Part shown: one piece after another, positions 1-64,000 of the stretch
Position numbering within the stretch: the first letter of the stretch is position 1
Layout: each line of letters begins with the position of its first letter
Assembly (NCBI RefSeq): GCF_014876185.1
Contig: NZ_JADALJ010000001.1
Span: forward strand, 1-64,000
Source: Rufibacter sp. LB8
Lineage (GTDB): Bacteria > Bacteroidota > Bacteroidia > Cytophagales > Hymenobacteraceae
DNA length: 64,000 nucleotides
Direction of reading: 5' to 3'
Notes under the pieces: model-generated
The model's database searches: none
What the model was told of the DNA's origin: nothing
What the model saw: only the letters and a program-made list of their open reading frames with translations
Made by a program: the position numbers and the translations under genes

Positions 1-1
1 A

Positions 2-1417
2 GACTGTACAACCGTCTGGCATAACTGTTTACAGGTTATCAAAGACAATATAGGCGAGCAAAGCTACAAGACGTGGTTTGAGCCGATTGTGCCATTGTCT
101 TTGGCCGGCAACGTCTTGACCATTCAGGTCCCCAGCCAGTTTTTCTATGAATGGCTGGAGGAGCATTACGTGGGCCTGCTCAAGAAAGTGGTCTACCAGG
201 AGTTGGGCGGCGAAGGCCGTCTGGAATACTCCATCATAGTAGACCAGGGCAACGACCACAGCAAGCCGCAGACGGTTAACATACCAACCAAGAAAGTGCC
301 CAGCGCCGTGGTGAATTCCTACAGCCCAGAGCGCTCTTTCCTGAAAAATCCGTTTGAAAGCAAGGCCATTGACCGGCACTTCTTCAACTCGCAGCTGAAC
401 CAGAGCTACACCTTTGAGAATTATATTGAAGGCGATTGCAATAGATTAGCGCGTTCTGCGGGCTACGCCGTGGCCAACAAACCCGGTACTACGTCTTTCA
501 ACCCGTTAATGGTGTATGGTGGCGTAGGTTTAGGCAAGACGCACTTGGTGCAGGCCATTGGCAACCACATCAAGACCAACAACCCAGACAAGTTTGTGCT
601 GTACGTGTCCTCAGAGAAATTCGTGAACCAGTTCATTGAGTCTCTCAAGACCAACAACGTGCAGGATTTCGCCAATTTCTACCTGCTGGTAGATATTTTG
701 ATTATTGATGATGTGCAGTTCCTGAGCGGCAAAGAGAAAACCCAGGAAATGTTCTTCCACATCTTCAACCACTTGCACCAGAGCGGCAAGCAGATTGTAA
801 TGACCTCAGACTGTCCGCCGCGTGATTTGAAAGGCTTGGAAGAGCGTCTGTTGTCCCGTTTCAAATGGGGCCTCACTGCAGATTTGCAGAGCCCAGACTT
901 TGAGACCCGCATGGCCATCATCTACAAAAAGATGCAGAGTGATGGTATTCACATTCCAGACAACGTGATTGAATACCTGGCTTACAGCGTAGACACCAAC
1001 GTGCGGGAACTGGAAGGCGTCTTGATTTCTTTGATAGCCCAGTCTAGCCTGAACCGCAAGGAAATTGACCTGGAACTGGCCAAAGGCGCGCTTAAGCATA
1101 TTATTGAAGACGTAGAGACCGAGGTAAACTTGGACTTCATCCAGAAAACCGTGGCCGAGTATTTCCAGGTGAGCCTGGATTCATTAAAAGCCAAAACCCG
1201 CAAGAAGGAGATTGTGACGGCCCGCCAGGTAGCCATGTACTTCGCGAAGGAATACACCGCGCACTCGCTCAAGTCTATCGGGTTCCATTTCGGGGGTCGT
1301 GACCACTCCACCGTGATTCACTCGGTGCAGACCGTCTCAGACATGATTGACACCGACAAAAAATTCAAAGCCTCCATTCAGGAACTACAGAAGAAGTTCA
1401 AGGTGAAAGCGGTGTAA
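2..1417 (+). CDS. dnaA: Chromosomal replication initiator DnaA, 5' end cut by window edge
   Basis: DnaA is the AAA+ ATPase that binds DnaA boxes at oriC and opens the duplex. The reading frame is open from base 2, where a typical domain I start is seen (VWHNCLQVIKDNIGEQSYKT), so only a few N-terminal codons are missing; the GTG at 89 is internal and not the start. Walker A (GGVGLGKT) lies near 519-545, Walker B (LIIDDVQFL) near 697-722, and the domain IV signature GRDHSTVIH near 1295-1322. The 471 visible residues match the family length. The origin is not visible here and may lie upstream of the window. An Rrf2 regulator begins 23 nt after the stop. Confidence 0.98.
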   Translation, partial: DCTTVWHNCLQVIKDNIGEQSYKTWFEPIVPLSLAGNVLTIQVPSQFFYEWLEEHYVGLLKKVVYQELGGEGRLEYSIIVDQGNDHSKPQTVNIPTKKVPSAVVNSYSPERSFLKNPFESKAIDRHFFNSQLNQSYTFENYIEGDCNRLARSAGYAVANKPGTTSFNPLMVYGGVGLGKTHLVQAIGNHIKTNNPDKFVLYVSSEKFVNQFIESLKTNNVQDFANFYLLVDILIIDDVQFLSGKEKTQEMFFHIFNHLHQSGKQIVMTSDCPPRDLKGLEERLLSRFKWGLTADLQSPDFETRMAIIYKKMQSDGIHIPDNVIEYLAYSVDTNVRELEGVLISLIAQSSLNRKEIDLELAKGALKHIIEDVETEVNLDFIQKTVAEYFQVSLDSLKAKTRKKEIVTARQVAMYFAKEYTAHSLKSIGFHFGGRDHSTVIHSVQTVSDMIDTDKKFKASIQELQKKFKVKAV

Positions 1418-1440
1418 TCACCTTTGTTCACTGTCTACCC

Positions 1441-1890
1441 ATGATTTCAAAAAAGGCCAAATACGCGCTCAAAGCCCTTCTCTACCTGGCGAAGCAGCAT
1501 GACCGTGGCCTTGTGATGATTTCTGAAATTGCCACCGCTGAGCGTATTCCTCGCAAATTTCTGGAAGCCATTCTAGTAGACCTCAAGGTGCAGCAGATAG
1601 TACAAAGCACCCGCGGCAAGAATGGCGGCTACCTGCTGGTGAAAGACCCGGCTACCATTTCCGTGGGGAACGTGATACGCATGATTGACGGTCCATTGGC
1701 GCCCGTTCATTGCGTGAGTCATCTCTACTATAAGAAATGCGAGGAGTGCGTGGACGAGGCTACCTGTGAAATCAGACTCTTGATGAAGCGCGTGCGTGAT
1801 GCAACCTGTGATATTTTAGATACTACCTTTCTGGCTAACTTCTCACAAGTGACGGCCTTGATGATTGAAGAAGAAGCCAATCAGATTTAA
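1441..1890 (+). CDS. Rrf2 family transcriptional regulator with cysteine cluster
   Basis: A 149-residue Rrf2-type winged helix regulator, similar to IscR, NsrR and RsrR. The N-terminal helix-turn-helix (about residues 1-60) is followed by a cysteine cluster C91-x8-C100-x2-C103-x5-C109, plus C123. Iron-sulfur Rrf2 proteins use three such cysteines as cluster ligands, so a redox-, NO- or Fe-S-sensing role is likely, but the signal cannot be read from sequence. It starts 23 nt after dnaA and may be co-transcribed with it. No obvious target operon (isc, suf, cys) is next to it. A CP40 palindrome begins 15 nt after the stop. Confidence 0.9.
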   Translation: MISKKAKYALKALLYLAKQHDRGLVMISEIATAERIPRKFLEAILVDLKVQQIVQSTRGKNGGYLLVKDPATISVGNVIRMIDGPLAPVHCVSHLYYKKCEECVDEATCEIRLLMKRVRDATCDILDTTFLANFSQVTALMIEEEANQI

Positions 1891-1905
1891 TTCTTTCTTT
1901 TTTCT

Positions 1906-1945
1906 CCGTTTTCGGGCTCATTTCTGAAAACGAAGCCAAAAATAG
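1906..1945. repeat. CP40 palindrome, copy 1
   Basis: Forty-base palindrome, 15 nt after the Rrf2 stop. The left arm is the canonical CCGTTTTCGGGCTCATTT; the right arm is of the GAAGCCAAAAA subtype, so the stem is imperfect. Confidence 0.85.
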
Positions 1946-2377
1946 CTTTTCCTTTTTCTAGTCATCCTTAGCTTGCGGCGCCACTTTTAACTCAAAAAAT
2001 CATCCTGAGCCTGTAGAAGGGTCTAACGAAGATTCTTTCTGATGGATTAGTTGTGCGTGCAGATAACTTATCCGTTTGCCGTTGTTGTTATCACCAACGA
2101 CCAAGACAGCGGTTCAACCAGTTTTTGTGCACGCAGTTTGCTTTCCTTCCAAACCGCCGTTTCATCCCTTGCCTCACAAGACCACCTTTTTCATAGCCCG
2201 GCTCCGAGCGCTCACGGCCGCGAGGCCCCGCCTTCCCCTCTCGCACTGCCCGTCTTGGCCAAATCTGTTCTTTGTCCTTAGCCCCAGCCATACAAGGCCA
2301 ACCCGCGAGGCGCTCGATGGAAAGCCTGGAAACAGTGCGATGGTTAGGCAGTCTGCGTTTATTAAATTGGATAGATT

Positions 2378-2417
2378 GCGTTTTCAGGCTCTAAATTGGA
2401 AATGGAGGCGAAACTGC
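2378..2417. repeat. CP40 palindrome, copy 2 (degenerate)
   Basis: Starts GCGTTTTCAGGCTCT and ends GGCGAAACTGC. Diverged copy inside island A. Confidence 0.6.
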
Positions 2418-2538
2418 GAAATGCGTGTGCCGGTTGTAGAGACAAGGCACTGCCTTGTCTCTACGGTTGAGGTCACAACAGACGCCTGCTCAAAAGACCT
2501 CGTAGTGTGCGCAGCTCCTACGAGTGTCTCTGCCAATT

Positions 2539-2578
2539 CCGTTTTCGGGCTCTAAAATGGAAATAAAGCCGAAACTGG
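2539..2578. repeat. CP40 palindrome, copy 3
   Basis: Canonical left half CCGTTTTCGGGCTC with an altered centre and the right half AAGCCGAAACTGG. Inside island A. Confidence 0.7.
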
Positions 2579-2948
2579 GTTTCCAACTGTAGAGACCAGG
2601 CACCGCCTTGTCTCCCACGCATGGCTTTCTGCTGCTCCCCACATTCCAAAAAAACTCCCCTCCTGTATTAGGAGGGGTTGGGGGTGGTCCATGTAGTACA
2701 AGATACTTTCCAGCTAAATAGAACACGCTTACTTCCTCACACCTATTCCATTCCTCACAAGAAAATCAACCAAACCAGCGGGCTGTTACCAACTCAATAC
2801 TTTTTTGAAATAAGGATTGCGTTTTCAGTAATTGGTGCTTTTATTTGTCTACTTCATCTATAGAGATGGCCAAGGCAAACGAAAACGGGGAGAAGCCGTT
2901 GGAAGAACTCGGTAGAAAGACATTGTACCACGAAAGAAATTTAAAACT

Positions 2949-3587
2949 ATGGCATTACGGTTAGGCGACATTGCGCCAGATTTTACAGCAGAAACCTCAG
3001 AAGGCACCATAAATTTCCATGAATGGATTGAAGGCAGCTGGGCGGTCCTGTTTTCGCATCCGCGTGATTATACGCCGGTGTGTACCACAGAATTGGGCGC
3101 AGTAGCCAAGATTAAAGGTGAATTTGACCGCCGCGGCGTGAAAGTGGCGGCCCTGAGCGTGGACCCCATTGACTCGCACCACGGCTGGATCCAGGACATC
3201 AATGAGACGCAGAACACCACCGTGAACTTCCCCATTATTGCCGACCCGGAGAAGAAAGTGGCCGATCTGTATGACATGATCCACCCCAACGCCAGCGACA
3301 CGGCCACCGTGCGCTCTGTGTTTGTGATTGGCGCCGACAAAAAAGTGAAGCTGATTTTTACCTACCCGGCGTCTACGGGGCGTAACTTCGCGGAGATTCT
3401 GCGGGTGATTGACTCTTTGCAGCTGACCGCCAACCACAGCGTGGCCACGCCGGCCAACTGGGAAAATGGCCAGGACTGCGTGATTCTGCCGTCGGTGAAG
3501 CAGGAAGACGTGGAAGCAAAATTCCCGAAGGGCCATACCGTCATCAAGCCCTACCTGCGCACCACGCCGCAGCCAAACCTGGACTAA
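2949..3587 (+). CDS. Peroxiredoxin, Prx6 (1-Cys) type
   Basis: A 212-residue thiol peroxidase that reduces H2O2 and organic peroxides in the cytoplasm. The peroxidatic cysteine C45 lies in the motif DYTPVCTTELG, and the conserved arginine R122 lies in ATVRSVF. The long C-terminal extension with WENGQDCVILPS (C177) marks the Prx6 group; C177 could act as a resolving partner, as in some archaeal members, but this is inference. The ATG at 2949 gives the usual N-terminus (RLGDIAPDFTAET). It is a single-gene unit: a strong hairpin terminator follows at 3608-3643. Confidence 0.95.
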   Translation: MALRLGDIAPDFTAETSEGTINFHEWIEGSWAVLFSHPRDYTPVCTTELGAVAKIKGEFDRRGVKVAALSVDPIDSHHGWIQDINETQNTTVNFPIIADPEKKVADLYDMIHPNASDTATVRSVFVIGADKKVKLIFTYPASTGRNFAEILRVIDSLQLTANHSVATPANWENGQDCVILPSVKQEDVEAKFPKGHTVIKPYLRTTPQPNLD

Positions 3588-3607
3588 TCTTCAGCTACTA
3601 CTTAAAA

Positions 3608-3643
3608 CAGAAAGGCCATCTCTTTGCAGGGATGGCCTTTCTG
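3608..3643 (+). terminator. Intrinsic terminator after peroxiredoxin
   Basis: Perfect 13-bp stem (CAGAAAGGCCATC / GATGGCCTTTCTG) with a 10-nt loop, followed by GTTTTT. Its last three bases overlap CP40 copy 4. Confidence 0.85.
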
Positions 3644-3680
3644 TTTTTGGCTTCGTTTCTGGAAATGAGCCCGAAAACGC
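3641..3680. repeat. CP40 palindrome, copy 4
   Basis: Overlaps the peroxiredoxin terminator by 3 nt. Left arm CTGTTTTTGGCTTC, right arm GAGCCCGAAAACGC. Confidence 0.8.
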
Positions 3681-3689
3681 TATGTAATG

Positions 3690-4187
3690 TTAACGCCGGT
3701 TATTGGTAGACGTGTCGGTAACCGGAATGTCATGTTTGCGGGCCACTTCGTTCAGTTTGTCTTTGACCAGGCGCTGGCTTTTGCGGGTGCTCACCAGTTT
3801 CAGTTCAATGCTGCACTTAGAGCCGTCGCGCATGGTAAAGCGGGCCTGCGTGTTGTTCATGTTAATGGCCGTGACATCTTGCAACGGAATGGCTATTTTC
3901 TTCTTGAAGTGCCCGCGTTTCTCCACCACATAGGCCGGTGTAATCTCTAAATAAGACTGCGTGCCGAACAATGAGGTGTTCTGCGCCAAAATGAAGACCA
4001 GGTAGCCCAGGGCTAGACCCAGAAAAATGTAATGGATAAAATGCCGGTCATTGGTGGCGTTGCCGGGTTCTGTGAAGACCAGGAAAAGCCCATAAGACAA
4101 CCACAGCAGCACCAAGGCCAACTGCACCCCAAACGAAATTTTATGGTCACGTGATGGCCGCAACCCTACTCTAGCCAGTGATTTCAT
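3690..4187 (-). CDS. Small membrane protein, PH-like cytoplasmic domain
   Basis: 165 residues, family not recognised with certainty. Two hydrophobic segments are visible (about residues 19-38, ALVLLWLSYGLFLVF, and 50-68, YIFLGLALGYLVFILA). A soluble part of about 95 residues follows, with beta-strand character (YLEITPAYVVEKRG...IPLQDVTAINM) that resembles bacterial PH-like (bPH/YdbS) domains. The tail is basic and polar. It shares its strand with the OsmC gene upstream (55-nt gap) and could be co-transcribed. No function is claimed. Confidence 0.7.
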   Translation of the reverse strand: MKSLARVGLRPSRDHKISFGVQLALVLLWLSYGLFLVFTEPGNATNDRHFIHYIFLGLALGYLVFILAQNTSLFGTQSYLEITPAYVVEKRGHFKKKIAIPLQDVTAINMNNTQARFTMRDGSKCSIELKLVSTRKSQRLVKDKLNEVARKHDIPVTDTSTNNRR

Positions 4188-4242
4188 GCAAACGATGTAT
4201 GCCGCAAAGATAGCAAAAATTTAATACCGCACGGGCGGTGGG

Positions 4243-4677
4243 TTAGCCTTTCAAAGTTGCTTTGAGTGTGATTTCAGGCACAGAGGCCAGCGCGCGTGAG
4301 ATAGGGCAGCCTTCCTTGGCTTTCTGGGCTAGTTCCTGCAGTTTATCGTCAGACAGGCCGGGTACGGTGGCGTCACAGGTGAGGTCAATGCGGCTGATGA
4401 ACGGGCCGGTGTCGTCTTTGCCCATGGAGATTTTGGCCGTGGTGTTTACCGAGGTGGCCGGGGTGCCGTCGCCTTCCAGCAACGCGCTCAGGAACATAGA
4501 ATAACAGCCCGCGTGGGCAGCCGCAATCAGTTCTTCAGGGTTGGTGCCGGTCACGTCTTCCTCAAACCGTGAGCCAAACGAGAAACGTCCGTCCAGGGTG
4601 CCACTTTGACTTTTAATGGTGCCTTTTCCTTCTTTGAGGCCGCCTTCCCAGGTGGCTTGTCCAGTGTTGTTTGCCAT
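4243..4677 (-). CDS. osmC: OsmC family peroxidase (hydroperoxide resistance)
   Basis: 144 residues. OsmC/Ohr proteins detoxify organic hydroperoxides with two cysteines. Here C58 (HAGCYSM) and C124 (EGCPISRAL) are in the usual places, with a conserved Arg near residue 31 (GRFSFG) and Glu near 49 (NPEEL). The length and the start (TGQATWEGGLKEGKG) fit the OsmC branch rather than Ohr. It is the second thiol peroxidase within 2 kb, but the two are on opposite strands with separate expression. Confidence 0.92.
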   Translation of the reverse strand: MANNTGQATWEGGLKEGKGTIKSQSGTLDGRFSFGSRFEEDVTGTNPEELIAAAHAGCYSMFLSALLEGDGTPATSVNTTAKISMGKDDTGPFISRIDLTCDATVPGLSDDKLQELAQKAKEGCPISRALASVPEITLKATLKG

Positions 4678-4842
4678 AGTTGTAGGTGTTGTAGGTTTTA
4701 TTGGTAGGTACTTGAATACGGGCCTTTAAGTTTACTTTGATTTCAGGGAGATCGATTTTCTAAACCTCGCCTTGTACAACAAATGCCAGCCCACGCGCTG
4801 GTGCTGGTGCTCAGACATCAACCGTAAATAAAAGAAGAATTT

Positions 4843-4882
4843 CCGTTTTGGGCTTCATTTTCAGAAATGAGCCCGAAAACGG
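4843..4882. repeat. CP40 palindrome, copy 5
   Basis: Near-complete palindrome (CCGTTTTGGGCTTC / GAGCCCGAAAACGG) in the gap between the histidine kinase and osmC. The rest of that gap holds nothing recognisable. Confidence 0.85.
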
Positions 4883-4953
4883 CTTGGCCATTTTTTGGAA
4901 ATGTACTGTGATGAGGAAAGGGGAAAGAAGGTTAAAAAGCCCGCTGCCTGGCA

Positions 4954-6168
4954 CTAGTTCACGCTGAACAACTTTTTCTGGATGCTGAAGGAGAACTTGG
5001 AACCCACGCCCGGCTCAGATGAGATTTCAACCTCGCCGCCCAGCTTTTCTACCAGTTTCTTGACCGTAGAGAGGCCAATGCCGGTGCCCACATTCTCAGT
5101 GCGGCTTTTCCGGAAGGTTTGGAACACCCTGAAAATGCGTTTCTGGTGCGTGACCGGAATACCGCGGCCGTTGTCTTCCACGGTGAATTCGTAGCGGTGC
5201 GGGTGTTCCTTGAAATGCACGTCAATAATTCCCTGGCTTTTGTCATTGTACTGAATGGCGTTGCTGAACAGATTCAGGAAAATCTGCTGCAGCGCCGCCC
5301 GCGACGTGGTAATCTGCGGAAGGTTATTGGCGTAGTTGATGGTGATGTTGTCCGGCGGCGAGAGCAAATCCACCACTTCGGTTACCATCTGGCCCAGGTG
5401 AAAACTGCTGCTGAGCTGCGGCGTGAGCTCGGTTACTTTGGAGTATTCCAGCACGCCCGTCACCATCTGGAGCAAACGCTGCGCCGAGTCCTGTACCAGA
5501 TGAATCAAGTGCCGGGCCGTTGGTTCCAGGTTGGCGTGGTGCTCCTGCAGGTTCTGGATCAGGCCGGTCATGTTCTGGAGCGGCGCCTTGAGGTCATGCG
5601 AAATCATGGCGGCATATGCGTCTAGCTGTTCATTGGCCTGCTGCAAGCTCTGGGCCTGGCCCTGCAACTGCTCCACCTGCTGCTGCAAGTCAACTTTTGC
5701 GCAAATCTGTTCGCCTAAGGCCTGCAACGCGGTTAGTTGCGCGGCAAGCAAAGTTTTAGGCCGAGCGTCCATGACCGTTAATATTCCCCAAACCTCACCC
5801 GCGGCAGTTGGCAGTGGCACAGACGCGTAAAAACCAACGGGCGGGAAGCCAGCCAACTTGTTTACTTGTGCCGTGCGCGTATCGGCCTGTATATTTTCCA
5901 CCACCAGCACACGCAAGGGATCCTGTAAACTAAGCCCGAAAAGCGAGTTGGCCAAAGGTGTTTCCACGTTTTGGCCATTGACCAGCGTGGTGCAGTGTTG
6001 GCTTCCTGCGTCTATAAAAGAAACAAACGCGGCCTGGCTCTGGCAAATAGCCGCCGCCATGGCCGTGAACGCCTGAAGATCCTGAACGGGTAGAAATCCC
6101 ACCGCAGCATTAGCCTGAAGCAGGCGAGGACCGGCGGTTTGCTCAGCGTGCGTAATTGGGATTGTCAT
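4954..6168 (-). CDS. GAF-domain sensor histidine kinase, orphan
   Basis: 404 residues without membrane segments. A GAF-like sensor domain spans about residues 20-160 and a short Gln-rich coiled coil about 160-185. The HisKA dimerisation domain has the phospho-acceptor H191 (SHDLKAPLQNM). The HATPase domain shows the N box (NLFSNAIQYND, near 300), G1 (DNGRGIP) and G2 (GTGIGLSTVKKL). It is therefore a cytoplasmic kinase sensing a small molecule or a partner protein. No response regulator gene is adjacent, so its partner lies elsewhere. The start at 6168 gives a plausible polar N-terminus. Confidence 0.92.
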   Translation of the reverse strand: MTIPITHAEQTAGPRLLQANAAVGFLPVQDLQAFTAMAAAICQSQAAFVSFIDAGSQHCTTLVNGQNVETPLANSLFGLSLQDPLRVLVVENIQADTRTAQVNKLAGFPPVGFYASVPLPTAAGEVWGILTVMDARPKTLLAAQLTALQALGEQICAKVDLQQQVEQLQGQAQSLQQANEQLDAYAAMISHDLKAPLQNMTGLIQNLQEHHANLEPTARHLIHLVQDSAQRLLQMVTGVLEYSKVTELTPQLSSSFHLGQMVTEVVDLLSPPDNITINYANNLPQITTSRAALQQIFLNLFSNAIQYNDKSQGIIDVHFKEHPHRYEFTVEDNGRGIPVTHQKRIFRVFQTFRKSRTENVGTGIGLSTVKKLVEKLGGEVEISSEPGVGSKFSFSIQKKLFSVN

Positions 6169-6717
6169 ATTCTTGAGTAAAATGGGGTAAAGCCTATTTA
6201 TGGCGCAAGTTGGGTTTGTGATTCAGCAGGCTGGCTAATCTTTCTGAGGGGGGTAAGGCTATAACTCTAAATCTATACATTTGTTTTCCGCCGCAATTTA
6301 CGGCTTTATCAGGCATGTTTTATAAAGCATACTGCATTTTCATGTACAGACATAAAACTATGTTGTTATAATTATACTTCCTTCTAAATAGCAGCAAATA
6401 TCCCAGAAATTATAATTATGAATTGTTGGAATAATTATAATAATAAAAACTGAAATATATTTTTGACCGAAGTCCGTTTTTGGTCTCATTTCTGGAAACG
6501 AAGCCTAAAACAGAGTTTACGCAAGTGCTGGAAGATGGTCCTGCTTTGCCGGAGAGTTGTATCTTTACCTCTTGCCTCTGTAAACCAGCGAGTGCCCAGA
6601 CCGTTCTCAGCAACGCGCGTGGGCTTACCGCTGCTTTGGAATTTCAAGAAAAAACCAGATGCACAAAGCCGAATTAGAGGTAGAAACAGACCTTTTCAGG
6701 ACCACAGACCAAGACAT
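6169..6717. other. AT-rich divergent intergenic region
   Basis: Between the divergently transcribed histidine kinase and GH3 genes. Bases 6360-6460 are very AT-rich, with repeated ATAATTAT motifs in both orientations, and probably hold the promoters. A CP40 copy follows at 6474-6513. The open frame upstream of 6718 is not thought to be translated. Confidence 0.6.
6474..6513. repeat. CP40 palindrome, copy 6
   Basis: Left arm CCGTTTTTGGTCTCATTT, right arm GAAGCCTAAAACAG. About 200 nt upstream of the GH3-family start. Confidence 0.8.
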
Positions 6718-8214
6718 ATGGGAATAAAAGCAATGTTGAGCAAGCCGTTGGCCTCCTGGGCCAACGTACAGCAGCAGGCCTGGGTGGAACGCCCCAATGA
6801 AACGCAGCAGCAGGTGTTCAGGCAACTCATTAAAAAAGCAGCTACCACGGCATTCGGGAGAGACCATCATTTTCAGGACATACAGAACCACCTGGAGTTT
6901 AAACAGGCCGTGCCCGTGCGTGATTATGAGGCGCTACGCCCGTATTTTGACCGCGTGAAGGAAGGCGAGGCCAACGTGCTGTGGCCGGGCAAACCGCTGT
7001 ATTTCGCCAAAACGTCTGGCACTACCTCGGGCACCAAATACATTCCCATTACGCCAGATTCCATTCCCAACCACATCAACGGCGGCAAGAACGCGCTGCT
7101 CAACTACATTCATGAAACGGGCCGGTCTCAGTTTCTCAACGGTAAACTGATTTTCCTGAGCGGGAGCCCCGTGCTGGAGCAGGTGGCGGGTATTAACACG
7201 GGGCGGCTGTCTGGCATTGTGAACCACCACGTGCCCTCTTATTTGCGCAAAAACCAACTGCCCAGCTATACCACCAACTGCCTGGAAGACTGGGAAACCA
7301 AGCTGGACGCCATTATTAACGAGACCATTGACCAACAGATGACCTTGATTTCGGGCATTCCGCCGTGGGTGCAGATGTACTTTGACAAAATCATGGCGCG
7401 CACCGGCAAGCAAATCAAAGACGTGTTCCCAGACTTCAACCTGTTTGTGTACGGGGGCGTGAACTTCGCGCCATACAAGGCCAAGCTGTTTGAGAGCATC
7501 GGCAGGAAAGTAGACTCTATTGAGACGTTTCCGGCGTCTGAGGGCTTTTTTGCGTACCAGAACGTGCAGGAAGACCCCAGCCTTTTGGTGCTGGCCAACA
7601 GCGGTATTTTCTTTGAGTTTGTGCCCGCCGATGAATTCCACCAACCCAATCCTACCCGCCTGGGCCTGGCCGAAGTGAAAACGGGCGTGAACTACGCGCT
7701 TATCGTTAACAGCAACGCCGGGCTCTGGGGCTATTCCATTGGCGACACCGTCAAGTTTACCTCGCTTTTTCCGCATAAGTTGGTGGTGAGCGGCCGGCTC
7801 AAGCATTTTATCTCGGCGTTTGGCGAGCACGTGATAGCCGAGGAGGTGGAAGGAGCCCTGCAAGACGCCATGGCCGAGTTTCCTGAGGTAGCCGTGACCG
7901 AGTTCACTGTGGCGCCCTTCGTGAGCCAAAATGAGGCGCCGTCTTACCATGAATGGCTGATTGCCTTTGACACGCCGCCGCATGACGCTGAGCGTTTTTC
8001 TAAAGCCCTCAACTGGCACCTGCGCAAGCGTAATTCCTATTATGATGACCTCATTACGGGGAATATTCTGGCCAACCTGAAAGTGACCGCCCTGCCGCCA
8101 GACGCCTTCCAACGTTACATGAAGGGCCTGGGCAAACTAGGCGGCCAGAACAAAGTGCCACGCCTGAGCAATGACCGTACCCTAGCCGATGGATTATTGG
8201 CGGTAATGGGGTAG
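6718..8214 (+). CDS. GH3 auxin-responsive promoter family protein (acyl-adenylate-forming)
   Basis: 498 residues from the ATG at 6718. Plant GH3 enzymes adenylate carboxylic acids and transfer the acyl group to an amino acid; bacterial members have the same fold, but their substrates are unknown. The phosphate-binding motif TSGTTSGTKYIP (near residues 99-110), the ATP-site region YGGVNFAPY and GETFPASEGFFAYQ-like loop support the family. A longer frame extends upstream to 6463, but that part is a translated CP40 copy and non-coding sequence, so I chose 6718 (MGIKAMLSKPLASW). A CP40 copy begins 12 nt after the stop. Confidence 0.88.
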   Translation: MGIKAMLSKPLASWANVQQQAWVERPNETQQQVFRQLIKKAATTAFGRDHHFQDIQNHLEFKQAVPVRDYEALRPYFDRVKEGEANVLWPGKPLYFAKTSGTTSGTKYIPITPDSIPNHINGGKNALLNYIHETGRSQFLNGKLIFLSGSPVLEQVAGINTGRLSGIVNHHVPSYLRKNQLPSYTTNCLEDWETKLDAIINETIDQQMTLISGIPPWVQMYFDKIMARTGKQIKDVFPDFNLFVYGGVNFAPYKAKLFESIGRKVDSIETFPASEGFFAYQNVQEDPSLLVLANSGIFFEFVPADEFHQPNPTRLGLAEVKTGVNYALIVNSNAGLWGYSIGDTVKFTSLFPHKLVVSGRLKHFISAFGEHVIAEEVEGALQDAMAEFPEVAVTEFTVAPFVSQNEAPSYHEWLIAFDTPPHDAERFSKALNWHLRKRNSYYDDLITGNILANLKVTALPPDAFQRYMKGLGKLGGQNKVPRLSNDRTLADGLLAVMG

Positions 8215-8226
8215 ATGAGTGGCATT

Positions 8227-8266
8227 GCGTTTTGGGGCTCATTTTCAGAAATGAGCCCCAAAACAG
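8227..8266. repeat. CP40 palindrome, copy 7 (compensated variant)
   Basis: Left arm GCGTTTTGGGGCTC pairs with right arm GAGCCCCAAAACAG. Both arms carry the matching change (C to G opposite G to C), so pairing is kept. It lies 12 nt after the GH3-family stop. Confidence 0.88.
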
Positions 8267-8324
8267 AAATAGTTTTTACGTTTAATCTCACCTTCAGAAT
8301 CAAGCCTGATACCATTTCTTTTGT

Positions 8325-9605
8325 ATGGAAATTCTCATTGTTGTCACGCTCACCTTATTGAACGGCTTCTTCGCGCTGTCAGAAATCTCCATTATTTCTG
8401 TGCGGAAGGACCGCATGAAGCGGAAGGCCATGGAAGGCAGCAAAAGCGCCCAGACGGTGCTGGACTTGCTGGCCGAGCCCGAGGATTTCCTGTCGGCGGT
8501 GCAGGTGGGCATTACGTTGATTGGGGTGGTGCTGGGGGCGTATGGCGGCGCGGCGCTCTCTGATGACATGCGGACCGTGCTGGTGCAGGTGCCGTTCCTG
8601 GCGCCGTACGCAGATACGCTCTCTATCATTATTGTAGTGGGCCTGATCACCTATTTCTCCATTGTGATAGGCGAACTCATTCCCAAAACCCTGGCCATGG
8701 GCAACAGTGAGCGCATTGCCCTGTTTGTGGCGCCCATCATTAAAGCCTTCACTAAAGCCACGTTGCCGCTGGTCAAACTGCTTTCTATCTCCACCAACCT
8801 GGTCATGAAACTGCTGCGCGTGAAAGTGGCCGAAGAGGAGAAAATGTCTGAGGAAGAACTTCGGCAGATCATTAAAACCGCCGGCAAGCAGGGCATTTTG
8901 GCCAAAGAGGAGACAGACCTGCACCAGAACATCTTCCATTATTCTGAGCAGCGGGCCAAGCACCTCAAAACCCACCGCATAGACGTGGAGTGGGTGAGCC
9001 TGCATGAGACCATGGAAGAAATAAAGGAGAAAATGCGCCTGAGCGCCCATTCCAAGTTTCCGGTGTATGACAAACGCCAGGACCAGGTGGTGGGCGTGCT
9101 GCACTCCAAAGACTTCTATGAGAACCTGCTCACCGACAAACTCCCGCTCCAGGGCCTGCTCAAGAAACCCATTTTTGTGCCTGAGACCATGTTTGCCAGC
9201 GCCGTGCTCAACTTGTTCAAAAACCATAAGCAGTACCTGGGCATTGTGGTAGATGAATTTGGGTCTGTGGAAGGCATTGTCACGCTCCATGACATTCTGG
9301 AAGCCATTGTGGGCGACATTCCGGACCTGGACGAGATACTGGAGAACACCTTTTTGGTAAGGGAAGACAAGTCCATATTGGTGAGCGGCAGCATGCCCAT
9401 CAGAGACCTTAACCGCAAGCTGAAGCGGGAGTTCATCAAGAAGGACACGTCTGACTTTGAGACCCTGGCCGGCTTTGTGAGCCATTACCTCAACCGCCTC
9501 CCCGCCACCGGCGAAAAGTTTGTGTACAACAACTTTGAGATTGAAGTCATAGACCTGGACGGAAGCAAGATTGACAAACTGCTCCTCAAGGAAATCAAGG
9601 AATAG
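8325..9605 (+). CDS. CNNM/CorC-type membrane protein (DUF21, CBS pair, CorC_HlyC)
   Basis: 426 residues. The N-terminal DUF21 domain (about 1-185) has three to four hydrophobic helices and the motif GITLIGVVLGAYGG. Two CBS domains (about 200-330) and a C-terminal CorC_HlyC domain (about 345-425) follow. Proteins of this build (CNNM, MpfA, PaeA/YtfL, YfjD) are linked to Mg2+ or cation/polyamine export; the older name hemolysin is misleading. The substrate here cannot be told. The ATG at 8325 is clear. A CP40 copy begins 7 nt after the stop. Confidence 0.92.
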   Translation: MEILIVVTLTLLNGFFALSEISIISVRKDRMKRKAMEGSKSAQTVLDLLAEPEDFLSAVQVGITLIGVVLGAYGGAALSDDMRTVLVQVPFLAPYADTLSIIIVVGLITYFSIVIGELIPKTLAMGNSERIALFVAPIIKAFTKATLPLVKLLSISTNLVMKLLRVKVAEEEKMSEEELRQIIKTAGKQGILAKEETDLHQNIFHYSEQRAKHLKTHRIDVEWVSLHETMEEIKEKMRLSAHSKFPVYDKRQDQVVGVLHSKDFYENLLTDKLPLQGLLKKPIFVPETMFASAVLNLFKNHKQYLGIVVDEFGSVEGIVTLHDILEAIVGDIPDLDEILENTFLVREDKSILVSGSMPIRDLNRKLKREFIKKDTSDFETLAGFVSHYLNRLPATGEKFVYNNFEIEVIDLDGSKIDKLLLKEIKE

Positions 9606-9612
9606 GATCACT

Positions 9613-9653
9613 CCGTTTTCGGGCTCATTTCTGGAAATGAGGGCAAAAACCGG
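9613..9653. repeat. CP40 palindrome, copy 8
   Basis: Seven nt after the CNNM stop. Canonical left arm; right arm GAGGGCAAAAACCGG with one extra base. Confidence 0.82.
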
Positions 9654-9660
9654 AAAGTTA

Positions 9661-9668
9661 TAGTTTTG
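9661..9668 (+). promoter_or_regulatory. Candidate -7 box TAGTTTTG
   Basis: Matches the Bacteroidota -7 consensus TAnnTTTG, 14 nt before the ATG at 9683. No clear -33 TTG at the right spacing; the right arm of CP40 copy 8 occupies that zone. An AAGGAG stretch precedes the start codon. Confidence 0.4.
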
Positions 9669-9682
9669 AATATAAGGAGTTT

Positions 9683-10048
9683 ATGCTGTTTTATATTGAG
9701 TTTTTCTATTATGCAGTAATTCAGAAGTCCTTACATAAAGGAAAAGACACTTATGACCATGGCCCTCGGCTTTTTTTCTTAATTGCATTCCTAAATTCTA
9801 GTACATTATTAGTATTTGCTTATTCAGTTTTTAGGAAATTTTTTGGAGAGATTGCTTTTGAGTTTGAATTAGCTTTTGGAGCTGGCTTGTTGTTGTCTAC
9901 TTTGATAACGTATCTGCTTAAGAGACGGGAAGAAGCCATATTTTTAAAATTCAAAGGTGAAGACCTTTCTGATTCTTGGTGGTGGATTGCAATTTATTTA
10001 GCGTTCAGTACAGCGTTTTTTCTTATAGCATTGTTAAGGTTTTTATAG
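9683..10048 (+). CDS. Hypothetical membrane protein
   Basis: 121 residues, not recognised. Three hydrophobic stretches are visible (about 28-48, 62-78 and 98-120, the last ending IALLRFL), joined by charged loops (KRREEAIFLKFKGEDL). The composition is clearly more AT-rich than the neighbours and codon use is different, suggesting acquisition or weak constraint. It stands alone between the CNNM gene and dxr. Confidence 0.6.
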   Translation: MLFYIEFFYYAVIQKSLHKGKDTYDHGPRLFFLIAFLNSSTLLVFAYSVFRKFFGEIAFEFELAFGAGLLLSTLITYLLKRREEAIFLKFKGEDLSDSWWWIAIYLAFSTAFFLIALLRFL

Positions 10049-10131
10049 AAGTTTGGTGTCCAACCATGCAGCTTTTATTGCCTAATAGAGAAACTAAACA
10101 TATACATCGAAATCAATTTTCGCCCAAACTC

Positions 10132-10171
10132 CCGTTTTTCCCCTAATTTCGCAAACGCAGCCCAAAAACGG
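10132..10171. repeat. CP40 palindrome, copy 9 (diverged)
   Basis: CCGTTTTTCCCCTAATTT on the left, CAGCCCAAAAACGG on the right. Only 15 nt before the dxr start codon, so it would lie in the dxr 5' region. Confidence 0.7.
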
Positions 10172-10186
10172 GGTTAAGAAGAGTAC

Positions 10187-11341
10187 ATGAAGAAAAGAGT
10201 AGCCATTTTAGGCGCGACGGGTTCCATTGGGACACAGGCCTTGGACGTGATAAAAGCCCAGCCAGACGCCTTTGAGGTGGAGGTGCTCACGGCCCACAGC
10301 AACGCAGATTTATTGATTCAGCAGGCCATTGAATTTCAGCCCAACGCGGTGGTCATCACCAAAGACGAGTTGTATGAAACCGTGCGTGAGGCGCTGGCGT
10401 CGCACCCTATCAAGGTCTACGCCGGCATGAACGCCGTGAACAGCGTGGTAGAGATGGACTCCATTGACATTGTGCTCACTGCCATGGTGGGTTACGCCGG
10501 GCTGGAGTCTACCATCAAAGCCATTGAGGCGGGCAAGTCCATTGCGCTGGCGAACAAGGAAACGCTGGTGGTGGCCGGTCAACTGATCACGCAACTGGCG
10601 CGCGAGAAAGGCGTGAACATTTACCCCGTAGATTCTGAGCACAGCGCCATATTCCAATGCCTGGCCGGCGAATTCCACAACCCAATTGAGAAAATCATCT
10701 TGACCGCCTCGGGTGGTCCGTTCAGAGGCAAAGACCGAAACTTCTTACAGACGGTGACCAAGGCACAGGCGCTCAAGCACCCTAACTGGGACATGGGCGC
10801 TAAAATTACCATTGACTCGGCCTCCCTCATGAACAAGGGCCTGGAAGTGATGGAAGCCAAGTGGTTGTTCGGGCTCAAGAATGAACAGATTGAAGTAGTG
10901 GTGCATCCGCAATCTATTGTGCATTCGCTCGTTCAGTTTGAAGACGGTTCTTTGAAAGCGCAGCTGGGCCTGCCCGACATGAAATTGCCTATTCAGTATG
11001 CGCTGCATTACCCTAACCGGTTAAAATCTGATTTCCCGCGGTTCAGTTTCCTGGATTATCCCACACTCACGTTTGAGCAGCCAGATTTGGAGACCTTCCG
11101 CAACCTGGCCTTGGCCTACAGCGCCATGGAGAAAGGCGGAAACGCGCCGTGTGTGCTCAATGCGGCCAATGAAGTGGCGGTGGCGGCGTACCTGCGCGAC
11201 GAGATCGGCTTTCTGGCTATGTCTGACCTCATTTCTGACTGTCTCGCCAAAGTTGCGTATATTGCCACGCCTTCGCTCAGTGACCTGGTGCACACAGACC
11301 AGGAGACCCGCCGAATGGCGCAGGAATTGGTGAACGGGTAA
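10187..11341 (+). CDS. dxr: 1-deoxy-D-xylulose 5-phosphate reductoisomerase
   Basis: 384 residues. Converts DXP to MEP with NADPH, the committed step of the non-mevalonate isoprenoid route. The N-terminal Rossmann motif GATGSIGTQ (residues 9-17), the catalytic-loop region (ALANKETLVVAG, PVDSEHSAIFQ) and the metal/substrate segment (GAKITIDSASLMNKGLEVMEA) are intact. The start MKKRVAILGATGS is typical. rseP follows 83 nt downstream on the same strand, a common dxr-rseP arrangement in bacteria, so co-transcription is likely. Confidence 0.97.
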   Translation: MKKRVAILGATGSIGTQALDVIKAQPDAFEVEVLTAHSNADLLIQQAIEFQPNAVVITKDELYETVREALASHPIKVYAGMNAVNSVVEMDSIDIVLTAMVGYAGLESTIKAIEAGKSIALANKETLVVAGQLITQLAREKGVNIYPVDSEHSAIFQCLAGEFHNPIEKIILTASGGPFRGKDRNFLQTVTKAQALKHPNWDMGAKITIDSASLMNKGLEVMEAKWLFGLKNEQIEVVVHPQSIVHSLVQFEDGSLKAQLGLPDMKLPIQYALHYPNRLKSDFPRFSFLDYPTLTFEQPDLETFRNLALAYSAMEKGGNAPCVLNAANEVAVAAYLRDEIGFLAMSDLISDCLAKVAYIATPSLSDLVHTDQETRRMAQELVNG

Positions 11342-11424
11342 GCCGTTTTTCTTGCCCTAACCTTAGTTTAAAACAATTGCCTGGAGCCTGAGTTCTTCAG
11401 GTGTTTACCTCATAAGCGTTATAA

Positions 11425-12738
11425 ATGGATGTTTTAGTAATGGCCGGCCAGTTAATTCTGGGGCTGACCATCTTAGTAGGAATACATGAATTGGGCCACA
11501 TGCTCACCGCCAAATGGTTTGGCATGCGGGTTGAAAAATACGCCATCGGGTTTCCGCCCAAACTGGTGAGCAAGCAAGTAGGAGAGACCGAGTACATGAT
11601 TGGCATGATTCCGCTGGGCGGTTTCGTGAAAATCTCCGGCATGGTAGATGAGTCCCTGGACACCGCCGCGCTGGCGCAGGAGCCGCAACCCTGGGAATTC
11701 AGGGCCAAACCAGCCTGGCAGCGCCTCATTGTCATGATGGGCGGTATTATCTTCAACGTGATCACGGGCATCATCATCTTCGCGGCGCTCACTTACATGT
11801 ATGGCGAAAGCTATCTGTTGGCCAAAGACGTGAAATACGGCATTGTCACCAACCAGACCGCCAAACGCATTGGCCTGCAAGACGGTGACAAGATCATTGC
11901 CGTGAACGGAAAACCCATTGTGGAATTCAGTGACGCCGTTAGCCCAGATGTCTTATTGGGCAGCAACAGTACCTACACCGTGGATCGCAATGGCCAGCAG
12001 TTGGAGATTAAGATCCCCAATAACCTGATGGACCAACTCATTGACGAGGAGAAAACCACATTCATCATGCCCCGCGAGCCATTTATAGTAGAGCGCGTGC
12101 AGGCGGGTTCGCCGGCCTCTACAGTTGGCTTGCAGAAAGGTGACAAAATTGTGCGCATTGGCAACCAACCCATTCAGTTCTTTGACCAGTTGCAGGCGGC
12201 TTTAAAGCAAAGCGCGAACAAAACCATTCCTATTTCTGTGGAGCGTGAGGGGCAAACCTTCACTAAAAACGTGACCATTGAAGAGAACGGCACCCTGGGC
12301 TTCAACCCGAAGCCGTTGCTGCCCCGTGCCACCCGTGAGTATGGCCTGCTAGAGTCTATTCCGGCGGGTATGGATCGGGCCTACATGATCATCTCCACCC
12401 AGATCAAAGGGTTCGGGAAAATTTTCAGCGGCGAGGCGTCGGCTTCCAAATCCATTGGCGGCCCTATGATGATTGCCCAAACCTTCGGCGGTGACTTCTC
12501 CTGGATTAACTTCTGGACCATCACGGCCATGTTGTCCATGGTGCTGGCGTTCATGAACTTCCTGCCCATTCCGGCCCTGGACGGTGGCCACGTTATGTTC
12601 CTGACTTATGAAATGATCTCGGGACGCAAGCCCTCAGACAAGTTCCTGGAGAACGCGCAGAAAGTAGGCATGGTGTTGCTGTTGGCCTTAATGGCCTTCG
12701 CTATTGGCAATGACTTCTTCAAGTTGCTGTTTAAGTAA
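11425..12738 (+). CDS. rseP: RIP metalloprotease RseP (site-2 protease)
   Basis: 437 residues. Intramembrane zinc protease that cuts anti-sigma factors and leftover signal peptides. The zinc motif HELGH (residues 21-25) sits in the first membrane helix; the third ligand motif, ALDGGHVMF, is near the C-terminus. Two PDZ-like segments lie between them (around YGIVTNQTAKRIGLQDGDKI and ERVQAGSPASTVGLQKGDKI). The tandem PDZ build and the length match E. coli RseP. It follows dxr on the same strand. Confidence 0.96.
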   Translation: MDVLVMAGQLILGLTILVGIHELGHMLTAKWFGMRVEKYAIGFPPKLVSKQVGETEYMIGMIPLGGFVKISGMVDESLDTAALAQEPQPWEFRAKPAWQRLIVMMGGIIFNVITGIIIFAALTYMYGESYLLAKDVKYGIVTNQTAKRIGLQDGDKIIAVNGKPIVEFSDAVSPDVLLGSNSTYTVDRNGQQLEIKIPNNLMDQLIDEEKTTFIMPREPFIVERVQAGSPASTVGLQKGDKIVRIGNQPIQFFDQLQAALKQSANKTIPISVEREGQTFTKNVTIEENGTLGFNPKPLLPRATREYGLLESIPAGMDRAYMIISTQIKGFGKIFSGEASASKSIGGPMMIAQTFGGDFSWINFWTITAMLSMVLAFMNFLPIPALDGGHVMFLTYEMISGRKPSDKFLENAQKVGMVLLLALMAFAIGNDFFKLLFK

Positions 12739-12808
12739 GCGATTTTGATTTAAAAAATATAAGGAGAAGGCGCTTTTGGCGTCTTTCTCTGTTTTACACC
12801 CACAGACT

Positions 12809-13312
12809 ATGCCACAGAAAGCGAAAGGAATACTAGGGTTGATACTTGGCCTTCTGTTGGCTTTGCCGGCCTGGGCGCATGAATTCCACACCAGCATTAC
12901 AGACGCCCGCTACAACCCCAAAACCCAAACGTTTGAACTAGCGGTCCGTGTTTTCGCTGATGACCTGGAGGAAGCCCTGAGCCGCCGCGCCAAAACCGTG
13001 GTGCGCCTGGACCGTTCCGCCCGCGTGAACCAGCTGATTGCTGAGTACGTGCAAGCCCATCTTTCCATCTCCGCCGCCAAAGGCAAGAAACCTGTACATA
13101 AATTCATAGGTGTACAGGAAGAAGCCGATGCCCTCTGGATTTACGTGGAGATTCCGGCGGGTCAAGTTCCCGCTGGGCAAGTCTATGTGCAGAATGCTTT
13201 ATTAATGGAGGTGTTCACAGACCAGACCAATATTGTGAATGTAGAGGTAGGCGGCAAGAAGCGCTCCGTCCTTTCCCGCGCCGGGGAATCACAGCATGTG
13301 GTGGGTTTGTAA
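12809..13312 (+). CDS. Secreted protein, DUF6702-like
   Basis: 167 residues from the ATG at 12809. This start yields a clean signal peptide (MPQKAKGILGLILGLLLA, then LPAWA) with cleavage before HEFHTSITD; the longer frame from 12776 would bury it. The mature part starts with HEFHTSITDARYNPKT and contains a beta-rich region (ELAVRVFADDLEEALSRR), like the DUF6702 family of Bacteroidota envelope proteins. The function is unknown. It follows rseP by 70 nt; a weak hairpin around 12762-12791 lies between them. Confidence 0.75.
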   Translation: MPQKAKGILGLILGLLLALPAWAHEFHTSITDARYNPKTQTFELAVRVFADDLEEALSRRAKTVVRLDRSARVNQLIAEYVQAHLSISAAKGKKPVHKFIGVQEEADALWIYVEIPAGQVPAGQVYVQNALLMEVFTDQTNIVNVEVGGKKRSVLSRAGESQHVVGL

Positions 13313-13817
13313 GAAGAAGTAACTGTGGGTTAATTGTAGATATTAGAATAGCTCCCTTTTCATCCTGAGCAGCACTCTTCGCCACTTCCTGCTGTCATCC
13401 TGAGCTTGTCGAAGGATCTAACGAAGCGTGATGCTTTGATTAAATTTCACTTTCTCCCCGCCGTCTTCGCCGTTGTTGGTGTTCTCACTGAAAACCTGAA
13501 TTGCGTTCCCAGTTGCTATTTCTGTGCACGCAATTTGCCTTCCTTCCAAATTTCTGTTTGCTCCTGAGTTCTACAAGACGGCCTTTTCCATAGCTGGGCT
13601 CCGAGCGCTCACGGCCGCGATGCCCCGCCTTCCCCTCTCGCGCTGTACCAGCTTCCTGACGCCTTCGGCACCCGCCTGGCGGCGACGGAACCTGCTTAGG
13701 CGCTCGATGGAAAGGCTGGAAAAAGGTGCATGAGGCAGTCTGCGTTTTGGGCATCAGCAGTGCCGCCTGCTCAAAAGACCTCACAGGTTTTGGAAACCTG
13801 TGAGGTCTGCGCCAATT

Positions 13818-13857
13818 GCGTTTTGGGGCTCTGGATTGGAAATAGGGGCGAAAATGC
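13818..13857. repeat. CP40 palindrome, copy 10 (degenerate)
   Basis: GCGTTTTGGGGCTCT left, GGGGCGAAAATGC right. Inside island B. Confidence 0.6.
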
Positions 13858-13882
13858 AAGTATCCTTTCCTAGTAAACAACC

Positions 13883-14006
13883 CTGCCGCAAGTTTAGCGA
13901 CAGCGTAACTTGTGGTAACCCACTTGGTCAGTTTATCAACTGACGTGAGTTTATAAACTCACAACATGCTAAGCCACAAGTTACGCTGTCGCTAAACTTG
14001 CGGCAG
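13883..14006. repeat. REPIN-like element with 33-bp perfect inverted arms
   Basis: Arms 13883-13915 and 13974-14006 are exact reverse complements over 33 bp (outer end CTGCCGCAAGTTTAGC). The 58-bp centre contains two further palindromes (GTCAGTTTATCAACTGAC and GTGAGTTTATAAACTCAC). A single related arm recurs at 25119-25149. Confidence 0.85.
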
Positions 14007-14302
14007 TAACTACTGTAGAGACCAGGCACTGCCTTGTCTCTAACGCATTGCTCTCTTTTGCAGCTACGCATTCCAGATACTCCCCCTTTGAAGGGGGCGA
14101 AGGGGGATGTTTACAATAGCTGAATATTTGCGTTTCATTCACACGCCTGCTCACAAGACCTCATAACGCACGCAGCTCTTACGCGTGCCTCTGCCTAGTC
14201 CTAAGCATTCCAAAAAAACTCCCCTCTCCATTGGGGAGGGATTGGGGGTGGGGCTTCCCTGTCTTATGATGGGCCGGGGGTGGTGAAACTACAGAACCAA
14301 TT

Positions 14303-14343
14303 CCTGTTTTCGGCTCCACTTCCTAAACAGAGCCCGAAAACGG
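14303..14343. repeat. CP40 palindrome, copy 11
   Basis: Directly touches the last base of the porE stop codon (14344). Right arm AGCCCGAAAACGG. Confidence 0.85.
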
Positions 14344-16335
14344 TTACCAGTCGCCGGTGCCGTTGTCGCCGCCTACGGGTTTGGGTCTAATCAACTTGAA
14401 TTCCACACGGCGGTTCACGGCACGGTCTTCCAGGGTAACTTCGGGTTTGATGGGTTCTGAGCTGCCTTTGCCAATGGCGTCAATGCGGCCGGGCGCCAGC
14501 TTGCCCTTTTCCTCAATGTACCGCTGAATGGAGAAGGCCCGCCACTGCGATAGTTCTTGGTTGGCATTGGGGTCGCCGCTGGCATCTGTGTGGCCTTCAA
14601 TGCTTAATCTGATCTGCGGGTGGTCCACCATAAACAGCACAATGCGGTCAAGTGTATTTTTCATGTGGTCCTTAATGTCGGCTTTGCCTTCGTCAAACTC
14701 CAGGTTCTTGAAAATAAGCGGAATGCTGTAGTCTATGAGCGTGGTCATGATTTTCAAGACGGTGTCATTCTTGAGGTCAATCTCTTTCTCAATGGAGAAG
14801 AAATCGGGGCTCTGAATCAGCATCATGTAGCGGCTGTTGTCAATGAGGTCAAAGTCAAAGGAACCGTCTTCGCGCAGGTATTTAGACGCCACCTCAATGC
14901 CGTTGTCCAGGTCAATGATGGAGATGATGCCGTTGAGCGGTTTGTTGGTGATGGAGTCGGTGAGCACCCCTGTGAGTTTGGTCACTGCGAGGGGGTGCGC
15001 CTCCATGGGCAGCGGGAACGAATACAAATCTAGGTTCTTGAGGTCTTTGGGCTCTGAGCGCGCGTAATACAGGTTGGTGGAGGCCGAATTGATGGTGAAG
15101 TAATACTCGCTGCCTTTGCCGTTCACCAGCGGACCCACGTTGCGCGGTTCCTGCCAGTTGCCGTTCACGCGGTAGGTCTTGTAGATGTCAAAATCCCCGA
15201 AATTGAGCAATTGCCCCCTGGAACTGAAATATAATACTTGATGCAAAGGGTGAAAATATGGGCTCACTTCGCTTTCCCGGGTGTTTACCACAGGTCCCAA
15301 ATTCTGCGCGGGACCCCACATGCCATTTCTGAGTTTGGCGGTGAAGTAAATGTCAGAGAGGCCAAAGCCGCCAATCCGGTCAGAGGCGAAATACAAGGTG
15401 TCTTCAGACGGGGACAGGGACGGTTGCGAATCCCAGGCCTTGCTGTTCACTGAGGCACCAAGGTTCTTGATCTGGCCCCAGGAGCCGTCGGCTAATTTCA
15501 CGGCCTGGTAGAGGTCACAGTTGCCAAAACCGTCGGGGCTGTCACAGCGCGCGAAGAACATGGTCTTGCCGTCGCGGCTCAGGCAGGCAGAACCTTCGTT
15601 GTAAATGCTGTTGATGGGTTTGCCGAACGATTGGGCCGCAGTCCAGAACCCGTTTTCATATTTGGAAAAATACAGGTCTTCGTCGGTGCCGCGGGCTTTG
15701 TTGTTCTTGCGGCGCGAAGTATAGATGAATACGTCTTCATCGGCGTGTACGGTGGGGCCGTAATCTTCGTCTTTGGAGTTGATGGACTCGCCCATGTTGG
15801 TGTACACGCCGCGCGGCGGTTTGTAGGTGTTCACAGATTTGCGGTACTCCACCAGTTCATAGTAATACTCCAGGGGCACGTACAGATCCTTGTTTTTCTC
15901 TTCCAGAGAATCATAGTAAAGCTGAATCTGGCGCACGTCTGTGCGGTGGTGCTTGAGCACCAGCCGGTAATAGGCAATGGCTTTTTGGCGCTGGCCCTCG
16001 CGTTCATACAGCTGGCCCAGACGCCACAGCAGCTTGGTGTCTTTGTAGAAATTCTCTATGCCAAAATTACCCACGTACTCCTCCAGCAGGGGCATTACTT
16101 TTTCCCAGTTCTGCCGTTGCTCCAGCTTTTGTATTTGCGCCAGTTTGCCTTTGTGGAAGTAATAAGGCGTTTCATTGATGTTGGGGAAATCCAGCACCAG
16201 TTCGGCGGCCGGAAGCTTCTTGCGCAAAGAGTCTGAGACGGGTTTCTGCTTCAGCCGCAACAGATTCTTGGTTTGCCCCAGCGTGACAGAACCAGTGGCG
16301 CACAGAAGAAAAAAGCAGAGGAACAGGCGAAACAT
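14344..16335 (-). CDS. porE: PorE-like OmpA protein (TPR, PD40 propeller, CRD, OmpA)
   Basis: 663 residues. N-terminal signal peptide (MFRLFLCFFLLCATGSVTLG); TPR-like helices (about 60-150); a propeller of PD40-type repeats (about 180-440, with repeated SPSEDTLYFASDRIGGFG motifs); a carboxypeptidase-regulatory-like domain (about 455-530, LTGVLTDSITNKPLNG); and a C-terminal OmpA peptidoglycan-binding domain (SIEGHTDASGDPNANQELS). This order matches PorE of Porphyromonas gingivalis, which links the type IX secretion complex to peptidoglycan. PorE is a lipoprotein; here the lipobox is not clear. Assignment rests on architecture, so other TPR-PD40-OmpA paralogues are possible. Confidence 0.75.
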   Translation of the reverse strand: MFRLFLCFFLLCATGSVTLGQTKNLLRLKQKPVSDSLRKKLPAAELVLDFPNINETPYYFHKGKLAQIQKLEQRQNWEKVMPLLEEYVGNFGIENFYKDTKLLWRLGQLYEREGQRQKAIAYYRLVLKHHRTDVRQIQLYYDSLEEKNKDLYVPLEYYYELVEYRKSVNTYKPPRGVYTNMGESINSKDEDYGPTVHADEDVFIYTSRRKNNKARGTDEDLYFSKYENGFWTAAQSFGKPINSIYNEGSACLSRDGKTMFFARCDSPDGFGNCDLYQAVKLADGSWGQIKNLGASVNSKAWDSQPSLSPSEDTLYFASDRIGGFGLSDIYFTAKLRNGMWGPAQNLGPVVNTRESEVSPYFHPLHQVLYFSSRGQLLNFGDFDIYKTYRVNGNWQEPRNVGPLVNGKGSEYYFTINSASTNLYYARSEPKDLKNLDLYSFPLPMEAHPLAVTKLTGVLTDSITNKPLNGIISIIDLDNGIEVASKYLREDGSFDFDLIDNSRYMMLIQSPDFFSIEKEIDLKNDTVLKIMTTLIDYSIPLIFKNLEFDEGKADIKDHMKNTLDRIVLFMVDHPQIRLSIEGHTDASGDPNANQELSQWRAFSIQRYIEEKGKLAPGRIDAIGKGSSEPIKPEVTLEDRAVNRRVEFKLIRPKPVGGDNGTGDW

Positions 16336-16384
16336 ACAGATTTGGGCGAACAGGTGTAAGCGGCCAACCCACGGTTAGCAGTAC

Positions 16385-16392
16385 CAAATATA
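16385..16392 (-). promoter_or_regulatory. Candidate -7 box for porE-like gene (TATATTTG)
   Basis: On the minus strand TATATTTG matches TAnnTTTG about 50 nt before the start codon at 16335. No convincing -33 TTG at 17-23 nt, so support is moderate. Confidence 0.35.
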
Positions 16393-16538
16393 CTCCTTTC
16401 TGTATCTAATTATAAAAGAAAGCTGCAAGATTTGCCCCGCTACATTGGCACAGGTCTTGAGAAGTATATATCTTCAAGGCAAACTGTTGAAAAGAAGGGA
16501 GAGATGCTGCCAAATTGGCACCTCCAGAGACGTTTTTT

Positions 16539-19037
16539 ATGAATTATACCCAAGAGAATCTATTACAGCAACTCATGTTGTCTGATTTGTCTGACGATGG
16601 TAATGGCGAGTTGATTTCCATTATCACCACAGAACTGGAAGACGGTGAGGGCGCTGAAAAAAATAAACCAGAAATTTTATCGCTTTTACCGGTCCGCAAC
16701 ACGGTGCTTTTCCCGGGCGTGGTGATTCCCATTACCGTGAGCCGGAAGAAATCTGTGCGCCTGGTGCGCAAAGCCTACCGCGGCGACAAAACCGTGGGCG
16801 TGGTGGCGCAGAAGAACATGTCCGCCGAGGACCCGTCGCCGGAAGATTTGTACACGGTGGGCACCATGGCCAAGATTCTGAAGATGCTGGTGCTGCCCGA
16901 CGGCAATACCACCATCATCATACAAGGGCAAAGCCGGTTCAAGGTAGAGGAAATAGTGCAGGAAGACCCGTTCATGACGGCCAAAGTGTCTTACTGCCCC
17001 GAAGTGTTCCCCAACAAAACCAGCAAAGAAGTGAAAGCCTTGGTGCAGTCCCTGCAAGAGGCGGCCGCTAAAATCTTAAAGCTGAACCCCGAGATTCCGC
17101 AGGAAGCCCAGGTGGCCCTTGACAACATTGACAGCCCCAGTTTCCTGACCCATTTTCTGTCCAGCAACATCAACGTGGAAGTGGCCCAGAAGCAGAAACT
17201 GCTGGAAATCAACGACGGTGTGGAGCGTGGCACTACGTTACTGCAGTTGATGATGCGCGAAATCCAGATGCTGGAGATCAAGCAAGAAATTCACAGCAAG
17301 GTACACATTGACATAGACGAGCAGCAGCGCGACTATTTCTTGCGTCAGCAAATCAAAGTCTTGCAAGACGAGTTGGGTATGGACGGCCCGGAGCAGGAAG
17401 TGGAGAAAATGCGTGCCACCGCCCTCAAGAAAAAATGGCCCGAAGCCGTCGCCAAGCATTTCAACAAAGAATTGGACAAACTGGGCCGCAGCAATCCGCA
17501 GAGTGCAGAATACCCAATCGCCCTCAATTACTGCGAGTTCCTGCTGGACTTACCCTGGAGCGACTATACCAAAGACAACTTCAACCTCAAGCGCACCAAG
17601 AAAATTCTGGACGCCGACCATTATGGCCTGGAGAAAGTGAAAGAGCGCATTCTGGAGTATTTGGCCGTTTTAAAGCTGAAAAACGACATGAAAGCGCCTA
17701 TTCTCTGCCTATACGGACCTCCGGGCGTTGGGAAAACCTCGCTGGGCCGGTCTGTAGCGAAAGCTTTGGGTAGAAAATATGTGCGCATTGCCTTGGGCGG
17801 CGTACGTGATGAAGCTGAAATCAGAGGTCACCGCAAAACCTACGTGGGTGCCATGCCGGGCCGGATCATCAGCCAGATTAAGAAAGTGGGCTCGTCTAAT
17901 CCGGTCATGATTCTGGACGAAGTGGACAAGCTCAACTCAGACCACCGTGGCGACCCGTCTAGCGCGTTACTGGAAGTATTGGACCCGGAGCAGAACCATA
18001 CCTTCGCAGACAATTACCTGGAAGTGGAATATGACTTGTCTAAAGTTCTGTTCATCGCCACTGCTAACTCACTGGATACCATTCATCCCGCCTTGCGTGA
18101 CCGCATGGAGATTATTGAGGTGACGGGCTACACCATTGAAGAAAAGATTGAGATTGCCAAACGCCATTTAATCTCTAAACTCAAGGAAGACCACGGCCTC
18201 AAAGCCAAAGACGTGGCTTTGTCTACGGGCGCAATTCAGAAGGTGATTGAAGACTATACCCGCGAGTCTGGCGTTAGAAATCTGGAGCGGAAATTGGGCG
18301 CCGTCATCAGGAACATTGCCAAATCCAAAGCCATGGAAGAGGAGTTCCCGGCCAAACTGGAAGCCAAAGACGTGCTACGTATTCTGGGCCCGGAGATTTT
18401 CGACAAAGACATGTACCAGGACAATGAAACTGCGGGCGTGGTGACAGGTTTGGCCTGGACTTCTGTGGGTGGTGACATCCTGTTCATTGAATCTCTGTTG
18501 AGCCGCGGCAAAGGAAAAATAACCCTGTCTGGTCAATTGGGGGACGTGATGAAAGAATCTGCTATGACTGCCGTTTCTTATTTACGCGCCCGCGCCGATG
18601 AATTGGGCATTGATTACCGCTTGTTTGACCAATATGACCTGCACATCCACTTCCCCGAAGGGGCGGTGCCGAAGGACGGGCCAAGCGCCGGGATTGCCAT
18701 TTTTACGTCCATTGCCTCTGTGTTTACGCAACGCAAGGTGCGTAGTCATTTGGCCATGACCGGCGAGATTACGCTGCGCGGCAAAGTGTTGCCGGTGGGT
18801 GGAATCAAAGAGAAAATTTTGGCGGCCAAACGCGCGGGCATTACAGACGTGATTCTCTGCCAGAAAAACCGCAAAGATGTGAACGAGATTGCTGCGCACT
18901 ACATTGCCGGCCTCAACATTCACTACGTGGACCGCGTGGACGAAGTATTGGAATTTGCGCTGCTGCCAGAGAAAGTGGCCAAGCCGCTGGAACTGAAAGT
19001 GCGCGAAGAAGAGAAACTGGCCAAGGCTGAAGTGTGA
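16539..19037 (+). CDS. lon: ATP-dependent protease Lon
   Basis: 832 residues from the ATG at 16539 (MNYTQENLLQQLML); an upstream TTG at 16515 would add eight unlikely residues. Lon degrades damaged and regulatory proteins in the cytoplasm. The N-terminal substrate domain begins at ILSLLPVRNTVLFPG, the AAA+ Walker A is GPPGVGKTSLG, Walker B is PVMILDEVDKL, and the Ser-Lys protease dyad lies in DGPSAGIAIF and GGIKEKILAAKRAG. A short acidic N-terminal extension precedes the LON domain, as is usual in Bacteroidota. It is monocistronic or linked to porQ, 133 nt downstream. Confidence 0.98.
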   Translation: MNYTQENLLQQLMLSDLSDDGNGELISIITTELEDGEGAEKNKPEILSLLPVRNTVLFPGVVIPITVSRKKSVRLVRKAYRGDKTVGVVAQKNMSAEDPSPEDLYTVGTMAKILKMLVLPDGNTTIIIQGQSRFKVEEIVQEDPFMTAKVSYCPEVFPNKTSKEVKALVQSLQEAAAKILKLNPEIPQEAQVALDNIDSPSFLTHFLSSNINVEVAQKQKLLEINDGVERGTTLLQLMMREIQMLEIKQEIHSKVHIDIDEQQRDYFLRQQIKVLQDELGMDGPEQEVEKMRATALKKKWPEAVAKHFNKELDKLGRSNPQSAEYPIALNYCEFLLDLPWSDYTKDNFNLKRTKKILDADHYGLEKVKERILEYLAVLKLKNDMKAPILCLYGPPGVGKTSLGRSVAKALGRKYVRIALGGVRDEAEIRGHRKTYVGAMPGRIISQIKKVGSSNPVMILDEVDKLNSDHRGDPSSALLEVLDPEQNHTFADNYLEVEYDLSKVLFIATANSLDTIHPALRDRMEIIEVTGYTIEEKIEIAKRHLISKLKEDHGLKAKDVALSTGAIQKVIEDYTRESGVRNLERKLGAVIRNIAKSKAMEEEFPAKLEAKDVLRILGPEIFDKDMYQDNETAGVVTGLAWTSVGGDILFIESLLSRGKGKITLSGQLGDVMKESAMTAVSYLRARADELGIDYRLFDQYDLHIHFPEGAVPKDGPSAGIAIFTSIASVFTQRKVRSHLAMTGEITLRGKVLPVGGIKEKILAAKRAGITDVILCQKNRKDVNEIAAHYIAGLNIHYVDRVDEVLEFALLPEKVAKPLELKVREEEKLAKAEV

Positions 19038-19074
19038 TTTTCCTGTTGCCGGATAATTTAGCTTGAAGTAGTTC

Positions 19075-19082
19075 TACTTTTG
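19075..19082 (+). promoter_or_regulatory. Candidate -7 box upstream of porQ (TACTTTTG)
   Basis: Matches TAnnTTTG. A TTG at 19046-19048 lies 26 nt upstream, slightly longer than the usual spacing. It would give a leader of about 85 nt containing most of CP40 copy 12. Confidence 0.4.
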
Positions 19083-19142
19083 CTGATTTTCTACCTTTCC
19101 CGAGTGATGGAAACAATCAGCAATTAACAATCAACAATTCAC

Positions 19143-19181
19143 CCGTTTTCGGGCTCAATTTTCAAAACGCATGCAAAAACG
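19143..19181. repeat. CP40 palindrome, copy 12, spanning the porQ start codon
   Basis: Left arm CCGTTTTCGGGCTCAATT, right arm AAAACGCATGCAAAAACG. The porQ ATG (19171-19173) and the codons for MQK lie in the right arm. Confidence 0.75.
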
Positions 19182-20217
19182 CATCTTCCTGTTGGGGCTG
19201 TTGGTAATGGCCGCGGTTCAAGTGGTCCAGGCCCAGATGGGAGGGCGGTACGCGTTCCGGTTTCTGGAGGTCCCCACACATGCGCGGCAGGCGGCCCTGG
19301 GCGGCGTGAACATCTCGTCGGGTTTGGAGGAAGTGAACGCGGTGAGCGCCAACCCCGCGCTCATGCAAGGCAAAACCAACAATCTGCTGTCGTTCACCTA
19401 CCTGAATTACCTGGCAGACGTTGGCCAGAGCAACTTCCAGTACGTATTTGAAAGCCCCAAACTTGGCCGGAATGCTGTTGGCGTGCAATACCTGAACTAT
19501 GGCGACTTCACCCAGACCAATGCCGCGGGCGAGGAGGAAGGTACGTTTAATGTGCGGGATTATGCCATCACGCTGTCGCATGCCGCTACCATTGAAACGT
19601 TCACGCTGGGCGCCACCGCCAAAGTAGCCGTCTCCAGCATTGCAGGCGATCAGGCCGTGGCCACCGCCGTTGATTTGGGCGGTACCTTCAAACACCCCGA
19701 ACAGGATTTTATAGTGGGTCTGGCCATTAAAAACCTGGGTGTGATGGTGAAGCCCTACGGCAATGGCGAGCGCGAAGACTTGCCGCTGGACATTCAATTA
19801 GGAGCCAGCTACAAACCTGAGCACGCGCCTTTCCGGCTGTCGCTCACGGCGCATAACCTGCACCGCTTTGATATTGTCTACCTAGACCCTGCCAAGAAGG
19901 GCGCCATCAACGAGAACAACGAGGAGGTGAAGGAAGAGAAAACCTTTACAGATAAGCTGGCGCGCCACTTTGTGGTGGGCGGCGAATTTCTGCTGGGGCA
20001 AGGCTTCAACCTGCGCGCCGGCTACAACCATTTGCGCCGTAAAGAACTGGTGGTGGAGAACGTGGGCGGCATGGCGGGTTTCTCCTTTGGGGCGTCCATC
20101 AAAATCAGCGCCCTTCGGTTTGACTACACGTACGCCAATTTCCACGTGGCCGGGGCCAGCAACTACATCACTTTAACCGCTGATTTGAACCGTTTCCTGA
20201 AGAAGAAATTGGACTGA
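19171..20217 (+). CDS. porQ: Type IX secretion system protein PorQ
   Basis: 348 residues with a signal peptide (MQKRIFLLGLLVMAAVQVVQ, cleaved near AQA-QMGG), an outer-membrane beta-barrel pattern and the family hallmark near the N-terminus: GRYAFRFLEVPTHARQAALG, then NPALMQG. PorQ belongs to the PorV/PorQ (FadL-like) group that works with PorU/PorZ at the outer-membrane end of type IX secretion. The start codon lies within a CP40 palindrome. No PorU or PorZ gene is adjacent; T9SS genes are scattered in this phylum. Confidence 0.85.
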   Translation: MQKRIFLLGLLVMAAVQVVQAQMGGRYAFRFLEVPTHARQAALGGVNISSGLEEVNAVSANPALMQGKTNNLLSFTYLNYLADVGQSNFQYVFESPKLGRNAVGVQYLNYGDFTQTNAAGEEEGTFNVRDYAITLSHAATIETFTLGATAKVAVSSIAGDQAVATAVDLGGTFKHPEQDFIVGLAIKNLGVMVKPYGNGEREDLPLDIQLGASYKPEHAPFRLSLTAHNLHRFDIVYLDPAKKGAINENNEEVKEEKTFTDKLARHFVVGGEFLLGQGFNLRAGYNHLRRKELVVENVGGMAGFSFGASIKISALRFDYTYANFHVAGASNYITLTADLNRFLKKKLD

Positions 20218-20290
20218 TTTGCCTCCCCCGTTTGTCATCCTGAAAGGATCTTGTGGGCGAACTAGACAGACCTTAGCAACAAATAAAACT

Positions 20291-20330
20291 CCGTTTTTGG
20301 CTTCATTTCTGAAAATGAGGCCAAAAACGG
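20291..20330. repeat. CP40 palindrome, copy 13 (second subtype, compensated)
   Basis: CCGTTTTTGGCTTCATTT left and GAGGCCAAAAACGG right. Both arms carry the T/A version of the stem. A TTTGTCATCCTGAAAGGATC repeat lies just upstream (20231-20277). Confidence 0.87.
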
Positions 20331-20488
20331 AAAGTAAGTAGGACCAGTTGTTGGAGTCATTTCTAACAACTTTTTTATGGCAGCCGTTAGAGAGTGAGTT
20401 ACTCAACAAACGGCACCAAGAACTAAACAACACGTGAACAAATGGGAGGCTGTGCCCAGCGCACGCTTCCGCACAACCTTAAAACCGC

Positions 20489-21898
20489 ATGTTAGACGCA
20501 AGCAAATACTTAACGCCCGCCCAGATTGTGGCGGAATTGGATAAATACATCATCGGGCAGCATGACGCCAAACGCAACGTGGCCATAGCGCTGCGTAACC
20601 GCTGGCGCCGCATGCACGCCGCCCCCGAGATGCAAAATGAAATTGTGCCCAACAACATTCTCATGATTGGCGCCACCGGCGTGGGTAAAACCGAGATTGC
20701 GCGCCGTTTGGCTAACATAGCTGATGCGCCGTTCACCAAAGTAGAAGCCTCTAAATTCACCGAAGTAGGTTACGTGGGCCGTGACGTGGAAAGCATGGTA
20801 CGCGACCTGGTGGAGCAATCGGTGAACATGGTGAAGACCCGCAAGAAAGAAGAGGTGAAAGTGCAGGCCGCGCTGTTGGTGGAAGATATTATTCTTGACG
20901 CACTTATTCCGCCCATCACGCAGTCGGGAAACCGGGGCGATATGATGGGCTTCGGTGGTTCTGGCAACAGTTCTTCTGACGTACCGGACAATGATGCCGA
21001 ACTGAACGAGCGCACCCGCGAGCGGTTCAGGGAGAAAATCAGGAATGGCGAGCTGGAAGACCGTAAGATTGATATTAAGGTGTCGCAGAGTTCGTCTTCG
21101 GGCGTGGGCGTGATGGGGCCGGGCATGGATGAAATGCAGATGGCCGGCATTCAGGAAATGATTGGGAACATGATGCCCAAGAAAACCAAGAAACGCAAAG
21201 TCACCATCGCCGAGGCGCGCAAAATCTTGTTAGAAGAAGAAGCCGCCAAACTCATTGACATGGACGAGGTGAAGGAAGAAGCCATTGCCAAAGCCGAGAA
21301 CGCGGGTGTCATCTTCATTGACGAGATTGACAAAGTGGCCAGCGCCAGCGGCAAAGGCGGCAGCGGCCCAGACGTGAGCCGTGAAGGCGTGCAACGCGAC
21401 CTACTCCCCATTGTGGAAGGCAGCACCGTGAACACCAAATACGGCGTTATCAAAACCGACCATATTCTGTTCATCGCAGCGGGCGCGTTTCACGTAGCCA
21501 AACCGTCAGATTTGATACCGGAGTTGCAAGGGCGTTTCCCCATTAGAGTAGAACTGCAGCCCCTGAGCAAAGACGATTTCTACCAGATTCTGAAATTCCC
21601 CAAAAACGCACTCACCAAGCAATATGAAGAACTGCTTCGGTCTGAAGACGTGGAACTGAGTTTCTCAGACGAGTCTCTGCACAAGCTGGCTGAAATCGCG
21701 TTTGAGGTCAACGCCGAAGTGGAGAACATTGGCGCGCGCCGCCTGCACACGGTCATGAGTCGCCTGCTCAACGATATCCTCTTTGACGTGCCCGACGTGA
21801 TTCCGCCCAACGCGCGGTTACTGATCACCCCAGAACTGGTAGAAGAACGCCTTAGAGACATGGTCAAGAATCGCGACCTGAGCCAATACATTTTGTAG
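20489..21898 (+). CDS. hslU: HslUV protease ATPase subunit HslU
   Basis: 469 residues. AAA+ unfoldase that feeds substrates to the HslV peptidase. Walker A is GATGVGKTEIARRLA (about residues 55-69), Walker B is VIFIDEID, and an intermediate (I) domain with a Gly/Ser-rich loop lies between them (about 110-250). The C-terminus ends NRDLSQYIL, the typical HslV-activating tail. The TPAQIVAELDKYIIGQ start is canonical. hslV, often next to hslU in other phyla, is not in this window. A 7-bp tandem repeat begins directly at the stop codon. Confidence 0.97.
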   Translation: MLDASKYLTPAQIVAELDKYIIGQHDAKRNVAIALRNRWRRMHAAPEMQNEIVPNNILMIGATGVGKTEIARRLANIADAPFTKVEASKFTEVGYVGRDVESMVRDLVEQSVNMVKTRKKEEVKVQAALLVEDIILDALIPPITQSGNRGDMMGFGGSGNSSSDVPDNDAELNERTRERFREKIRNGELEDRKIDIKVSQSSSSGVGVMGPGMDEMQMAGIQEMIGNMMPKKTKKRKVTIAEARKILLEEEAAKLIDMDEVKEEAIAKAENAGVIFIDEIDKVASASGKGGSGPDVSREGVQRDLLPIVEGSTVNTKYGVIKTDHILFIAAGAFHVAKPSDLIPELQGRFPIRVELQPLSKDDFYQILKFPKNALTKQYEELLRSEDVELSFSDESLHKLAEIAFEVNAEVENIGARRLHTVMSRLLNDILFDVPDVIPPNARLLITPELVEERLRDMVKNRDLSQYIL

Positions 21899-21953
21899 AA
21901 TTAGGAATTAGGAATTAGGAATTAGGAATTAGGAATTAGGAATTAGGAATTAG
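21899..21953. repeat. Tandem heptamer (AATTAGG) x 7.9
   Basis: Nearly eight perfect head-to-tail copies of AATTAGG immediately after the hslU stop. A short imperfect run of the complementary unit (TTCCTAA) occurs at 22851-22883, on the far side of the next gene. Such runs vary in copy number by slippage. Confidence 0.9.
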
Positions 21954-22111
21954 TTTTTCTTTGGCCGTCTGAACTTTGGGTTCATTTGTTGGTTAGGAAT
22001 TTCATCCACCTTTCGCCAAATTTTCTCATCCTGATTTCCCTTCATTTGTCATCCTTAATGGATCTTGTGGGCGAACTAGAAAGGCCTTGGCGATCTAACA
22101 TCAATTCATAA

Positions 22112-22143
22112 AAAGAGCCGCTGCCATTTGGTGGCGGCTCTTT
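22112..22143 (+). terminator. Intrinsic terminator between hslU and the next gene
   Basis: Stem AAAGAGCCGCTGCC / GGTGGCGGCTCTTT with a small loop and flanking A/T runs. CP40 copy 14 starts at the very next base. Confidence 0.75.
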
Positions 22144-22183
22144 CCGTTTTTGGCTTCATTTCTGGAAATGAGCCCGAAAACGG
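22144..22183. repeat. CP40 palindrome, copy 14
   Basis: Abuts the preceding terminator with no gap. Left arm of the TTTTTGGC subtype, right arm GAGCCCGAAAACGG. Confidence 0.85.
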
Positions 22184-22265
22184 GAATTTGAATTTTCAGA
22201 AGCAGGTTTTTCGCTGTTTCGTCAAAATTTGCGTAGTCCCAGATAGGCCAGCAGCAGACCGACCC

Positions 22266-22835
22266 ATGGTCATAGACATCAACCAACAGAAACTTTCAGT
22301 ACGGGACAAATACCGCATCTTCCTAAACCAGCAGGAAGCGTATTATGCCACCAGCGCGGTAGTCAGTTGGCTGGCCAAGCTGGAAGTGTACAAGGTGGGC
22401 AATGACCTGCCCAGCGTGGTCATGCAGCAGCAATGGGCTTGGTTCAATACTGAATACCATTTGGCGTTTGACGGCGGTTCTGAGGCTAGATTTACCACCG
22501 CCTCGGTCTGGAAACGCCATTTCCAATGTTACGTGGGCGGCAGCGCTTATGATATCTATGGACAGAAAGGGCGCAAAGTATCGGTGTACAAAGACGGGCG
22601 GCAGATTGCCTGGTGGGACAAACAATCGGTTTCCTGGTTCAACGGCGACAATCACCAAATCATAGCTGATGATGGCACAGATTATGAAGCCCTTATTGCT
22701 TTCTGCCTCATTCTAGACAAAGCGCAGAGCAATGACAAAAGCAGCGGTATAACCATTAATTTAGGGCATTTCGGGCCGGAGGCCAAAGCTTTTGACCCCA
22801 CCTGGCAACCCAAACAAAATTGGAAAGGCACTTAA
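22266..22835 (+). CDS. Hypothetical protein, possible LURP-one/Tubby-C-like fold
   Basis: 189 residues from the ATG at 22266 (MVIDINQQKLSVRDKYRIFL). A longer frame reaches back to 22128, but that part is the terminator and CP40 region. No signal peptide or membrane helix. The start (SVRDKYRIFLNQQEAYYA) and alternating strand pattern with Trp-rich segments (AWWDKQSVSWFNGDNH) resemble LURP-one-related/Tubby C-terminal-like proteins, but this is a weak impression and no function is claimed. The SDR gene follows 51 nt downstream. Confidence 0.65.
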   Translation: MVIDINQQKLSVRDKYRIFLNQQEAYYATSAVVSWLAKLEVYKVGNDLPSVVMQQQWAWFNTEYHLAFDGGSEARFTTASVWKRHFQCYVGGSAYDIYGQKGRKVSVYKDGRQIAWWDKQSVSWFNGDNHQIIADDGTDYEALIAFCLILDKAQSNDKSSGITINLGHFGPEAKAFDPTWQPKQNWKGT

Positions 22836-22886
22836 CTTAGTCTGAATCCTTAATTCCTAATTCCTAATTCCCAATTCTTAATTAAA

Positions 22887-23615
22887 ATGCGCTACTATAT
22901 CATTACCGGAACCAGCCGCGGGCTAGGCAAGGCCTTGGCCGAGGCCCTGCTCAAAGACAGCCAGAACTTTGTCATTGGCGTGTCGCGCAATTGTACCCTC
23001 ACACATGACCGTTACCGCCACCAGCCTTTGGATTTCTCAGACATTGCCGGGGTGGAGCACAACCTGCACAAGGTCTTCGGCGAATTCCCAGACGCCACCC
23101 AATTGGTGCTGGTCAACAACGCCGGCGTGCTGGGCGAAATCGGGTACATGGGCCAAAGCAAGAACGAGCATTTTGAGTTTGTCTTTGACGTGAATGTGAT
23201 TGTGCCGGCCATGTTCATGAACCTGTTCCTGCAAAGCTACCAGCACCGCTCCGGCATAGAGAAACTGGTGGTGAACATCAGTTCTGGCGCCGGGCAGAAG
23301 GCCAAAGACGGTTGGGCCGCGTACTGCGCCTCCAAAGCCGCGCTGGACATGCTTTCCCAAACCGCCCAAATTGAACAGGACAAACTGGGTACCGGCGTAA
23401 AAGTGTTCTCCTTGTCGCCGGGTTTGATTGACACTGAGATGCAGGAACAAATCAGAGACGCAGACCCCGCCCAGTTCAGCAGCGTGCAGCAGTTCAGAGA
23501 CTTCAAAACCCAAGGTGATCTGGTGACTCCTGAAAAAGTGGCGGCCAAGGTTTTGCAGCTGATGGAGAACCCTAAGTTGGCCCAGGCGGTGGTGTGTTCG
23601 GTTCGGGATTTCTAG
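22887..23615 (+). CDS. Short-chain dehydrogenase/reductase
   Basis: 242 residues. Classical SDR: nucleotide-binding TGTSRGLGKALA (residues 8-19), NNAGVLG, catalytic Ser in VNISSGAGQ, and the Tyr/Lys pair in AYCASKAALDM. The family branch near sepiapterin/benzil reductases uses NADPH to reduce carbonyls; the substrate is unknown. The stop codon's last base is the first base of CP40 copy 15. Confidence 0.93.
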   Translation: MRYYIITGTSRGLGKALAEALLKDSQNFVIGVSRNCTLTHDRYRHQPLDFSDIAGVEHNLHKVFGEFPDATQLVLVNNAGVLGEIGYMGQSKNEHFEFVFDVNVIVPAMFMNLFLQSYQHRSGIEKLVVNISSGAGQKAKDGWAAYCASKAALDMLSQTAQIEQDKLGTGVKVFSLSPGLIDTEMQEQIRDADPAQFSSVQQFRDFKTQGDLVTPEKVAAKVLQLMENPKLAQAVVCSVRDF

Positions 23616-23654
23616 CGTTTTCGGGCTCATTTCCAGAAATGAAGCCTAAAACGG
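23615..23654. repeat. CP40 palindrome, copy 15
   Basis: Begins at the last base of the SDR stop codon. Left arm GCGTTTTCGGGCTCATTT, right arm GAAGCCTAAAACGG. Confidence 0.85.
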
Positions 23655-23736
23655 AAAGTCTCTGATGCAGCTTTCCCTATCTGCTAAATTTCGCCTACTT
23701 TTACGCAGGATTTAACTAAAAAAGCATAAAAACCAA

Positions 23737-24531
23737 ATGGTGACGAACCTATTGAAAAAGGCGCTTCTGTTAGCGCTGTTTGTGTATTTGCCGCTGCAGT
23801 CCATGGGCTGGGGCATGATTGGCCACCGCGTGGTTGGCGAAATTGCCGAACGCAACATGTCTAAGAAAGCCAAAAACAACGTGCGCAAGCTTCTGGGCGA
23901 GTCCATTGCCATGTCCAGCAACTGGCCAGATTTCATCAAGTCTGATCCGGCGTTCAAGTACTTAGACAACTGGCACTACGTGAACCTGAAGGAAGGCATG
24001 ACCGCCCAACAGGTGGAAACGCACCTCAAGCAAGACACCACCACCAACGCCTACACCAGAATCAATTTCCTGATTGGTGAGTTGAAGAAACCAGAGCTGG
24101 CGCAGAACGCCAAGCAGATGTACCTTAAAATCCTGATTCACCTGATAGGCGATGTGCACCAACCCATGCACGTGGGCCGTCCAGAGGATTTAGGCGGAAA
24201 CCGCATACGCGTGGAGTGGTTCAACAGCCCCAGCAACCTCCACCGCGTTTGGGACAGCCAATTGATTGAATACCAGGAACTGAGCTACACCGAGTACGCC
24301 ACCGTCTTGAACTGCAGCTCCAAAGACCAGATCAAGGCCTGGCAGAAAAACATGGCCCACGAGTGGTTTTTTGAGTCTTACCAGATCGCAGACCAACTCT
24401 ACAAAGGCATCACCAAGCCCGAAGAGAAACTAAGCTACCGCTACAACTTTGACCACGTGGCCACCATGAACCAGCAATTGCTGAAGGGTGGAATCCGGTT
24501 AGCCGGTGTGCTGAACGAGATTTTCGGATAG
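23737..24531 (+). CDS. S1/P1 family nuclease (secreted)
   Basis: 264 residues with a signal peptide; cleavage before W25 leaves tryptophan as the mature N-terminus, which in this family binds zinc. Further zinc ligands are visible: H30 (GMIGHRVV), the Asp in NWPDFI, His in NWHYVNL, the HLIGDVHQPMHVG motif, and His/Asp in LHRVWD. Such trinuclear zinc enzymes cut single-stranded DNA and RNA and remove 3' phosphates. A periplasmic or extracellular nutrient-salvage role is likely. A hairpin terminator follows the stop. Confidence 0.93.
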   Translation: MVTNLLKKALLLALFVYLPLQSMGWGMIGHRVVGEIAERNMSKKAKNNVRKLLGESIAMSSNWPDFIKSDPAFKYLDNWHYVNLKEGMTAQQVETHLKQDTTTNAYTRINFLIGELKKPELAQNAKQMYLKILIHLIGDVHQPMHVGRPEDLGGNRIRVEWFNSPSNLHRVWDSQLIEYQELSYTEYATVLNCSSKDQIKAWQKNMAHEWFFESYQIADQLYKGITKPEEKLSYRYNFDHVATMNQQLLKGGIRLAGVLNEIFG

Positions 24532-24554
24532 TCATTTCTTGGTTTTTACTTTGG

Positions 24555-24593
24555 AAGTCGCCTGGGCCTTTTTGGTTCAGGCGGCTTTTTTGT
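24555..24593 (+). terminator. Intrinsic terminator after the S1/P1 nuclease
   Basis: Stem AAGTCGCCTG / CAGGCGGCTT with a T-rich loop, followed by TTTTTT. Confidence 0.75.
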
Positions 24594-25373
24594 TGGTCTG
24601 CTGGGAAGTGCTGGAGTAACTTTCTTGTAGCAATCAATAGGGTTGTTAATATTCGATCTACCGTGACCTAAATCATTTCCCAGTTCGAGGTTATCTTGAG
24701 CCTGTTGAAGTATCTAACGAAGAGTGTTGCTTTGATGGAGCGAGCAATTCCCTTCGCCGTTGTTGGTGTTCATAGGGGCCAACAACCTGAACTGCGGCTC
24801 AACCAGCTTTCGTGAACGCCCTTTGCTTTCCTTCCAAATCACCGTTTGCTCCTGAGTTCTACAGGACGGCCTTTTGCATAGCCGGGCTCCGAGCGCTCAC
24901 GGCCGCGAGGCCCCGCCTTCCCCTCTCGCGCTGTACCAGCTTCCTGGTGCCTTCGGCACCCGCCTGCCGGCGATGGAACCTGCTTAGGCGCTCGATAGAA
25001 AGGCTGGAAAAGGTGACCACCCCCAGCCCCTCCTAAAACAGGAGGGGAGCCTTTCTGTAAGTTGCGTTTTCAGGCTCTGGATTGGAAATAGAGCCGAAAA
25101 CGCGAGTATCATTCCCTACCACAAGTTACGGCTGCGCCTAAACTTGCGGTGATTAAATTGTAGAGACCAGGCACTGCCTTGTCTCACACGCATTGCTCAC
25201 TTTTGCGGCTGCATATTCCCAAAACTCCCCTCCTGTTTTAAGAGGGGCTGGGGGTGGTCTCCAAAGACCTCGTAGTGCGCGAAGCTCCTACGAGTGTCTC
25301 TGCCAGCAACCTACTTCGCCCAAGCAATCCCAAAACTCCCCTCTCCATTGGGGAGGGGCCATTCCTGTGTAGT
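24594..25373. other. Gene-free repeat island C
   Basis: Third repeat island. Contents: a TATCTTGAGCCTGTTGAAG repeat (24691-24722); a GCCGTTGTTGGTGTTC segment (about 24753); the ~220-bp island repeat (about 24807-25017), closest to the copy in island B; G-rich palindromes (about 25018-25052, 25222-25259 and 25333-25361); CP40 (25064-25103); a lone arm related to the 13883 element (25119-25149); and a GTAGAGACC palindrome (25160-25185). The open frame at 24812-25036 runs along the repeat and is not called as a gene. Confidence 0.75.
25064..25103. repeat. CP40 palindrome, copy 16
   Basis: GCGTTTTCAGGCTCTGG left, GAGCCGAAAACGC right. Inside island C. Confidence 0.7.
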
Positions 25374-25778
25374 CTACTTCACCTTCAGCGAGGTCAACTC
25401 AGCGTCTAGTTTCTGGTTCCATTGTTCCTGGGCGATGCGGTTGAGGCCGCCGCTGGTAGCCTTGTCGTATTCCTTCTGCAGGCTGTCCAGTTCCCAGATG
25501 GCTTCCAGGTACTGGTATTTGATTTGGCTCTCGTAATCTTCCAGGCTGAGTTTCTCTGGTTTTATGCGTTGTTTGTAGTGCTCGGTCACAAGGCGCACAA
25601 TGTCAAAATGCCGCTGTTCATGGTTGAGCGTGTACGCAGTCATGGCTGAAGGCAGCACTTTTGACAAACTCCGCAGGGCATAGGCCTTGATGGACACCTG
25701 CACGTAAATCACGCCGTTCTTCACCGTAGACTGAATGTCATTGGACAAGCCGGGGAAAATCTGCGCGGCGTTCTGCCC

Positions 25779-25786
25779 AGAAATTC
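25779..25786. repeat. Target-site duplication, left copy (AGAAATTC)
   Basis: Eight bases identical to 26574-26581, directly flanking the insertion sequence. Confidence 0.88.
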
Positions 25787-26573
25787 GGTAGTGGTTTACA
25801 ATGTATGATGCTTTGATTTTTGGTTGTTTCGGTAGTTGAACATTAGGTTTAAGCTCGCATCATGGTTCTCCTTTTTCTTGGAGAAGCAGGTCGTTTTCCT
25901 GACCAGCCTCCTGTTCCTGGCCCTGAGGCAGGTATTTACCCCTTCTATATTTTTTGTGTAAGCCTTGCCCACCTTGTGTTTCTCTGTAGGTATCACCTGG
26001 GCGAAGGCTCTCCAATGGTCGGTGCAGTATTCTCCAATGTGTGCTTTCTCCAGCTTCTTGAGCAGCTTCCTCACAGTTGCTGCGCTCCTGGGGCCGCAAC
26101 TGTAAGCCAAAACCTCATCCGTCTCGGGGCAGTAGGCATACAAAAGCCAGTACTTCCCTTTCCTGCGCCTGCCCACGTAGCTCCAGACCTCGTCTATCTG
26201 CACCGACTCGTAGCAGCGCCGCGCCGGTGCGATGCTGAGTCGGCTGCCTTGCCGGCACAGGTTGTCCAGTATGCACTTGCGGCTCACCCCCAGCAGCGCC
26301 TCTATGTCGCGGATGCCGTTGTTGCGCTCCAAAAGCCGCACCATTAGCTGCTTTGTGGCCGGATCGGCGCCTTTGTACTGGTACGTGGCCTGGAACTGCT
26401 TTCTGCAGCTGTGGCATAGCAGGTTCTGGGCACCGTTCTTTTTCTTTCCGTTTTTTACTACCTTACTGCTCTGGCAGTGGGGACAGTTTATTTTGATGAG
26501 GACTTCGAACATTCCATCATCTTAAACAACTCACTGTCAGCTTTTATCCCATCATACTTTCTAAACCACTACC
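25787..26573 (-). mobile_element. IS1-family insertion sequence, 787 bp, complete
   Basis: Bounded by inverted repeats GGTAGTGGTTTA (left, 25787-25798; the right end is the complement, 26562-26573), with further similarity inward (TATGATG on both sides). It is flanked by an 8-bp direct duplication (AGAAATTC), within the 8-9 bp usual for IS1. The length is close to the 768 bp of classical IS1. One transposase frame fills it. Confidence 0.92.
25796..26512 (-). CDS. IS1-family transposase, single-frame
   Basis: 238 residues. Zinc-finger-like N-terminus C10-x2-C13...C33-x2-C36 (the InsA part) continuous with the catalytic InsB part: D107 (QIDEVWSYVG), D165 (YCTDHW) and E190 (KNIEGVN), then the IS1 signature LRARNRRLVRKTTCFSKK. 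In classical E. coli IS1 the two parts are joined by a -1 frameshift; here one uninterrupted frame encodes both, as in some IS1 members of other phyla. All catalytic residues are intact, so it is probably active. Confidence 0.93.
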   Translation of the reverse strand: MFEVLIKINCPHCQSSKVVKNGKKKNGAQNLLCHSCRKQFQATYQYKGADPATKQLMVRLLERNNGIRDIEALLGVSRKCILDNLCRQGSRLSIAPARRCYESVQIDEVWSYVGRRRKGKYWLLYAYCPETDEVLAYSCGPRSAATVRKLLKKLEKAHIGEYCTDHWRAFAQVIPTEKHKVGKAYTKNIEGVNTCLRARNRRLVRKTTCFSKKKENHDASLNLMFNYRNNQKSKHHTL

Positions 26574-26581
26574 AGAAATTC
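26574..26581. repeat. Target-site duplication, right copy (AGAAATTC)
   Basis: Matches 25779-25786 exactly. Confidence 0.88.
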
Positions 26582-27547
26582 TACTGCCGCCCTGAAAATC
26601 TGACCAAGCCAAGGGACGCTTCGGGTCATAGAAGAGCGTGTCATCATCGGTTTGGCGAGTGTAGTTTTGGTAGGTGACTTTAATCTCCCGGGCCAGATTT
26701 TCATTGTGCGGAAGTTCTTTTTCCATCCACTGGTGAAGATAAGTCAATGAGCTGGCCAGGGTCCTGCGCAAGATGGGCTCAATCTGGACTTGCTGATGCC
26801 CGGCGCGCTTGTAGCTGACCCCGCTTTTATAGTCAAAGAGATGCAGCAGTTTTCCTTGCCGCCGAACGGCAAACGCCACCGCAATGTCTGCCTTGCCATC
26901 AATCTTGCCTTTGCCGTCAGTGGTTTCGGTGAGTTTATATTCTTTGAGCGTCATGACCACCGGGCGGTGTTTGATATTCTGCGGAAGGCTGGCCTTAAGG
27001 TAGCGTTCCACCGCCGGGGCAGTACCGCCGGCAAAGTCCAGAGCCTGCGGTTTGGTAGTGGCAGTTAGGGGAACGGCGCTGGTGGGCAGCAAATACGCTA
27101 CCGCTTTGGTCTGGGGCCGGGCATCCACCACATCAGCAATGTAAAACTCAGTAGGAGTGAAGGGCAAGGGTTCTGCCACCAACACCAATGGTGGCGTCTG
27201 CGCCCCCGGACCGGTAGTAGCCGACAAGGTGCCCATTACCAAGGAGAGCAGCGCACTTCTGGTAGCCCAGGAGGCTATTCTTTTCTTTATAGGTAGCAAA
27301 CCAAAAAAAGCCATGGAAGGAGATGTGTTAAAACGAACCCAGCAAAGCAATGACAGCTAAGGCCGGGCTATGGCTTTTTAACAGGAAGGCAAAACCTACA
27401 GTTCCTTTTTCATCTGCCGCGCATCAATAAAAAGAAGTGCCTGGTAACCATTGGCTTTGGTAACAAAAAGATGATGTTTTGGTAATGATGAAATGGCAGG
27501 CCAAACCGTATTTGCAAGGGTAAAAACGTTATCAAAACACCTGTGTA

Positions 27548-27730
27548 ATGCACTTTTTATTTAGAATTTTCGTGTTAATCGGCATCTTGGTGATGGGGAG
27601 CCTCACGCAACAGCAACCCCAGAAAGACGCCACTGCCAGGCAGGTAAACGCGAGTAAATCCTCAGATCCAATGGAGAAGGAGCCACTCGCCAGCCAAACG
27701 TCAGAGGCAGTCACTTTCACCCGCAATTAA
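27548..27730 (+). CDS. Small secreted or membrane-anchored hypothetical protein
   Basis: 60 residues: a hydrophobic N-terminus (MHFLFRIFVLIGILVMGSLT) that could be a signal peptide or anchor, then a polar tail rich in Gln, Ser and Lys. Not recognised. A similar-sized frame exists on the opposite strand; I prefer this one because of its signal-like start. The region upstream (27315-27547) shows no other feature. Existence as a gene is uncertain. Confidence 0.35.
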   Translation: MHFLFRIFVLIGILVMGSLTQQQPQKDATARQVNASKSSDPMEKEPLASQTSEAVTFTRN

Positions 27731-27883
27731 CTTTTCGCTTTTATAGTTCTATGGAACCTATCAAGATAATCTTCATGTGCTTGCCCCCGGCCGTGTTCGT
27801 TTCAATTGTGCTGTCAGATTTCTTAAAGGCCAAAGCCCGAAGCCGGCGCTACCGTGGTTGACACTTTGCTCAAATCCGAATTT

Positions 27884-27923
27884 CCGTTTTTGGCCTCATT
27901 TCCAGAAACGAAGCCAAAAACAG
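27884..27923. repeat. CP40 palindrome, copy 17
   Basis: CCGTTTTTGGCCTCATTT left, GAAGCCAAAAACAGG right. It sits 17 nt from the prfB terminator. Confidence 0.85.
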
Positions 27924-27940
27924 GAACACCGCAGAAATAG

Positions 27941-27980
27941 AAAATCCGCCGGGCAGGTTTTAAACAGCGCGACGGATTTT
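27941..27980. terminator. Probable terminator of prfB
   Basis: Arms AAAATCCG / CGGATTTT around a 24-nt loop that itself can fold, between the convergent genes at 27730 and 28003. The A/T-rich ends would serve either direction. Confidence 0.6.
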
Positions 27981-28002
27981 CATATGATAGGAAAGTGACA
28001 GG

Positions 28003-29080
28003 TTAACTCTGCATCAGGAAGGCTTTGATGTAATCATCCAAGTCGCCGTCCAGCACGTTCTGCACATCGGTGCGTTCTACGCCGGTGCGTATGTCTTTGA
28101 TGAGTTTGTAGGGGTGCAACACGTAGTTCCTGATCTGTGACCCGAAGTCAATGCGTTTCTTGGTGCTTTCTACTTTGTCACGTTCCTCGTTGCGCTTGTT
28201 GATCTCAATCTGGTAGAGCTGCGACTTGAGCATTCTGATGGCGTGCTCCTTGTTCATAAGCTGGCTTCGCTCAATCTGCACGGCAATGGTGATGCCCGTG
28301 GGTTTGTGTTTCAGGCGCACGGCTGTTTCTACCTTGTTCACGTTCTGACCACCGGCGCCGCCCGCGCGGTAGGTGTCCCACTCAATATCGCCGGGGTTCA
28401 CGGTGATCTCAATGGTATCATCCACCACCGGGTAAGAAAATACCGAGGCAAAGGAAGTATGTCTTCGCCCGCCCGAGTCAAACGGCGAAATGCGCACCAA
28501 ACGGTGGACGCCAATCTCGGCTTTCAAATACCCGTAGGCAAAGTCGCCGTCAAACTGCAGCGTAGCCGATTTGATGCCCGCACCTTCACCCGGCTGAAAG
28601 TCAATCTGTTTCACGGTGTAGCCTTTGCGCTCGCCCCACATGAGGTACATGCGGTAGAGCATCTCGGCCCAGTCCTGGCTTTCAGTGCCGCCTGCGCCCG
28701 AGTTCACCTCCAATACCGCGCCCAGTTGGTCTTCTTCGTTGCTGAGCATGCGTTTGAATTCCAGGGCTTCCACCACTTCCTCGGCGGCCTTGAATTCTTT
28801 GTTGATGTCTTCCTCAGACACGTCGCCTTCTTTGTAGAAGTCAAACAAGACTTCCACGTCTTCTACCGCCTTGTTCGTCTGCTCGAAGTCATCGGTCCAG
28901 GTCTTGAGGCTCTTGGCTTCCTTGAGAATGAGTTCAGACTTTTTGGGGTCGTCCCAGAAATCTGGCGCGGTGCTCTGTTGCTCAATGGCTAGAACCTGTT
29001 CTTTCTTGGCATCATAGTCAAAGATACCTCCTCAACGCCTCTACGCGGCCTTTCAATTCCTTTATCTGGTCTTGGGTCAT
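28003..29080 (-). CDS. prfB: Peptide chain release factor 2, expressed by programmed +1 frameshift
   Basis: RF2 frees finished peptides at UGA and UAA. The gene starts at the ATG at 29078-29080, reads 20 codons ([20 protein letters not shown]) and meets an in-frame TGA at 29018-29020. The site reads AGGAGG TAT CTT TGA C: internal Shine-Dalgarno, slippery CTT and weak UGA-C, exactly the classical autoregulatory signal. After the +1 shift the frame runs from 29019 to 28003, giving about 358 residues. The SPF recognition tripeptide (RISPFDSGG) and GGQ motif ([12 protein letters not shown]) are intact. Annotation that begins at 28857 would lose about 70 residues. Confidence 0.96.
29016..29030 (-). 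promoter_or_regulatory. prfB +1 recoding site
   Basis: On the minus strand: AGGAGG, three bases, CTT, TGA, C. RF2 shortage lets the ribosome slip on CTT; ample RF2 terminates at TGA. It is striking in a genome where Shine-Dalgarno sequences rarely precede genes. Confidence 0.93.
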
Positions 29081-29140
29081 GGTGTTAATGTGCTAATTTT
29101 TGAATGTGCTGATGTGCTATTTGGAAATGTGCTGATGTGG
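29081..29140. repeat. GTGCTGATGTG short repeat cluster
   Basis: Imperfect reiterations of TTAATGTGCTGATGTGCT directly upstream of prfB. Related runs occur at 37244-37258, 59570-59591, 59762-59779 and 62012-62046. Confidence 0.65.
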
Positions 29141-29149
29141 TGATGATTT

Positions 29150-29189
29150 GCGTTTTTGGCTCCGTTTCTGGAAATGAGCCCGAAAACGA
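29150..29189. repeat. CP40 palindrome, copy 18
   Basis: Seven nt downstream (minus strand) of the stop codon of the gene at 29197-29952. GCGTTTTTGGCTCCGTTT left, GAGCCCGAAAACGA right. Confidence 0.83.
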
Positions 29190-29196
29190 GATTTAA

Positions 29197-29952
29197 CTAC
29201 CGTAAATCCTTAGTATTTATATCAAAAAAGAATTTTTTATCGTCTGATTTCTTATAAAGCTCTAGCTGTTCTAGCCTTAAAAAGTTGTTGTCAATCTTTG
29301 ATAAAGGAATAATATATAAATTTTCTGGGGCTGATGGTTTTCCTCCTATACCAATTGCGAGAAAAACTGGAATTCCATTTTTTGTTTCGTAGTTTTTATA
29401 CCTTTCTACTTGTTCTTTCGTGGCAAATTCTACACCATTTTTATAAAAGTTCTGTTTCCATTTACATTCAACAGCTAATGAGTATTTAGAGGAATTTAAT
29501 TCAAGTTCCAAAATTAAGTCAGGGTTTAACGTTGTTTCAGCAAATCTGCCATTAACATATTTGTCACCTGCCCATTCTTTGATTGTGAAAAACTTTCTAT
29601 TGAATTTCTGAACAATAAACTTTTCAAAAGCGTCTCCTTTTGACTTGTTGTTACCTTCTTGGGAAGAAGGTTGTGGTTGGTTTAGGTCCTTCTGGAATGT
29701 AGAGTCTGTTGAGCCAATGCTAGTTTTTACTGGAGATGGTCTACTATTGTCTAATTTTTTTTCTGTCTGGTTTTTTTCTTCCTTTAAGTTATTTTCTACC
29801 TGATTTTCTGCAATCGGTTCTAATTCAGATGATCTGTGATTTTGAGAAATATGCTGCTTTGCCTCATCATTATTTTTTGTGTAAAGGATGAACCCAATTA
29901 CTACCATCATACTCCCTAGCAGCATTAATACCAGTGCCATACTTTTTTTCAT
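29197..29952 (-). CDS. Membrane-anchored PD-(D/E)XK nuclease-like protein
   Basis: 251 residues, family not named. One N-terminal membrane helix (about 5-25, LVLMLLGSMMVVIGFILY) is followed by a charged, low-complexity linker (30-100) and a C-terminal domain with the restriction-endonuclease-like pattern E110 (GDAFEKF), D145 (NPDLILELE) and E162-C-K164 (AVECKWKQ), then a Gln/Arg helix (ATKEQVERYKNY). The anchor with a short basic N-terminus suggests the domain faces the cytoplasm or periplasm; topology is uncertain. Composition is much more AT-rich than the flanking genes, suggesting acquisition. Possible DNA-defence or DNA-processing role (inference). Confidence 0.7.
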   Translation of the reverse strand: MKKSMALVLMLLGSMMVVIGFILYTKNNDEAKQHISQNHRSSELEPIAENQVENNLKEEKNQTEKKLDNSRPSPVKTSIGSTDSTFQKDLNQPQPSSQEGNNKSKGDAFEKFIVQKFNRKFFTIKEWAGDKYVNGRFAETTLNPDLILELELNSSKYSLAVECKWKQNFYKNGVEFATKEQVERYKNYETKNGIPVFLAIGIGGKPSAPENLYIIPLSKIDNNFLRLEQLELYKKSDDKKFFFDINTKDLR

Positions 29953-29983
29953 GGTTTATTATATACTCAATATATGTTTACAC

Positions 29984-30027
29984 AAAAATAGGAAGTAACA
30001 ACACAAAAGCTGCTACTTCCTATTTTT
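29984..30027 (-). terminator. Intrinsic terminator of ilvE
   Basis: Perfect 14-bp stem AAAAATAGGAAGTA / TACTTCCTATTTTT with a 16-nt loop and a T run on the minus strand, just past the ilvE stop. The same bases contain a TATTTTTG -7-like box for the next gene, so terminator and promoter may overlap. Confidence 0.8.
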
Positions 30028-30043
30028 AAACTTCACCGAATGT

Positions 30044-31114
30044 TTACTGCACCGGCACCATCCAGCCGTGTGGGTCAGGCGATATTCCGTAGCGGATGTT
30101 GTCAAGTTCCTGCGATACCTTGTTGGAGAATTTGCGCTCAGCCACGGGCAGCAGCATCATTTCCAGATCTTGGTGCATGATGGATTTGATATGGGCGATA
30201 GTGGCCGCTGTACCTGTGCCAAAAGCGTCTTCCAGTTTGCCGCTGTGGTACGCGTCTACAATTTCTTTGATGGGAATGCGGCGTTCTTCCACTTTCATGC
30301 CCCAGTCGCGGGCCAGCTGCAGCACGCTGTCACGGGTGATTCCGGCCAGAATGGAAGTGCTCAGCGCGGGCGTCACCAAGGTGCCGTCCAACACAAACAT
30401 CACGTTCATGGTGCCAGATTCCTCAATGTAGTTGTGCTCGCGGCCGTCGGTCCAGATGATTTGGTGGAAGCCTTGTTCATTTGCCAATTTAGCCGGTAAC
30501 AAAGAGCCACCGTAGTTTCCGGCCGCCTTCGCGAAGCCAAAGCCGCCTTCCACGGCGCGGGTGTAGTGTTCTTCAATCTTCACGCGCACCGGCTCGGCGT
30601 AATAGCTGCTGGCAGGGCTGCAGAACACCATGAACTTGTATTGGTCCGCGGGCCGAACGCCCAACAGCCCTTCAGACCCGAACATAAACGGCCTGATGTA
30701 GAGCGAGAAACCGGCGCGTTGCGGCACCCAGTCAGCGTCTAAGGAGATGAGTTGTTTTAGACCTTCCATGAACACCTCTTCTGGTATTTCGGGCATGCAC
30801 AGGCGTTTGGCAGACTCGTTCAGGCGTGCCCAGTTGGCCTGCGGCCGAAACAATTGCACCTGGCCTTGTTGGTTTTTATAGGCTTTCATGCCCTCAAACA
30901 AGGCTTGGCCATAATGCAGTGCCGCCATGGCCGGACTCACTTCAATGGGGCCGTAGGGCAGAATCTTTGGTTCTTGCCAGGCACCGTTTTCATAGTCCAT
31001 GACCAACATGTGGTCTGCGAACACTTTCCCGAACTGTAAGTTATCTAAATCAAGCGAAGCCAGTTTGCTGGCCGAAGTTACCGTGGTAGAAATGGACATT
31101 TGGTCGGTTTGCAT
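30044..31114 (-). CDS. ilvE: Branched-chain amino acid aminotransferase
   Basis: 356 residues. PLP enzyme that interconverts Leu/Ile/Val and their keto acids with glutamate. The Schiff-base lysine is K196 (GFGFAKAAGNYGG); the PLP phosphate-binding and glutamate region EHNYIEESGTMNVMF and the fold IV N-terminal YGPIEVSPAMAALHYGQALFEGMKAY are clear. Longer than E. coli IlvE (309), matching the ~350-residue BCAT subtype of Bacteroidota and eukaryotes. No other ilv or leu gene is nearby. Confidence 0.96.
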   Translation of the reverse strand: MQTDQMSISTTVTSASKLASLDLDNLQFGKVFADHMLVMDYENGAWQEPKILPYGPIEVSPAMAALHYGQALFEGMKAYKNQQGQVQLFRPQANWARLNESAKRLCMPEIPEEVFMEGLKQLISLDADWVPQRAGFSLYIRPFMFGSEGLLGVRPADQYKFMVFCSPASSYYAEPVRVKIEEHYTRAVEGGFGFAKAAGNYGGSLLPAKLANEQGFHQIIWTDGREHNYIEESGTMNVMFVLDGTLVTPALSTSILAGITRDSVLQLARDWGMKVEERRIPIKEIVDAYHSGKLEDAFGTGTAATIAHIKSIMHQDLEMMLLPVAERKFSNKVSQELDNIRYGISPDPHGWMVPVQ

Positions 31115-31174
31115 AGGATTTTATGGGGTATGCAGGTTATACGTGATTTTGGAGGCCAGGAATGAAAAAAAGCG

Positions 31175-31726
31175 TCACACCCTGGGCTTCCAAGTTATTT
31201 CTTTTACCCCTAATTCAAAACTGTTGGCCCGGCCTAACATGAACAGGAAGTCTGAGAGCCGGTTTAAATATTTAATAACTAAGTCAGACACCTCAGATTC
31301 TTCGCTCAGCGCAATGGCCGTTCGCTCGGCACGCCGGCAGACCGTGCGGGCTACGTGGCAAAACGAAACCGCCGGATGGCCACCCGGTAAAATAAAATTG
31401 CGCAGTTCCGGCAGGTTTTGCTCCAGCGCGTCCATCTGCACTTCCAGAAACTGAATGTCGGTGTCATGCAAATCTGGGGTCTGCATTTTCACGTTCTTGT
31501 CTGGGTCAGTAGCCAGGGTGGAACCGATGGTGAAAAGCCGATCCTGTATCTCAGAGAAAAGCGCCGCGCGGTTCTGGTTTACTTCCTGGTCGCGCACCAC
31601 GCCAATGAACGCGTTGAGTTCATCAACGGTGCCGTAAGCCTCAATGCGCAGGTGTGATTTTTTTACGCGGGTACCGCCAATCAAAGAGGTTTCGCCTTTG
31701 TCGCCGGTTTTGGTGTAGATTTTCAT
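31175..31726 (-). CDS. Cob(I)alamin adenosyltransferase, PduO type
   Basis: 183 residues. Transfers adenosyl from ATP to cob(I)alamin to make coenzyme B12. The N-terminal ATP loop [17 protein letters not shown] and the helical motifs [18 protein letters not shown] and CRRAERTAI (with the Arg/Glu of the active site) are diagnostic of PduO/MMAB. It overlaps the upstream ABC ATPase by 4 nt (ATGA), so translation is coupled. No B12-dependent enzyme lies in the window. Confidence 0.94.
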
Positions 31727-32457
31727 TCGCCAAAGATGTGGCCAGCCGCTTGCAGGGCGGGCACGGTAATGTTATCGTTTGCCAGGTCGGTTTCCACCAA
31801 TCCATCGCGCAGGCGCACAATGCGGTGGGCGTAATGCGCTATGTCGTCTTCATGGGTCACCATAATGATGGTGTTGCCTTTGGCATGCAGGGCTTCAAAC
31901 AAACCCATGATCTCGTAAGATGTTTTGGTATCTAAGTTGCCGGTGGGTTCATCTGCCAAGATAATACTGGGGTCATTCACCAAGGCCCGGGCAATGGCCA
32001 CGCGCTGGCGCTGCCCACCAGAAAGTTCATTGGGTTTGTGCATGGCCCTGGAACCCAGGCCTACGCTGTTCAAAGCTTCCATGGCCCGTTCCTCGCGCTC
32101 AGATTTTCCGTAACCGGCATAAATCAACGGCAAAGCCACATTGTCCAGAGACGTGGAGCGTGGCAAGAGGTTGAAGGTCTGGAACACAAACCCAATCTCT
32201 TTGTTGCGCACGGTGGCCAGCTCGTTGTCTACCATGTTGCTCACGTCATTGCCATTCAAGATGTACGTGCCGTCGGTGGGCGTGTCCAGGCAGCCAATGA
32301 TGTTCATGAGCGTGGACTTGCCGGACCCCGAAGGACCCATGAAGGCCACATATTCTCCTTTTTTTATCTCAATGGAAACAGACTGCAAGGCGTTGATGCG
32401 CTCATTGCCCATCTGGTAGATTTTGGAGATGTGCTCGGTTTTGATGATAGTGCTCAT
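31723..32457 (-). CDS. ABC transporter ATP-binding protein, LolD/MacB type
   Basis: 244 residues from the ATG at 32457 ([17 protein letters not shown]); the longer frame to 32628 reads into the upstream gene in a wrong frame. Walker [10 protein letters not shown], signature [15 protein letters not shown], Walker [13 protein letters not shown] and the H-loop [11 protein letters not shown] are all present. This ATPase type serves FtsX-like permeases (lipoprotein release, efflux). No permease gene adjoins it; it sits between a TPR membrane protein (13 nt) and the adenosyltransferase (4-nt overlap). Confidence 0.95.
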
Positions 32458-32470
32458 AGGGCGTTCAAGG

Positions 32471-35400
32471 TTATTGCCAATCCTGTCGCAGGGCCTCACT
32501 GGCGCGCAACTGGGCATCAATTTCGTTTTTAAAGGCAAGCATTTCCGCGGGCGGAAGAAGACGTTCCAGTTCCTCCAGGCCCTGCAAGGCATATTCTCTG
32601 AGCCCCTGGCCCAAGGCCACCCGTACAAACGCTTTGCGCAAGGGCACAGAACTGGGGTTGTAGCTGATGGCCTCTAGCAAAAGGTCATAGGCGCGCAAAG
32701 GTTTTTCATGGCTGGTGAAGAAATTGGCGGCGGCCAATTGCCCGGTTTCTGACCAAGGCGCGCGTTGCACCAGGGCTTCAAAAAGATTAGTCGCTTTGGC
32801 GGTTTGTTTATTACGCTGGGCCAGCAAAGCCTGGTAATAAAGGGCCGCCCCGGCGTCTTTCGGTGCGAAATATAGCTTGGGCACCTGCTTCTCAATGTCC
32901 GGCCACTGCTGGGCTTTCCACCAGAGTTCGGCCTGTAGTAGGTTGGCCTCTGATTTGAGATTGTTTTTAGGGAACGAAGCCGGAAAATGGGCCTGCAATA
33001 GATTATGCGCCGCAATCAAATTATTTTCTTTTAGATAACGGTCAATAAGCGGCAAAGCTGCCACCGGCGCCAAGGCAGATGTGGTAATCTGCGCGGCCAC
33101 TTCCTCCATCTGTTTCACTGGCAGGGTGCCCGACCGCAACTGCAGGAAGGGTATTTTTATAGAGTCAGGGGCGGCCACCGCTTGTTCAGGAGACATCTGC
33201 GAGGCAATGGCCAGTTGGGTGGCGGCTTTCTGTTGCCAAGGTTCTGGGTATTGGTTGCTCCCCAATGCTAACTGGACGGCCTGGTTTGTTTCGCCGGCCA
33301 GGGCCAGCGCCACCACGCCATGTAATTGCGCGTCACGGTAGCCTTTGTTCAGGGCACTCTGGAAATATGTGGCTGCCAGGGAATATAATTTGTTCTGCAG
33401 CATCCATTGGCCCAGAATGTCATAGTAATATCCCGCGCCGGCCTCGCTGCTTTCGGCTAATTGCTCTAAAGTGGCCTTGGCGAAAGTGGCCTTGTTTTGC
33501 CGCTGCAACACCAACGCCTGGGCCAGCGTGAGGTCATCTGCAAAGTTATGGTTCTGTTCCTGCCGCAGGTATTTTGAAATCTGGCTGAGCACGGTGGTAT
33601 CTTTCGGTACGCGCGGGTGCAGGGCCCGTACCCAGAAACCGGCAAATTCCTGAGACGTCAAAATGCTGTCTGGGCCTGCCGAAGGAAGTTGCGTAGGCAC
33701 GGCGCTGCCCATAATCCAGGAAAGGGCCAGCCGGTTACAGACCAAAGGGCCATAGGTGCCGGACTTGTACTGTTCAGCGAATTCCTTGGCTTGTTTCAGG
33801 TAGCTGCGCTGGAAAAGGAACGTTAACTGGTTAGCCTGAATGACCTCTGGTTCTGCGCTGTGCTGCAAGGCTTTCTCCAGGTAATGCGCCGCCGAATCTA
33901 CCAGGGTAGTGGTGCCAAACACCAGGCCTAAGTTGTTCAGTAAGGGCGCATGGTCTGGGAAATTTCTGGTGCCTTCCTGCAGTACTTTGAGTTGCTCAAA
34001 CAAATCCTGTTGGCCTGTGTACAAACTGGCTAGCCGCAAAGAGGCTTCTGCGGAAGGTTTTCTTGATAAGATGTCGCGCAGGCGGTTTATTTCCAGGGTG
34101 CGCATGCCGGCCTGGTGGTACATATCGGCCAGAGAAAGGCTGGAGCGCAGGTTGTTTCTGGCCTGAATGCTGCCTTCCAGGTAAAATTGCTCGGCTAGCA
34201 GAGGCTCTTCTTCGGTTTGCTGATACAAGTCACCAAGGTAATTGTAGTAGCCGGCCATGCCCTGGAAGTACAGCGAGTAATTGCTCCTGACCACCATAAT
34301 ACCCAACAGTACCACCCCCATCAAATAAACTGTGAAAAACGAAAGCCGCCTGGGGTCATACACCACTTTGAACACCCGCAGTTTCTGTTTCATCAAATGC
34401 GCGTAATTGGCCAGCACATACAGAAAGAAAGCCACGCCCAACGCCAAATGTGATAAAATGACCGCACTTCGGTACGCCGACATAATGGGGTCATTGGCCA
34501 TCAGGAGCGCATAGCCCAAATTTAAAAAGGTAAGAAGCGCGAACAGGAAATACAGCGGTGCTGCATGCGTGGCAAAGGAAAGGAAGCTGGCATACTGCAC
34601 CTCGCGCTGCCGCAAACCCCAGAACCCCACCAAGGCAGAGGCCAGCAGAATCAGCAACGCATCAATACCCGTGTAATCAATCTGGAGCAAGCCGGTTTGT
34701 TGCAGGTACAGTATCAGCAAATTTCCCAGATACAACACGCTGATCAAAATATACTGCCACAACCCAAACCGACGGGCGGGCGTCTGGGCCTGGGTGTTGA
34801 ACCACAGGAGCCCATGCAGGTTCTCATAGGCCACCAATACCATGAACAGAAAAGACGCTATCAGGGAACCCACGGTGCTGTAGTTCACCACGTGCAAGGC
34901 AGTCAGGAAAGGGGCAAGCGGCGAAAGGTAAATAAGAAGGCCACTCAGCAAAGCCACCGCCACCGTGAAGAACAGCAACCGGATCAGAAACGTGGCGCGG
35001 GTCCAGAAGGCCTGGAACAGAAAGCTGCCTCCGCCCAAAATGGCCAACACCAAAACCAATAAAAGACGACTGTTTCCAGAGAAGTTGCCCAGCAAATCTA
35101 AATTGAAGGTAGACAGCCACAACATACCCAGAGCCACCGCCACGTAATACGGAATGCGCTGCAAGGTACTGGCTACCGTCCAGAAAATGACCAGCGCTAT
35201 GGCTAGCCCCATTGCATAGGCCCAGGTAGCCCAGGCAGGCAGGTGCATGTTGCCCAGGGCATACTGTTCTGAGATTAAATACGCATTTACTTCCGTCCGG
35301 ACGGGGACCAGCAGGGGCGAGGAAGGGGAGAGATGGGCTTCGGCGGGGAAAAGTTCAGCCTGTTTAACCAGCGGGAACACCAGTTGGTTGCCCGCAAAGT

Positions 35401-35506
35401 AGCCGTAAATAGCCAGGCCCATGGCCGATAAGACCAAGGCGAAAAGAAATAGATACAGTGCCCGTCTTGCGGGCTCCAGGGCTTGCCAGAACGTGAGAAG
35501 CGCCAT
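32471..35506 (-). CDS. Large polytopic membrane protein with TPR-rich C-terminus
   Basis: 1011 residues, not assigned to a known family. The N-terminal part (about 1-400) has roughly ten to eleven hydrophobic segments, starting with [22 protein letters not shown]. The remaining ~600 residues look like tetratricopeptide/alpha-helical repeats (for example [43 protein letters not shown]). The TPR half probably lies in the periplasm as a scaffold. It starts 5 nt after gatC and ends 13 nt before a LolD-type ATPase, so it belongs to one operon with both. A link to the ATPase is possible but unproven. Confidence 0.8.
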
Positions 35507-35511
35507 GCAGG

Positions 35512-35799
35512 TTATTCCATCACTTTAGGAACTCTGAAATAATCTGAGTCTTTGCGCGGGGCCAATCGCAAGGCGTCTTCATGCCGAACGGTGTTCTGGG
35601 CCACGTCTTCTCGCATCACATTCACTTCTTCAGACATGTGTACCAGCGGTTCCACATTTTGCGTGTCCAGGGCGCGGAGTTGGTCTACCCAATTGAGGAT
35701 GTTGTTAAGGTCTTTGAGCATTTCCTGCTCTTTGGTCTCATCAAACTCCAGCCGCGCTAAGTGCGCTAACTGGCGCAAGGTTTCTATGTTGGTGCTCAT
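35512..35799 (-). CDS. gatC: Asp/Glu-tRNA(Asn/Gln) amidotransferase subunit C
   Basis: 95 residues. Small subunit that stabilises GatA in the GatCAB complex, which amidates Glu-tRNA(Gln) and Asp-tRNA(Asn). The hallmark ETLRQLAHLARLEFDETKEQ and the C-terminal VMREDVAQNT...LAPRKDSDYFRVPKVME match the family. gatA and gatB are not adjacent. Its 5' end lies inside the 3' end of plsC (59-nt overlap in another frame). Confidence 0.94.
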   Translation of the reverse strand: MSTNIETLRQLAHLARLEFDETKEQEMLKDLNNILNWVDQLRALDTQNVEPLVHMSEEVNVMREDVAQNTVRHEDALRLAPRKDSDYFRVPKVME

Positions 35800-36541
35800 T
35801 GTTTTTAGCGTGTAATTCAGATTGAATAAGGGTGAACGTCTGCTCCTTCAAAAACTCCAGATCTGCCATGGTCAGCCCAGTAGTAGGAATTGGCGGATGA
35901 ATGATCATTTCCAGGGCATGGTACCTGATGATCAGTTTGCCTTTCACGTCTGGCAGAAACAGGTGGTTGTAGGGCATAGTGATTGGCACCAACGGTATCT
36001 GTTTTTCAATGGCCAGCTTGAACGGACCGTCTTTAAACGGCAACAGATTGTGACCTGATTCCGGCGAAATCTTGCCTTCCGGGAAAATCACCACACTTCG
36101 GCCCGCTTCAATGCTTTTTTTGCTGGCAATGTAGGCTTTGGCGCTGCTGATCGGGCTGTCGCGGTCCACCGAAATGTAGAGCGCTTCGTAGATTTTTCCC
36201 CAGAGCGGCACTTTGGTGAGCGCTTTCTTGCCCACAAAATTCAGGAAACCGGGTATGGCTGCCAGAATCATGGGAATATCAATGTAGGAACTGTGGTTCG
36301 GCGCGAACACATATAGCTGCTTGGGGTCCAGATGCTCTTGACCTGTCACGCGAACCGGCATTAGGTACATGCGCAACTGAATTTTGGACCACAACCTATT
36401 GAGCATGTGGGCATGCTTGTATTTGTGCGGTTTGGAAATGAAAAACCTGAAAAGCGGATACGATGTGATGAATGGAATAACGAACCATGTGGTACACCAC
36501 ACAGAATACGCACTTTTTCCTATTTTCTTAAGCGTTTCCAT
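35741..36541 (-). CDS. plsC: 1-acyl-sn-glycerol-3-phosphate acyltransferase (PlsC family)
   Basis: 266 residues from the ATG at 36541 (METLKKIGKSAYSVW). Makes phosphatidic acid from lysophosphatidic acid. Acyltransferase motif I NHSSYID (HxxxxD), motif III-like VIFPEGKIS, and motif IV VPITMPYNH are present, with hydrophobic N-terminal helices. The upstream 12 codons from 36577 are rejected because the promoter-like box TAATTTTG lies there. The last 59 nt also encode the start of GatC. Confidence 0.9.
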   Translation of the reverse strand: METLKKIGKSAYSVWCTTWFVIPFITSYPLFRFFISKPHKYKHAHMLNRLWSKIQLRMYLMPVRVTGQEHLDPKQLYVFAPNHSSYIDIPMILAAIPGFLNFVGKKALTKVPLWGKIYEALYISVDRDSPISSAKAYIASKKSIEAGRSVVIFPEGKISPESGHNLLPFKDGPFKLAIEKQIPLVPITMPYNHLFLPDVKGKLIIRYHALEMIIHPPIPTTGLTMADLEFLKEQTFTLIQSELHAKNNEHQHRNLAPVSALSAAGV

Positions 36542-36546
36542 CCCTT

Positions 36547-36554
36547 CAAAATTA
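36547..36554 (-). promoter_or_regulatory. Candidate -7 box for the plsC operon (TAATTTTG)
   Basis: Minus-strand TAATTTTG ends 5 nt before the plsC ATG, so the transcript would have a very short or no leader. No clear -33 element is seen. Confidence 0.4.
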
Positions 36555-36595
36555 CGAATTATTGACACATACACCACCTTTCTATTTGGTAAGCT

Positions 36596-36635
36596 CCGTT
36601 TTTGGGCTCGTTTTCAGAAATGAGGGCTAAAACGG
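36596..36635. repeat. CP40 palindrome, copy 19
   Basis: Between plsC and the Nudix gene, 36 nt past the Nudix stop. CCGTTTTTGGGCTCGTTT left, GAGGGCTAAAACGG right. Confidence 0.83.
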
Positions 36636-36671
36636 CAACGCGCAGTTTAGAAAGTTAGTGCCACGGAACAG

Positions 36672-37241
36672 TTATTTCGGCATGCGGGCCAGGAGAATCT
36701 TCTCGGCTTTAAGCAGCCCAGCCACGCTGATGGCATCGGTAATCTCGTCGTTCATGGCCATTTTCACGGCTTCAGACAAGGGCAGTTTCCAGATTTTGAT
36801 GTCTTCGGTTTCCTCCAGTTCCGTCTCGCCGGCGGTCAGTTCCTCGGCCAGAAAAATAAAGCCTTCCTCGTCTGTGACCGAGTTAGAGGTATGAATGCGC
36901 GCAATCTTGGTCCACTCCGCGGCGGTGAATCCGGTTTCCTCTTTCAGTTCGCGCTTGGCAGATTCCAGCACGTCTAGTTCCTCCGGCCCGCCGCCCATGG
37001 GAATCTCCCAGGAATATTCGTTCAGCGGGTAGCGGTATTGGCCCACCAGCCACGTGTTGCCTTGCTCGTCAATGGGAATAATGCCGATGGCTTTGTTCTT
37101 CATGTGCACCACGCCGTAGATGCCGTTTCCGCCGCTGGGGTTGAGTACCTGGTCTTCGCGCACGCTGATCCAGGGGTTGCTGTACACCGGTTTCGATTCA
37201 AGAACAGTCCAGGGATTTTCTAAGGAATGGTCGGGTTTCAC
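36672..37241 (-). CDS. Nudix hydrolase, ADP-ribose pyrophosphatase-like
   Basis: 189 residues, GTG start (no ATG upstream in frame). The Nudix box reads GGGPEELDVLESAKRELK followed by EETGF, matching Gx5Ex7REUXEEXGU. The N-terminal strand pattern (VYSNPWISVREDQV) and the MGGGPEE loop are of the ADP-ribose/nucleoside-diphosphate-sugar branch (NudF-like). It hydrolyses X-linked nucleoside diphosphates; the exact substrate is unknown. Confidence 0.92.
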   Translation of the reverse strand: MKPDHSLENPWTVLESKPVYSNPWISVREDQVLNPSGGNGIYGVVHMKNKAIGIIPIDEQGNTWLVGQYRYPLNEYSWEIPMGGGPEELDVLESAKRELKEETGFTAAEWTKIARIHTSNSVTDEEGFIFLAEELTAGETELEETEDIKIWKLPLSEAVKMAMNDEITDAISVAGLLKAEKILLARMPK

Positions 37242-37296
37242 TTGGTTAATGTGCTAATGTGGGAATGAATGAATGGGTGAATGTAAGAGAAGAAAT

Positions 37297-37336
37297 CCGT
37301 TTTCGGGCTCATTTCTGGAAACGGGGCCGAAAACGG
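37297..37336. repeat. CP40 palindrome, copy 20
   Basis: Canonical left arm; right arm CGGGGCCGAAAACGG. It lies 23 nt past the end of the broken toxin gene. Confidence 0.85.
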
Positions 37337-37359
37337 AAAAATGGTTGGATCAAGTAAGT

Positions 37360-37659
37360 CTACTTGAGTTTGGAAGGGTGTTGCCGGTTGTCAAAGATTG
37401 TAATTACTCTAATCAGCTGCTTTTTATCGTCTATTTGATAAAGCACTGAATTATGTTTGCTTAAAACTGCCCGTTTCAAATCACCCTTGGAGGTAGCATA
37501 CAGTTCAGGAAATAAAACCACAATTTTCTCAAACTCCTGCAGGCGTTTAATAAATTTTTTGACCTCTTTTTCTGACCATTCTTCCCTCAAATATTGGACA
37601 ATGTTGGTGAACCGGGTTTTAGATTCTTTTTACCAACGAATGTCAAATCTTGCTTTCAT
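37360..37659 (-). pseudogene. ParE/RelE-like toxin with premature stop at codon 10
   Basis: The frame starts at ATG 37657-37659 (overlapping the antitoxin end by 17 nt, as toxin genes often do) and reads MKARFDIRW, then TAA at 37630-37632. It continues open as KESKTRFTNIVQYLREEWSEKEVKKFIKRLQEF... to HPSKLK. Full length would be about 99 residues, normal for ParE/RelE; strand-helix pattern and the C-terminal VLYQIDDKKQLIRVITIFDNRQ fit the RelE superfamily. Unless the stop is read through or is a sequencing error, the toxin is inactive. A re-start at MREEWSEK (37590) would lack the first strand. Confidence 0.8.
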
Positions 37660-37876
37660 GACTTGCCCAGAATTCCTGGCTCGTTAAAACGTCTCCTTTT
37701 TCATGGTCGGCCAGGCCTCGCTTAATGGATTCCGTTTCCTGCGGCGATAATTCTTCAATCCAGGTGCCAGAGGAAATATTGGCGTCTTTGATATTTTTCA
37801 AAGCCTTCAATAGGGCATCGTCATTGGTTTGCGTCACCCACTCAATCAGTTCGTATTTTAACGTCTGTATGTTCAT
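37643..37876 (-). CDS. Antitoxin-like protein of the ParE/RelE-type pair
   Basis: 77 residues from the ATG at 37876 (MNIQTLKYELIEWVTQTND). The longer frame to 37963 begins with a translated CP40 copy and is rejected. The acidic, helical sequence with an N-terminal ALLKALKNIKD and a C-terminal SQEFWASHESKI is like the small antitoxins found directly upstream of RelE/ParE toxins in Bacteroidota. Its partner toxin carries a nonsense codon, so the antitoxin may be a remnant or work in trans. Confidence 0.75.
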   Translation of the reverse strand: MNIQTLKYELIEWVTQTNDDALLKALKNIKDANISSGTWIEELSPQETESIKRGLADHEKGDVLTSQEFWASHESKI

Positions 37877-37929
37877 CTCTTTGACCGTTGGCTTTCTTAA
37901 AGATACGAAAGAATGACAATCTAAACTTC

Positions 37930-37969
37930 CCGTTTTCAGCCTCATTTCCAAAAACGAAGCCAAAAACGG
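37930..37969. repeat. CP40 palindrome, copy 21
   Basis: Eight nt past the stop of the gene at 37978-38574. CCGTTTTCAGCCTCATTT left, GAAGCCAAAAACGG right. Confidence 0.83.
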
Positions 37970-37977
37970 AAAGCGGC

Positions 37978-38574
37978 TTATTTGCTGACAGTAATAGAAG
38001 GCACGTCATACGCACCCAAGGCATTGATAATGTCGGCGCGTTCTGCTTGCAAGATTTTGAAAAAGTCTGGAATAGCGGCATCATAGCCTCTTTTGGAAAC
38101 CCCGAAGAGCATGACGCCCTTCGTTCCGTTTTTATCTGTAAACGCTTTGTAACGGTAGGCGCTCCACTCCACCACAGAAACTGCTTTGGCGGTGCCGGCG
38201 CTCATGGTGAAGTCAAGGATGATTTCCCCGTTTTCGGGGTTTTCAATGACCTGGTACTGGGCCACGGCATCGGTCTTTTTCCGTTCCTCCAGCATGCGCA
38301 CTTGCGCTTTGGCCACGTCCATCACGCTCAAATCACCCACCAAGGCTTCCAGCAGAAGCATCTGGGTGAACTTCTCCACCGTTTGGCCCGCCGGAAGGTA
38401 TTCCTGTTTATAATAGGAAGCCGTAGGGTGCGATGACCAAGCCAACGCATGGTCCGTTTTCTGGAACGTGAGCGGACCTTTCACCTGCAGAAAATCAGTG
38501 ACAGGAGCAGGCTTTTGGCTGGTGAACCCACTTAAGAAGAGAACACTAACCAGAAATAAAAGCTTGATTTTCAT
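37978..38574 (-). CDS. Secreted hypothetical protein
   Basis: 198 residues with a signal peptide (MKIKLLFLVSVLFLSGFTSQ). The mature part has no recognised motif; it contains strands such as GEIILDFTMSAGTAKAVSVV and a conserved-looking WSAYRYKAFTDKNGTKGVMLFG. Probably periplasmic or outer-membrane associated. The function is unknown. It is a single-gene unit between the antitoxin and bshA. Confidence 0.72.
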   Translation of the reverse strand: MKIKLLFLVSVLFLSGFTSQKPAPVTDFLQVKGPLTFQKTDHALAWSSHPTASYYKQEYLPAGQTVEKFTQMLLLEALVGDLSVMDVAKAQVRMLEERKKTDAVAQYQVIENPENGEIILDFTMSAGTAKAVSVVEWSAYRYKAFTDKNGTKGVMLFGVSKRGYDAAIPDFFKILQAERADIINALGAYDVPSITVSK

Positions 38575-38641
38575 ACGAAGAGGGAGTTAGACGTATTTCA
38601 GCTAGTGATGGATTGAAAGAAAATGCAGCGCATGCCTTGTT

Positions 38642-38682
38642 CCGTTTTCAGGCTCATTTCCAAAAAACGAGGCCAAAAACGG
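38642..38682. repeat. CP40 palindrome, copy 22
   Basis: Three nt past the bshA stop. CCGTTTTCAGGCTCATTT left, GAGGCCAAAAACGG right, with one extra base at the centre. Confidence 0.83.
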
Positions 38683-38685
38683 AAA

Positions 38686-39822
38686 CTATACCTGTGCCTT
38701 TACAAATTCAATGGCTTGCTGGTACACAGCTTCATACATGGGCACTATTTTACCAATCTCAAATTCCTTGGCGCGGGCCAGGGCATTGGCTTTGAAGGTG
38801 GGCAGTTGGTCGTCTTGCAGCAGGAACAGCGTGTTCTTGACCATATCTTTCACATCGCCCACGTTGCTCACAAAACCGGTCACGCCATGCACATTCAGTT
38901 CTGGCAAACCACCGGCGTTGGAGGAAATAACGGGCACTTCACAGGCCATGGCCTCCAAGGCGGCCAATCCGAAGCTTTCCTTTTCAGACGGCATCAAAAA
39001 GACATCGGCCACTGAGAGGAGTTCTTCCACGGCTTCCAGCTTTCCTAAGAAACGAACGTCCTGGCAGATGTTGAGCTTGCGGCAGAGGTTTTCCATCTTG
39101 GGGCGCTCAGGTCCATCGCCTACCAGCAAAAGTTTAGATGGCATTTGCTCGCGCACCTTGTAGAAAATCTTGATGACATCGCCAATGCGTTTCACGCCCC
39201 TGAAGTTGGAGGTGTGCACCAGCAGTTTTTCGCCAAACGGCGCAATAGCACTCTTGAAATGGTCTTTGCGCTGCTTCTGGAAACGGTCTAAGCTGATAAA
39301 GTTAGGAATGACCACAATGTCTTTCTCAATCGGGAAATGCTTGTACGTCTCCGCACGGAGGTCTTCCGACACAGAAGTGACCGCGTCTGACTGGTTGATA
39401 GAAAAAGTGACCACCGGTTCATACGACGCGTCTTTGCCCACCAGCGTAATGTCTGTGCCGTGCAATGTGGTAATGACCGGAATCTGTATGCCTTTGGTGC
39501 GGAGAATCTGCTTGGCCATGTACGCCGCCGAGGCGTGCGGAATGGCGTAATGCACATGCAACACATCCAGCTTCTCAAACTGCACAATGTCTACCATTTT
39601 GCTAGCTAAGGCCAGTTCATAGGGCGCGTACTGGAACAGCGGGTAATTGGGAATGTTGACCTCGTGGTAAAATAAGTTCTCGTTGAAATAATCTAGCCGG
39701 GCGGGCTGACTATAGGTGATGAAATGGACTTTATGACCTTTGCCGGCCAGTTCTTTGCCTAGTTCAGTAGCCACTACGCCGCTGCCGCCAAAGGTGGGGT
39801 AACAAACAATTCCTATCTTCAT
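38686..39822 (-). CDS. bshA: N-acetyl-alpha-D-glucosaminyl L-malate synthase BshA
   Basis: 378 residues. GT4 glycosyltransferase that joins UDP-GlcNAc and L-malate, the first step of bacillithiol synthesis. The N-terminus MKIGIVCYPTFGGSGVVATE, the VHYAIPHA motif and the C-terminal nucleotide-sugar motif EKESFGLAALEAMACEVPV are those of BshA. bshB and bshC are not in the window. Bacillithiol would serve the thiol-redox enzymes of the cell, including peroxide defence. Confidence 0.95.
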   Translation of the reverse strand: MKIGIVCYPTFGGSGVVATELGKELAGKGHKVHFITYSQPARLDYFNENLFYHEVNIPNYPLFQYAPYELALASKMVDIVQFEKLDVLHVHYAIPHASAAYMAKQILRTKGIQIPVITTLHGTDITLVGKDASYEPVVTFSINQSDAVTSVSEDLRAETYKHFPIEKDIVVIPNFISLDRFQKQRKDHFKSAIAPFGEKLLVHTSNFRGVKRIGDVIKIFYKVREQMPSKLLLVGDGPERPKMENLCRKLNICQDVRFLGKLEAVEELLSVADVFLMPSEKESFGLAALEAMACEVPVISSNAGGLPELNVHGVTGFVSNVGDVKDMVKNTLFLLQDDQLPTFKANALARAKEFEIGKIVPMYEAVYQQAIEFVKAQV

Positions 39823-39844
39823 TGTATGCGTCTTTGGCGCGAAG

Positions 39845-42802
39845 TTACATTTTTGGTTCTAACGATTGATACACCACATCATGTATGCGCGTGCGGATGT
39901 TGTATTTCAGCAGCCTATCGTTCTCAGCGTCTGGGTACACACGGTTAGAAAGAAAGATATAGATGATATTGTTTTCGGGGTCCAGCCAGGCGCCGGTTCC
40001 GGTAAAGCCCGTGTGGCCAAACGTGCTTAGCGGGGCTAAATCTGAAGTAGGGCCGTTGCCCTCTGGTTCTGGTTTGTCCCAGCCCAGGCCGCGGCGGTTG
40101 TCAGTGGTGCTGGTATTCTGAGCGAACTCAGTTACCACCGGCGTTTTGAAATACTGCTGCCCACCGTAGGCACCGTTCTGTAAATCCATCTGCAGGAGAA
40201 TGGCCAGGTCGTTGGCGTTGGAGAATAAACCAGCGTGGCCCGCTTTACCGCCCAACAGCGCGGCGTTGCCATCATGCACGGTGCCTTGCAACGGTACACC
40301 ATTTTTATAATCTGAGGTAGCAGCGGTGGGGGCAATCTGCTCTTTCAGGAATTTGTTGAGCGGGTTGAACGTCAGGGAATGCGCGCCCAATGGACCGTAG
40401 AAATTCTGCTCCAGGAAGTCTGGCAAAGGTTGGTTCAGGAGCCGTTCGGCCACTCGTTTCATCAGATGAAACCCTAAGTCGGAGTAACGGTACTCAAATT
40501 TGCCGGAGGCTACCCGTTTCCCTACTAAATCAGATTTCACAATCCACGTCCAAACCGAGTCTTCTAATCGTTTGTTGGCGTAGAGATTCGGCGATACTTC
40601 GTTGGGGAAGGATTCCGAGAAAACAGTGTCATAATAAATGGGGTTCGGCACTCCGGCTTTTAACGTTCTGGACCAGTAGGGCGCGTAGGCCAGCAGTCCG
40701 GCTTGATGTAGTAATACGTCTCGCACCAAAAGATTGGCTTTGTTGGAGCCTTTTAGCTCGGGCAGGTAGGTCACCAGTTTGGCATCCAGTTTCAGTTGGC
40801 CTTGGTCTTTCAGGAACATCACCGCCTGCAGCGTGGCGGCTACTTTGGTGATGGAAGCCAGGTCATAGATGGTTTTCTCGGTGACCGGCTGATTTTTGTC
40901 ATAGGTGTAATGGCCGTAAGCTTTGTCCATGACCACCGTACCGTCTTTCACCACCAGCACCTGGCAGCCGGGCGTGGCCGCGTAGGCAATGGCTTCCAGG
41001 GCAATGTTGTCAATCTGCTTAAGAATGTCTGAGTTCATGCCCACGCTCTCGGGCAATGAATACCGCAGGCGGCTGATGGAAGGCGTAGAAATGCCCATTC
41101 CGGCTTTGAATCTCGGCGAAGCCGTGACTGGTAACCGCCCATGCGCCGGCAAAGCCCCGAACAGAATCTGCGGCACCACGCGCTGCACCACGTCATTGTC
41201 CTCGTAGCCGCACACCAACCAATCTGAGCCTTCAAAATTCTTGAGGCTGTAGGCGTTGCCCATCACCACCACAATCACTTTTCTGCTGGGGTCGCGCTGT
41301 AATTCCCTGATAAACCCAAGCGCATTGCCAGACAGGCCGAAGTTGCGTTCCGGCGCATTGGTCAGGCCGTGCAAGGAAACCACCACCACGTTGGCTTCGC
41401 CTAATTGCTTTTTAATGCTGGTGTACACCGTGTCTGGCGCAAAGCGACTGGAGATGGCAAACTTCCGGAACGGGGCGTATTTCTCCAGCGTGCGGGTGAA
41501 GTGGTTGTTGAGTCCAGCGCCAATGGCCACCGAGGCAAACTGAAGCGTGTCCAGCGCCCGGAAGGGCAGGAGGTTGTTTTTGTTGGCCACTACGGTCACG
41601 GCCTGCTCGTACAACTGCTGCTGTAACACGGCGCTCACCGGCCGGCTCAAGTCTGCCGAAAGGTTTTCTGTGTCAACGGGCGTGAGTTGGTTCAGGCCGG
41701 CCCAGTACTTGGCGTGCAGCATCTTGCGCACTTTTACTTCAATGTCCCGCTCGGTCAAGGTGCTGTCGGCCAGAGCTTTTTTAATGCTGGCGAAGGCTTT
41801 AGGCACATCTTCAGAAAAAAGCAATACGTCATTGCCCGCTTTCAGAGCTAAAGCGTCAACTTCACCTGGTTTGTGGTAGCGGGTCACGCCTTTCATGTTC
41901 AGGGCATCGGTGAAGACCAGGCCTTCATACTGCATCTTGCCCTTGAGCAAATCGTTCACCAGATATGGCGACAGCGTGGCGGCACGGTTGGCAATGGAAT
42001 CTAGCTTGGGCACGTGCAAATGCGCCACCATCACACCCATCACGCCGGCGTCAAACGACCTCCGGAAAGGATACAATTCCACATCAGTAAGGCGGGCCAT
42101 GTCATGGGAGAGAACTGGCAACGAGAAATGGGAATCAGCGTCGGTGTCGCCGTGGCCGGGGAAATGTTTGGCGACGGCAATAATGCCGTGGTCTTGCAAA
42201 CCTTTGATATAGGCGATGCTGCGGGCCGTGACCTGTTCTTTGCTTTCCCCGAAGGAGCGGTTACCGATGACGGGGTTATTGGGGTTGCTGTTCACGTCCA
42301 CCACCGGCGAGAAATTCACGTGTACGCCCAGGCGCTTGAGTTTGATGGCAATCTCGCGGCCCATCATGTACACGTAGCGGTCATCGGGCAGCGCCCCCAG
42401 GGTCATCTGCTTGGCGAAGTGCATGCTGCTGTCCAGGCGCATCTCCAGGCCCCACTCGGCATCCAGGGAAATCAAAAGCGGTACTTTGGCCAGGGCTTGG
42501 TACCGGTTGGTGAGCTTGGCCTGGCGCACGGGGCCGCCCTGCATGAACATGATGCCGCCAATACCGTACTGGGTCACCAAATTTTCAATCTCCCGCACGT
42601 GCGCCGCCGATTTATTGGAATACGCAGCCACCATGAACAACTGCCCCAGCCGTTGGTCGGGGGTAAGCGTCTGGTACACACTGTCTACCCAGCGCTGCTC
42701 TTGCAGGGAGATGCTGCCCTTGCCCTTGGGGGTAAACCCCGAAAGCACTCCCCAGGCGCCCATCACCACCGCCAACAGCCCCAGGCTATATTTATTTAGC
42801 AT
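39845..42802 (-). CDS. Fusion of GH3 beta-N-acetylglucosaminidase-like and serine beta-lactamase-like domains
   Basis: 985 residues with an N-terminal signal sequence or anchor. Residues about 35-360 form a NagZ-like glycoside hydrolase family 3 domain: KHFPGHGDTDADSHF (the His/Asp loop) and catalytic Asp in GLVFTDALNMKGV. A GH3 C-terminal alpha/beta domain follows (about 400-560). Residues about 580-985 are a class C beta-lactamase/penicillin-binding-like domain with SxxK in ASITKVAAT and later YRYSDLGF as the likely YxN-like element. Both halves act on peptidoglycan-type substrates, so wall-fragment trimming in the periplasm is a reasonable inference. The fusion is known in Bacteroidota. 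Confidence 0.9.
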   Translation of the reverse strand: MLNKYSLGLLAVVMGAWGVLSGFTPKGKGSISLQEQRWVDSVYQTLTPDQRLGQLFMVAAYSNKSAAHVREIENLVTQYGIGGIMFMQGGPVRQAKLTNRYQALAKVPLLISLDAEWGLEMRLDSSMHFAKQMTLGALPDDRYVYMMGREIAIKLKRLGVHVNFSPVVDVNSNPNNPVIGNRSFGESKEQVTARSIAYIKGLQDHGIIAVAKHFPGHGDTDADSHFSLPVLSHDMARLTDVELYPFRRSFDAGVMGVMVAHLHVPKLDSIANRAATLSPYLVNDLLKGKMQYEGLVFTDALNMKGVTRYHKPGEVDALALKAGNDVLLFSEDVPKAFASIKKALADSTLTERDIEVKVRKMLHAKYWAGLNQLTPVDTENLSADLSRPVSAVLQQQLYEQAVTVVANKNNLLPFRALDTLQFASVAIGAGLNNHFTRTLEKYAPFRKFAISSRFAPDTVYTSIKKQLGEANVVVVSLHGLTNAPERNFGLSGNALGFIRELQRDPSRKVIVVVMGNAYSLKNFEGSDWLVCGYEDNDVVQRVVPQILFGALPAHGRLPVTASPRFKAGMGISTPSISRLRYSLPESVGMNSDILKQIDNIALEAIAYAATPGCQVLVVKDGTVVMDKAYGHYTYDKNQPVTEKTIYDLASITKVAATLQAVMFLKDQGQLKLDAKLVTYLPELKGSNKANLLVRDVLLHQAGLLAYAPYWSRTLKAGVPNPIYYDTVFSESFPNEVSPNLYANKRLEDSVWTWIVKSDLVGKRVASGKFEYRYSDLGFHLMKRVAERLLNQPLPDFLEQNFYGPLGAHSLTFNPLNKFLKEQIAPTAATSDYKNGVPLQGTVHDGNAALLGGKAGHAGLFSNANDLAILLQMDLQNGAYGGQQYFKTPVVTEFAQNTSTTDNRRGLGWDKPEPEGNGPTSDLAPLSTFGHTGFTGTGAWLDPENNIIYIFLSNRVYPDAENDRLLKYNIRTRIHDVVYQSLEPKM

Positions 42803-43171
42803 TTCGCAACGCGTAATTTAATTTGAATAACGTTTTCATAGGGCTAATTTCGCAGAGGATTTCAAGCCCGCGCGCCGGTGGCGTTTTCCCGTTCATTTAT
42901 AAAACAGAGCCCAAAAACGCCTTTCTATGAAAGAGGAATTTGAGCCGCTGAGGTTCTTTGTTTTTCAAGCGTCATCGGCTAAAAGCCAAGAAGTTGCCGC
43001 GTGAGAGCCAAAGAAGCCGAAGGAGGAAAACAGCAAACCAACCGGCCCTGTTTGAACTTGTAATATTACTGAAATTTGCCTTCCCGCACAAAGAAATCTG
43101 ACCTACAGGCATTATGCCTCGTTGGAGGAAGGGCGGCAAGGAACGAATAAAAACTACGCAGAAGAGAGAGT
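42803..43171. other. Divergent intergenic region between the GH3 fusion and mutL
   Basis: Contains CP40 copy 23 at 42881-42920. The remainder shows no gene or clear promoter match; both flanking genes must be driven from here. Confidence 0.6.
42881..42920. repeat. CP40 palindrome, copy 23 (diverged)
   Basis: GCGTTTTCCCGTTCATTT left, CAGAGCCCAAAAACGC right. Confidence 0.7.
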
Positions 43172-45058
43172 ATGGCAGATATCATCCGTTTATTACCCGA
43201 TTACCTGGCTAACCAAATCGCCGCGGGCGAGGTGGTGCAGCGCCCGGCAAGCGTGGTGAAGGAGTTGTTGGAGAACAGCGTAGACGCGCAGAGTACCAGT
43301 ATTCAACTGATTGTCAAGGACGCCGGCAAGCAGCTGATTCAGGTGGTAGATAATGGTTTGGGCATGACCGAGACCGACGCGCGCATGTGTTTTGAGCGCC
43401 ACGCCACCTCCAAAATCAAGACCACCGAAGATTTATTCCGGATAAAGACCATGGGTTTCAGGGGGGAGGCGATGGCGTCTATTGCGGCCGTGGCGCAGGT
43501 AGAGCTAAAAACCCGCGCCCGCGGCACCGAACTGGGCACGTGCCTAACCATTGAAGGCAACGAAGTGCTGAAACAGGAACCCGTGGCCATGGCCGAAGGC
43601 ACCATTGTCTGCGTGAAGAACCTGTTTTTCAATGTGCCCGCCCGCCGCAACTTCTTGAAAAGCAACCCCGTGGAAATGCGCCATATTCTAGACGAGTTCC
43701 AGCGGGTTGCCTTAGCTAATCCAGAGATGGCGTTCACGCTGTACCAGAACGAGGTGGAGGTGATGAACTTGCCCGCCGGAAAACTGAGCCAGCGCATTGT
43801 GAGCATCTTCGGGAAGGAGTACAAAGAGCAGTTGGCTGCCTGTGAGGAAACCACGCCGTTTCTAACCATCAAAGGGTACGTGGGTAAGCCCGAACATGCC
43901 AAGAAAAGCCGCGGCGAGCAGTTCTTTTTTGTGAACAACCGCTACATCAAAAGCCAGTACCTGAACCACGCAGTGCTCACTGCCTTTGAGGGCCTGTTGC
44001 CCAAAGACAGCTTTCCGTTTTACGTCTTGTTTCTGGAAATAGCGCCTGAAACGATTGACATCAACGTGCACCCCACCAAAACTGAGATTAAGTTTGAGGA
44101 CGAGAAAACAGTCTACGCCATTGTGCGCGCCGCCGTGAAACAGAGCCTGGGTCTGCACAACATCGCGCCGTCGCTGGACTTTGGGGCCGATGTGAACTAC
44201 ATTCCGCTGCAGCCCATGAAGTTTCCGGCGTCTATGGATTTTGATACGTCTTTCACTTCGCCAGCCCGCGCGCCGCAGGCCGGAGGGGAGCCTTCTTATT
44301 CCGGAGGTAGAACCAACGCCGCCAGCGGAAGCAATACGGTTGAAAGTCGTGCCACTGCCGGGAGTAGAGACGAAAGTTATTTCCAGCCCAGCAGTTTACG
44401 GTACGCGCAAGCCTTCGCAGAAAATGATGAAACCGCCAAGTTGTTTACCGACGAAGAAGCGTTTCCGGCCACGTTGGGCAGCATGACGGGCGGTTCCAAA
44501 ACTTTGCAGGTGCATCAGAAGTACATACTGGTGCAGGTGAAATCTGGGCTGATGATGGTGGACCAGCAGGCGGCGCAGGAACGTATTCTCTACGAGAAAT
44601 ACAGCCTTGCATTGGGCAAACGCAGCGGTGCGTCACAGCAATTGTTGTTCCCACAGACCTTGCAGTTGTCGCCCAGTGATTTCTCGCTGGTGATGGAATT
44701 GTCGGAGGAGTTCAGTGCGCTGGGCTTTGTGTTGCATGAATTCGGGCAGAACACCATTGCGGTGAATGGCATTCCGGCGGAGATTCCGCTGCGCGATGAA
44801 CGCGAACTGATTGAAGGCCTGTTAGAGCAATATAAAAACAACCTGAGCACGTTAAAGGTAGACCGACAGGAGAACCTGGCGCGTTCCATGGCTAAACGCG
44901 TGGCCTCGCGGCTCACCGGTCGCCTGGGCGACCAGGAAATGAACGCGCTGGTAGACCAGTTGTTCGCCTGCAAAGTGCCCAATTACACGCCGGGCGGCCA
45001 AAAAACGCTAGTCATTCTGCAGATGGCGCAGTTGCAGGAATTGTTTGGACGTAACTAG
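43172..45058 (+). CDS. mutL: DNA mismatch repair protein MutL
   Basis: 628 residues. Couples MutS mismatch recognition to strand removal. GHKL ATPase motifs are intact ([39 protein letters not shown]). A variable linker (about 350-420) precedes the dimerisation domain. The C-terminal endonuclease motif DQHAx2Ex4E appears as [12 protein letters not shown], with His replaced by Gln; the motif is otherwise kept, and [11 protein letters not shown] follows near the end. It is monocistronic; CP40 copy 24 begins 4 nt after the stop. Confidence 0.97.
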
Positions 45059-45062
45059 AAAT

Positions 45063-45102
45063 GCGTTTTCGGGCTCGTTTTCAGAAATGAAGGCAAAAAC
45101 AG
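45063..45102. repeat. CP40 palindrome, copy 24
   Basis: Four nt after the mutL stop. GCGTTTTCGGGCTCGTTT left, GAAGGCAAAAACAG right. Confidence 0.83.
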
Positions 45103-45153
45103 AAATTAGGGAAACCGGAAACAGTTTATTGAATTTGACTTAATTCGCCGCCT

Positions 45154-45236
45154 TTGTTGGTGTTCTCACCAACAAACCCTTTTGCAGAAATAAACCTTGT
45201 TTCGGCAATTCTACTTTTTGGCGAGAACACCAACAA
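45154..45236. repeat. REPIN-like element, TTGTTGGTGTTCTC arms
   Basis: Arms 45154-45167 and 45223-45236 are exact 14-bp complements. The left arm extends into its own palindrome (TTGTTGGTG / CACCAACAA). 83 bp in total. Confidence 0.75.
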
Positions 45237-45244
45237 GGGCAAAT

Positions 45245-45284
45245 GCGTTTTTGGCTCCGTTTCTGGAAATGAAGCCAAAAACAG
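45245..45284. repeat. CP40 palindrome, copy 25 (second subtype)
   Basis: GCGTTTTTGGCTCCGTTT left, GAAGCCAAAAACAG right. Confidence 0.85.
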
Positions 45285-45317
45285 AAATTCAGTCCGGCAG
45301 GATAAACAAGTCTATCT

Positions 45318-45417
45318 CACTTTTGTCATCCTGAAAGGATCTTGGTGGCGAACGGCAATGGCGGTTACTTAGAGCTTGACTAGCTTGCCACCGAGATCTT
45401 TTCAAGATGACAAAGTG
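45318..45417. repeat. Long hairpin of the GTCATCCTGA...GGATCT repeat family
   Basis: Arms 45318-45349 and 45387-45417 pair imperfectly over about 30 bp (CACTTTTGTCATCCTGAAAG against its near complement). Half-copies without the second arm lie at 20231-20277 and 22045-22090. Confidence 0.75.
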
Positions 45418-45510
45418 GGGTACGCGCATGTTGAACCAAACGTACTGCCAGGATTAAATCAACCGGAAAAGGGAAAGCACCTTTTCGGTTTAAACCTATA
45501 AAAAGAGACT

Positions 45511-46296
45511 ATGCCTCCTATCACGCCCATGGTGCGTAACCTGTTGATTCTAAACGTGCTGATGTATTTCGCCACGAACAGGTTGTTTGAAGAGAATTTG
45601 TTTTCACTGCATGATATTCGCTCGGACTATTTTAAGCCCTTCCAGTTCGTGACGCACATGTTTATGCATTCGCAGCAGAGTATGATACACTTGTTCAGCA
45701 ACATGTTCAGCTTGTTCATTTTTGGGCCCATGCTGGAGCGTCACTGGGGCGGCAAGCGCTTTCTGACGTTTTATTTGATCACTGGGATAGGGGCCAGCTT
45801 GCTGTATTCAGGCATTAGGTATGTTGAGGTTAGTAATACCTTAGAGTATGCCTCAGCTTTTCTTCAGAACCATGATCCAATTGATTTTAAGCGTTTTTTA
45901 GACTCTGCCGGTGCTAATATTAAGCCTCTGGAGCAATTTTTGGTCGATTTTTATAGAAATCCCACAAATACCGCTGCAATCAATCAAGCTACTGGAATAA
46001 CAAATCAAGTTTCTAATGCCGTCATCAACGGCCAGATGGTGGGCGCCTCGGGGGCGGTATTCGGGATTTTGATGGCCTTTGGCATGCTGTTCCCCAATAC
46101 GGAGTTAATGTTGCTCTTCATTCCGTTCCCCATCAAGGCCAAATATTTCGTACTGCTGTATGGCGCGTATGAACTGTATGCCGGGGTACAGCGGGCACCC
46201 GGCGACAACGTGGCGCACTTCGCGCACATTGGGGGCATGCTCTTCGCGTTTATTCTCCTGAAGCTGTGGGAACGAAACCGCAAAAACTTTTACTAA
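45511..46296 (+). CDS. Rhomboid family intramembrane serine protease, first of a pair
   Basis: 261 residues with six or more membrane helices. Catalytic Ser lies in MVGASGAVFGILMA and His in VAHFAHIGGMLFA; the HLFSNMFSLFIFGPMLE segment is the usual helix 2. A hydrophilic insertion (about residues 108-168, bases 45830-46015) separates the early helices from the catalytic serine and is visibly more AT-rich than the rest. The next rhomboid starts 3 nt after the stop, so the pair is one operon. Confidence 0.92.
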   Translation: MPPITPMVRNLLILNVLMYFATNRLFEENLFSLHDIRSDYFKPFQFVTHMFMHSQQSMIHLFSNMFSLFIFGPMLERHWGGKRFLTFYLITGIGASLLYSGIRYVEVSNTLEYASAFLQNHDPIDFKRFLDSAGANIKPLEQFLVDFYRNPTNTAAINQATGITNQVSNAVINGQMVGASGAVFGILMAFGMLFPNTELMLLFIPFPIKAKYFVLLYGAYELYAGVQRAPGDNVAHFAHIGGMLFAFILLKLWERNRKNFY

Positions 46297-46299
46297 CCT

Positions 46300-47211
46300 A
46301 TGACCAGTATTTTTGACGATATCAAATCGGCGTTCAGCCGGGGGAACAACGCCCTGCACCAGCTCATTTTCATCAATGTGGTGGTGTTTGCCGTGCTGAT
46401 CATTCTGCGCACCATCATGACCTTGAGCGGATCTGGCGCGGCCTTTGACTACCTGATGACCTACCTGAGCATCACGTCTTACCTGCCGTTGTTCCTGTTC
46501 CGGCCCTGGACGCTGTTCACGTATTTCTTTACGCACCTGGAGTTCTTCCATATTCTGTTCAACATGCTCAACCTGTACTGGTTTGGCATGCTGATACGGG
46601 AATACCTGGGCGATAAACGTCTGGTGAATTTATATGTGCTGGGCGGCTTGGCCGGTGGACTTTTCTATTTGCTCACCTACAACACCATTCCGTATTTAGA
46701 GTTGCGCGGAAGCTCGTTTATGATGGGCGCCTCGGGCAGCGTGATTGCCGTGATGGTGGCCGCCGCCACGCTGTTGCCCAACTTCACGTTCAATCTTATT
46801 TTAATTGGTCCGGTTAAAATCAAATACATTGCCGCGGTTATGGTGCTGCTCTCTATTTCTGGGGCCGTGGGCAGCAACGCCGGCGGAAACATTGCTCACT
46901 TGGGCGGTGCTTTTCTGGGTTTCCTCTACATTCAGCAACTGCAGCGCGGCAATGACTGGGGAAGGCCGGTGCAGGCGGTCCTGGGCTTTTTCAGAGGTTT
47001 GTTTAACAAGAAATCGCCGCTAAAGGTGAGCTACAACAACCCCAGCCGACCGTACAGCGCCACCACCAACGCCAGCCCGGCCGCAGCGGGCACCAGCGCC
47101 AACCCTTCCCAAATGGAAATAGACCAGATTCTGGACAAAATCTCCATTTCGGGCTACGAGAGCCTGACCAAGGAAGAAAAACAGAAACTCTTCAAAGCCA
47201 GCCAGAAGTAA
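46300..47211 (+). CDS. Rhomboid family intramembrane serine protease, second of a pair
   Basis: 303 residues. Catalytic Ser in MMGASGSVIAVM and His in GNIAHLGGAFLGF; HILFNMLNLYWFG is the helix-2 motif. A C-terminal soluble tail of about 80 residues has a Ser/Ala/Pro-rich linker and a final motif IDQILDKISISGYESLTKEE found at the end of many Bacteroidota rhomboids. Rhomboids cut membrane-anchored proteins inside the lipid bilayer. Translation is probably coupled to the first gene. Confidence 0.93.
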   Translation: MTSIFDDIKSAFSRGNNALHQLIFINVVVFAVLIILRTIMTLSGSGAAFDYLMTYLSITSYLPLFLFRPWTLFTYFFTHLEFFHILFNMLNLYWFGMLIREYLGDKRLVNLYVLGGLAGGLFYLLTYNTIPYLELRGSSFMMGASGSVIAVMVAAATLLPNFTFNLILIGPVKIKYIAAVMVLLSISGAVGSNAGGNIAHLGGAFLGFLYIQQLQRGNDWGRPVQAVLGFFRGLFNKKSPLKVSYNNPSRPYSATTNASPAAAGTSANPSQMEIDQILDKISISGYESLTKEEKQKLFKASQK

Positions 47212-47249
47212 ATTGTTGATTGCTGATTGTTTGTTCTGGTAGATTTTAA

Positions 47250-47377
47250 TGTAGGGCGTATTGCATACGCCCTGGCGGTGGCCGAGGCAATTACGTTTCA
47301 ATCATAGGAAGTTATAGTTGCATAGCAAGCATTTTTATAAAGGCAAGCGGGTTGGGCGTATGCAATACGCCCCTACA
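47250..47377. repeat. REPIN-like element, TAGGGCGTATTGCATACGCCC arms
   Basis: Each arm (47250-47272 and 47354-47377) is itself palindromic, and the two are inverted copies differing by one G. 128 bp in total. Confidence 0.82.
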
Positions 47378-47400
47378 ATCTGGAATACCGGTAACAAAAA

Positions 47401-47426
47401 ATGCCAGCTTCAGGTGAGGCTGGCAT
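47401..47426. terminator. Bidirectional terminator between rhomboid and SPFH genes
   Basis: Stem ATGCCAGC / GCTGGCAT with A-rich and T-rich flanks. It lies between convergent genes; CP40 copy 26 follows after 17 nt. Confidence 0.75.
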
Positions 47427-47443
47427 TTCTGTTTTATGGGTTT

Positions 47444-47483
47444 CCGTTTTCGGCCTCATTTCTGGAAATGAGCCCGAAAACAG
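47444..47483. repeat. CP40 palindrome, copy 26
   Basis: One nt past the SPFH stop codon. CCGTTTTCGGCCTCATTT left, GAGCCCGAAAACAG right. Confidence 0.85.
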
Positions 47484-47484
47484 C

Positions 47485-48384
47485 TTAGGATTTGCTGGCG
47501 GCGCTGGCTTTCAGCATTTCACCGATGGCCCCTATGCTGCCCAGCGATTCAACGGCAGTGGTTGGGATGAAAATTTTGTTGGCCGGGCCCATGGCTATTT
47601 TCTCCAGCGCCTCGAAGGATTTGTAGGTCAGAACCCGGTCGTCCAGGCCGCCTTCAATCAGGAGTTGGATGCGGCGTTTCTCGGCTTCAGCCACGTCTGA
47701 GATGGCGCGGGCCTCGCCCAGGGCTTGTAACTCCGCGGAGGCGCGTTCGCCTTCGGCACGGAGGATTTTGCTGGTTTTGTCACCTTCGGCCCGCAGGATC
47801 ATGTCTTGTTTGGCGGCTTCGGCCTCTAAGATGGTGGCCCGGCGGTTCCGCTCGGCTTTCATCTGCTTGTCCATGGCTTCCTGAATGTCCAGCGGTGGTT
47901 TAATGTCGATGACCTCCACGCGTTCAATGCGCACGCCCCATTTCTCGGTGGCTTCGTCTAGGGCGGTTCTAATCTCTGCGGAAATTCGTTCACGGCCAGA
48001 CAGAGTTTCATCTAATTCCAGATTGCCAATTATTTGGCGCATGGTGGCGGTGGTGATGTTTCGCACGCCTAAAACGTAGTCAAAAATGCCGTAGGTGGCC
48101 TGCTCGGGGCCTACTACCTGGTAGAACACAATGGTATCAATTAAGACCTGCACGTTATCACGGGTGATTACAGATTGCGGCGGCACGTTGGTCTGCTGAA
48201 TGCGCAGGTCATGGTACACGCGCACGCGGTCCATGAACGGGATGAACAGGTTGAGGCCAGGGTGCATGAGGCGCTGGAACTTCCCGAACCGCTCCACCAC
48301 CGCCACGCGCTGCTGTTGAATGATCCGGATAGACATCATCATCAATAAGATGACAGCGCCAAGAATAATGAGGGGTGTGGTCAT
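47485..48384 (-). CDS. SPFH/stomatin-like membrane protein (QmcA type)
   Basis: 299 residues. One N-terminal hairpin or helix (LIILGAVILLMMMSIRII), then the SPFH domain (VVERFGKFQRLMHPGLNLFIPF onward, about 25-190) and a coiled-coil region rich in Ala/Glu/Arg (190-250, KAERNRRATILEAEAAKQ). Such proteins form ring assemblies that organise membrane microdomains and regulate membrane proteases. The NfeD gene upstream (66-nt gap) is the usual partner. Confidence 0.93.
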   Translation of the reverse strand: MTTPLIILGAVILLMMMSIRIIQQQRVAVVERFGKFQRLMHPGLNLFIPFMDRVRVYHDLRIQQTNVPPQSVITRDNVQVLIDTIVFYQVVGPEQATYGIFDYVLGVRNITTATMRQIIGNLELDETLSGRERISAEIRTALDEATEKWGVRIERVEVIDIKPPLDIQEAMDKQMKAERNRRATILEAEAAKQDMILRAEGDKTSKILRAEGERASAELQALGEARAISDVAEAEKRRIQLLIEGGLDDRVLTYKSFEALEKIAMGPANKIFIPTTAVESLGSIGAIGEMLKASAASKS

Positions 48385-48450
48385 AGGTAGAAAGTATGGT
48401 GAAGGGTGTATGCGTATATAATGAGTAGGATAACAGTGTTTGCTGAAGAT

Positions 48451-48921
48451 TTACACGGCGGTTCCGTGGCCCGGGAACCCCTGGTTGTCGTTTGCCATGG
48501 GTTTCACTTGCAACACGGTGCTGCTCTGGCTCACCACCATGACCTGCTGGCCTGGCTGCAGGTATTCCTGGGCGCTGGCCGACCAAACCTCAGTGCCTAC
48601 TTTGACAAGGCCCAGACGGGTGGGGGTGACGGGTTCCACAATTTCGCCTACGCGGTTGGCCATGGCCTGGGCGGGATCCTGGAAGCCTTTTGCCTGGCGG
48701 GCGCGGGCGGTGAGCGGCTTGGTGAAGAAAATCAACAGCAAGCCCGTAATGCTGGCGGCCATGGGCGGAAGCCAGCTGTTTTCAGGGAAGAGATAGGCCA
48801 GCACGGCGGCTACCAGCGCGGCGATGCCCAGCCAGAGAAAGTAAAAACTGACCGTGAACATTTCGCCCACTATGAGCAGAATGCCGGCTACCAGCCAAAT
48901 CCACCAAGGTTCAAATTCCAT
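48451..48921 (-). CDS. NfeD family protein
   Basis: 156 residues. Three to four hydrophobic segments (about 8-95) are followed by an OB-fold-like C-terminal domain (VGEIVEPVTPTRLGLVKVGTEVWSA shortened family pattern). NfeD proteins pair with SPFH proteins (stopp operons); the SPFH gene lies just downstream on the same strand. Together they probably form a microdomain complex. Confidence 0.9.
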   Translation of the reverse strand: MEFEPWWIWLVAGILLIVGEMFTVSFYFLWLGIAALVAAVLAYLFPENSWLPPMAASITGLLLIFFTKPLTARARQAKGFQDPAQAMANRVGEIVEPVTPTRLGLVKVGTEVWSASAQEYLQPGQQVMVVSQSSTVLQVKPMANDNQGFPGHGTAV

Positions 48922-48992
48922 CGTTTTCAGGGTTATGTGCCTAATATAGCGAAAAGAAAGTGTTTAGGCAAGGCGCTGGGATTTTGAGTGCC

Positions 48993-49132
48993 GTACGGAC
49001 AGGGCTTGACCTGTCCTCTGCGCTGGCTTTGTTTGGTAGTTTGCTCCGGAGGGAAAATGGGGGCTACGTGGGTTTTCATAGCAAGCAGCTTGCTTAAGCT
49101 TCCGCCTGGGACAGGTCGCGACCTGTCCGTAC
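48993..49132. repeat. REPIN-like element, GTACGGACAGG...CCTGTCC arms
   Basis: Self-palindromic arms at 48993-49016 and 49109-49132 in inverted orientation, 140 bp in total. A lone arm of the same family lies at 50371-50400. Confidence 0.8.
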
Positions 49133-49153
49133 AGAGCATGCCGCACCGAGAAT

Positions 49154-49193
49154 GCGTTTTCGGGCTCAATTCCAGAAATGAGCCCGAAAACAG
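49154..49193. repeat. CP40 palindrome, copy 27
   Basis: GCGTTTTCGGGCTCAATT left, GAGCCCGAAAACAGG right. Seven nt from the mdh terminator. Confidence 0.86.
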
Positions 49194-49200
49194 GAAATAA

Positions 49201-49229
49201 AAAAGCCTGACCACGTGGGCCAGGCTTTT
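49201..49229 (-). terminator. Intrinsic terminator of mdh
   Basis: Stem AAAAGCCTG / CAGGCTTTT just past the mdh stop on the minus strand, followed by T-rich sequence (AAATAAA on the plus strand). Confidence 0.78.
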
Positions 49230-49253
49230 CAAACTATCTATTTAAAGCGGTGC

Positions 49254-50192
49254 TTACGCGTTGGCGGGCATGTTGTCTAACACATCCATCACTTCGCGCA
49301 CGGCTTTCTCAGAGGCAGTTAACAAGGCCATTTCGTCTTCGTTCAGTTGTAATTCAATTACTTTCTCCACGCCGTTTTTGCCCAGGATTACCGGTACGCC
49401 AAGGTAGGTGCCGGTGATGCCATATTCGCCTTCCAGCTTGATACATACCGGGAACACGCGCTTCTGGTCACGCACAATGGCTTCTACCATTTGCGCAGCG
49501 GCAGAACCTGGCGCATACCAAGCCGACGTGCCCATCAGTTTCACCAGTTCTCCACCACCGTTCTTGGTGCGGTCTACAATGGCGTCCAATTTAGCAGGAT
49601 CAATCAGTTCGGTTACCGGAATACCGCCTACGGTGGTGTAGCGTGGTAATGGAACCATGGTATCGCCGTGGCCACCCATTAATACTGCTTGAATATCTTT
49701 GGGAGACACATTCAATTCCTCGGCCAGGAAAGCGCGGTAACGGGCGGTGTCTAAGATGCCGGCCATGCCCATTACTTTGGTGCGGGGCAGTTTAGAGGTA
49801 ATGTGCGCGGCGTAGGTCATCACGTCCAGCGGGTTAGACACCACAATGATGATGGCCTCCGGGCTGTGCTTGATCACATTCTCAGTCACAGAACGAACAA
49901 TACCGGCGTTGGTGCTGATCAAATCATCGCGGGTCATGCCGGGCTTGCGCGGTAAACCGGAAGTGATCACCACCACATCTGAGTTCGCGGTGCGGGTGTA
50001 ATCATTGGTCACGCCCACGGTGCGGGTGTCATACAGGTTGATGGGTGATTTCTGCCAGATATCCAAGGCCTTGCCTTCGGCGAACCCTTCTTTGATATCC
50101 ACTAACACTACTTCATTGGCGATTTCGCGGTAAGCCAGCACATCAGCGCACGTGGCGCCTACGTTACCCGCTCCAACAACGGTTACTTTCAT
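49254..50192 (-). CDS. mdh: Malate dehydrogenase (LDH-like, MdhA type III)
   Basis: 312 residues. Oxidises malate to oxaloacetate with NAD in the citric acid cycle. NAD-binding GAGNVGATCA (residues 7-16), substrate Arg in GLPRKPGMTRDD, and catalytic His in MGGHGDTMVPLPRY mark the LDH-like malate dehydrogenase group usual in Bacteroidota. Single gene with its own terminator. Confidence 0.97.
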   Translation of the reverse strand: MKVTVVGAGNVGATCADVLAYREIANEVVLVDIKEGFAEGKALDIWQKSPINLYDTRTVGVTNDYTRTANSDVVVITSGLPRKPGMTRDDLISTNAGIVRSVTENVIKHSPEAIIIVVSNPLDVMTYAAHITSKLPRTKVMGMAGILDTARYRAFLAEELNVSPKDIQAVLMGGHGDTMVPLPRYTTVGGIPVTELIDPAKLDAIVDRTKNGGGELVKLMGTSAWYAPGSAAAQMVEAIVRDQKRVFPVCIKLEGEYGITGTYLGVPVILGKNGVEKVIELQLNEDEMALLTASEKAVREVMDVLDNMPANA

Positions 50193-50302
50193 TTTGTATG
50201 GTTGGTTAGGTGTTTTGAAATTCTACGCGGGTAAAATTAGGCAAATGTGCGTTAGGTAGAAAAGGAAATGCCTGTTTATTGTTGGAGGTCAAGTATAAGC
50301 TT

Positions 50303-50342
50303 CCGTTTTTGGGCCCAATTCTGGAAATGGGGCTGAAAACGG
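50303..50342. repeat. CP40 palindrome, copy 28
   Basis: CCGTTTTTGGGCCCAATT left, GGGGCTGAAAACGG right. Confidence 0.8.
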
Positions 50343-50427
50343 GAAAGGTTGAAATGGCGATTTTGATAATGTAGGGACAGGGCTTGACCTGTCCCACTAC
50401 GCATTGCTTTCATTAACAGGTTGTCAA

Positions 50428-50557
50428 CCTTTGAAGGGGGTAGGGGGATGATGAACTATGCTGATAATTAGCATTTCCGAGAATCATTTTTATTGTGTTT
50501 TAGTTGAGGCAGATGGTTCTATAACCAACTTTGTCATCCCCCTACCCCCTTCAAAGG
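50428..50557. repeat. REPIN-like element with 24-bp perfect inverted arms
   Basis: Arms 50428-50451 and 50534-50557 (outer end CCTTTGAAGGGGGTAGGG) are exact reverse complements around an 82-bp AT-rich centre. Confidence 0.85.
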
Positions 50558-50711
50558 GGGACGAAATGCGTGCTTTCCTGTGTAAATTACCTCAAGGGGA
50601 AAATCCGCGTTTGGCAGGCGCAGGTTAAAAAATATTAAAGCTGACATACATCCTTTGGTGAATGCTCCCTCACCCTAACCCTCTCCCAGAGGGATAGGGG
50701 ATTTAGTTCTT

Positions 50712-50751
50712 GCGTTTTGGGCTTCATTTCCAAAATGGAGGCCGAAAACAG
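50712..50751. repeat. CP40 palindrome, copy 29
   Basis: Ten nt past the tilS stop. GCGTTTTGGGCTTCATTT left, GAGGCCGAAAACAG right. Confidence 0.84.
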
Positions 50752-50761
50752 AAATGACCAA

Positions 50762-52093
50762 TCAATTCCGCTTCACGCTGATTTCAAGAACTTCCTGCGT
50801 AGCTTCTGTGACTTTGAAACGGTTGTCCAGCTGTTGGCCAATGACCCAGGCCAGGGAAGCGTCTGAGACCAAAACCCAAACCTCTGCCTTTAGATTGGCG
50901 GGTACTTTCTTGTCAATCAGCAGGTCGCTTACTTTTTTCTTGCCGTTCATGCCTAGCGGGATAAACCAGTCGCCTTGCTTCCAGGGGCGGAGTTTGAGGG
51001 GCAGTTTCACCAAGTTAGCATCTAAGGCGGTGGTGAATTTGTCGCGCGGGACTTTGTAGTTTTCTGGTTTGGGTTTGCGGGTGAGCGTGGCGGTATACGG
51101 GCCAAACGTGATGTCAGTGGCTTCCTCCGGAATAAGTATGCTCCCGAAAACCTCCAGGGCTTTGCGCGTGATCACCAGTTCTTCGCGGTCTTTCACCAGC
51201 ACGTGCGTAGGCGAATTAAACGTGGTGCCGGAGAGTGCGTCAAAGGCTGCGGCAATTTCCTGGGTCTGCACATAGTTGAAGGTGAAGGATTTCAGGAATT
51301 CGTGGAGTATGACCAAGGGCGCGGGGCATTCCAGCAGCGGGGCAATACGCAAGTAGGTGGCGCCGTTCTCTTCACGTTGCGTTTTTGCCTTCATTTCCAG
51401 AAACGAGGCCAAAAACACAGCCTCGGCCCCTTGCAGTCTTTCTAACGTTTGCGCGAAGGTTTCCTCTAAATTGGGGTTCAGGGTCTTGAGCTGCGGAATG
51501 ACCTCGTGGCGGACCAGATTGCGGGCATATTTGGTGCTTTCGTTGCTGGAATCTTCCCGCCAGGCCAACCGTTTGGCTACTAGCCAGTCATAGAGGTCGT
51601 CTTTGGTGAGGCCCAGCAGGGGTCTGATTAAATGACCGTTTTTGGGAAGAATACCGTGCAAACCCGCCAGGCCGGTGCCGCGGGTCAGGTTCAGTAAAAC
51701 GGTTTCCAGCGCGTCTGACTGGTGGTGCGCCGTGGCGATTACGTCATAGCCCAACTGCTTTCGCATTTGCTCAAACCACTGGTAACGCAGGGCGCGGGCC
51801 GCCATCTGAATGGAAATGCCCTCCTGTTGCGCGAACGCCTCGGTCTGGAACTGCTCGCTGTAAAAAGGCGCGTCATGCGATTTGGCCAGTTTGCGCACGA
51901 AGAGTTCATCGGCGTCAGATTCTTCGCCCCGCAACCCGAAGTTGCAGTGCAGCACGGCAAAGGGCAGTTTGAGGCGGTGTAAAAGGTCGGTGAGCACCAC
52001 GGAATCCAGTCCGCCGCTCACGGCCGCCAGTATTTTAGTTTCTGGGGTGGCCAGCTGATGGCGCTCTATATAGTGTTGTACTTTCTGCAGCAT
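50762..52093 (-). CDS. tilS: tRNA(Ile)-lysidine synthetase TilS carrying a CP40-encoded insert
   Basis: 443 residues from the ATG at 52093 (MLQKVQHYIERHQ); the extra 18 codons to 52147 look spurious. TilS modifies C34 of tRNA(Ile2) with lysine so that it reads AUA. The PP-loop AVSGGLDSVVL (residues 24-34) and the RALRYQWFEQ motif are intact, and the C-terminal TilS substrate domains are present (LKLRPWKQGDWFIPLGMNG). Residues about 226-238 (VFLASFLEMKAKTQ region) are encoded by an in-frame CP40 palindrome lying between GAEA and REENGATYLRI. Confidence 0.94.
   Translation of the reverse strand: MLQKVQHYIERHQLATPETKILAAVSGGLDSVVLTDLLHRLKLPFAVLHCNFGLRGEESDADELFVRKLAKSHDAPFYSEQFQTEAFAQQEGISIQMAARALRYQWFEQMRKQLGYDVIATAHHQSDALETVLLNLTRGTGLAGLHGILPKNGHLIRPLLGLTKDDLYDWLVAKRLAWREDSSNESTKYARNLVRHEVIPQLKTLNPNLEETFAQTLERLQGAEAVFLASFLEMKAKTQREENGATYLRIAPLLECPAPLVILHEFLKSFTFNYVQTQEIAAAFDALSGTTFNSPTHVLVKDREELVITRKALEVFGSILIPEEATDITFGPYTATLTRKPKPENYKVPRDKFTTALDANLVKLPLKLRPWKQGDWFIPLGMNGKKKVSDLLIDKKVPANLKAEVWVLVSDASLAWVIGQQLDNRFKVTEATQEVLEISVKRN
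51379..51418. repeat. CP40 palindrome, copy 30, inside tilS
   Basis: GCGTTTTTGCCTTCATTT left, GAGGCCAAAAACAC right. In the tilS frame (minus strand) it reads VFLASFLEMKAKT without a stop. Confidence 0.88.
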
Positions 52094-52253
52094 GTGAGAA
52101 AAAGAAAAGGCCAGAACCTGAACAAGGCATTCTTTTTGCAGGGCCATAGGTGAATTTCCCCAGGCTCTTAGTAGTTTTGTTCAGCACTTGTACGCTGTGG
52201 GTTAAGTCTTGAAAAACGGCCGCCCCAGCCAGGTTCTTATTTAGCAAGCATTG

Positions 52254-53855
52254 ATGAATACCACAAAGGTAGTTTTAGTATCTCTTTTATTTTTATTTTC
52301 TCTCACCGTCAGTTTCGGGCAGAGCGGGCAACCGGTAGACGTGTCGGCCAACAGCCTGCAGGCCGGCACCTACAACGGCGAGGAAGTGCGTAGACTGATT
52401 GGCAACGTGGTCATGCGCCAGGGCACCACTACCGTCACCTCAGACTCGGCCTACCAATACGCCAAAGACCGAAACCGCATGGAAGTGTTCGGGAATGTGC
52501 ACATCACCCAGGAAGGCCTGGACGCCACCAGCCAAACCGGCAGCTATGACGGCACCCGCCGTGTGGCCAACCTGCGCGGCAACGTGGTGCTGCGGGACCA
52601 GGGCATGACTTTGACCACGCCCTCAGTGGACTATGACCTGGATGCCAAGCGCGCCTATTACACCCAGGCTGGGAACATTGTAGGGCCAGATTACACCATC
52701 AAAAGCCAGTTCGGGACCTATACGTCTACAGACAAAGTGCTTTCGTTCCGGAAAAATGTAGTCTATAACGGGCAGAACGCTGAAGTGGTCTCTGATACCA
52801 TGGCGTACAACACCATCACCAAAGTGGTGGAGTTCTTCGGGCCTACTACCATTAAGTCTCCGGACGGTATCTTGTTTGCTAATCGGGGCACCTACAACAC
52901 GGTCACCCGCGAGTCCAACTTCAGGGGGAACGCCAGCATCAAAACCCCAGATTATTTGATCAAAGGCGAAACCCTGACTTATGACAAGCTGAAGGAATAC
53001 TACACGGCCTCCAATAAAGTGAGCATGACCTCTATCAAAGAAAACACGGTCATTACCGGGCAAACCGCACTGTATTGGCGCGCCGACGGACGGTCAAAAG
53101 TGTACGGAAGTCCGGTCATGCGCAGCATCTCAGAGAAAGACACCATGTACCTCTCGGCAGACACCTTGTATTCCGTGGAAAACAAAGACAAGGCCAAGAA
53201 AGGCACCCTGTACGCGTACCGCGATGTGCGTATTTTCAAGTCTGACCTGCAGGGCCTCTGTGATTCCCTGACCTACAACATGGCCGATTCTGTGATCTAC
53301 ATGAGCCGCAACCCCCGCCTGTGGGCCAACAAAAACCAGATGACCTCAGACAGCGTGCAACTCCACCTCCGCAACAAGACCATGGACCGCATGCTCATGT
53401 ACGGCAACGCCTTCGCTATCTCGCAAGACACGCTTTTGAATTTCAACCAGGTCAAAGGTCGGCGCATTACGGCTTATTTCAACGAGGGCAAGATGCGGCG
53501 CATAGACGTAAACGGCAACGGCGAGAGTTTGTACTTCGCCTTGCAGGGCGATACCACCACCATGGGTATGAACCGGGCGTTTTGCAGTGACATGCGCATG
53601 CTGTTTGAGCAAGGCCAGGTCAAGAGCATCACGTTTTTGACAGAGCCAGACGCCAAACTGGTACCGCCACATGAACTGGAAGAGCCTGAGAAACGGCTGA
53701 AAGGCTTTATGTGGCGCGCCGAGGAAAAGCCCACCTTGTCGTTTGTGTTGGCCAGCCGCCTGCCCAAACCCGCAGAACCAAAGAAAGCCCCAGCCAAACC
53801 TCCGGTGAAAAGCAAGAAACCAGCGGTGCCTAAAAAGAAGGAAGCCCGGGGATAG
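52254..53855 (+). CDS. OstA/LptA-like LPS transport family protein
   Basis: 533 residues from the ATG at 52254; the TTG at 52251 is an alternative. Signal peptide (MNTTKVVLVSLLFLFSLTVS) followed by many strands of the OstA/LptA jelly-roll pattern (RLIGNVVMRQGTTTVTSDSA, NLRGNVVLRDQG, SNFRGNASIKTPDYLI). A basic Pro/Lys-rich tail ends the protein. LptA-type proteins bridge LPS through the periplasm; this long Bacteroidota version probably does the same, by inference. It stands upstream of bamD, fitting an envelope-biogenesis cluster. Confidence 0.87.
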   Translation: MNTTKVVLVSLLFLFSLTVSFGQSGQPVDVSANSLQAGTYNGEEVRRLIGNVVMRQGTTTVTSDSAYQYAKDRNRMEVFGNVHITQEGLDATSQTGSYDGTRRVANLRGNVVLRDQGMTLTTPSVDYDLDAKRAYYTQAGNIVGPDYTIKSQFGTYTSTDKVLSFRKNVVYNGQNAEVVSDTMAYNTITKVVEFFGPTTIKSPDGILFANRGTYNTVTRESNFRGNASIKTPDYLIKGETLTYDKLKEYYTASNKVSMTSIKENTVITGQTALYWRADGRSKVYGSPVMRSISEKDTMYLSADTLYSVENKDKAKKGTLYAYRDVRIFKSDLQGLCDSLTYNMADSVIYMSRNPRLWANKNQMTSDSVQLHLRNKTMDRMLMYGNAFAISQDTLLNFNQVKGRRITAYFNEGKMRRIDVNGNGESLYFALQGDTTTMGMNRAFCSDMRMLFEQGQVKSITFLTEPDAKLVPPHELEEPEKRLKGFMWRAEEKPTLSFVLASRLPKPAEPKKAPAKPPVKSKKPAVPKKKEARG

Positions 53856-53940
53856 CCACCATACATTTTAAGTTAGGCCCGACGTTTACTGAAACATGGA
53901 CGTTGGGCGGTGGCTTTCAATTTCGGGTACAAAATCAAAG

Positions 53941-53975
53941 TTTGAAGATACTCTAAAAGATTTTCGTTATTTTTG
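53941..53975 (+). promoter_or_regulatory. Bacteroidota-type promoter of the bamD operon
   Basis: TTTG (53941-53944), 23-nt spacer, TATTTTTG (53968-53975) match the -33/-7 consensus TTTG-N17-23-TAnnTTTG. The bamD ATG follows 7 nt later, so the mRNA would be leaderless or nearly so. The longer bamD frame starting at 53896 would overlap this promoter and is rejected. Confidence 0.55.
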
Positions 53976-53982
53976 CGCGCTT

Positions 53983-54834
53983 ATGACCAAACGCATTCTT
54001 TCCCTTTTGCCCTTTTTGCTCACAGTTATCCTGCTGAGCGGTTGCAGCAATTACAGTAAAATCTTGAAGAGCGACGACGTAGACAAGAAATACGCCGCCG
54101 CCCTGTCTTATTATGAAGAGAAGGAATGGGAGAAAGCCGGCGCTTTGCTGGAAGACCTCATGCCGCTCTTAAAAGGCCGCAGCGAGTATGAGCGCGCCAA
54201 TTTTCTGTACGCCTACACCAAATACCAGCAAGGTTTTTACCTGGAGAGCTCATTCCATTTCAACGCGTTTGGGCAAACCTTCCCCAGAAGCCAGTACGCC
54301 GAGGAAGCCGCGTTCATGAATGCCCGGTCTTTAAGCTATGAGTCGCCGGAGTCTTACCTTGACCAGCAGAGCACCATCCAGGCCATGGCCGCCCTGCAGG
54401 AGTTCATGCGCCGCTACCCCAAGAGTAAGTACATGGAGGAGGCCAACAAAACGTATGAGGAACTGGCCCGCAAGGTAGAGGTGAAGTCTTTTGAGAACGC
54501 CAAACTCAACTACAAACTCACCAGCTATGACCCGCAGTACTTTAGGGCGGCGGTGATTGCCATGGACAACTTCCGGAAGAACTACCCGTCTTCTGAGTTC
54601 ATTGAAGAGGCCATGTACCTCAAGATTGACGCCCAGTACAACTACGCCAAAATAAGCGTGGAGGAAAAACAGGCCGAGCGCTACCAGGAAGTGATCACGT
54701 ACTACCAGAACTTTGTAGATGCGTACCCAAAAAGCAAGTTCCTGCGTACGGCAGAAGGCTTGTATGAGTCTACCCGCCAGTCGCTGGAGAAATTGAAAAA
54801 GAACCAGACGGCCACGGCCGCCCCAAAACAATAA
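53983..54834 (+). CDS. bamD: Outer membrane protein assembly factor BamD
   Basis: 283 residues. Lipoprotein of the BAM complex that folds beta-barrels into the outer membrane. Lipobox LLSGC (cleavage before the Cys near residue 20), then TPR-like repeats with family hallmarks AALSYYEEKEWEKAGALLE, YAYTKYQQGFYLESSFHF, FPRSQYAEEAAFMNA and YPKSKFLRTAEGLYE. First gene of the conserved bamD-rpoZ-coaBC-porD run, with a 29-nt gap to rpoZ. Confidence 0.95.
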   Translation: MTKRILSLLPFLLTVILLSGCSNYSKILKSDDVDKKYAAALSYYEEKEWEKAGALLEDLMPLLKGRSEYERANFLYAYTKYQQGFYLESSFHFNAFGQTFPRSQYAEEAAFMNARSLSYESPESYLDQQSTIQAMAALQEFMRRYPKSKYMEEANKTYEELARKVEVKSFENAKLNYKLTSYDPQYFRAAVIAMDNFRKNYPSSEFIEEAMYLKIDAQYNYAKISVEEKQAERYQEVITYYQNFVDAYPKSKFLRTAEGLYESTRQSLEKLKKNQTATAAPKQ

Positions 54835-54863
54835 ATTCGTATTAATCCCAATTCATTAGATAT

Positions 54864-55193
54864 ATGGCACAAGTTCCAGCATCCATCGTGACCCGCAACA
54901 TTTCTGACCTGGCGGTAGAGACCGGCAACGTATACCAATCCGTTTCCATCATCTCCAAGCGCGCCAACCAGATTGCGGTGAAGGTGAAAGAAGAATTGAA
55001 CTCAAAATTAGCCGAGTTTGCAACCACTGTTGACAATCTGGAAGAGGTGTTTGAGAACCGCGAGCAGATTGAAATCTCCAAGTACTATGAGCGTATGCCT
55101 AAGCCTACCAACATGGCCATTGAGGAGTTCATTGAAGGCAAGGTGTATTTCCGCCAGGCAGATGACGAAGCGCAGACTACGTCCGCGTTTTAA
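54864..55193 (+). CDS. rpoZ: DNA-directed RNA polymerase omega subunit (Rpb6-like)
   Basis: 109 residues. Bacteroidota omega: SIVTRNISDLAVETGNVYQS, then RANQIAVKVKEELNSKLAEF, the conserved helix that clamps the beta-prime C-terminus. It is longer at the C-terminus than E. coli omega (91), as usual in this phylum. It lies between bamD and coaBC in a single-strand operon; coaC begins 12 nt after its stop. Confidence 0.9.
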   Translation: MAQVPASIVTRNISDLAVETGNVYQSVSIISKRANQIAVKVKEELNSKLAEFATTVDNLEEVFENREQIEISKYYERMPKPTNMAIEEFIEGKVYFRQADDEAQTTSAF

Positions 55194-55205
55194 TTAGCAT
55201 TCTGA

Positions 55206-55766
55206 ATGCTTCGGCATAAGAAAATAATCTTGGGCGTGTGTGGCAGCATTGCGGCGTACAAAGCGGCTTTGTTGGTGCGCCTGCTCATAAAAGCAGAAGC
55301 AGAAGTGCAGGTGATCCTGACCACTTCTGCTTCTGCTTTTATAACCCCGGTCACGCTGGCCACGCTCTCCAAACGCCCCGTGCTCACCCAGTTCGTGCGC
55401 GAGGACCAGTCTGGTCTGTGGCACAACCACGTGGAGTTGGGTTTGTGGGCCGATGCCCTGGTGGTGGCCCCGGCCAGCGCCAACACGGTAGGCAAGTTCG
55501 CGCGCGGGCTCTGTGATAACCTGTTGACGGCTACGTACCTTTCGGCGCGCTGCCCGGTGTTTGTGGCCCCGGCCATGGACCTGGACATGTACCAGCACCC
55601 GGCCGTGCAGGAGAATTTCAGGCTGTTACAGTCTTACGGAAACCACCTGATTGACGCCGGGCACGGGGAATTGGCCAGTGGTCTGGTAGGGCAGGGGCGC
55701 CTGGCCGAGCCTGAAGAAATAGTCGCCATTTTACAGCAGCATTTTACCCCTCACACCCTTGTTTAA
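55206..55766 (+). CDS. coaC: Phosphopantothenoylcysteine decarboxylase part of CoaBC (split frame)
   Basis: 186 residues, HFCD flavoprotein domain: GVCGSIAAYKAALLVRLL, ALVVAPASANTVGKFARGL with the FMN-contacting SAN, and APAMDLDMYQHPAV (PAMN-like motif, here PAMD). It decarboxylates 4'-phosphopantothenoylcysteine in CoA synthesis. CoaBC is normally one ~400-residue protein; here the frame closes at TAA 55764-55766, where the ligase domain continues in another frame. This is either a true frameshift/sequence error or a split gene. Confidence 0.88.
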   Translation: MLRHKKIILGVCGSIAAYKAALLVRLLIKAEAEVQVILTTSASAFITPVTLATLSKRPVLTQFVREDQSGLWHNHVELGLWADALVVAPASANTVGKFARGLCDNLLTATYLSARCPVFVAPAMDLDMYQHPAVQENFRLLQSYGNHLIDAGHGELASGLVGQGRLAEPEEIVAILQQHFTPHTLV

Positions 55767-56418
55767 CGGCAAACACGTTCTCATCACGGCCGGGCCCACG
55801 TATGAACCATTGGACCCTGTGCGGTTTATTGGCAACCACAGCACCGGTAAAATGGGCTTCGCGCTGGCGCAATCTTTGGCTGAGCAGGGAGCGCAGGTGC
55901 AACTGGTGGCAGGGCCCACGGCCTTAAAACTGGAGCACCCCAACGTACAGGTCACCGCCGTGATGACCGCCGATGAGATGTTTGCCGCCTGCCAGCAGTT
56001 TGCCGCGCAGGCTGACCTCTGGATCTTCGCCGCCGCCGTGGCCGACTACAAACCCAAAGACACCGCCACCTCCAAAATAAAAAAAAACGATGCCACCTTT
56101 ACCATTGAGCTGGTGAAGAACGTTGATATAGCAGCTACCCTGGGCAAAACCAAAAAGGCGGGGCAGTTTGCCGTAGGCTTCGCGCTGGAAACCGACCAGG
56201 AACTGGAGAACGCCAAAGGCAAACTGCTCAAGAAAAACCTGAACATGGTAGTGCTTAACTCCTTGAGAGACGCCGGCGCCGGGTTCAAGCATGACACCAA
56301 CAAAATTACCATTGTCACCCACAAGGCGGTAGAAGTTTTTGACCTTAAACCCAAGGCGGCGGTGGCGCAGGATATTCTGGAATCTATAAAAACTGAATGG
56401 GCATGTACGCAAGATTGA
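55759..56418 (+). CDS. coaB: Phosphopantothenate-cysteine ligase part of CoaBC (split frame)
   Basis: 219 residues. Ligase domain with HVLITAGPTYEPLDPVRFIG, NHSTGKMGFALAQ and the active-site region AAAVADYKPKDT, followed by the Lys motif KKNDATFTIELVKNVD. It joins phosphopantothenate and cysteine with CTP. The only nearby start is a TTG at 55759, overlapping the upstream frame by 8 nt; the first ATG (55851) would delete the nucleotide-binding start. One skipped base near 55752-55758 would fuse it to the decarboxylase part in the normal order. Confidence 0.88.
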   Translation: MFNGKHVLITAGPTYEPLDPVRFIGNHSTGKMGFALAQSLAEQGAQVQLVAGPTALKLEHPNVQVTAVMTADEMFAACQQFAAQADLWIFAAAVADYKPKDTATSKIKKNDATFTIELVKNVDIAATLGKTKKAGQFAVGFALETDQELENAKGKLLKKNLNMVVLNSLRDAGAGFKHDTNKITIVTHKAVEVFDLKPKAAVAQDILESIKTEWACTQD

Positions 56419-57308
56419 TAAAGGCCGTGCTTTTCTGCCTGCTGTTCTCGTTGGGCGCACAGGCGCAGGAACTGCAGACCGAAGTGGTGGTGAACAGTGA
56501 TCAGGTGCAGGCCACCGACCGGCAGATTTTCCAGCAGATGCAAAACGCCATGGCCGAAATCATGAACAACACCCGCTGGACTAATGACTCGTACCGGCCC
56601 GAAGAGCGCATACGGTGCAAGTTGTTCATCACGGTGCGCGCCATGCCGCGGGTGGGGTATTTTGAGGCCAACGCCCAGATTGTGGCCAGTCGGCCCACGT
56701 ACGGCAGCGGCTATGAAACCACGGTTTTCTCGTTTGTAGACACCAAGTTTGAGTTTGAGTACAACCCGGCGCAGCCGCTGCAATACGCGCCCAACACTTA
56801 CACCAGCAACTTAACCGCGCTGCTTTCTTTTTACGCCTACACCATCATCGGAATGGACCACGACAGCTTTGCCAGGTTAGGTGGGGCAGGGGCGTATTCT
56901 GAGGCCAACAACATCATCAACCTGGTTTCTTCAGGCGGGGGCGGGCCCGGTTGGAGCGCCAACGAAGACAACCGCAACCGCTATTGGTTGTTGAACAATT
57001 TGATTGACCCGCAGTTTGAGCCGTTCAGGGCCGCCCTGTACACCTACCACCGCCAGGGCCTGGACCTTCTCACCCAAGACCGCGAACGCGCCCGCCAGAA
57101 TATTCTGGAGTCTCTCAAGAACATTCAGCAGATGGTGCGGTTGCGCCCCGGCACAGCGGTGATGCGGGCATTTTTTGAGGCCAAGGCCAGCGAACTTTCC
57201 AGCACGTTCTCCACCGCCACGCCCGCCCAAAAACAGCAAGCCTACGAACTGCTCACCCAAATGGACCCCACCAACCGGCCAAAATACGATGTGCTGCTAC
57301 AGCGTTAA
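56397..57308 (+). CDS. porD: Type IX secretion protein PorD-like (DUF4835)
   Basis: 303 residues with a signal peptide (MGMYARLIKAVLFCLLFSLG, cleaved near AQA). The DUF4835 pattern is clear: QELQTEVVVNSDQVQ, YGSGYETTVFSF, DDKFEF-like VDTKFEFEYNP and the helical C-terminus QNILESLKNIQQMVRLRPG. PorD is reported to be needed for type IX secretion. It overlaps the coaB end by 22 nt (or 16 nt from the second ATG) and closes the bamD operon. CP40 copy 31 begins 3 nt after the stop. Confidence 0.85.
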   Translation: MGMYARLIKAVLFCLLFSLGAQAQELQTEVVVNSDQVQATDRQIFQQMQNAMAEIMNNTRWTNDSYRPEERIRCKLFITVRAMPRVGYFEANAQIVASRPTYGSGYETTVFSFVDTKFEFEYNPAQPLQYAPNTYTSNLTALLSFYAYTIIGMDHDSFARLGGAGAYSEANNIINLVSSGGGGPGWSANEDNRNRYWLLNNLIDPQFEPFRAALYTYHRQGLDLLTQDRERARQNILESLKNIQQMVRLRPGTAVMRAFFEAKASELSSTFSTATPAQKQQAYELLTQMDPTNRPKYDVLLQR

Positions 57309-57311
57309 TTT

Positions 57312-57351
57312 CCGTTTTCGGCTTCATTTCCAGAAATGAGCCCGAAAACGG
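57312..57351. repeat. CP40 palindrome, copy 31
   Basis: Three nt after the porD stop. CCGTTTTCGGCTTCATTT left, GAGCCCGAAAACGG right. Confidence 0.87.
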
Positions 57352-57375
57352 AAGTTTAGTGGGCAAACCCCAACA

Positions 57376-57508
57376 GTAGAGACGCAATACCTTGCGTCTT
57401 TTTTCTTTTGCTCTCTTTGGCCATGAAAATTATAATGTCGGATGTTTATTTTAGGTGAAAGAAGGCAGAAGTGGGTATGCGTGGAGACGCAAGGTATTGC
57501 GTCTCTAC
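57376..57508. repeat. REPIN-like element with 24-bp perfect inverted arms
   Basis: Arms 57376-57399 and 57485-57508 (outer end GTAGAGACGCAATACC) are exact reverse complements; each arm is nearly palindromic itself. 133 bp in total. Confidence 0.86.
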
Positions 57509-57619
57509 AGGCAGAAAACGGCACATCTCAAAACCAGTTTCCTGCTCTAATTGGTGTTATCAGCAACAATTCAAATTTGCTCCAGACCAAAAAGAAAGCC
57601 TTTTGGTGATGTGTGATTT

Positions 57620-57659
57620 CTGTTTTCGGGCTCATTTCTGTAAATGAGCCCGAAAACAG
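57620..57659. repeat. CP40 palindrome, copy 32 (perfect)
   Basis: Perfect 18-bp arms CTGTTTTCGGGCTCATTT and complement around CTGT. The cleanest copy in the window. Confidence 0.92.
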
Positions 57660-57701
57660 AAAATCTTTCTGAAAGGTAGAATTGAATGGCGCTTGGCGGC
57701 G

Positions 57702-57732
57702 TTGCATGAGTTGGCAAACATCTGTATCCTTG
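57702..57732 (+). promoter_or_regulatory. Candidate promoter upstream of recN
   Basis: TTG (57702-57704), 20-nt spacer, TATCCTTG (57725-57732), one mismatch to TAnnTTTG. It would give recN a leader of about 165 nt. Confidence 0.4.
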
Positions 57733-57907
57733 CGGCCTAGTTAAACCGTATGGTAAGGCTACCACGGGGGGGTGACGCCTTTCGTTTAATGTAAGATATT
57801 TGCCTGCATTGACGCTATTTTTCTTAGTGATAGACTAAATAATTTAGCATCTTTGTTTACGCAAACCGGTCCCATTTTTCAACGCCAGAACACTGCTCAT
57901 CTACTGT

Positions 57908-59563
57908 ATGCTTGTAGATCTTAAGATAAAAAATTACGCCTTAATTGAGAAGCTGGAGCTTCAGCCAAGCCCTTTGCTCAACATCATCACGGGTGAGACC
58001 GGGGCCGGAAAGTCCATCATGCTGGGGGCCATTGGCCTGCTGCTGGGCAACCGCGCCGACTCCAAACTGCTCTTCAACCAAGCCGAGAAGTGCGTAATTG
58101 AGGGTTCCTTCAATATTTCTGAGTACCAGTTGCAAGGCTTTTTTGAGGAAGAGGACCTGGACTTTGAGCCCGTGAGTTTACTTCGCCGCGAAATCAGCCC
58201 CAGCGGTAAATCGCGCGCGTTCATCAATGACACGCCCGTCACCCTTGACACGCTGCGTAAGATTGGCGAACATTTAATGGACGTACACTCGCAGCATGAC
58301 ACGCTGCTTCTGGGCGATCAAGGTTACCAGCTGAACATCCTGGATTTGTTTGCGCAGAACGAAAGCCTGAAAGCCCGTTACCAATCTTCGTACCGCACTT
58401 ATAAAAAGCTGGACCGCGAAAACCAGGACCTGCAAAACCAACTGGCGCAATCGCAAAAAGAGCTGGACTACCACACGTTTCTGTTGAATGAATTGACAGA
58501 AGCCAACCTGCAGCCCGAGGAACAGGAAACCAACGAACAGGAACTCAAGCAACTGGAACACGCCGAGGAAATTAAGCTGAAGCTGAGCCAGGCCCTGCAA
58601 TACCTTTCTGAGAGCGAATACAACGCGGCCTCAGCCATGAAAGATGCCGGGCACCTGGTGAACCAGCTCACGGAGTTCGGGGATAATTTTCAGACCTTGA
58701 AGGCCCGCCTGGACAGCTGTTTCATTGAACTCTCTGACATTGCCGGCGAACTGGAAGACGCGGAGCGCAAAACCGAGGCCGACCCGCAACGGGCCGAGCA
58801 ACTTCAGGAACGCCTGGATTTGATTTACACGCTGCAACGTAAGCATCAGGTCAAAACCATTGACGAACTGTTGGCCATTCAGGCAGACCTGGAGCAGAAA
58901 GTAGGCAGCGTGCTGAACCTGGACATGGCCATAGAGAAAAACAAAAAAGCCCTGGCCGCCGCGTTGCAGGAAGTAGAAGATTTTGCCACTCAGCTTTCTC
59001 AATCACGCACACAGGTGTTCCCCGTGTTTGAGACGGAACTGCACAGCTTGCTCTCAGAACTGGGCATGCCCAACGCGCGCGTGGTCATTGACCACAAAAC
59101 CGCCGCACCTAGCCCCACCGGCATTGACGTGGTAAATATTCTGTTCAGCGCGAACAAAGGCGCCGCGCCGCAGACCTTGAGCAAAGCCGCTTCGGGCGGT
59201 GAATTCTCGCGTTTGATGCTCTGCGTAAAATATTTGCTCGCCGACAAAACTGCGCTGCCTACTATTATCTTTGACGAAATTGACACCGGTATTTCCGGAG
59301 AGATTGCCGTGAAGGTGGGGCGCATGATGCAACAAATGGCCAAAAAGCACCAACTGATCTGTATTTCGCACTTACCCCAAATGGCCGCGCAGGGCGATAC
59401 GCATTATTTCGTCTACAAAGAAGACCGCGCCGAGCGCACCGTCAGCCGGATCAGGCAGCTCACGCACCAGGAACGCGTGCAGGAAATAGCCCAGATGATT
59501 GCCGGCGCCAACCCCTCAGAAAACGCCTACCAAAGCGCGAAGGAGTTACTGGCTTTGACGTAA
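57908..59563 (+). CDS. recN: DNA repair protein RecN
   Basis: 551 residues. SMC-like ATPase for double-strand break repair. N-terminal LKIKNYALIEKLEL and Walker A GETGAGKSIML, central coiled coils (about 160-390, rich in Gln/Glu/Leu), then the ABC signature ASGGEFSRLML and Walker B TIIFDEIDTGISG. The length and domain order are canonical. It closes the bamD-porD cluster on the same strand but after a 600-nt gap with its own promoter candidate; a strong terminator follows. Confidence 0.97.
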   Translation: MLVDLKIKNYALIEKLELQPSPLLNIITGETGAGKSIMLGAIGLLLGNRADSKLLFNQAEKCVIEGSFNISEYQLQGFFEEEDLDFEPVSLLRREISPSGKSRAFINDTPVTLDTLRKIGEHLMDVHSQHDTLLLGDQGYQLNILDLFAQNESLKARYQSSYRTYKKLDRENQDLQNQLAQSQKELDYHTFLLNELTEANLQPEEQETNEQELKQLEHAEEIKLKLSQALQYLSESEYNAASAMKDAGHLVNQLTEFGDNFQTLKARLDSCFIELSDIAGELEDAERKTEADPQRAEQLQERLDLIYTLQRKHQVKTIDELLAIQADLEQKVGSVLNLDMAIEKNKKALAAALQEVEDFATQLSQSRTQVFPVFETELHSLLSELGMPNARVVIDHKTAAPSPTGIDVVNILFSANKGAAPQTLSKAASGGEFSRLMLCVKYLLADKTALPTIIFDEIDTGISGEIAVKVGRMMQQMAKKHQLICISHLPQMAAQGDTHYFVYKEDRAERTVSRIRQLTHQERVQEIAQMIAGANPSENAYQSAKELLALT

Positions 59564-59642
59564 TGGACTCGTTCCTAATGTGCTGATGTGCTGATATTCA
59601 ATTTGAGAAAGTAAGGATAAGAACTCTTGCCATCATTTTTAT

Positions 59643-59685
59643 AAAACAGAGAAGCCGATGAATTTGTCAGTGGCTTCTCTGTTTT
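59643..59685 (+). terminator. Intrinsic terminator of recN
   Basis: Perfect 14-bp stem AAAACAGAGAAGCC / GGCTTCTCTGTTTT with a 15-nt loop. Its right arm overlaps CP40 copy 33 by 7 nt. Confidence 0.86.
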
Positions 59686-59718
59686 CGGGCTCATTTCTGA
59701 AAACAAGGCCGAAAACGC
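59679..59718. repeat. CP40 palindrome, copy 33
   Basis: Shares its first 7 bases with the recN terminator. CTGTTTTCGGGCTCATTT left, AAGGCCGAAAACGC right. Confidence 0.84.
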
Positions 59719-59776
59719 ATCATCGCCTAAGCGAAAACCATTTCCACATCCTCAAATTTCCCAATTAGCACATTAA

Positions 59777-60148
59777 TTAGTCGTCTTCACGGTTCACAGT
59801 GTTGATGTCGAAGGCCGGTACGCAGATGGACCAGTATTCCACTTCCTCGTCAAAGGGGTTGGCGTATTGAATGCGGGCACCGGCTTTGATGAGCAAAGTC
59901 TGTCCGGCAGAGAGTACCAGGGTTTCGCCGTCAATTTCAATCTGTTTTTTGCCGCGGAGCACAATGGTTACCTCGTCAAACTCGGGGGTTTGGTGCGGCT
60001 CTGACCAATGCGGCGGTGCCACCATGTGGGCCACGCTCAAGGCCTGTGTTTTGGTGCTGGCCAGCCCGAAGTGCTCTTCAATCAGCTTTCCGTCTGTGGT
60101 GGGCACCCTGAACGGGGCATTCTGCAGGAAATATCGTTTCTCAGACAT
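59777..60148 (-). CDS. Small cupin-domain protein
   Basis: 123 residues forming a single cupin barrel: the first motif around PPHWSEPHQTPEFDEVTIVLRG (His/Glu metal ligands, shortened here) and the second around LVLSAGQTLLIKAGARIQY. Metal-binding small cupins bind sugars, hydroxamates or act as isomerases/dioxygenases; the role here is unknown. It starts 3 nt after the Kazal... upstream order aside, both genes lie on the minus strand with a 3-nt gap (Kazal gene 60152-60400 upstream), so they form one operon. Confidence 0.85.
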   Translation of the reverse strand: MSEKRYFLQNAPFRVPTTDGKLIEEHFGLASTKTQALSVAHMVAPPHWSEPHQTPEFDEVTIVLRGKKQIEIDGETLVLSAGQTLLIKAGARIQYANPFDEEVEYWSICVPAFDINTVNREDD

Positions 60149-60151
60149 GGC

Positions 60152-60400
60152 TTAGTTGGCGTTGGTGGAGTCTGGGCAGGCGCCTTTGGTGTAAGACAGC
60201 AGGCCTTTGGTTTGGGCGGAACAGGCGTTGCCGTAAGTCTTGCCATCGCAACCGCAGACAGGGTCATACTGCATGGTGCAGGCGCGCTCATTGTCAATTT
60301 TGGCAAGGTCAATGCAGGCGGCGGCGGTCTCCTGAGTGGGCTTGCAGCCTATGGCAAGCGCCAGGGCGGCCAGGGGAAGAAATGTCAAAAGTTTTTTCAT
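60152..60400 (-). CDS. Kazal-type protease-inhibitor-like lipoprotein
   Basis: 82 residues. Lipoprotein signal with lipobox LAIGC (Cys at about residue 19), then a short linker and one Kazal-like module: the spacing [20 protein letters not shown] followed by a final Cys (KGAC) matches the Kazal pattern PVCGxDGxTYxNxCxA. Kazal domains inhibit serine proteases. In bacteria such lipoproteins are often unstudied; a role in protecting the envelope from proteases is inference. It overlaps no gene and sits 3 nt before the cupin start. Confidence 0.87.
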
Positions 60401-60542
60401 AGATAAGATAGCTGTTTGCCTATATACGGCGAAAGTGGTAGAAGGCTGTGCTAGTGGCCCAATGGGAATGTTGCTGTAAAGATGGAAAAAACATTAACCC
60501 CTTCCTTGTGTATTCCGTACTGCTTAAATATAGATTAGAATA

Positions 60543-60550
60543 TATATTTG
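60543..60550 (+). promoter_or_regulatory. Candidate -7 box upstream of the first YtxH gene (TATATTTG)
   Basis: Matches TAnnTTTG, about 80 nt before the ATG at 60631. No -33 TTG at the usual distance. Confidence 0.38.
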
Positions 60551-60630
60551 TGAAGGTATATTTCTGGCCTTCGGTCGTTTCAAAATAGAACGCCGAACAA
60601 CTTGTTAACAAACCCTTATTTATCATAACC

Positions 60631-60915
60631 ATGAACGACAACTCCAAAGTTTTGATCGCTGCCGCTGCTGGTGCCGCCGCAGGTGTAATTGCCGGTTTAT
60701 TAATGGCCCCCAGTGCCGGGAAAGAGTCACGTGAAGGCCTTTTGAAAATTGCCGGTCAGGTGGCAGAAGGCTTCAACGGGCAGGTGGCCACGTACCTGGA
60801 GAAATTCAGCGGCATCGCCAGCATGCTCAATGGCCTGGGCGCTGACAGCACCTCTACCATGTCTGTGGGCGCAGACGCCTCTACCGGCGTTACCGCAGAC
60901 GGAAACCGCGGCTAA
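60631..60915 (+). CDS. YtxH domain protein, first of two
   Basis: 94 residues. The N-terminus NDNSKVLIAAAAGAAAGVIA with LLMAPSAGKESREGLL is the YtxH/gas-vesicle-like motif: a Gly/Ala-rich membrane helix followed by the conserved APxxGxExR segment. The rest is a short amphipathic helix and a Ser/Thr/Ala-rich tail. YtxH proteins are small, stress-related membrane proteins of unclear function. A paralogue lies 138 nt downstream. Confidence 0.85.
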   Translation: MNDNSKVLIAAAAGAAAGVIAGLLMAPSAGKESREGLLKIAGQVAEGFNGQVATYLEKFSGIASMLNGLGADSTSTMSVGADASTGVTADGNRG

Positions 60916-60986
60916 ACCACTGCCTGGTATGCTGCTAGGTAACTGCCGGCTGGCAAAACCAAATAGTATAAATACCGTTTAGAAGC

Positions 60987-61014
60987 AATGACGCCAAAAC
61001 GGCGTTGTTCCTTT
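60987..61014 (+). terminator. Possible terminator between the YtxH genes
   Basis: Stem AATGACGCC / GGCGTTGTT (two G-T pairs) with loop AAAAC, followed by CCTTTT. Confidence 0.5.
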
Positions 61015-61053
61015 TAAACAGGAAGAACCCATTTCAACTAAAACGTAAAACTC

Positions 61054-61509
61054 ATGAAAGACAATAGCGGAAAGATCATTCTGGCTTTGCTGGCAGGCGC
61101 CAGTGCCGGGGTGATTGCAGGAATCTTGATGGCCCCGGAAGCAGGTGAAGCCACGCGCGGTACCCTCAAGAAAAGTGCCTCTAAACTAGGTGCTGACCTT
61201 GAATCTAAATTACAGGCGGGCATGGAGCAGTTGCAGGCCTTGAGCACCAGCGCAGGCGCCATGTTGGGCCGCAAAGGCGGTACAGGCAGCGACTCAGGCA
61301 ACGGCGGGTCTAACGTAACCTCCTCAGGCTCTACCACCACGGCTACTTCTCACTTATCTGGCAATGAGTCCGGCGGAAACGTAGGCGCCACTGGCAATAC
61401 TGCTGGCGGTGACCAAAATGCAGACTCTGACGCCAGCCGTGGCGGACGCAAGAAAGCTTCTGGCGGTGACTCTAAAGGATCTGGCGGCGGAACCAACGCC
61501 ACTGCCTAA
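61054..61509 (+). CDS. YtxH domain protein, second of two, with low-complexity tail
   Basis: 151 residues. Same N-terminal plan as its neighbour (ILALLAGASAGVIAGILMAP then EAGEATRGTLKKSASK). A C-terminal half (about 75-151) of almost only Gly, Ser, Thr, Asn, Ala and Asp replaces the short tail of the first copy, with a basic patch GGRKKASGG. The tail is probably disordered. The two genes look like a tandem duplication with divergence outside the YtxH motif. Confidence 0.82.
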   Translation: MKDNSGKIILALLAGASAGVIAGILMAPEAGEATRGTLKKSASKLGADLESKLQAGMEQLQALSTSAGAMLGRKGGTGSDSGNGGSNVTSSGSTTTATSHLSGNESGGNVGATGNTAGGDQNADSDASRGGRKKASGGDSKGSGGGTNATA

Positions 61510-61739
61510 ATTTTTCTGAAATTCTTTCGCGGTTCTGTAACCTCTGTGTGGCAGCCTCGTTAAAGAAGGTATAACAGTTGGTTAAATGAACGGCATTAAA
61601 TAGATGTTTGTAACGTTAAATCAAAACTTGTTGGTGAAACTGACGGATTCAAAAAACGAAAGGGATACAGCAAGGATTTAATACCACACCGGCGAAAGCC
61701 ACATCAAAAGTTTAACGCAAGTCAATTAACCAATATTAA

Positions 61740-61768
61740 GAAAGGCTTCCCAGACGGGGAAGCCTTTC
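61740..61768 (+). terminator. Strong intrinsic terminator downstream of the YtxH genes
   Basis: Stem AAAGGCTTCCC / GGGAAGCCTTT, loop AGACG, followed by CTGCTTTT. Confidence 0.83.
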
Positions 61769-61784
61769 TGCTTTTATACCATTT

Positions 61785-61823
61785 CCGTTTTAGAGCTCAA
61801 TTCTGAAAACGGAGCCAAAAACG
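61785..61823. repeat. CP40 palindrome, copy 34
   Basis: CCGTTTTAGAGCTCAATT left, GGAGCCAAAAACG right. Sixteen nt after the terminator. Confidence 0.75.
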
Positions 61824-61909
61824 AGTTGCTGTTTAAGTTGTACCATCTGAAATCTGATGTTTACACATTCCGTCCCCCTATAAAGGGTATGCAAAGTGCG
61901 AAAACATTT

Positions 61910-61949
61910 TTGTTTTTGTGCTCATTTCCAGAAATGAGCCCGAAAACAG
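61910..61949. repeat. CP40 palindrome, copy 35
   Basis: TTGTTTTTGTGCTCATTT left, GAGCCCGAAAACAG right. One nt from the lysS terminator. Confidence 0.8.
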
Positions 61950-61950
61950 A

Positions 61951-61984
61951 AAAGGCCGCTCTAGTTAGTTAAAGAGCGGCCTTT
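61951..61984 (-). terminator. Intrinsic terminator of lysS
   Basis: Perfect 12-bp stem AAAGGCCGCTCT / AGAGCGGCCTTT on the 3' side of lysS. Confidence 0.84.
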
Positions 61985-62011
61985 CGTTTGTGCTATTTCG
62001 CCGAAGGCAAA

Positions 62012-62046
62012 TTAGCACATCAGCACATTAAATCATCAGCACATTA
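62012..62046. repeat. AGCACATCAGCACATTA short repeat at the lysS stop
   Basis: Two to three copies of TTAGCACATCAGCACATTA; the last unit includes the lysS stop codon (TAA, 62044-62046). Same family as 29081-29140. Confidence 0.65.
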
Positions 62047-63567
62047 AGAGTTGTTCTCTGGTTTCATCTGTGGGAAGAACAGCACGTCTTGAATGGAGTG
62101 CGAGTTGGTCATGATCATGCTCAGGCGGTCAATGCCAATGCCCAAACCGGCGGTTGGCGGCATGCCGTATTCCAGGGCACGCAGGAAATCTTCGTCTAGC
62201 ACCATGGCCTCGGTGTCGCCGCGTTTGCCTAGTTCCAGCTGTTCTTCAAAGCGGGCGCGCTGGTCAATGGGGTCGTTGAGCTCAGAGAAGGCGTTGCAGA
62301 TTTCCTTGCCGTTGCAGATGGCTTCAAAGCGCTCCACCAAACCTTCTTTGCTGCGGTGTTTCTTGGCCAGCGGGCTCATTTCTACAGGGTAGTCAGTGAT
62401 AAACGTAGGCTGAATCAGCTGCGCCTCACACTTCTCCCCGAAGATCTCGTCAATGATCTTGCCTTTGCCAATGTTGGGGTCAAGCTTGATATTGAGGCTG
62501 GCGGCGGTTTCACGCAGTTGGGCTTCGTCCATCTCAGAGATGTCAATGCCGGTAAAATGCTGAATGGCCTCAAACATGGTGAAACGCTTCCAAGGCCGCG
62601 CGAAGTTGATGATGTTTTCGCCTACCTGCACTTCCGTAGTTCCGTGCAATGCCAAGGCTACTTTCTCCACCATCTCCTCTACCAAGTCCATCATCCAGTA
62701 GTAGTCTTTGTAGGCTACGTACAGCTCCACTTGGGTGAACTCCGGGTTGTGGAAGCGGCTCATGCCTTCGTTCCTGAAGTCTTTGGAGAACTCGTACACC
62801 CCGTCAAAACCACCTACAATTAACCGCTTGAGGTACAACTCATTGGCGATGCGCAGGTACAAGGTCATGTCCAGCGTGTTGTGGTGCGTCTTGAACGGAC
62901 GCGCTGCGGCTCCGCCGTACAAAGGCTGCAAAATAGGCGTTTCCACCTCTAAATAACCACGTTCGTTTAGATACTCGCGCATGGTGTTCACCAGCTTGGT
63001 ACGCTTGATAAAGGCCTCTTTCACGTGCGGGTTCACCACCAAGTCCACGTACCGCTGACGGTAGCGCAATTCTGGGTCGGTGAACGCGTCATACACGTGC
63101 TCCACGCCGTTTTCGTCTACTTCGCGCTTTACAATAGGCAGCGGTTTCAGGGATTTGGCCAGCAAGGTCAGTTCTGTCACGTGTACCGAGGTTTCGCCAA
63201 CCTGGGTTTTGAACACGTAGCCTTTCACGCCAATGAAGTCGCCAATGTCCAGCATTTTCTTGAACACGGTGTTGTAAAGGTCCTTGTTTTCGCCCGGGGC
63301 GATGTCATCGCGGCTCACATAGATCTGGATGCGGCCGGAGCTGTCCATGAGCTCCGCAAACGAGGCTTTGCCCATCACGCGGCGGCTCATCAGGCGGCCG
63401 GCCAGGCTTACTTCCTGGTAATTGTTGGCGTCTGGGCTGTAGTTTTCTTTTATGTCTAAGGCCGTGGCGGTCACGTCAAAAAGTTCAGAAGGGTAGGGGT
63501 TGATGCCCATTTTCTGGAGCTCTTCGCGCTCATGGCGGCGGCGTAGTTCCTGTTCGCTTAAATGCAT
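62044..63567 (-). CDS. lysS: Lysine-tRNA ligase, class II
   Basis: 507 residues. N-terminal OB-fold anticodon domain (about 60-165, [21 protein letters not shown]) and the class II catalytic core: motif 1 in the [21 protein letters not shown] region, motif 2 [18 protein letters not shown], and motif 3 [13 protein letters not shown]. The ATG at 63567 gives the usual [17 protein letters not shown] start. Charges tRNA(Lys). It has its own terminator and is not linked to the genes before it. Confidence 0.97.
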
Positions 63568-63709
63568 GGAAACGTGTGGTTCAGTGGATTCTAAAAATCA
63601 AACCGCGAATTTCGGAAATAATTCGCAGACATAGCGTGGTTCTGGGCCGAAATGCAAAAATGAGGCCCCACCCCAACCCCTCCCCAACGGAGAGGGGCTT
63701 TTCTGGAGC

Positions 63710-63750
63710 TACGTTTCGGGGCTCGTTTTGGGAAATGAAGGCAAAAACGG
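63710..63750. repeat. CP40 palindrome, copy 36
   Basis: TACGTTTCGGGGCTCGTTT left, GAAGGCAAAAACGG right. Diverged. Confidence 0.7.
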
Positions 63751-63881
63751 AGGGACCTCACCCCCGGCCCCTCTCCCACGGAGAGGGGAGAGTTGGAATG
63801 TAGAAATGGTTTTTATATATCTTCTGCTAGCCCATTCAAAACGCTAGAATAAAGGGCTACCAAATATATCTTAAAACCGAT

Positions 63882-64000
63882 TTAAATAGGCCCTGGCTTT
63901 AGCCAGGGTACTTTATGTAAACGATTTCGGCTTTAGCCAATCAATGTATTTGGCTAAAGCCAATTTATACCTTCGCTGTTTACCCCGGCTAAAGCCGGGG
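63882..64000. repeat. GGCTTTAGCC palindrome cluster
   Basis: CCCTGGCTTTAGCCAGGG, then GGCTTTAGCC and GGCTAAAGCC, then CCCCGGCTAAAGCCGGGG at the edge. Several inverted copies in about 120 bp, similar in plan to the REPIN-like elements; cut by the window end. Confidence 0.75.

What the first reader, a model, noticed from the sequence alone, without database searches (positions are those of the whole stretch)
1906..57351. CP40 copies cluster immediately downstream of stop codons
Distance from stop codon to CP40 on the 3' side: porE 0, SDR overlapping by 1, SPFH 1, bshA 3, porD 3, mutL 4, CNNM 7, nuclease-like gene 7, the secreted protein at 37978 8, tilS 10, GH3-family gene 12, Rrf2 15. Twelve of 36 lie within 15 nt. 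This suggests insertion preference for, or selection at, 3' untranslated regions: an mRNA 3'-end hairpin for stability or termination. The stem ends in GAAAACGG, so there is no U-tract, unlike an intrinsic terminator.
Basis: partly seen in the sequence, partly recalled or inferred. Interest (0 to 1): 0.85.

Follow-up and report, generated by a model that had tools for sequence, protein, structure and literature searches.

The report
Palindromic repeat marking bacterial gene ends
A 40-letter palindrome that occurs about 1,740 times in this bacterium really does sit just behind genes, often stays behind the same genes in related species although each species spells it in its own way, and looks more like a DNA boundary mark at gene ends than a simple RNA hairpin.

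Summary
In 1.264 Mb (window plus 60 evenly spaced stretches) there are 506 copies. 152 stop codons lie within 15 nt of a copy, against 71.6 (sd 6.5) for random placement in the same gaps; start codons 6 against 36. A pattern counts 1,739 copies in the genome. All 16 sampled genomes of the genus (by neighbours, Rufibacter) have it, with species-specific spelling.

An RNA 3'-UTR hairpin as general function is not supported: both strands are equally stable, G-U and A-C mismatches are about equal, inner half-sites vary independently, and U-tract terminators stand beside copies. A role at transcription-unit ends is supported. Compact convergent gene pairs carry a copy in 24 of 37 cases, compact tandem pairs in 18 of 359; there the palindrome is nearly perfect and, by one of two detectors, replaces U-tract hairpins (1 of 26 against 10 of 27). 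Many copies persist at the same gene end in other species after the flanks have saturated. Best reading: a REP-like boundary element read as DNA by an unknown dimer.

The parts
1906..1945 (.).
3641..3680 (.).
4843..4882 (.). CP40 copy, 71 nt from the stop of 4954-6060 (-)
6474..6513 (.). CP40 copy in a divergent gap
8227..8266 (.). CP40 copy, 12 nt after the stop of the GH3-family gene 6733-8214 (+)
9613..9652 (.). CP40 copy, 7 nt after the stop of the CNNM gene 8325-9605 (+)
14304..14343 (.).
19143..19182 (.). CP40 copy, weak, overlapping the predicted start of 19171-20217
20291..20330 (.). CP40 copy, 73 nt after the stop of 19171-20217 (+)
22144..22183 (.). CP40 copy, tandem gap
23615..23654 (.). 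CP40 copy, overlaps the stop codon of the SDR gene 22887-23615 (+) by 1 nt
27884..27923 (.). CP40 copy, 79 nt from the stop of 28003-28857 (-)
29150..29189 (.). CP40 copy, 7 nt from the end of ORF 29197-29952 (-)
36596..36635 (.). CP40 copy, 36 nt from the stop of 36672-37187 (-); copies at 38-40 nt in 3 of 6 other loci scored
37297..37336 (.). CP40 copy, 23 nt from the stop of a short, weakly scoring ORF 37360-37590 (-)
37930..37969 (.). CP40 copy, 8 nt from the stop of 37978-38574 (-)
38642..38682 (.).
42881..42920 (.). CP40 copy, weak, divergent gap
45063..45102 (.). CP40 copy, 4 nt after the stop of mutL 43172-45058 (+); 1 of 8 other loci (R. roseus) has one there, at 9 nt
45245..45284 (.). 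CP40 copy in the same gap behind mutL
47444..47483 (.). CP40 copy, 1 nt from the stop of the SPFH gene 47485-48336 (-); 3 of 7 other loci have a differently spelled copy at exactly 1 nt, 4 have none found
49154..49193 (.). CP40 copy, 60 nt from the stop of 49254-50192 (-)
50303..50342 (.). CP40 copy, tandem gap
50712..50751 (.). CP40 copy, 10 nt from the stop of tilS 50762-52093 (-)
51379..51418 (.). CP40 copy inside the tilS coding sequence; similar copies with like flanks in six other Rufibacter loci
57312..57351 (.).
57620..57659 (.). CP40 copy in the same gap
59679..59718 (.). CP40 copy in a convergent gap, 58 nt from the stop of 59777-60148 (-)
61785..61824 (.). CP40 copy in a convergent gap
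61910..61949 (.). CP40 copy in the same convergent gap
63711..63750 (.). CP40 copy near the window end

Best explanation
CP40 is a genus-wide, REP-like family of dyad-symmetric DNA sites kept at the ends of transcription units, above all between convergent genes. Two half-sites of about 19 bp with fixed spacing are probably read as double-stranded DNA by an unidentified dimeric protein (inferred). Bound there, it would mark or block the end of transcription from either side, standing in for a bidirectional terminator where two genes converge with no room for one; hairpin pairing of the outer arms may add to this at compact junctions. Species spellings would have drifted together with the reader protein. 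Shown: position, nearly fixed length, near-absence of single halves, independence of the inner half-sites in this genome, retention of many copies at the same gene ends, species-wide change of spelling in place. Shown by one of two detectors only: replacement of U-tract hairpins at compact convergent junctions. Inferred: the protein, the DNA rather than RNA form, the effect on transcription.
For: Gap-independent occupancy of convergent junctions: residual gap under 30 nt 10 of 14 in this genome and 14 of 23 in other Rufibacter, against 5 of 138 and 13 of 221 for tandem pairs (pooled Fisher p 4e-18). Fixed length: 504 of 506 copies are 40 nt (copies with larger indels could be missed). Half-site matches: 906 within called copies, 7 outside. 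Paired columns of 19: 15.21 observed, 15.15 (sd 0.053) after shuffling arms. No clear strand preference. Retention: of 321 orthologous gene ends, 93 have a copy in both species, 51 and 37 in one, 140 in none (odds ratio 6.9, p 2e-15); 26 of 93 agree within 3 nt against 10.6 permuted (maximum 19). In 37 pairs within 5 nt, flanks are 0.300 identical (random 0.258), invariant columns 0.948 (random same-species copies 0.941). In the 26, 45 of 52 arms carry this genome's CAT/CGT spelling and 0 of 52 ortholog arms do. Some genes enter these pairs more than once, with different species. U-tract hairpins in convergent gaps of 20-80 nt: 1 of 26 with CP40, 10 of 27 without (p 0.005), 8 of 17 in Pontibacter and Hymenobacter.
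Against: No reader protein was found or looked for. Outer columns 1-8 covary (z 4.9 convergent under 120 nt, 6.7 tandem, 3.6 divergent in this genome); copies with identical arms exceed expectation here (44 against 13.9) and in G005 (13 against 1.4), G007 (7 against 0.7) and G013 (11 against 1.2); identical copies too (337 pairs against 141). In G005 overall pairing exceeds shuffled arms (14.97 against 14.25, sd 0.197); in G006 hardly (14.42 against 14.09, sd 0.207). The substitution of U-tract hairpins rests on my second detector and gap classes: the first (gaps 20-110 nt) showed no difference, 17 of 66 with CP40, 8 of 42 without, 8 of 33 in sister genera; I changed it because it missed tracts that pair within the stem, after seeing that output. 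In gaps of 81-150 nt CP40 and U-tract hairpins coexist (31 of 77; 9 of 22 in sister genera). 44 copies lie in divergent gaps. Counts rest on a home-made gene caller.
Confidence: 0.42

Rival explanations
1. A selfish or tame mobile repeat of the REP/REPIN type: copies inserted in the genus ancestor and later, survive where they harm least (behind genes, away from promoters), and are kept uniform by continued copying.
For: Found in one genus with 71-1,742 copies per genome; other REP families show the same stop-proximal, convergent-rich placement (PMC3733652); excess of identical copies and identical arms; a copy inside tilS; fewer copies in low-GC stretches (rho with GC 0.45 over 60 stretches) and on the second contig (3 copies per 17 gaps of at least 40 nt in 40 kb, against 514 per 765); barring 80 nt before starts explains much of the tandem excess; 2 of 6 Y1_Tnp genes of this genome have a copy on both sides, 120-420 nt away (not tested against chance); REPIN-bearing E. 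coli genomes without RAYT exist (PMC8049555).
Against: G007 has 1,060 copies and no Y1_Tnp match; Y1_Tnp is present in 15 of 16 genomes of the genus and in 18 of 21 sampled genomes of other genera of the family that lack CP40 or nearly so. Few broken or single halves. Many gene ends are kept after flanks saturate, with the spelling changed in place and outer columns still showing ancestry (0.689 against 0.612, sd 0.024). Compact convergent junctions are filled far beyond a per-base rate (37.9 per 1000 slots under 30 nt, 10.1 at 30-60, about 4 at 120-500).
Confidence: 0.31
2. An mRNA 3'-end hairpin: transcripts end downstream (Rho is encoded) and exonucleases trim them back to CP40, which shields the 3' end, or the hairpin near the stop tunes translation as for E. 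coli REPs.
For: Stable as RNA, mean -18 kcal/mol; better pairing at compact convergent junctions (1.30 mismatches, n 10, against about 4, p 6e-4; 2.36, n 14, against about 4.4 in others, p 0.001); pairing continues outside the consensus in convergent and stop-distant tandem copies, not clearly in divergent ones; slightly more tandem copies with more G-U than A-C (121 against 93); REPs within 15 nt of a stop reduce translation in E. coli (reported in PMC12306157).
Against: Sense and antisense equally stable (p 0.41 and 0.52); G-U share of G-U plus A-C 0.51-0.53 here and 0.48-0.52 in others for all tandem copies. Of the 18 subset tests there, two reached p<0.05: inner arms of stop-proximal copies here (0.60, p 0.012; reversed in the others, 0.43) and flank bases of stop-proximal copies in the others (0.65, p 0.025; 0.64, p 0.07 here). 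Inner columns do not covary in this genome; stop-proximal tandem copies show weak flank pairing (partly because the stop codon fixes those bases); in 72 of 383 gene ends the terminator precedes CP40.
Confidence: 0.18
3. A self-DNA watermark like the DNA uptake sequences of Neisseriaceae, with species dialects.
For: Very high copy number and species-specific spelling, fewer copies in low-GC stretches, slightly regular spacing (5-kb variance/mean 0.726 against 0.929, sd 0.070; weaker at 2.5 and 10 kb), 0 and 1 exact matches of two dialect patterns in viral contigs.
Against: A paired 40-bp palindrome, hardly ever a single half, whereas uptake sequences are short words that also occur singly (partly recalled); strong bias to convergent junctions; no receptor known; competence was not tested here.
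Confidence: 0.08

Closest known systems
GTAG- and CGTC-tagged REPs (PMC3733652; passages and one section read)
   Same: Small palindromes in high copy number, intergenic, mostly between convergent or co-directional genes, many under 20 bp from gene 3' ends, some inside genes
   Different: No GTAG or CGTC tag (within 8 nt of an end in 5.9% and 4.2% of 506 copies against 9.7% and 6.8% at random places); both ends alike
E. coli REPs within 15 nt of stop codons (Liang et al. 2015, not seen; as reported in PMC12306157, one section read)
   Same: Stop-proximal palindromes behind genes
   Different: That effect is on translation through RNA; CP40 shows no clear strand signature
REPINs of Pseudomonas and E. 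coli (PMC8049555; passages read)
   Same: Long-lived intragenomic sequence population with a consensus; can be present without RAYT
   Different: REPINs are two REPs with a spacer, with single REPs as decaying remnants; CP40 is one 40-bp dyad with hardly any remnants
DNA uptake sequence dialects of Neisseriaceae (PMC3630211; passages read)
   Same: Species-specific dialects, thousands of copies, inverted pairs linked to terminators
   Different: Short words; CP40 is a 40-bp dyad
Bidirectional intrinsic terminators (examples printed for Pontibacter and Hymenobacter)
   Same: Occupy compact convergent junctions
   Different: CP40 has T-runs at the 5' foot and A-runs at the 3' foot on both strands, the reverse of a terminator

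Membership tests
GTAG/CGTC REP | tetranucleotide tag at one end | tested here: not met
   Tag frequencies near the ends are below those at random places
GTAG/CGTC REP | 20-40 bp palindrome, more than 100 copies, intergenic | tested here: met
   1,739 copies; 13 of 506 in genes
GTAG/CGTC REP | close to gene 3' ends, convergent and co-directional gaps | tested here: met
REP/REPIN | linked RAYT (Y1_Tnp) transposase | tested here: inconclusive
   Six Y1_Tnp matches in this genome; 2 of 6 have a copy on both sides (L001, L002), one has a copy at its start (L006), the paired genes of L003 have none between them, not tested against chance; G007 has copies but no Y1_Tnp match
REPIN | two REPs with a spacer; single REPs as remnants | tested here: not met
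   one 40-bp dyad; 7 half-sites outside copies against 906 inside
Intrinsic terminator | G+C-rich hairpin followed by a U-tract | tested here: not met
   only a mild T excess after the element; 1 of 26 compact CP40 junctions has a U-tract hairpin by the second detector
DNA uptake sequence | short word that also occurs singly (partly recalled) | tested here: not met
DNA uptake sequence | species dialects | tested here: met
DNA uptake sequence | receptor and uptake bias | not testable with these tools
   needs transformation assays
Rfam RNA families | match above a curated threshold | tested here: not met
   0 matches in the window

The most novel reading that the evidence does not exclude
Rufibacter has replaced many bidirectional intrinsic terminators by a protein-bound palindromic roadblock: a genome-wide set of about 1,740 dimer sites that ends transcription from both sides, with a reader protein and its sites that switch dialect together from species to species.
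Probability: 0.2. Interest if true: 0.88.

Novelty: new variant of a known kind. Interest (0 to 1): 0.7.

Why it matters
Stop-proximal palindromes are known in many bacteria and their role is still argued over: mobile debris, RNA hairpins, or DNA sites. This genus offers a natural experiment. A good share of copies sits at the same gene ends in several species after the surrounding DNA has become unrecognisable, yet each species has rewritten them in its own spelling, and the inner arms vary independently. That helps to separate selection on the site from copying, and DNA from RNA, and it points to a missing reader protein that can be fished for. If the roadblock reading holds, a bacterial genus ends many transcripts without U-tract terminators.

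Tried and rejected
Intrinsic terminator: rejected, no U-tract and ordinary terminator-like hairpins beside it. CP40 as a general substitute for terminators: rejected, because U-tract hairpins are no rarer behind genes with CP40 (this genome: convergent 0.409 with, 0.274 without; tandem 0.242 and 0.210). Substitution appears only at compact convergent junctions and only with the second of two detectors: (gaps 20-110 nt) gave 17 of 66 with CP40, 8 of 42 without, 8 of 33 in sister genera; (gaps 20-80) gave 1 of 26, 10 of 27 and 8 of 17. RAYT-driven repeat: not required, but the link is inconclusive. Gene conversion or copying of whole elements as the only cause of uniform spelling: weakened, not excluded. 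Exclusion from operons: in gaps of 0-30 nt the tandem density (2.2-3.4 per 1000 slots) is near that of longer gaps, so I claim nothing from it alone. Regular spacing is weak. Pooled covariation of the other species mixes dialects and is inflated; I rely on this genome's values. The search in other genera used patterns tied to known dialects, so more distant relatives could be missed: 7 of 134 same-family genomes outside the genus had 1-4 matches, and 3 of those 134 had one match to the backward control. Two literature searches found no description of this family among the listings; the library is partial. Sister-genus stretches could not be fetched.
Full report
What was checked. All twelve distances hold, and a thirteenth was missed (3641-3680, 9 nt). 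I found 31 copies in the window at E<1e-3 and five weaker ones, 36 in all. The consensus is TTT CCGTTTTCGGGCTCATTTC YR GAAATGAGCCCGAAAACGG AAA.

Genome-wide test. A profile found 506 copies in 1.264 Mb; the reversed sequence gave nothing below E=2. A pattern search counts 1,739 in the genome, control 0. 470 of 506 copies have a called gene on both sides. Stop codons within 15 nt: 152 against 71.6 (sd 6.5) when each copy is placed at random in its own gap; start codons: 6 against 36. Convergent gaps alone show 62 against 41.0 (sd 4.0). In tandem gaps, 90 of 297 against 30.4, or 70.9 (sd 5.1) if 80 nt before the start is barred. So promoter avoidance explains much of the tandem excess, not the convergent one. 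The most frequent distance is 3 nt, at which the TTT that extends the palindrome touches the stop codon. In other Rufibacter samples the excess is clear in three of six genomes and in the pool.

Who has it. A relaxed pattern finds 71-1,742 copies in 16 of 16 genomes of the genus and 1-4 in 7 of 134 sampled genomes of five other genera of the family. Species differ in spelling: this genome CGTTTTCGGGCTCATTTC, G005 CGTTTAGGGGCTGTTTTTC, G006 TGTTTTAGGCCTGTTTTC. Positions 14-16 read CAT or CGT in 883 of 1,064 half-sites here and most often GTT in the other samples.

Same place, different spelling. For 321 orthologous gene ends that could be scored (pairs of this genome with any other; a gene may enter more than once), 93 carry a copy in both species, 51 and 37 in one only, 140 in none (odds ratio 6.9, p 2e-15); distances to the stop correlate (rho 0.67), and 26 of 93 agree within 3 nt against 10.6 permuted (maximum 19). 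In 37 pairs within 5 nt, flanking bases are near random identity (0.300 against 0.258), invariant columns 0.948 (0.941 for random copies of the other species). Outer variable columns keep some ancestry (0.689 against 0.612, sd 0.024), inner ones none (0.292 against 0.286). In the 26 pairs, 45 of 52 arms have this genome's spelling and none of 52 ortholog arms has. The SPFH gene shows it best: a copy 1 nt behind the stop in this genome and three others, spelled in four ways; in four further loci none was found there. So many elements are old, kept in place, and rewritten together; but 88 of the 181 gene ends with a copy in either species lack it in the other, so there is turnover as well.

Is it an RNA hairpin? 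Four tests speak against it as the general function. Arms: 15.21 of 19 pairs match, 15.15 after shuffling the arms among copies; in this genome inner columns 9-19 do not covary in any gap class. Strand: in tandem gaps G-U and A-C mismatches are close (386 and 339; near stops 166 and 188; subsets, where 2 of 18 reach p<0.05, one of them reversed in the other species). Energy: sense -18.16, antisense -17.99 kcal/mol, p 0.41; near stops p 0.52. Order: in 383 gene ends a U-tract hairpin lies before the copy in 72, after it in 54, overlapping it in 20. Against this, outer columns 1-8 do covary, copies with identical arms are in excess (44 against 13.9; also in G005, G007, G013), overall pairing in G005 exceeds shuffled arms, and pairing runs on outside the consensus in convergent and stop-distant tandem copies. 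Stop-proximal copies are not better paired than others.

What the junctions say. Occupancy of convergent junctions hardly depends on gap length, while tandem gaps fill with length. With the element subtracted, gaps under 30 nt carry a copy in 10 of 14 convergent and 5 of 138 tandem cases here, 14 of 23 and 13 of 221 in other Rufibacter. In these compact convergent junctions, often stop-CP40-stop and little else, arms are better paired (1.30 mismatches against about 4, p 6e-4; others 2.36, p 0.001). Whether CP40 replaces U-tract hairpins there depends on the detector. My first (gaps 20-110 nt) gave no difference (17 of 66 with CP40, 8 of 42 without, 8 of 33 in Pontibacter and Hymenobacter). It missed tracts that pair within the stem, visible in the printed sister-genus examples, so I wrote a second: in gaps of 20-80 nt, 1 of 26 CP40 junctions has a U-tract hairpin, 10 of 27 Rufibacter junctions without CP40 (p 0.005), 8 of 17 in the sister genera; in gaps of 81-150 nt 31 of 77, 9 of 20 and 9 of 22. 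CP40 has its T-run on the 5' side and its A-run on the 3' side, the reverse of a terminator.

Interpretation. Nearly fixed length (504 of 506), hardly any single halves (7 against 906), half-sites that vary independently in their inner part, indifference to strand, and a shared change of spelling fit a DNA site read by a dimer. Junction data place its benefit at ends of transcription units. The reader protein and the effect are inferred. The paired outer foot and the excess of identical arms and copies are the strongest points against a pure protein-site reading; they fit a mobile or hairpin-based element, or repair by template switching within a site (a mechanism I recall, not tested).

Mobile rival. 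Y1_Tnp is present in 15 of 16 genomes of the genus and in 18 of 21 sampled genomes of the family's other genera, and G007, with 1,060 copies, has none. Of the six Y1_Tnp genes here two have CP40 on both sides, which in so dense a family may be chance and was not tested. GTAG and CGTC tags are not enriched.

Literature seen. PMC12306157: abstract, passages, one section. PMC3733652: passages and one section. PMC3630211 and PMC8049555: passages. Others only as search listings. Rho is encoded.

Noticed in passing
2127-2687, 13524-14251, 24812-25357: A second, larger repeat of about 0.5-0.7 kb in three copies, each with nested palindromes (TGTAGAGACAAGGCA...TGCCTTGTCTCTA, CTCCCCTCC...GGAGGGG) and weak CP40-like pieces; the palindrome begins with a GTAG motif.
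   Followed up: no
51379-51418: A CP40 copy inside the tilS coding sequence; six other Rufibacter loci hold a differently spelled copy with like flanks, so it may have become protein-coding before the genus split. Same place inferred from flanks, not from a protein alignment.
   Followed up: partly
44015-44054: A weak CP40-like match inside mutL (E 0.3), seen at the same place of the locus in six of eight other Rufibacter loci with 3-4 mismatches; an old intragenic copy or a chance coding match.
   Followed up: partly
20231-20277, 22045-22091, 45322-45368: Another intergenic repeat, TTTGTCATCCTGAAAGGATCTTGTGGGCGAAC, close to CP40 copies in these gaps.
   Followed up: no
21898-21953: Heptamer tandem repeat GAATTAG directly behind the gene 20489-21898.
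   Followed up: no
L003 596-1791: Two related Y1_Tnp (RAYT-like) genes facing each other with no CP40 between them.
   Followed up: partly
L055 (chromosome 3460001-3480000), L042, L054: Low-GC stretches with 0-2 copies in 8-12 gaps of at least 40 nt; possibly acquired DNA without the element.
   Followed up: partly
L231 1275-1310: One viral contig (IMG/VR) carries a copy in the spelling common to several other Rufibacter.
   Followed up: no
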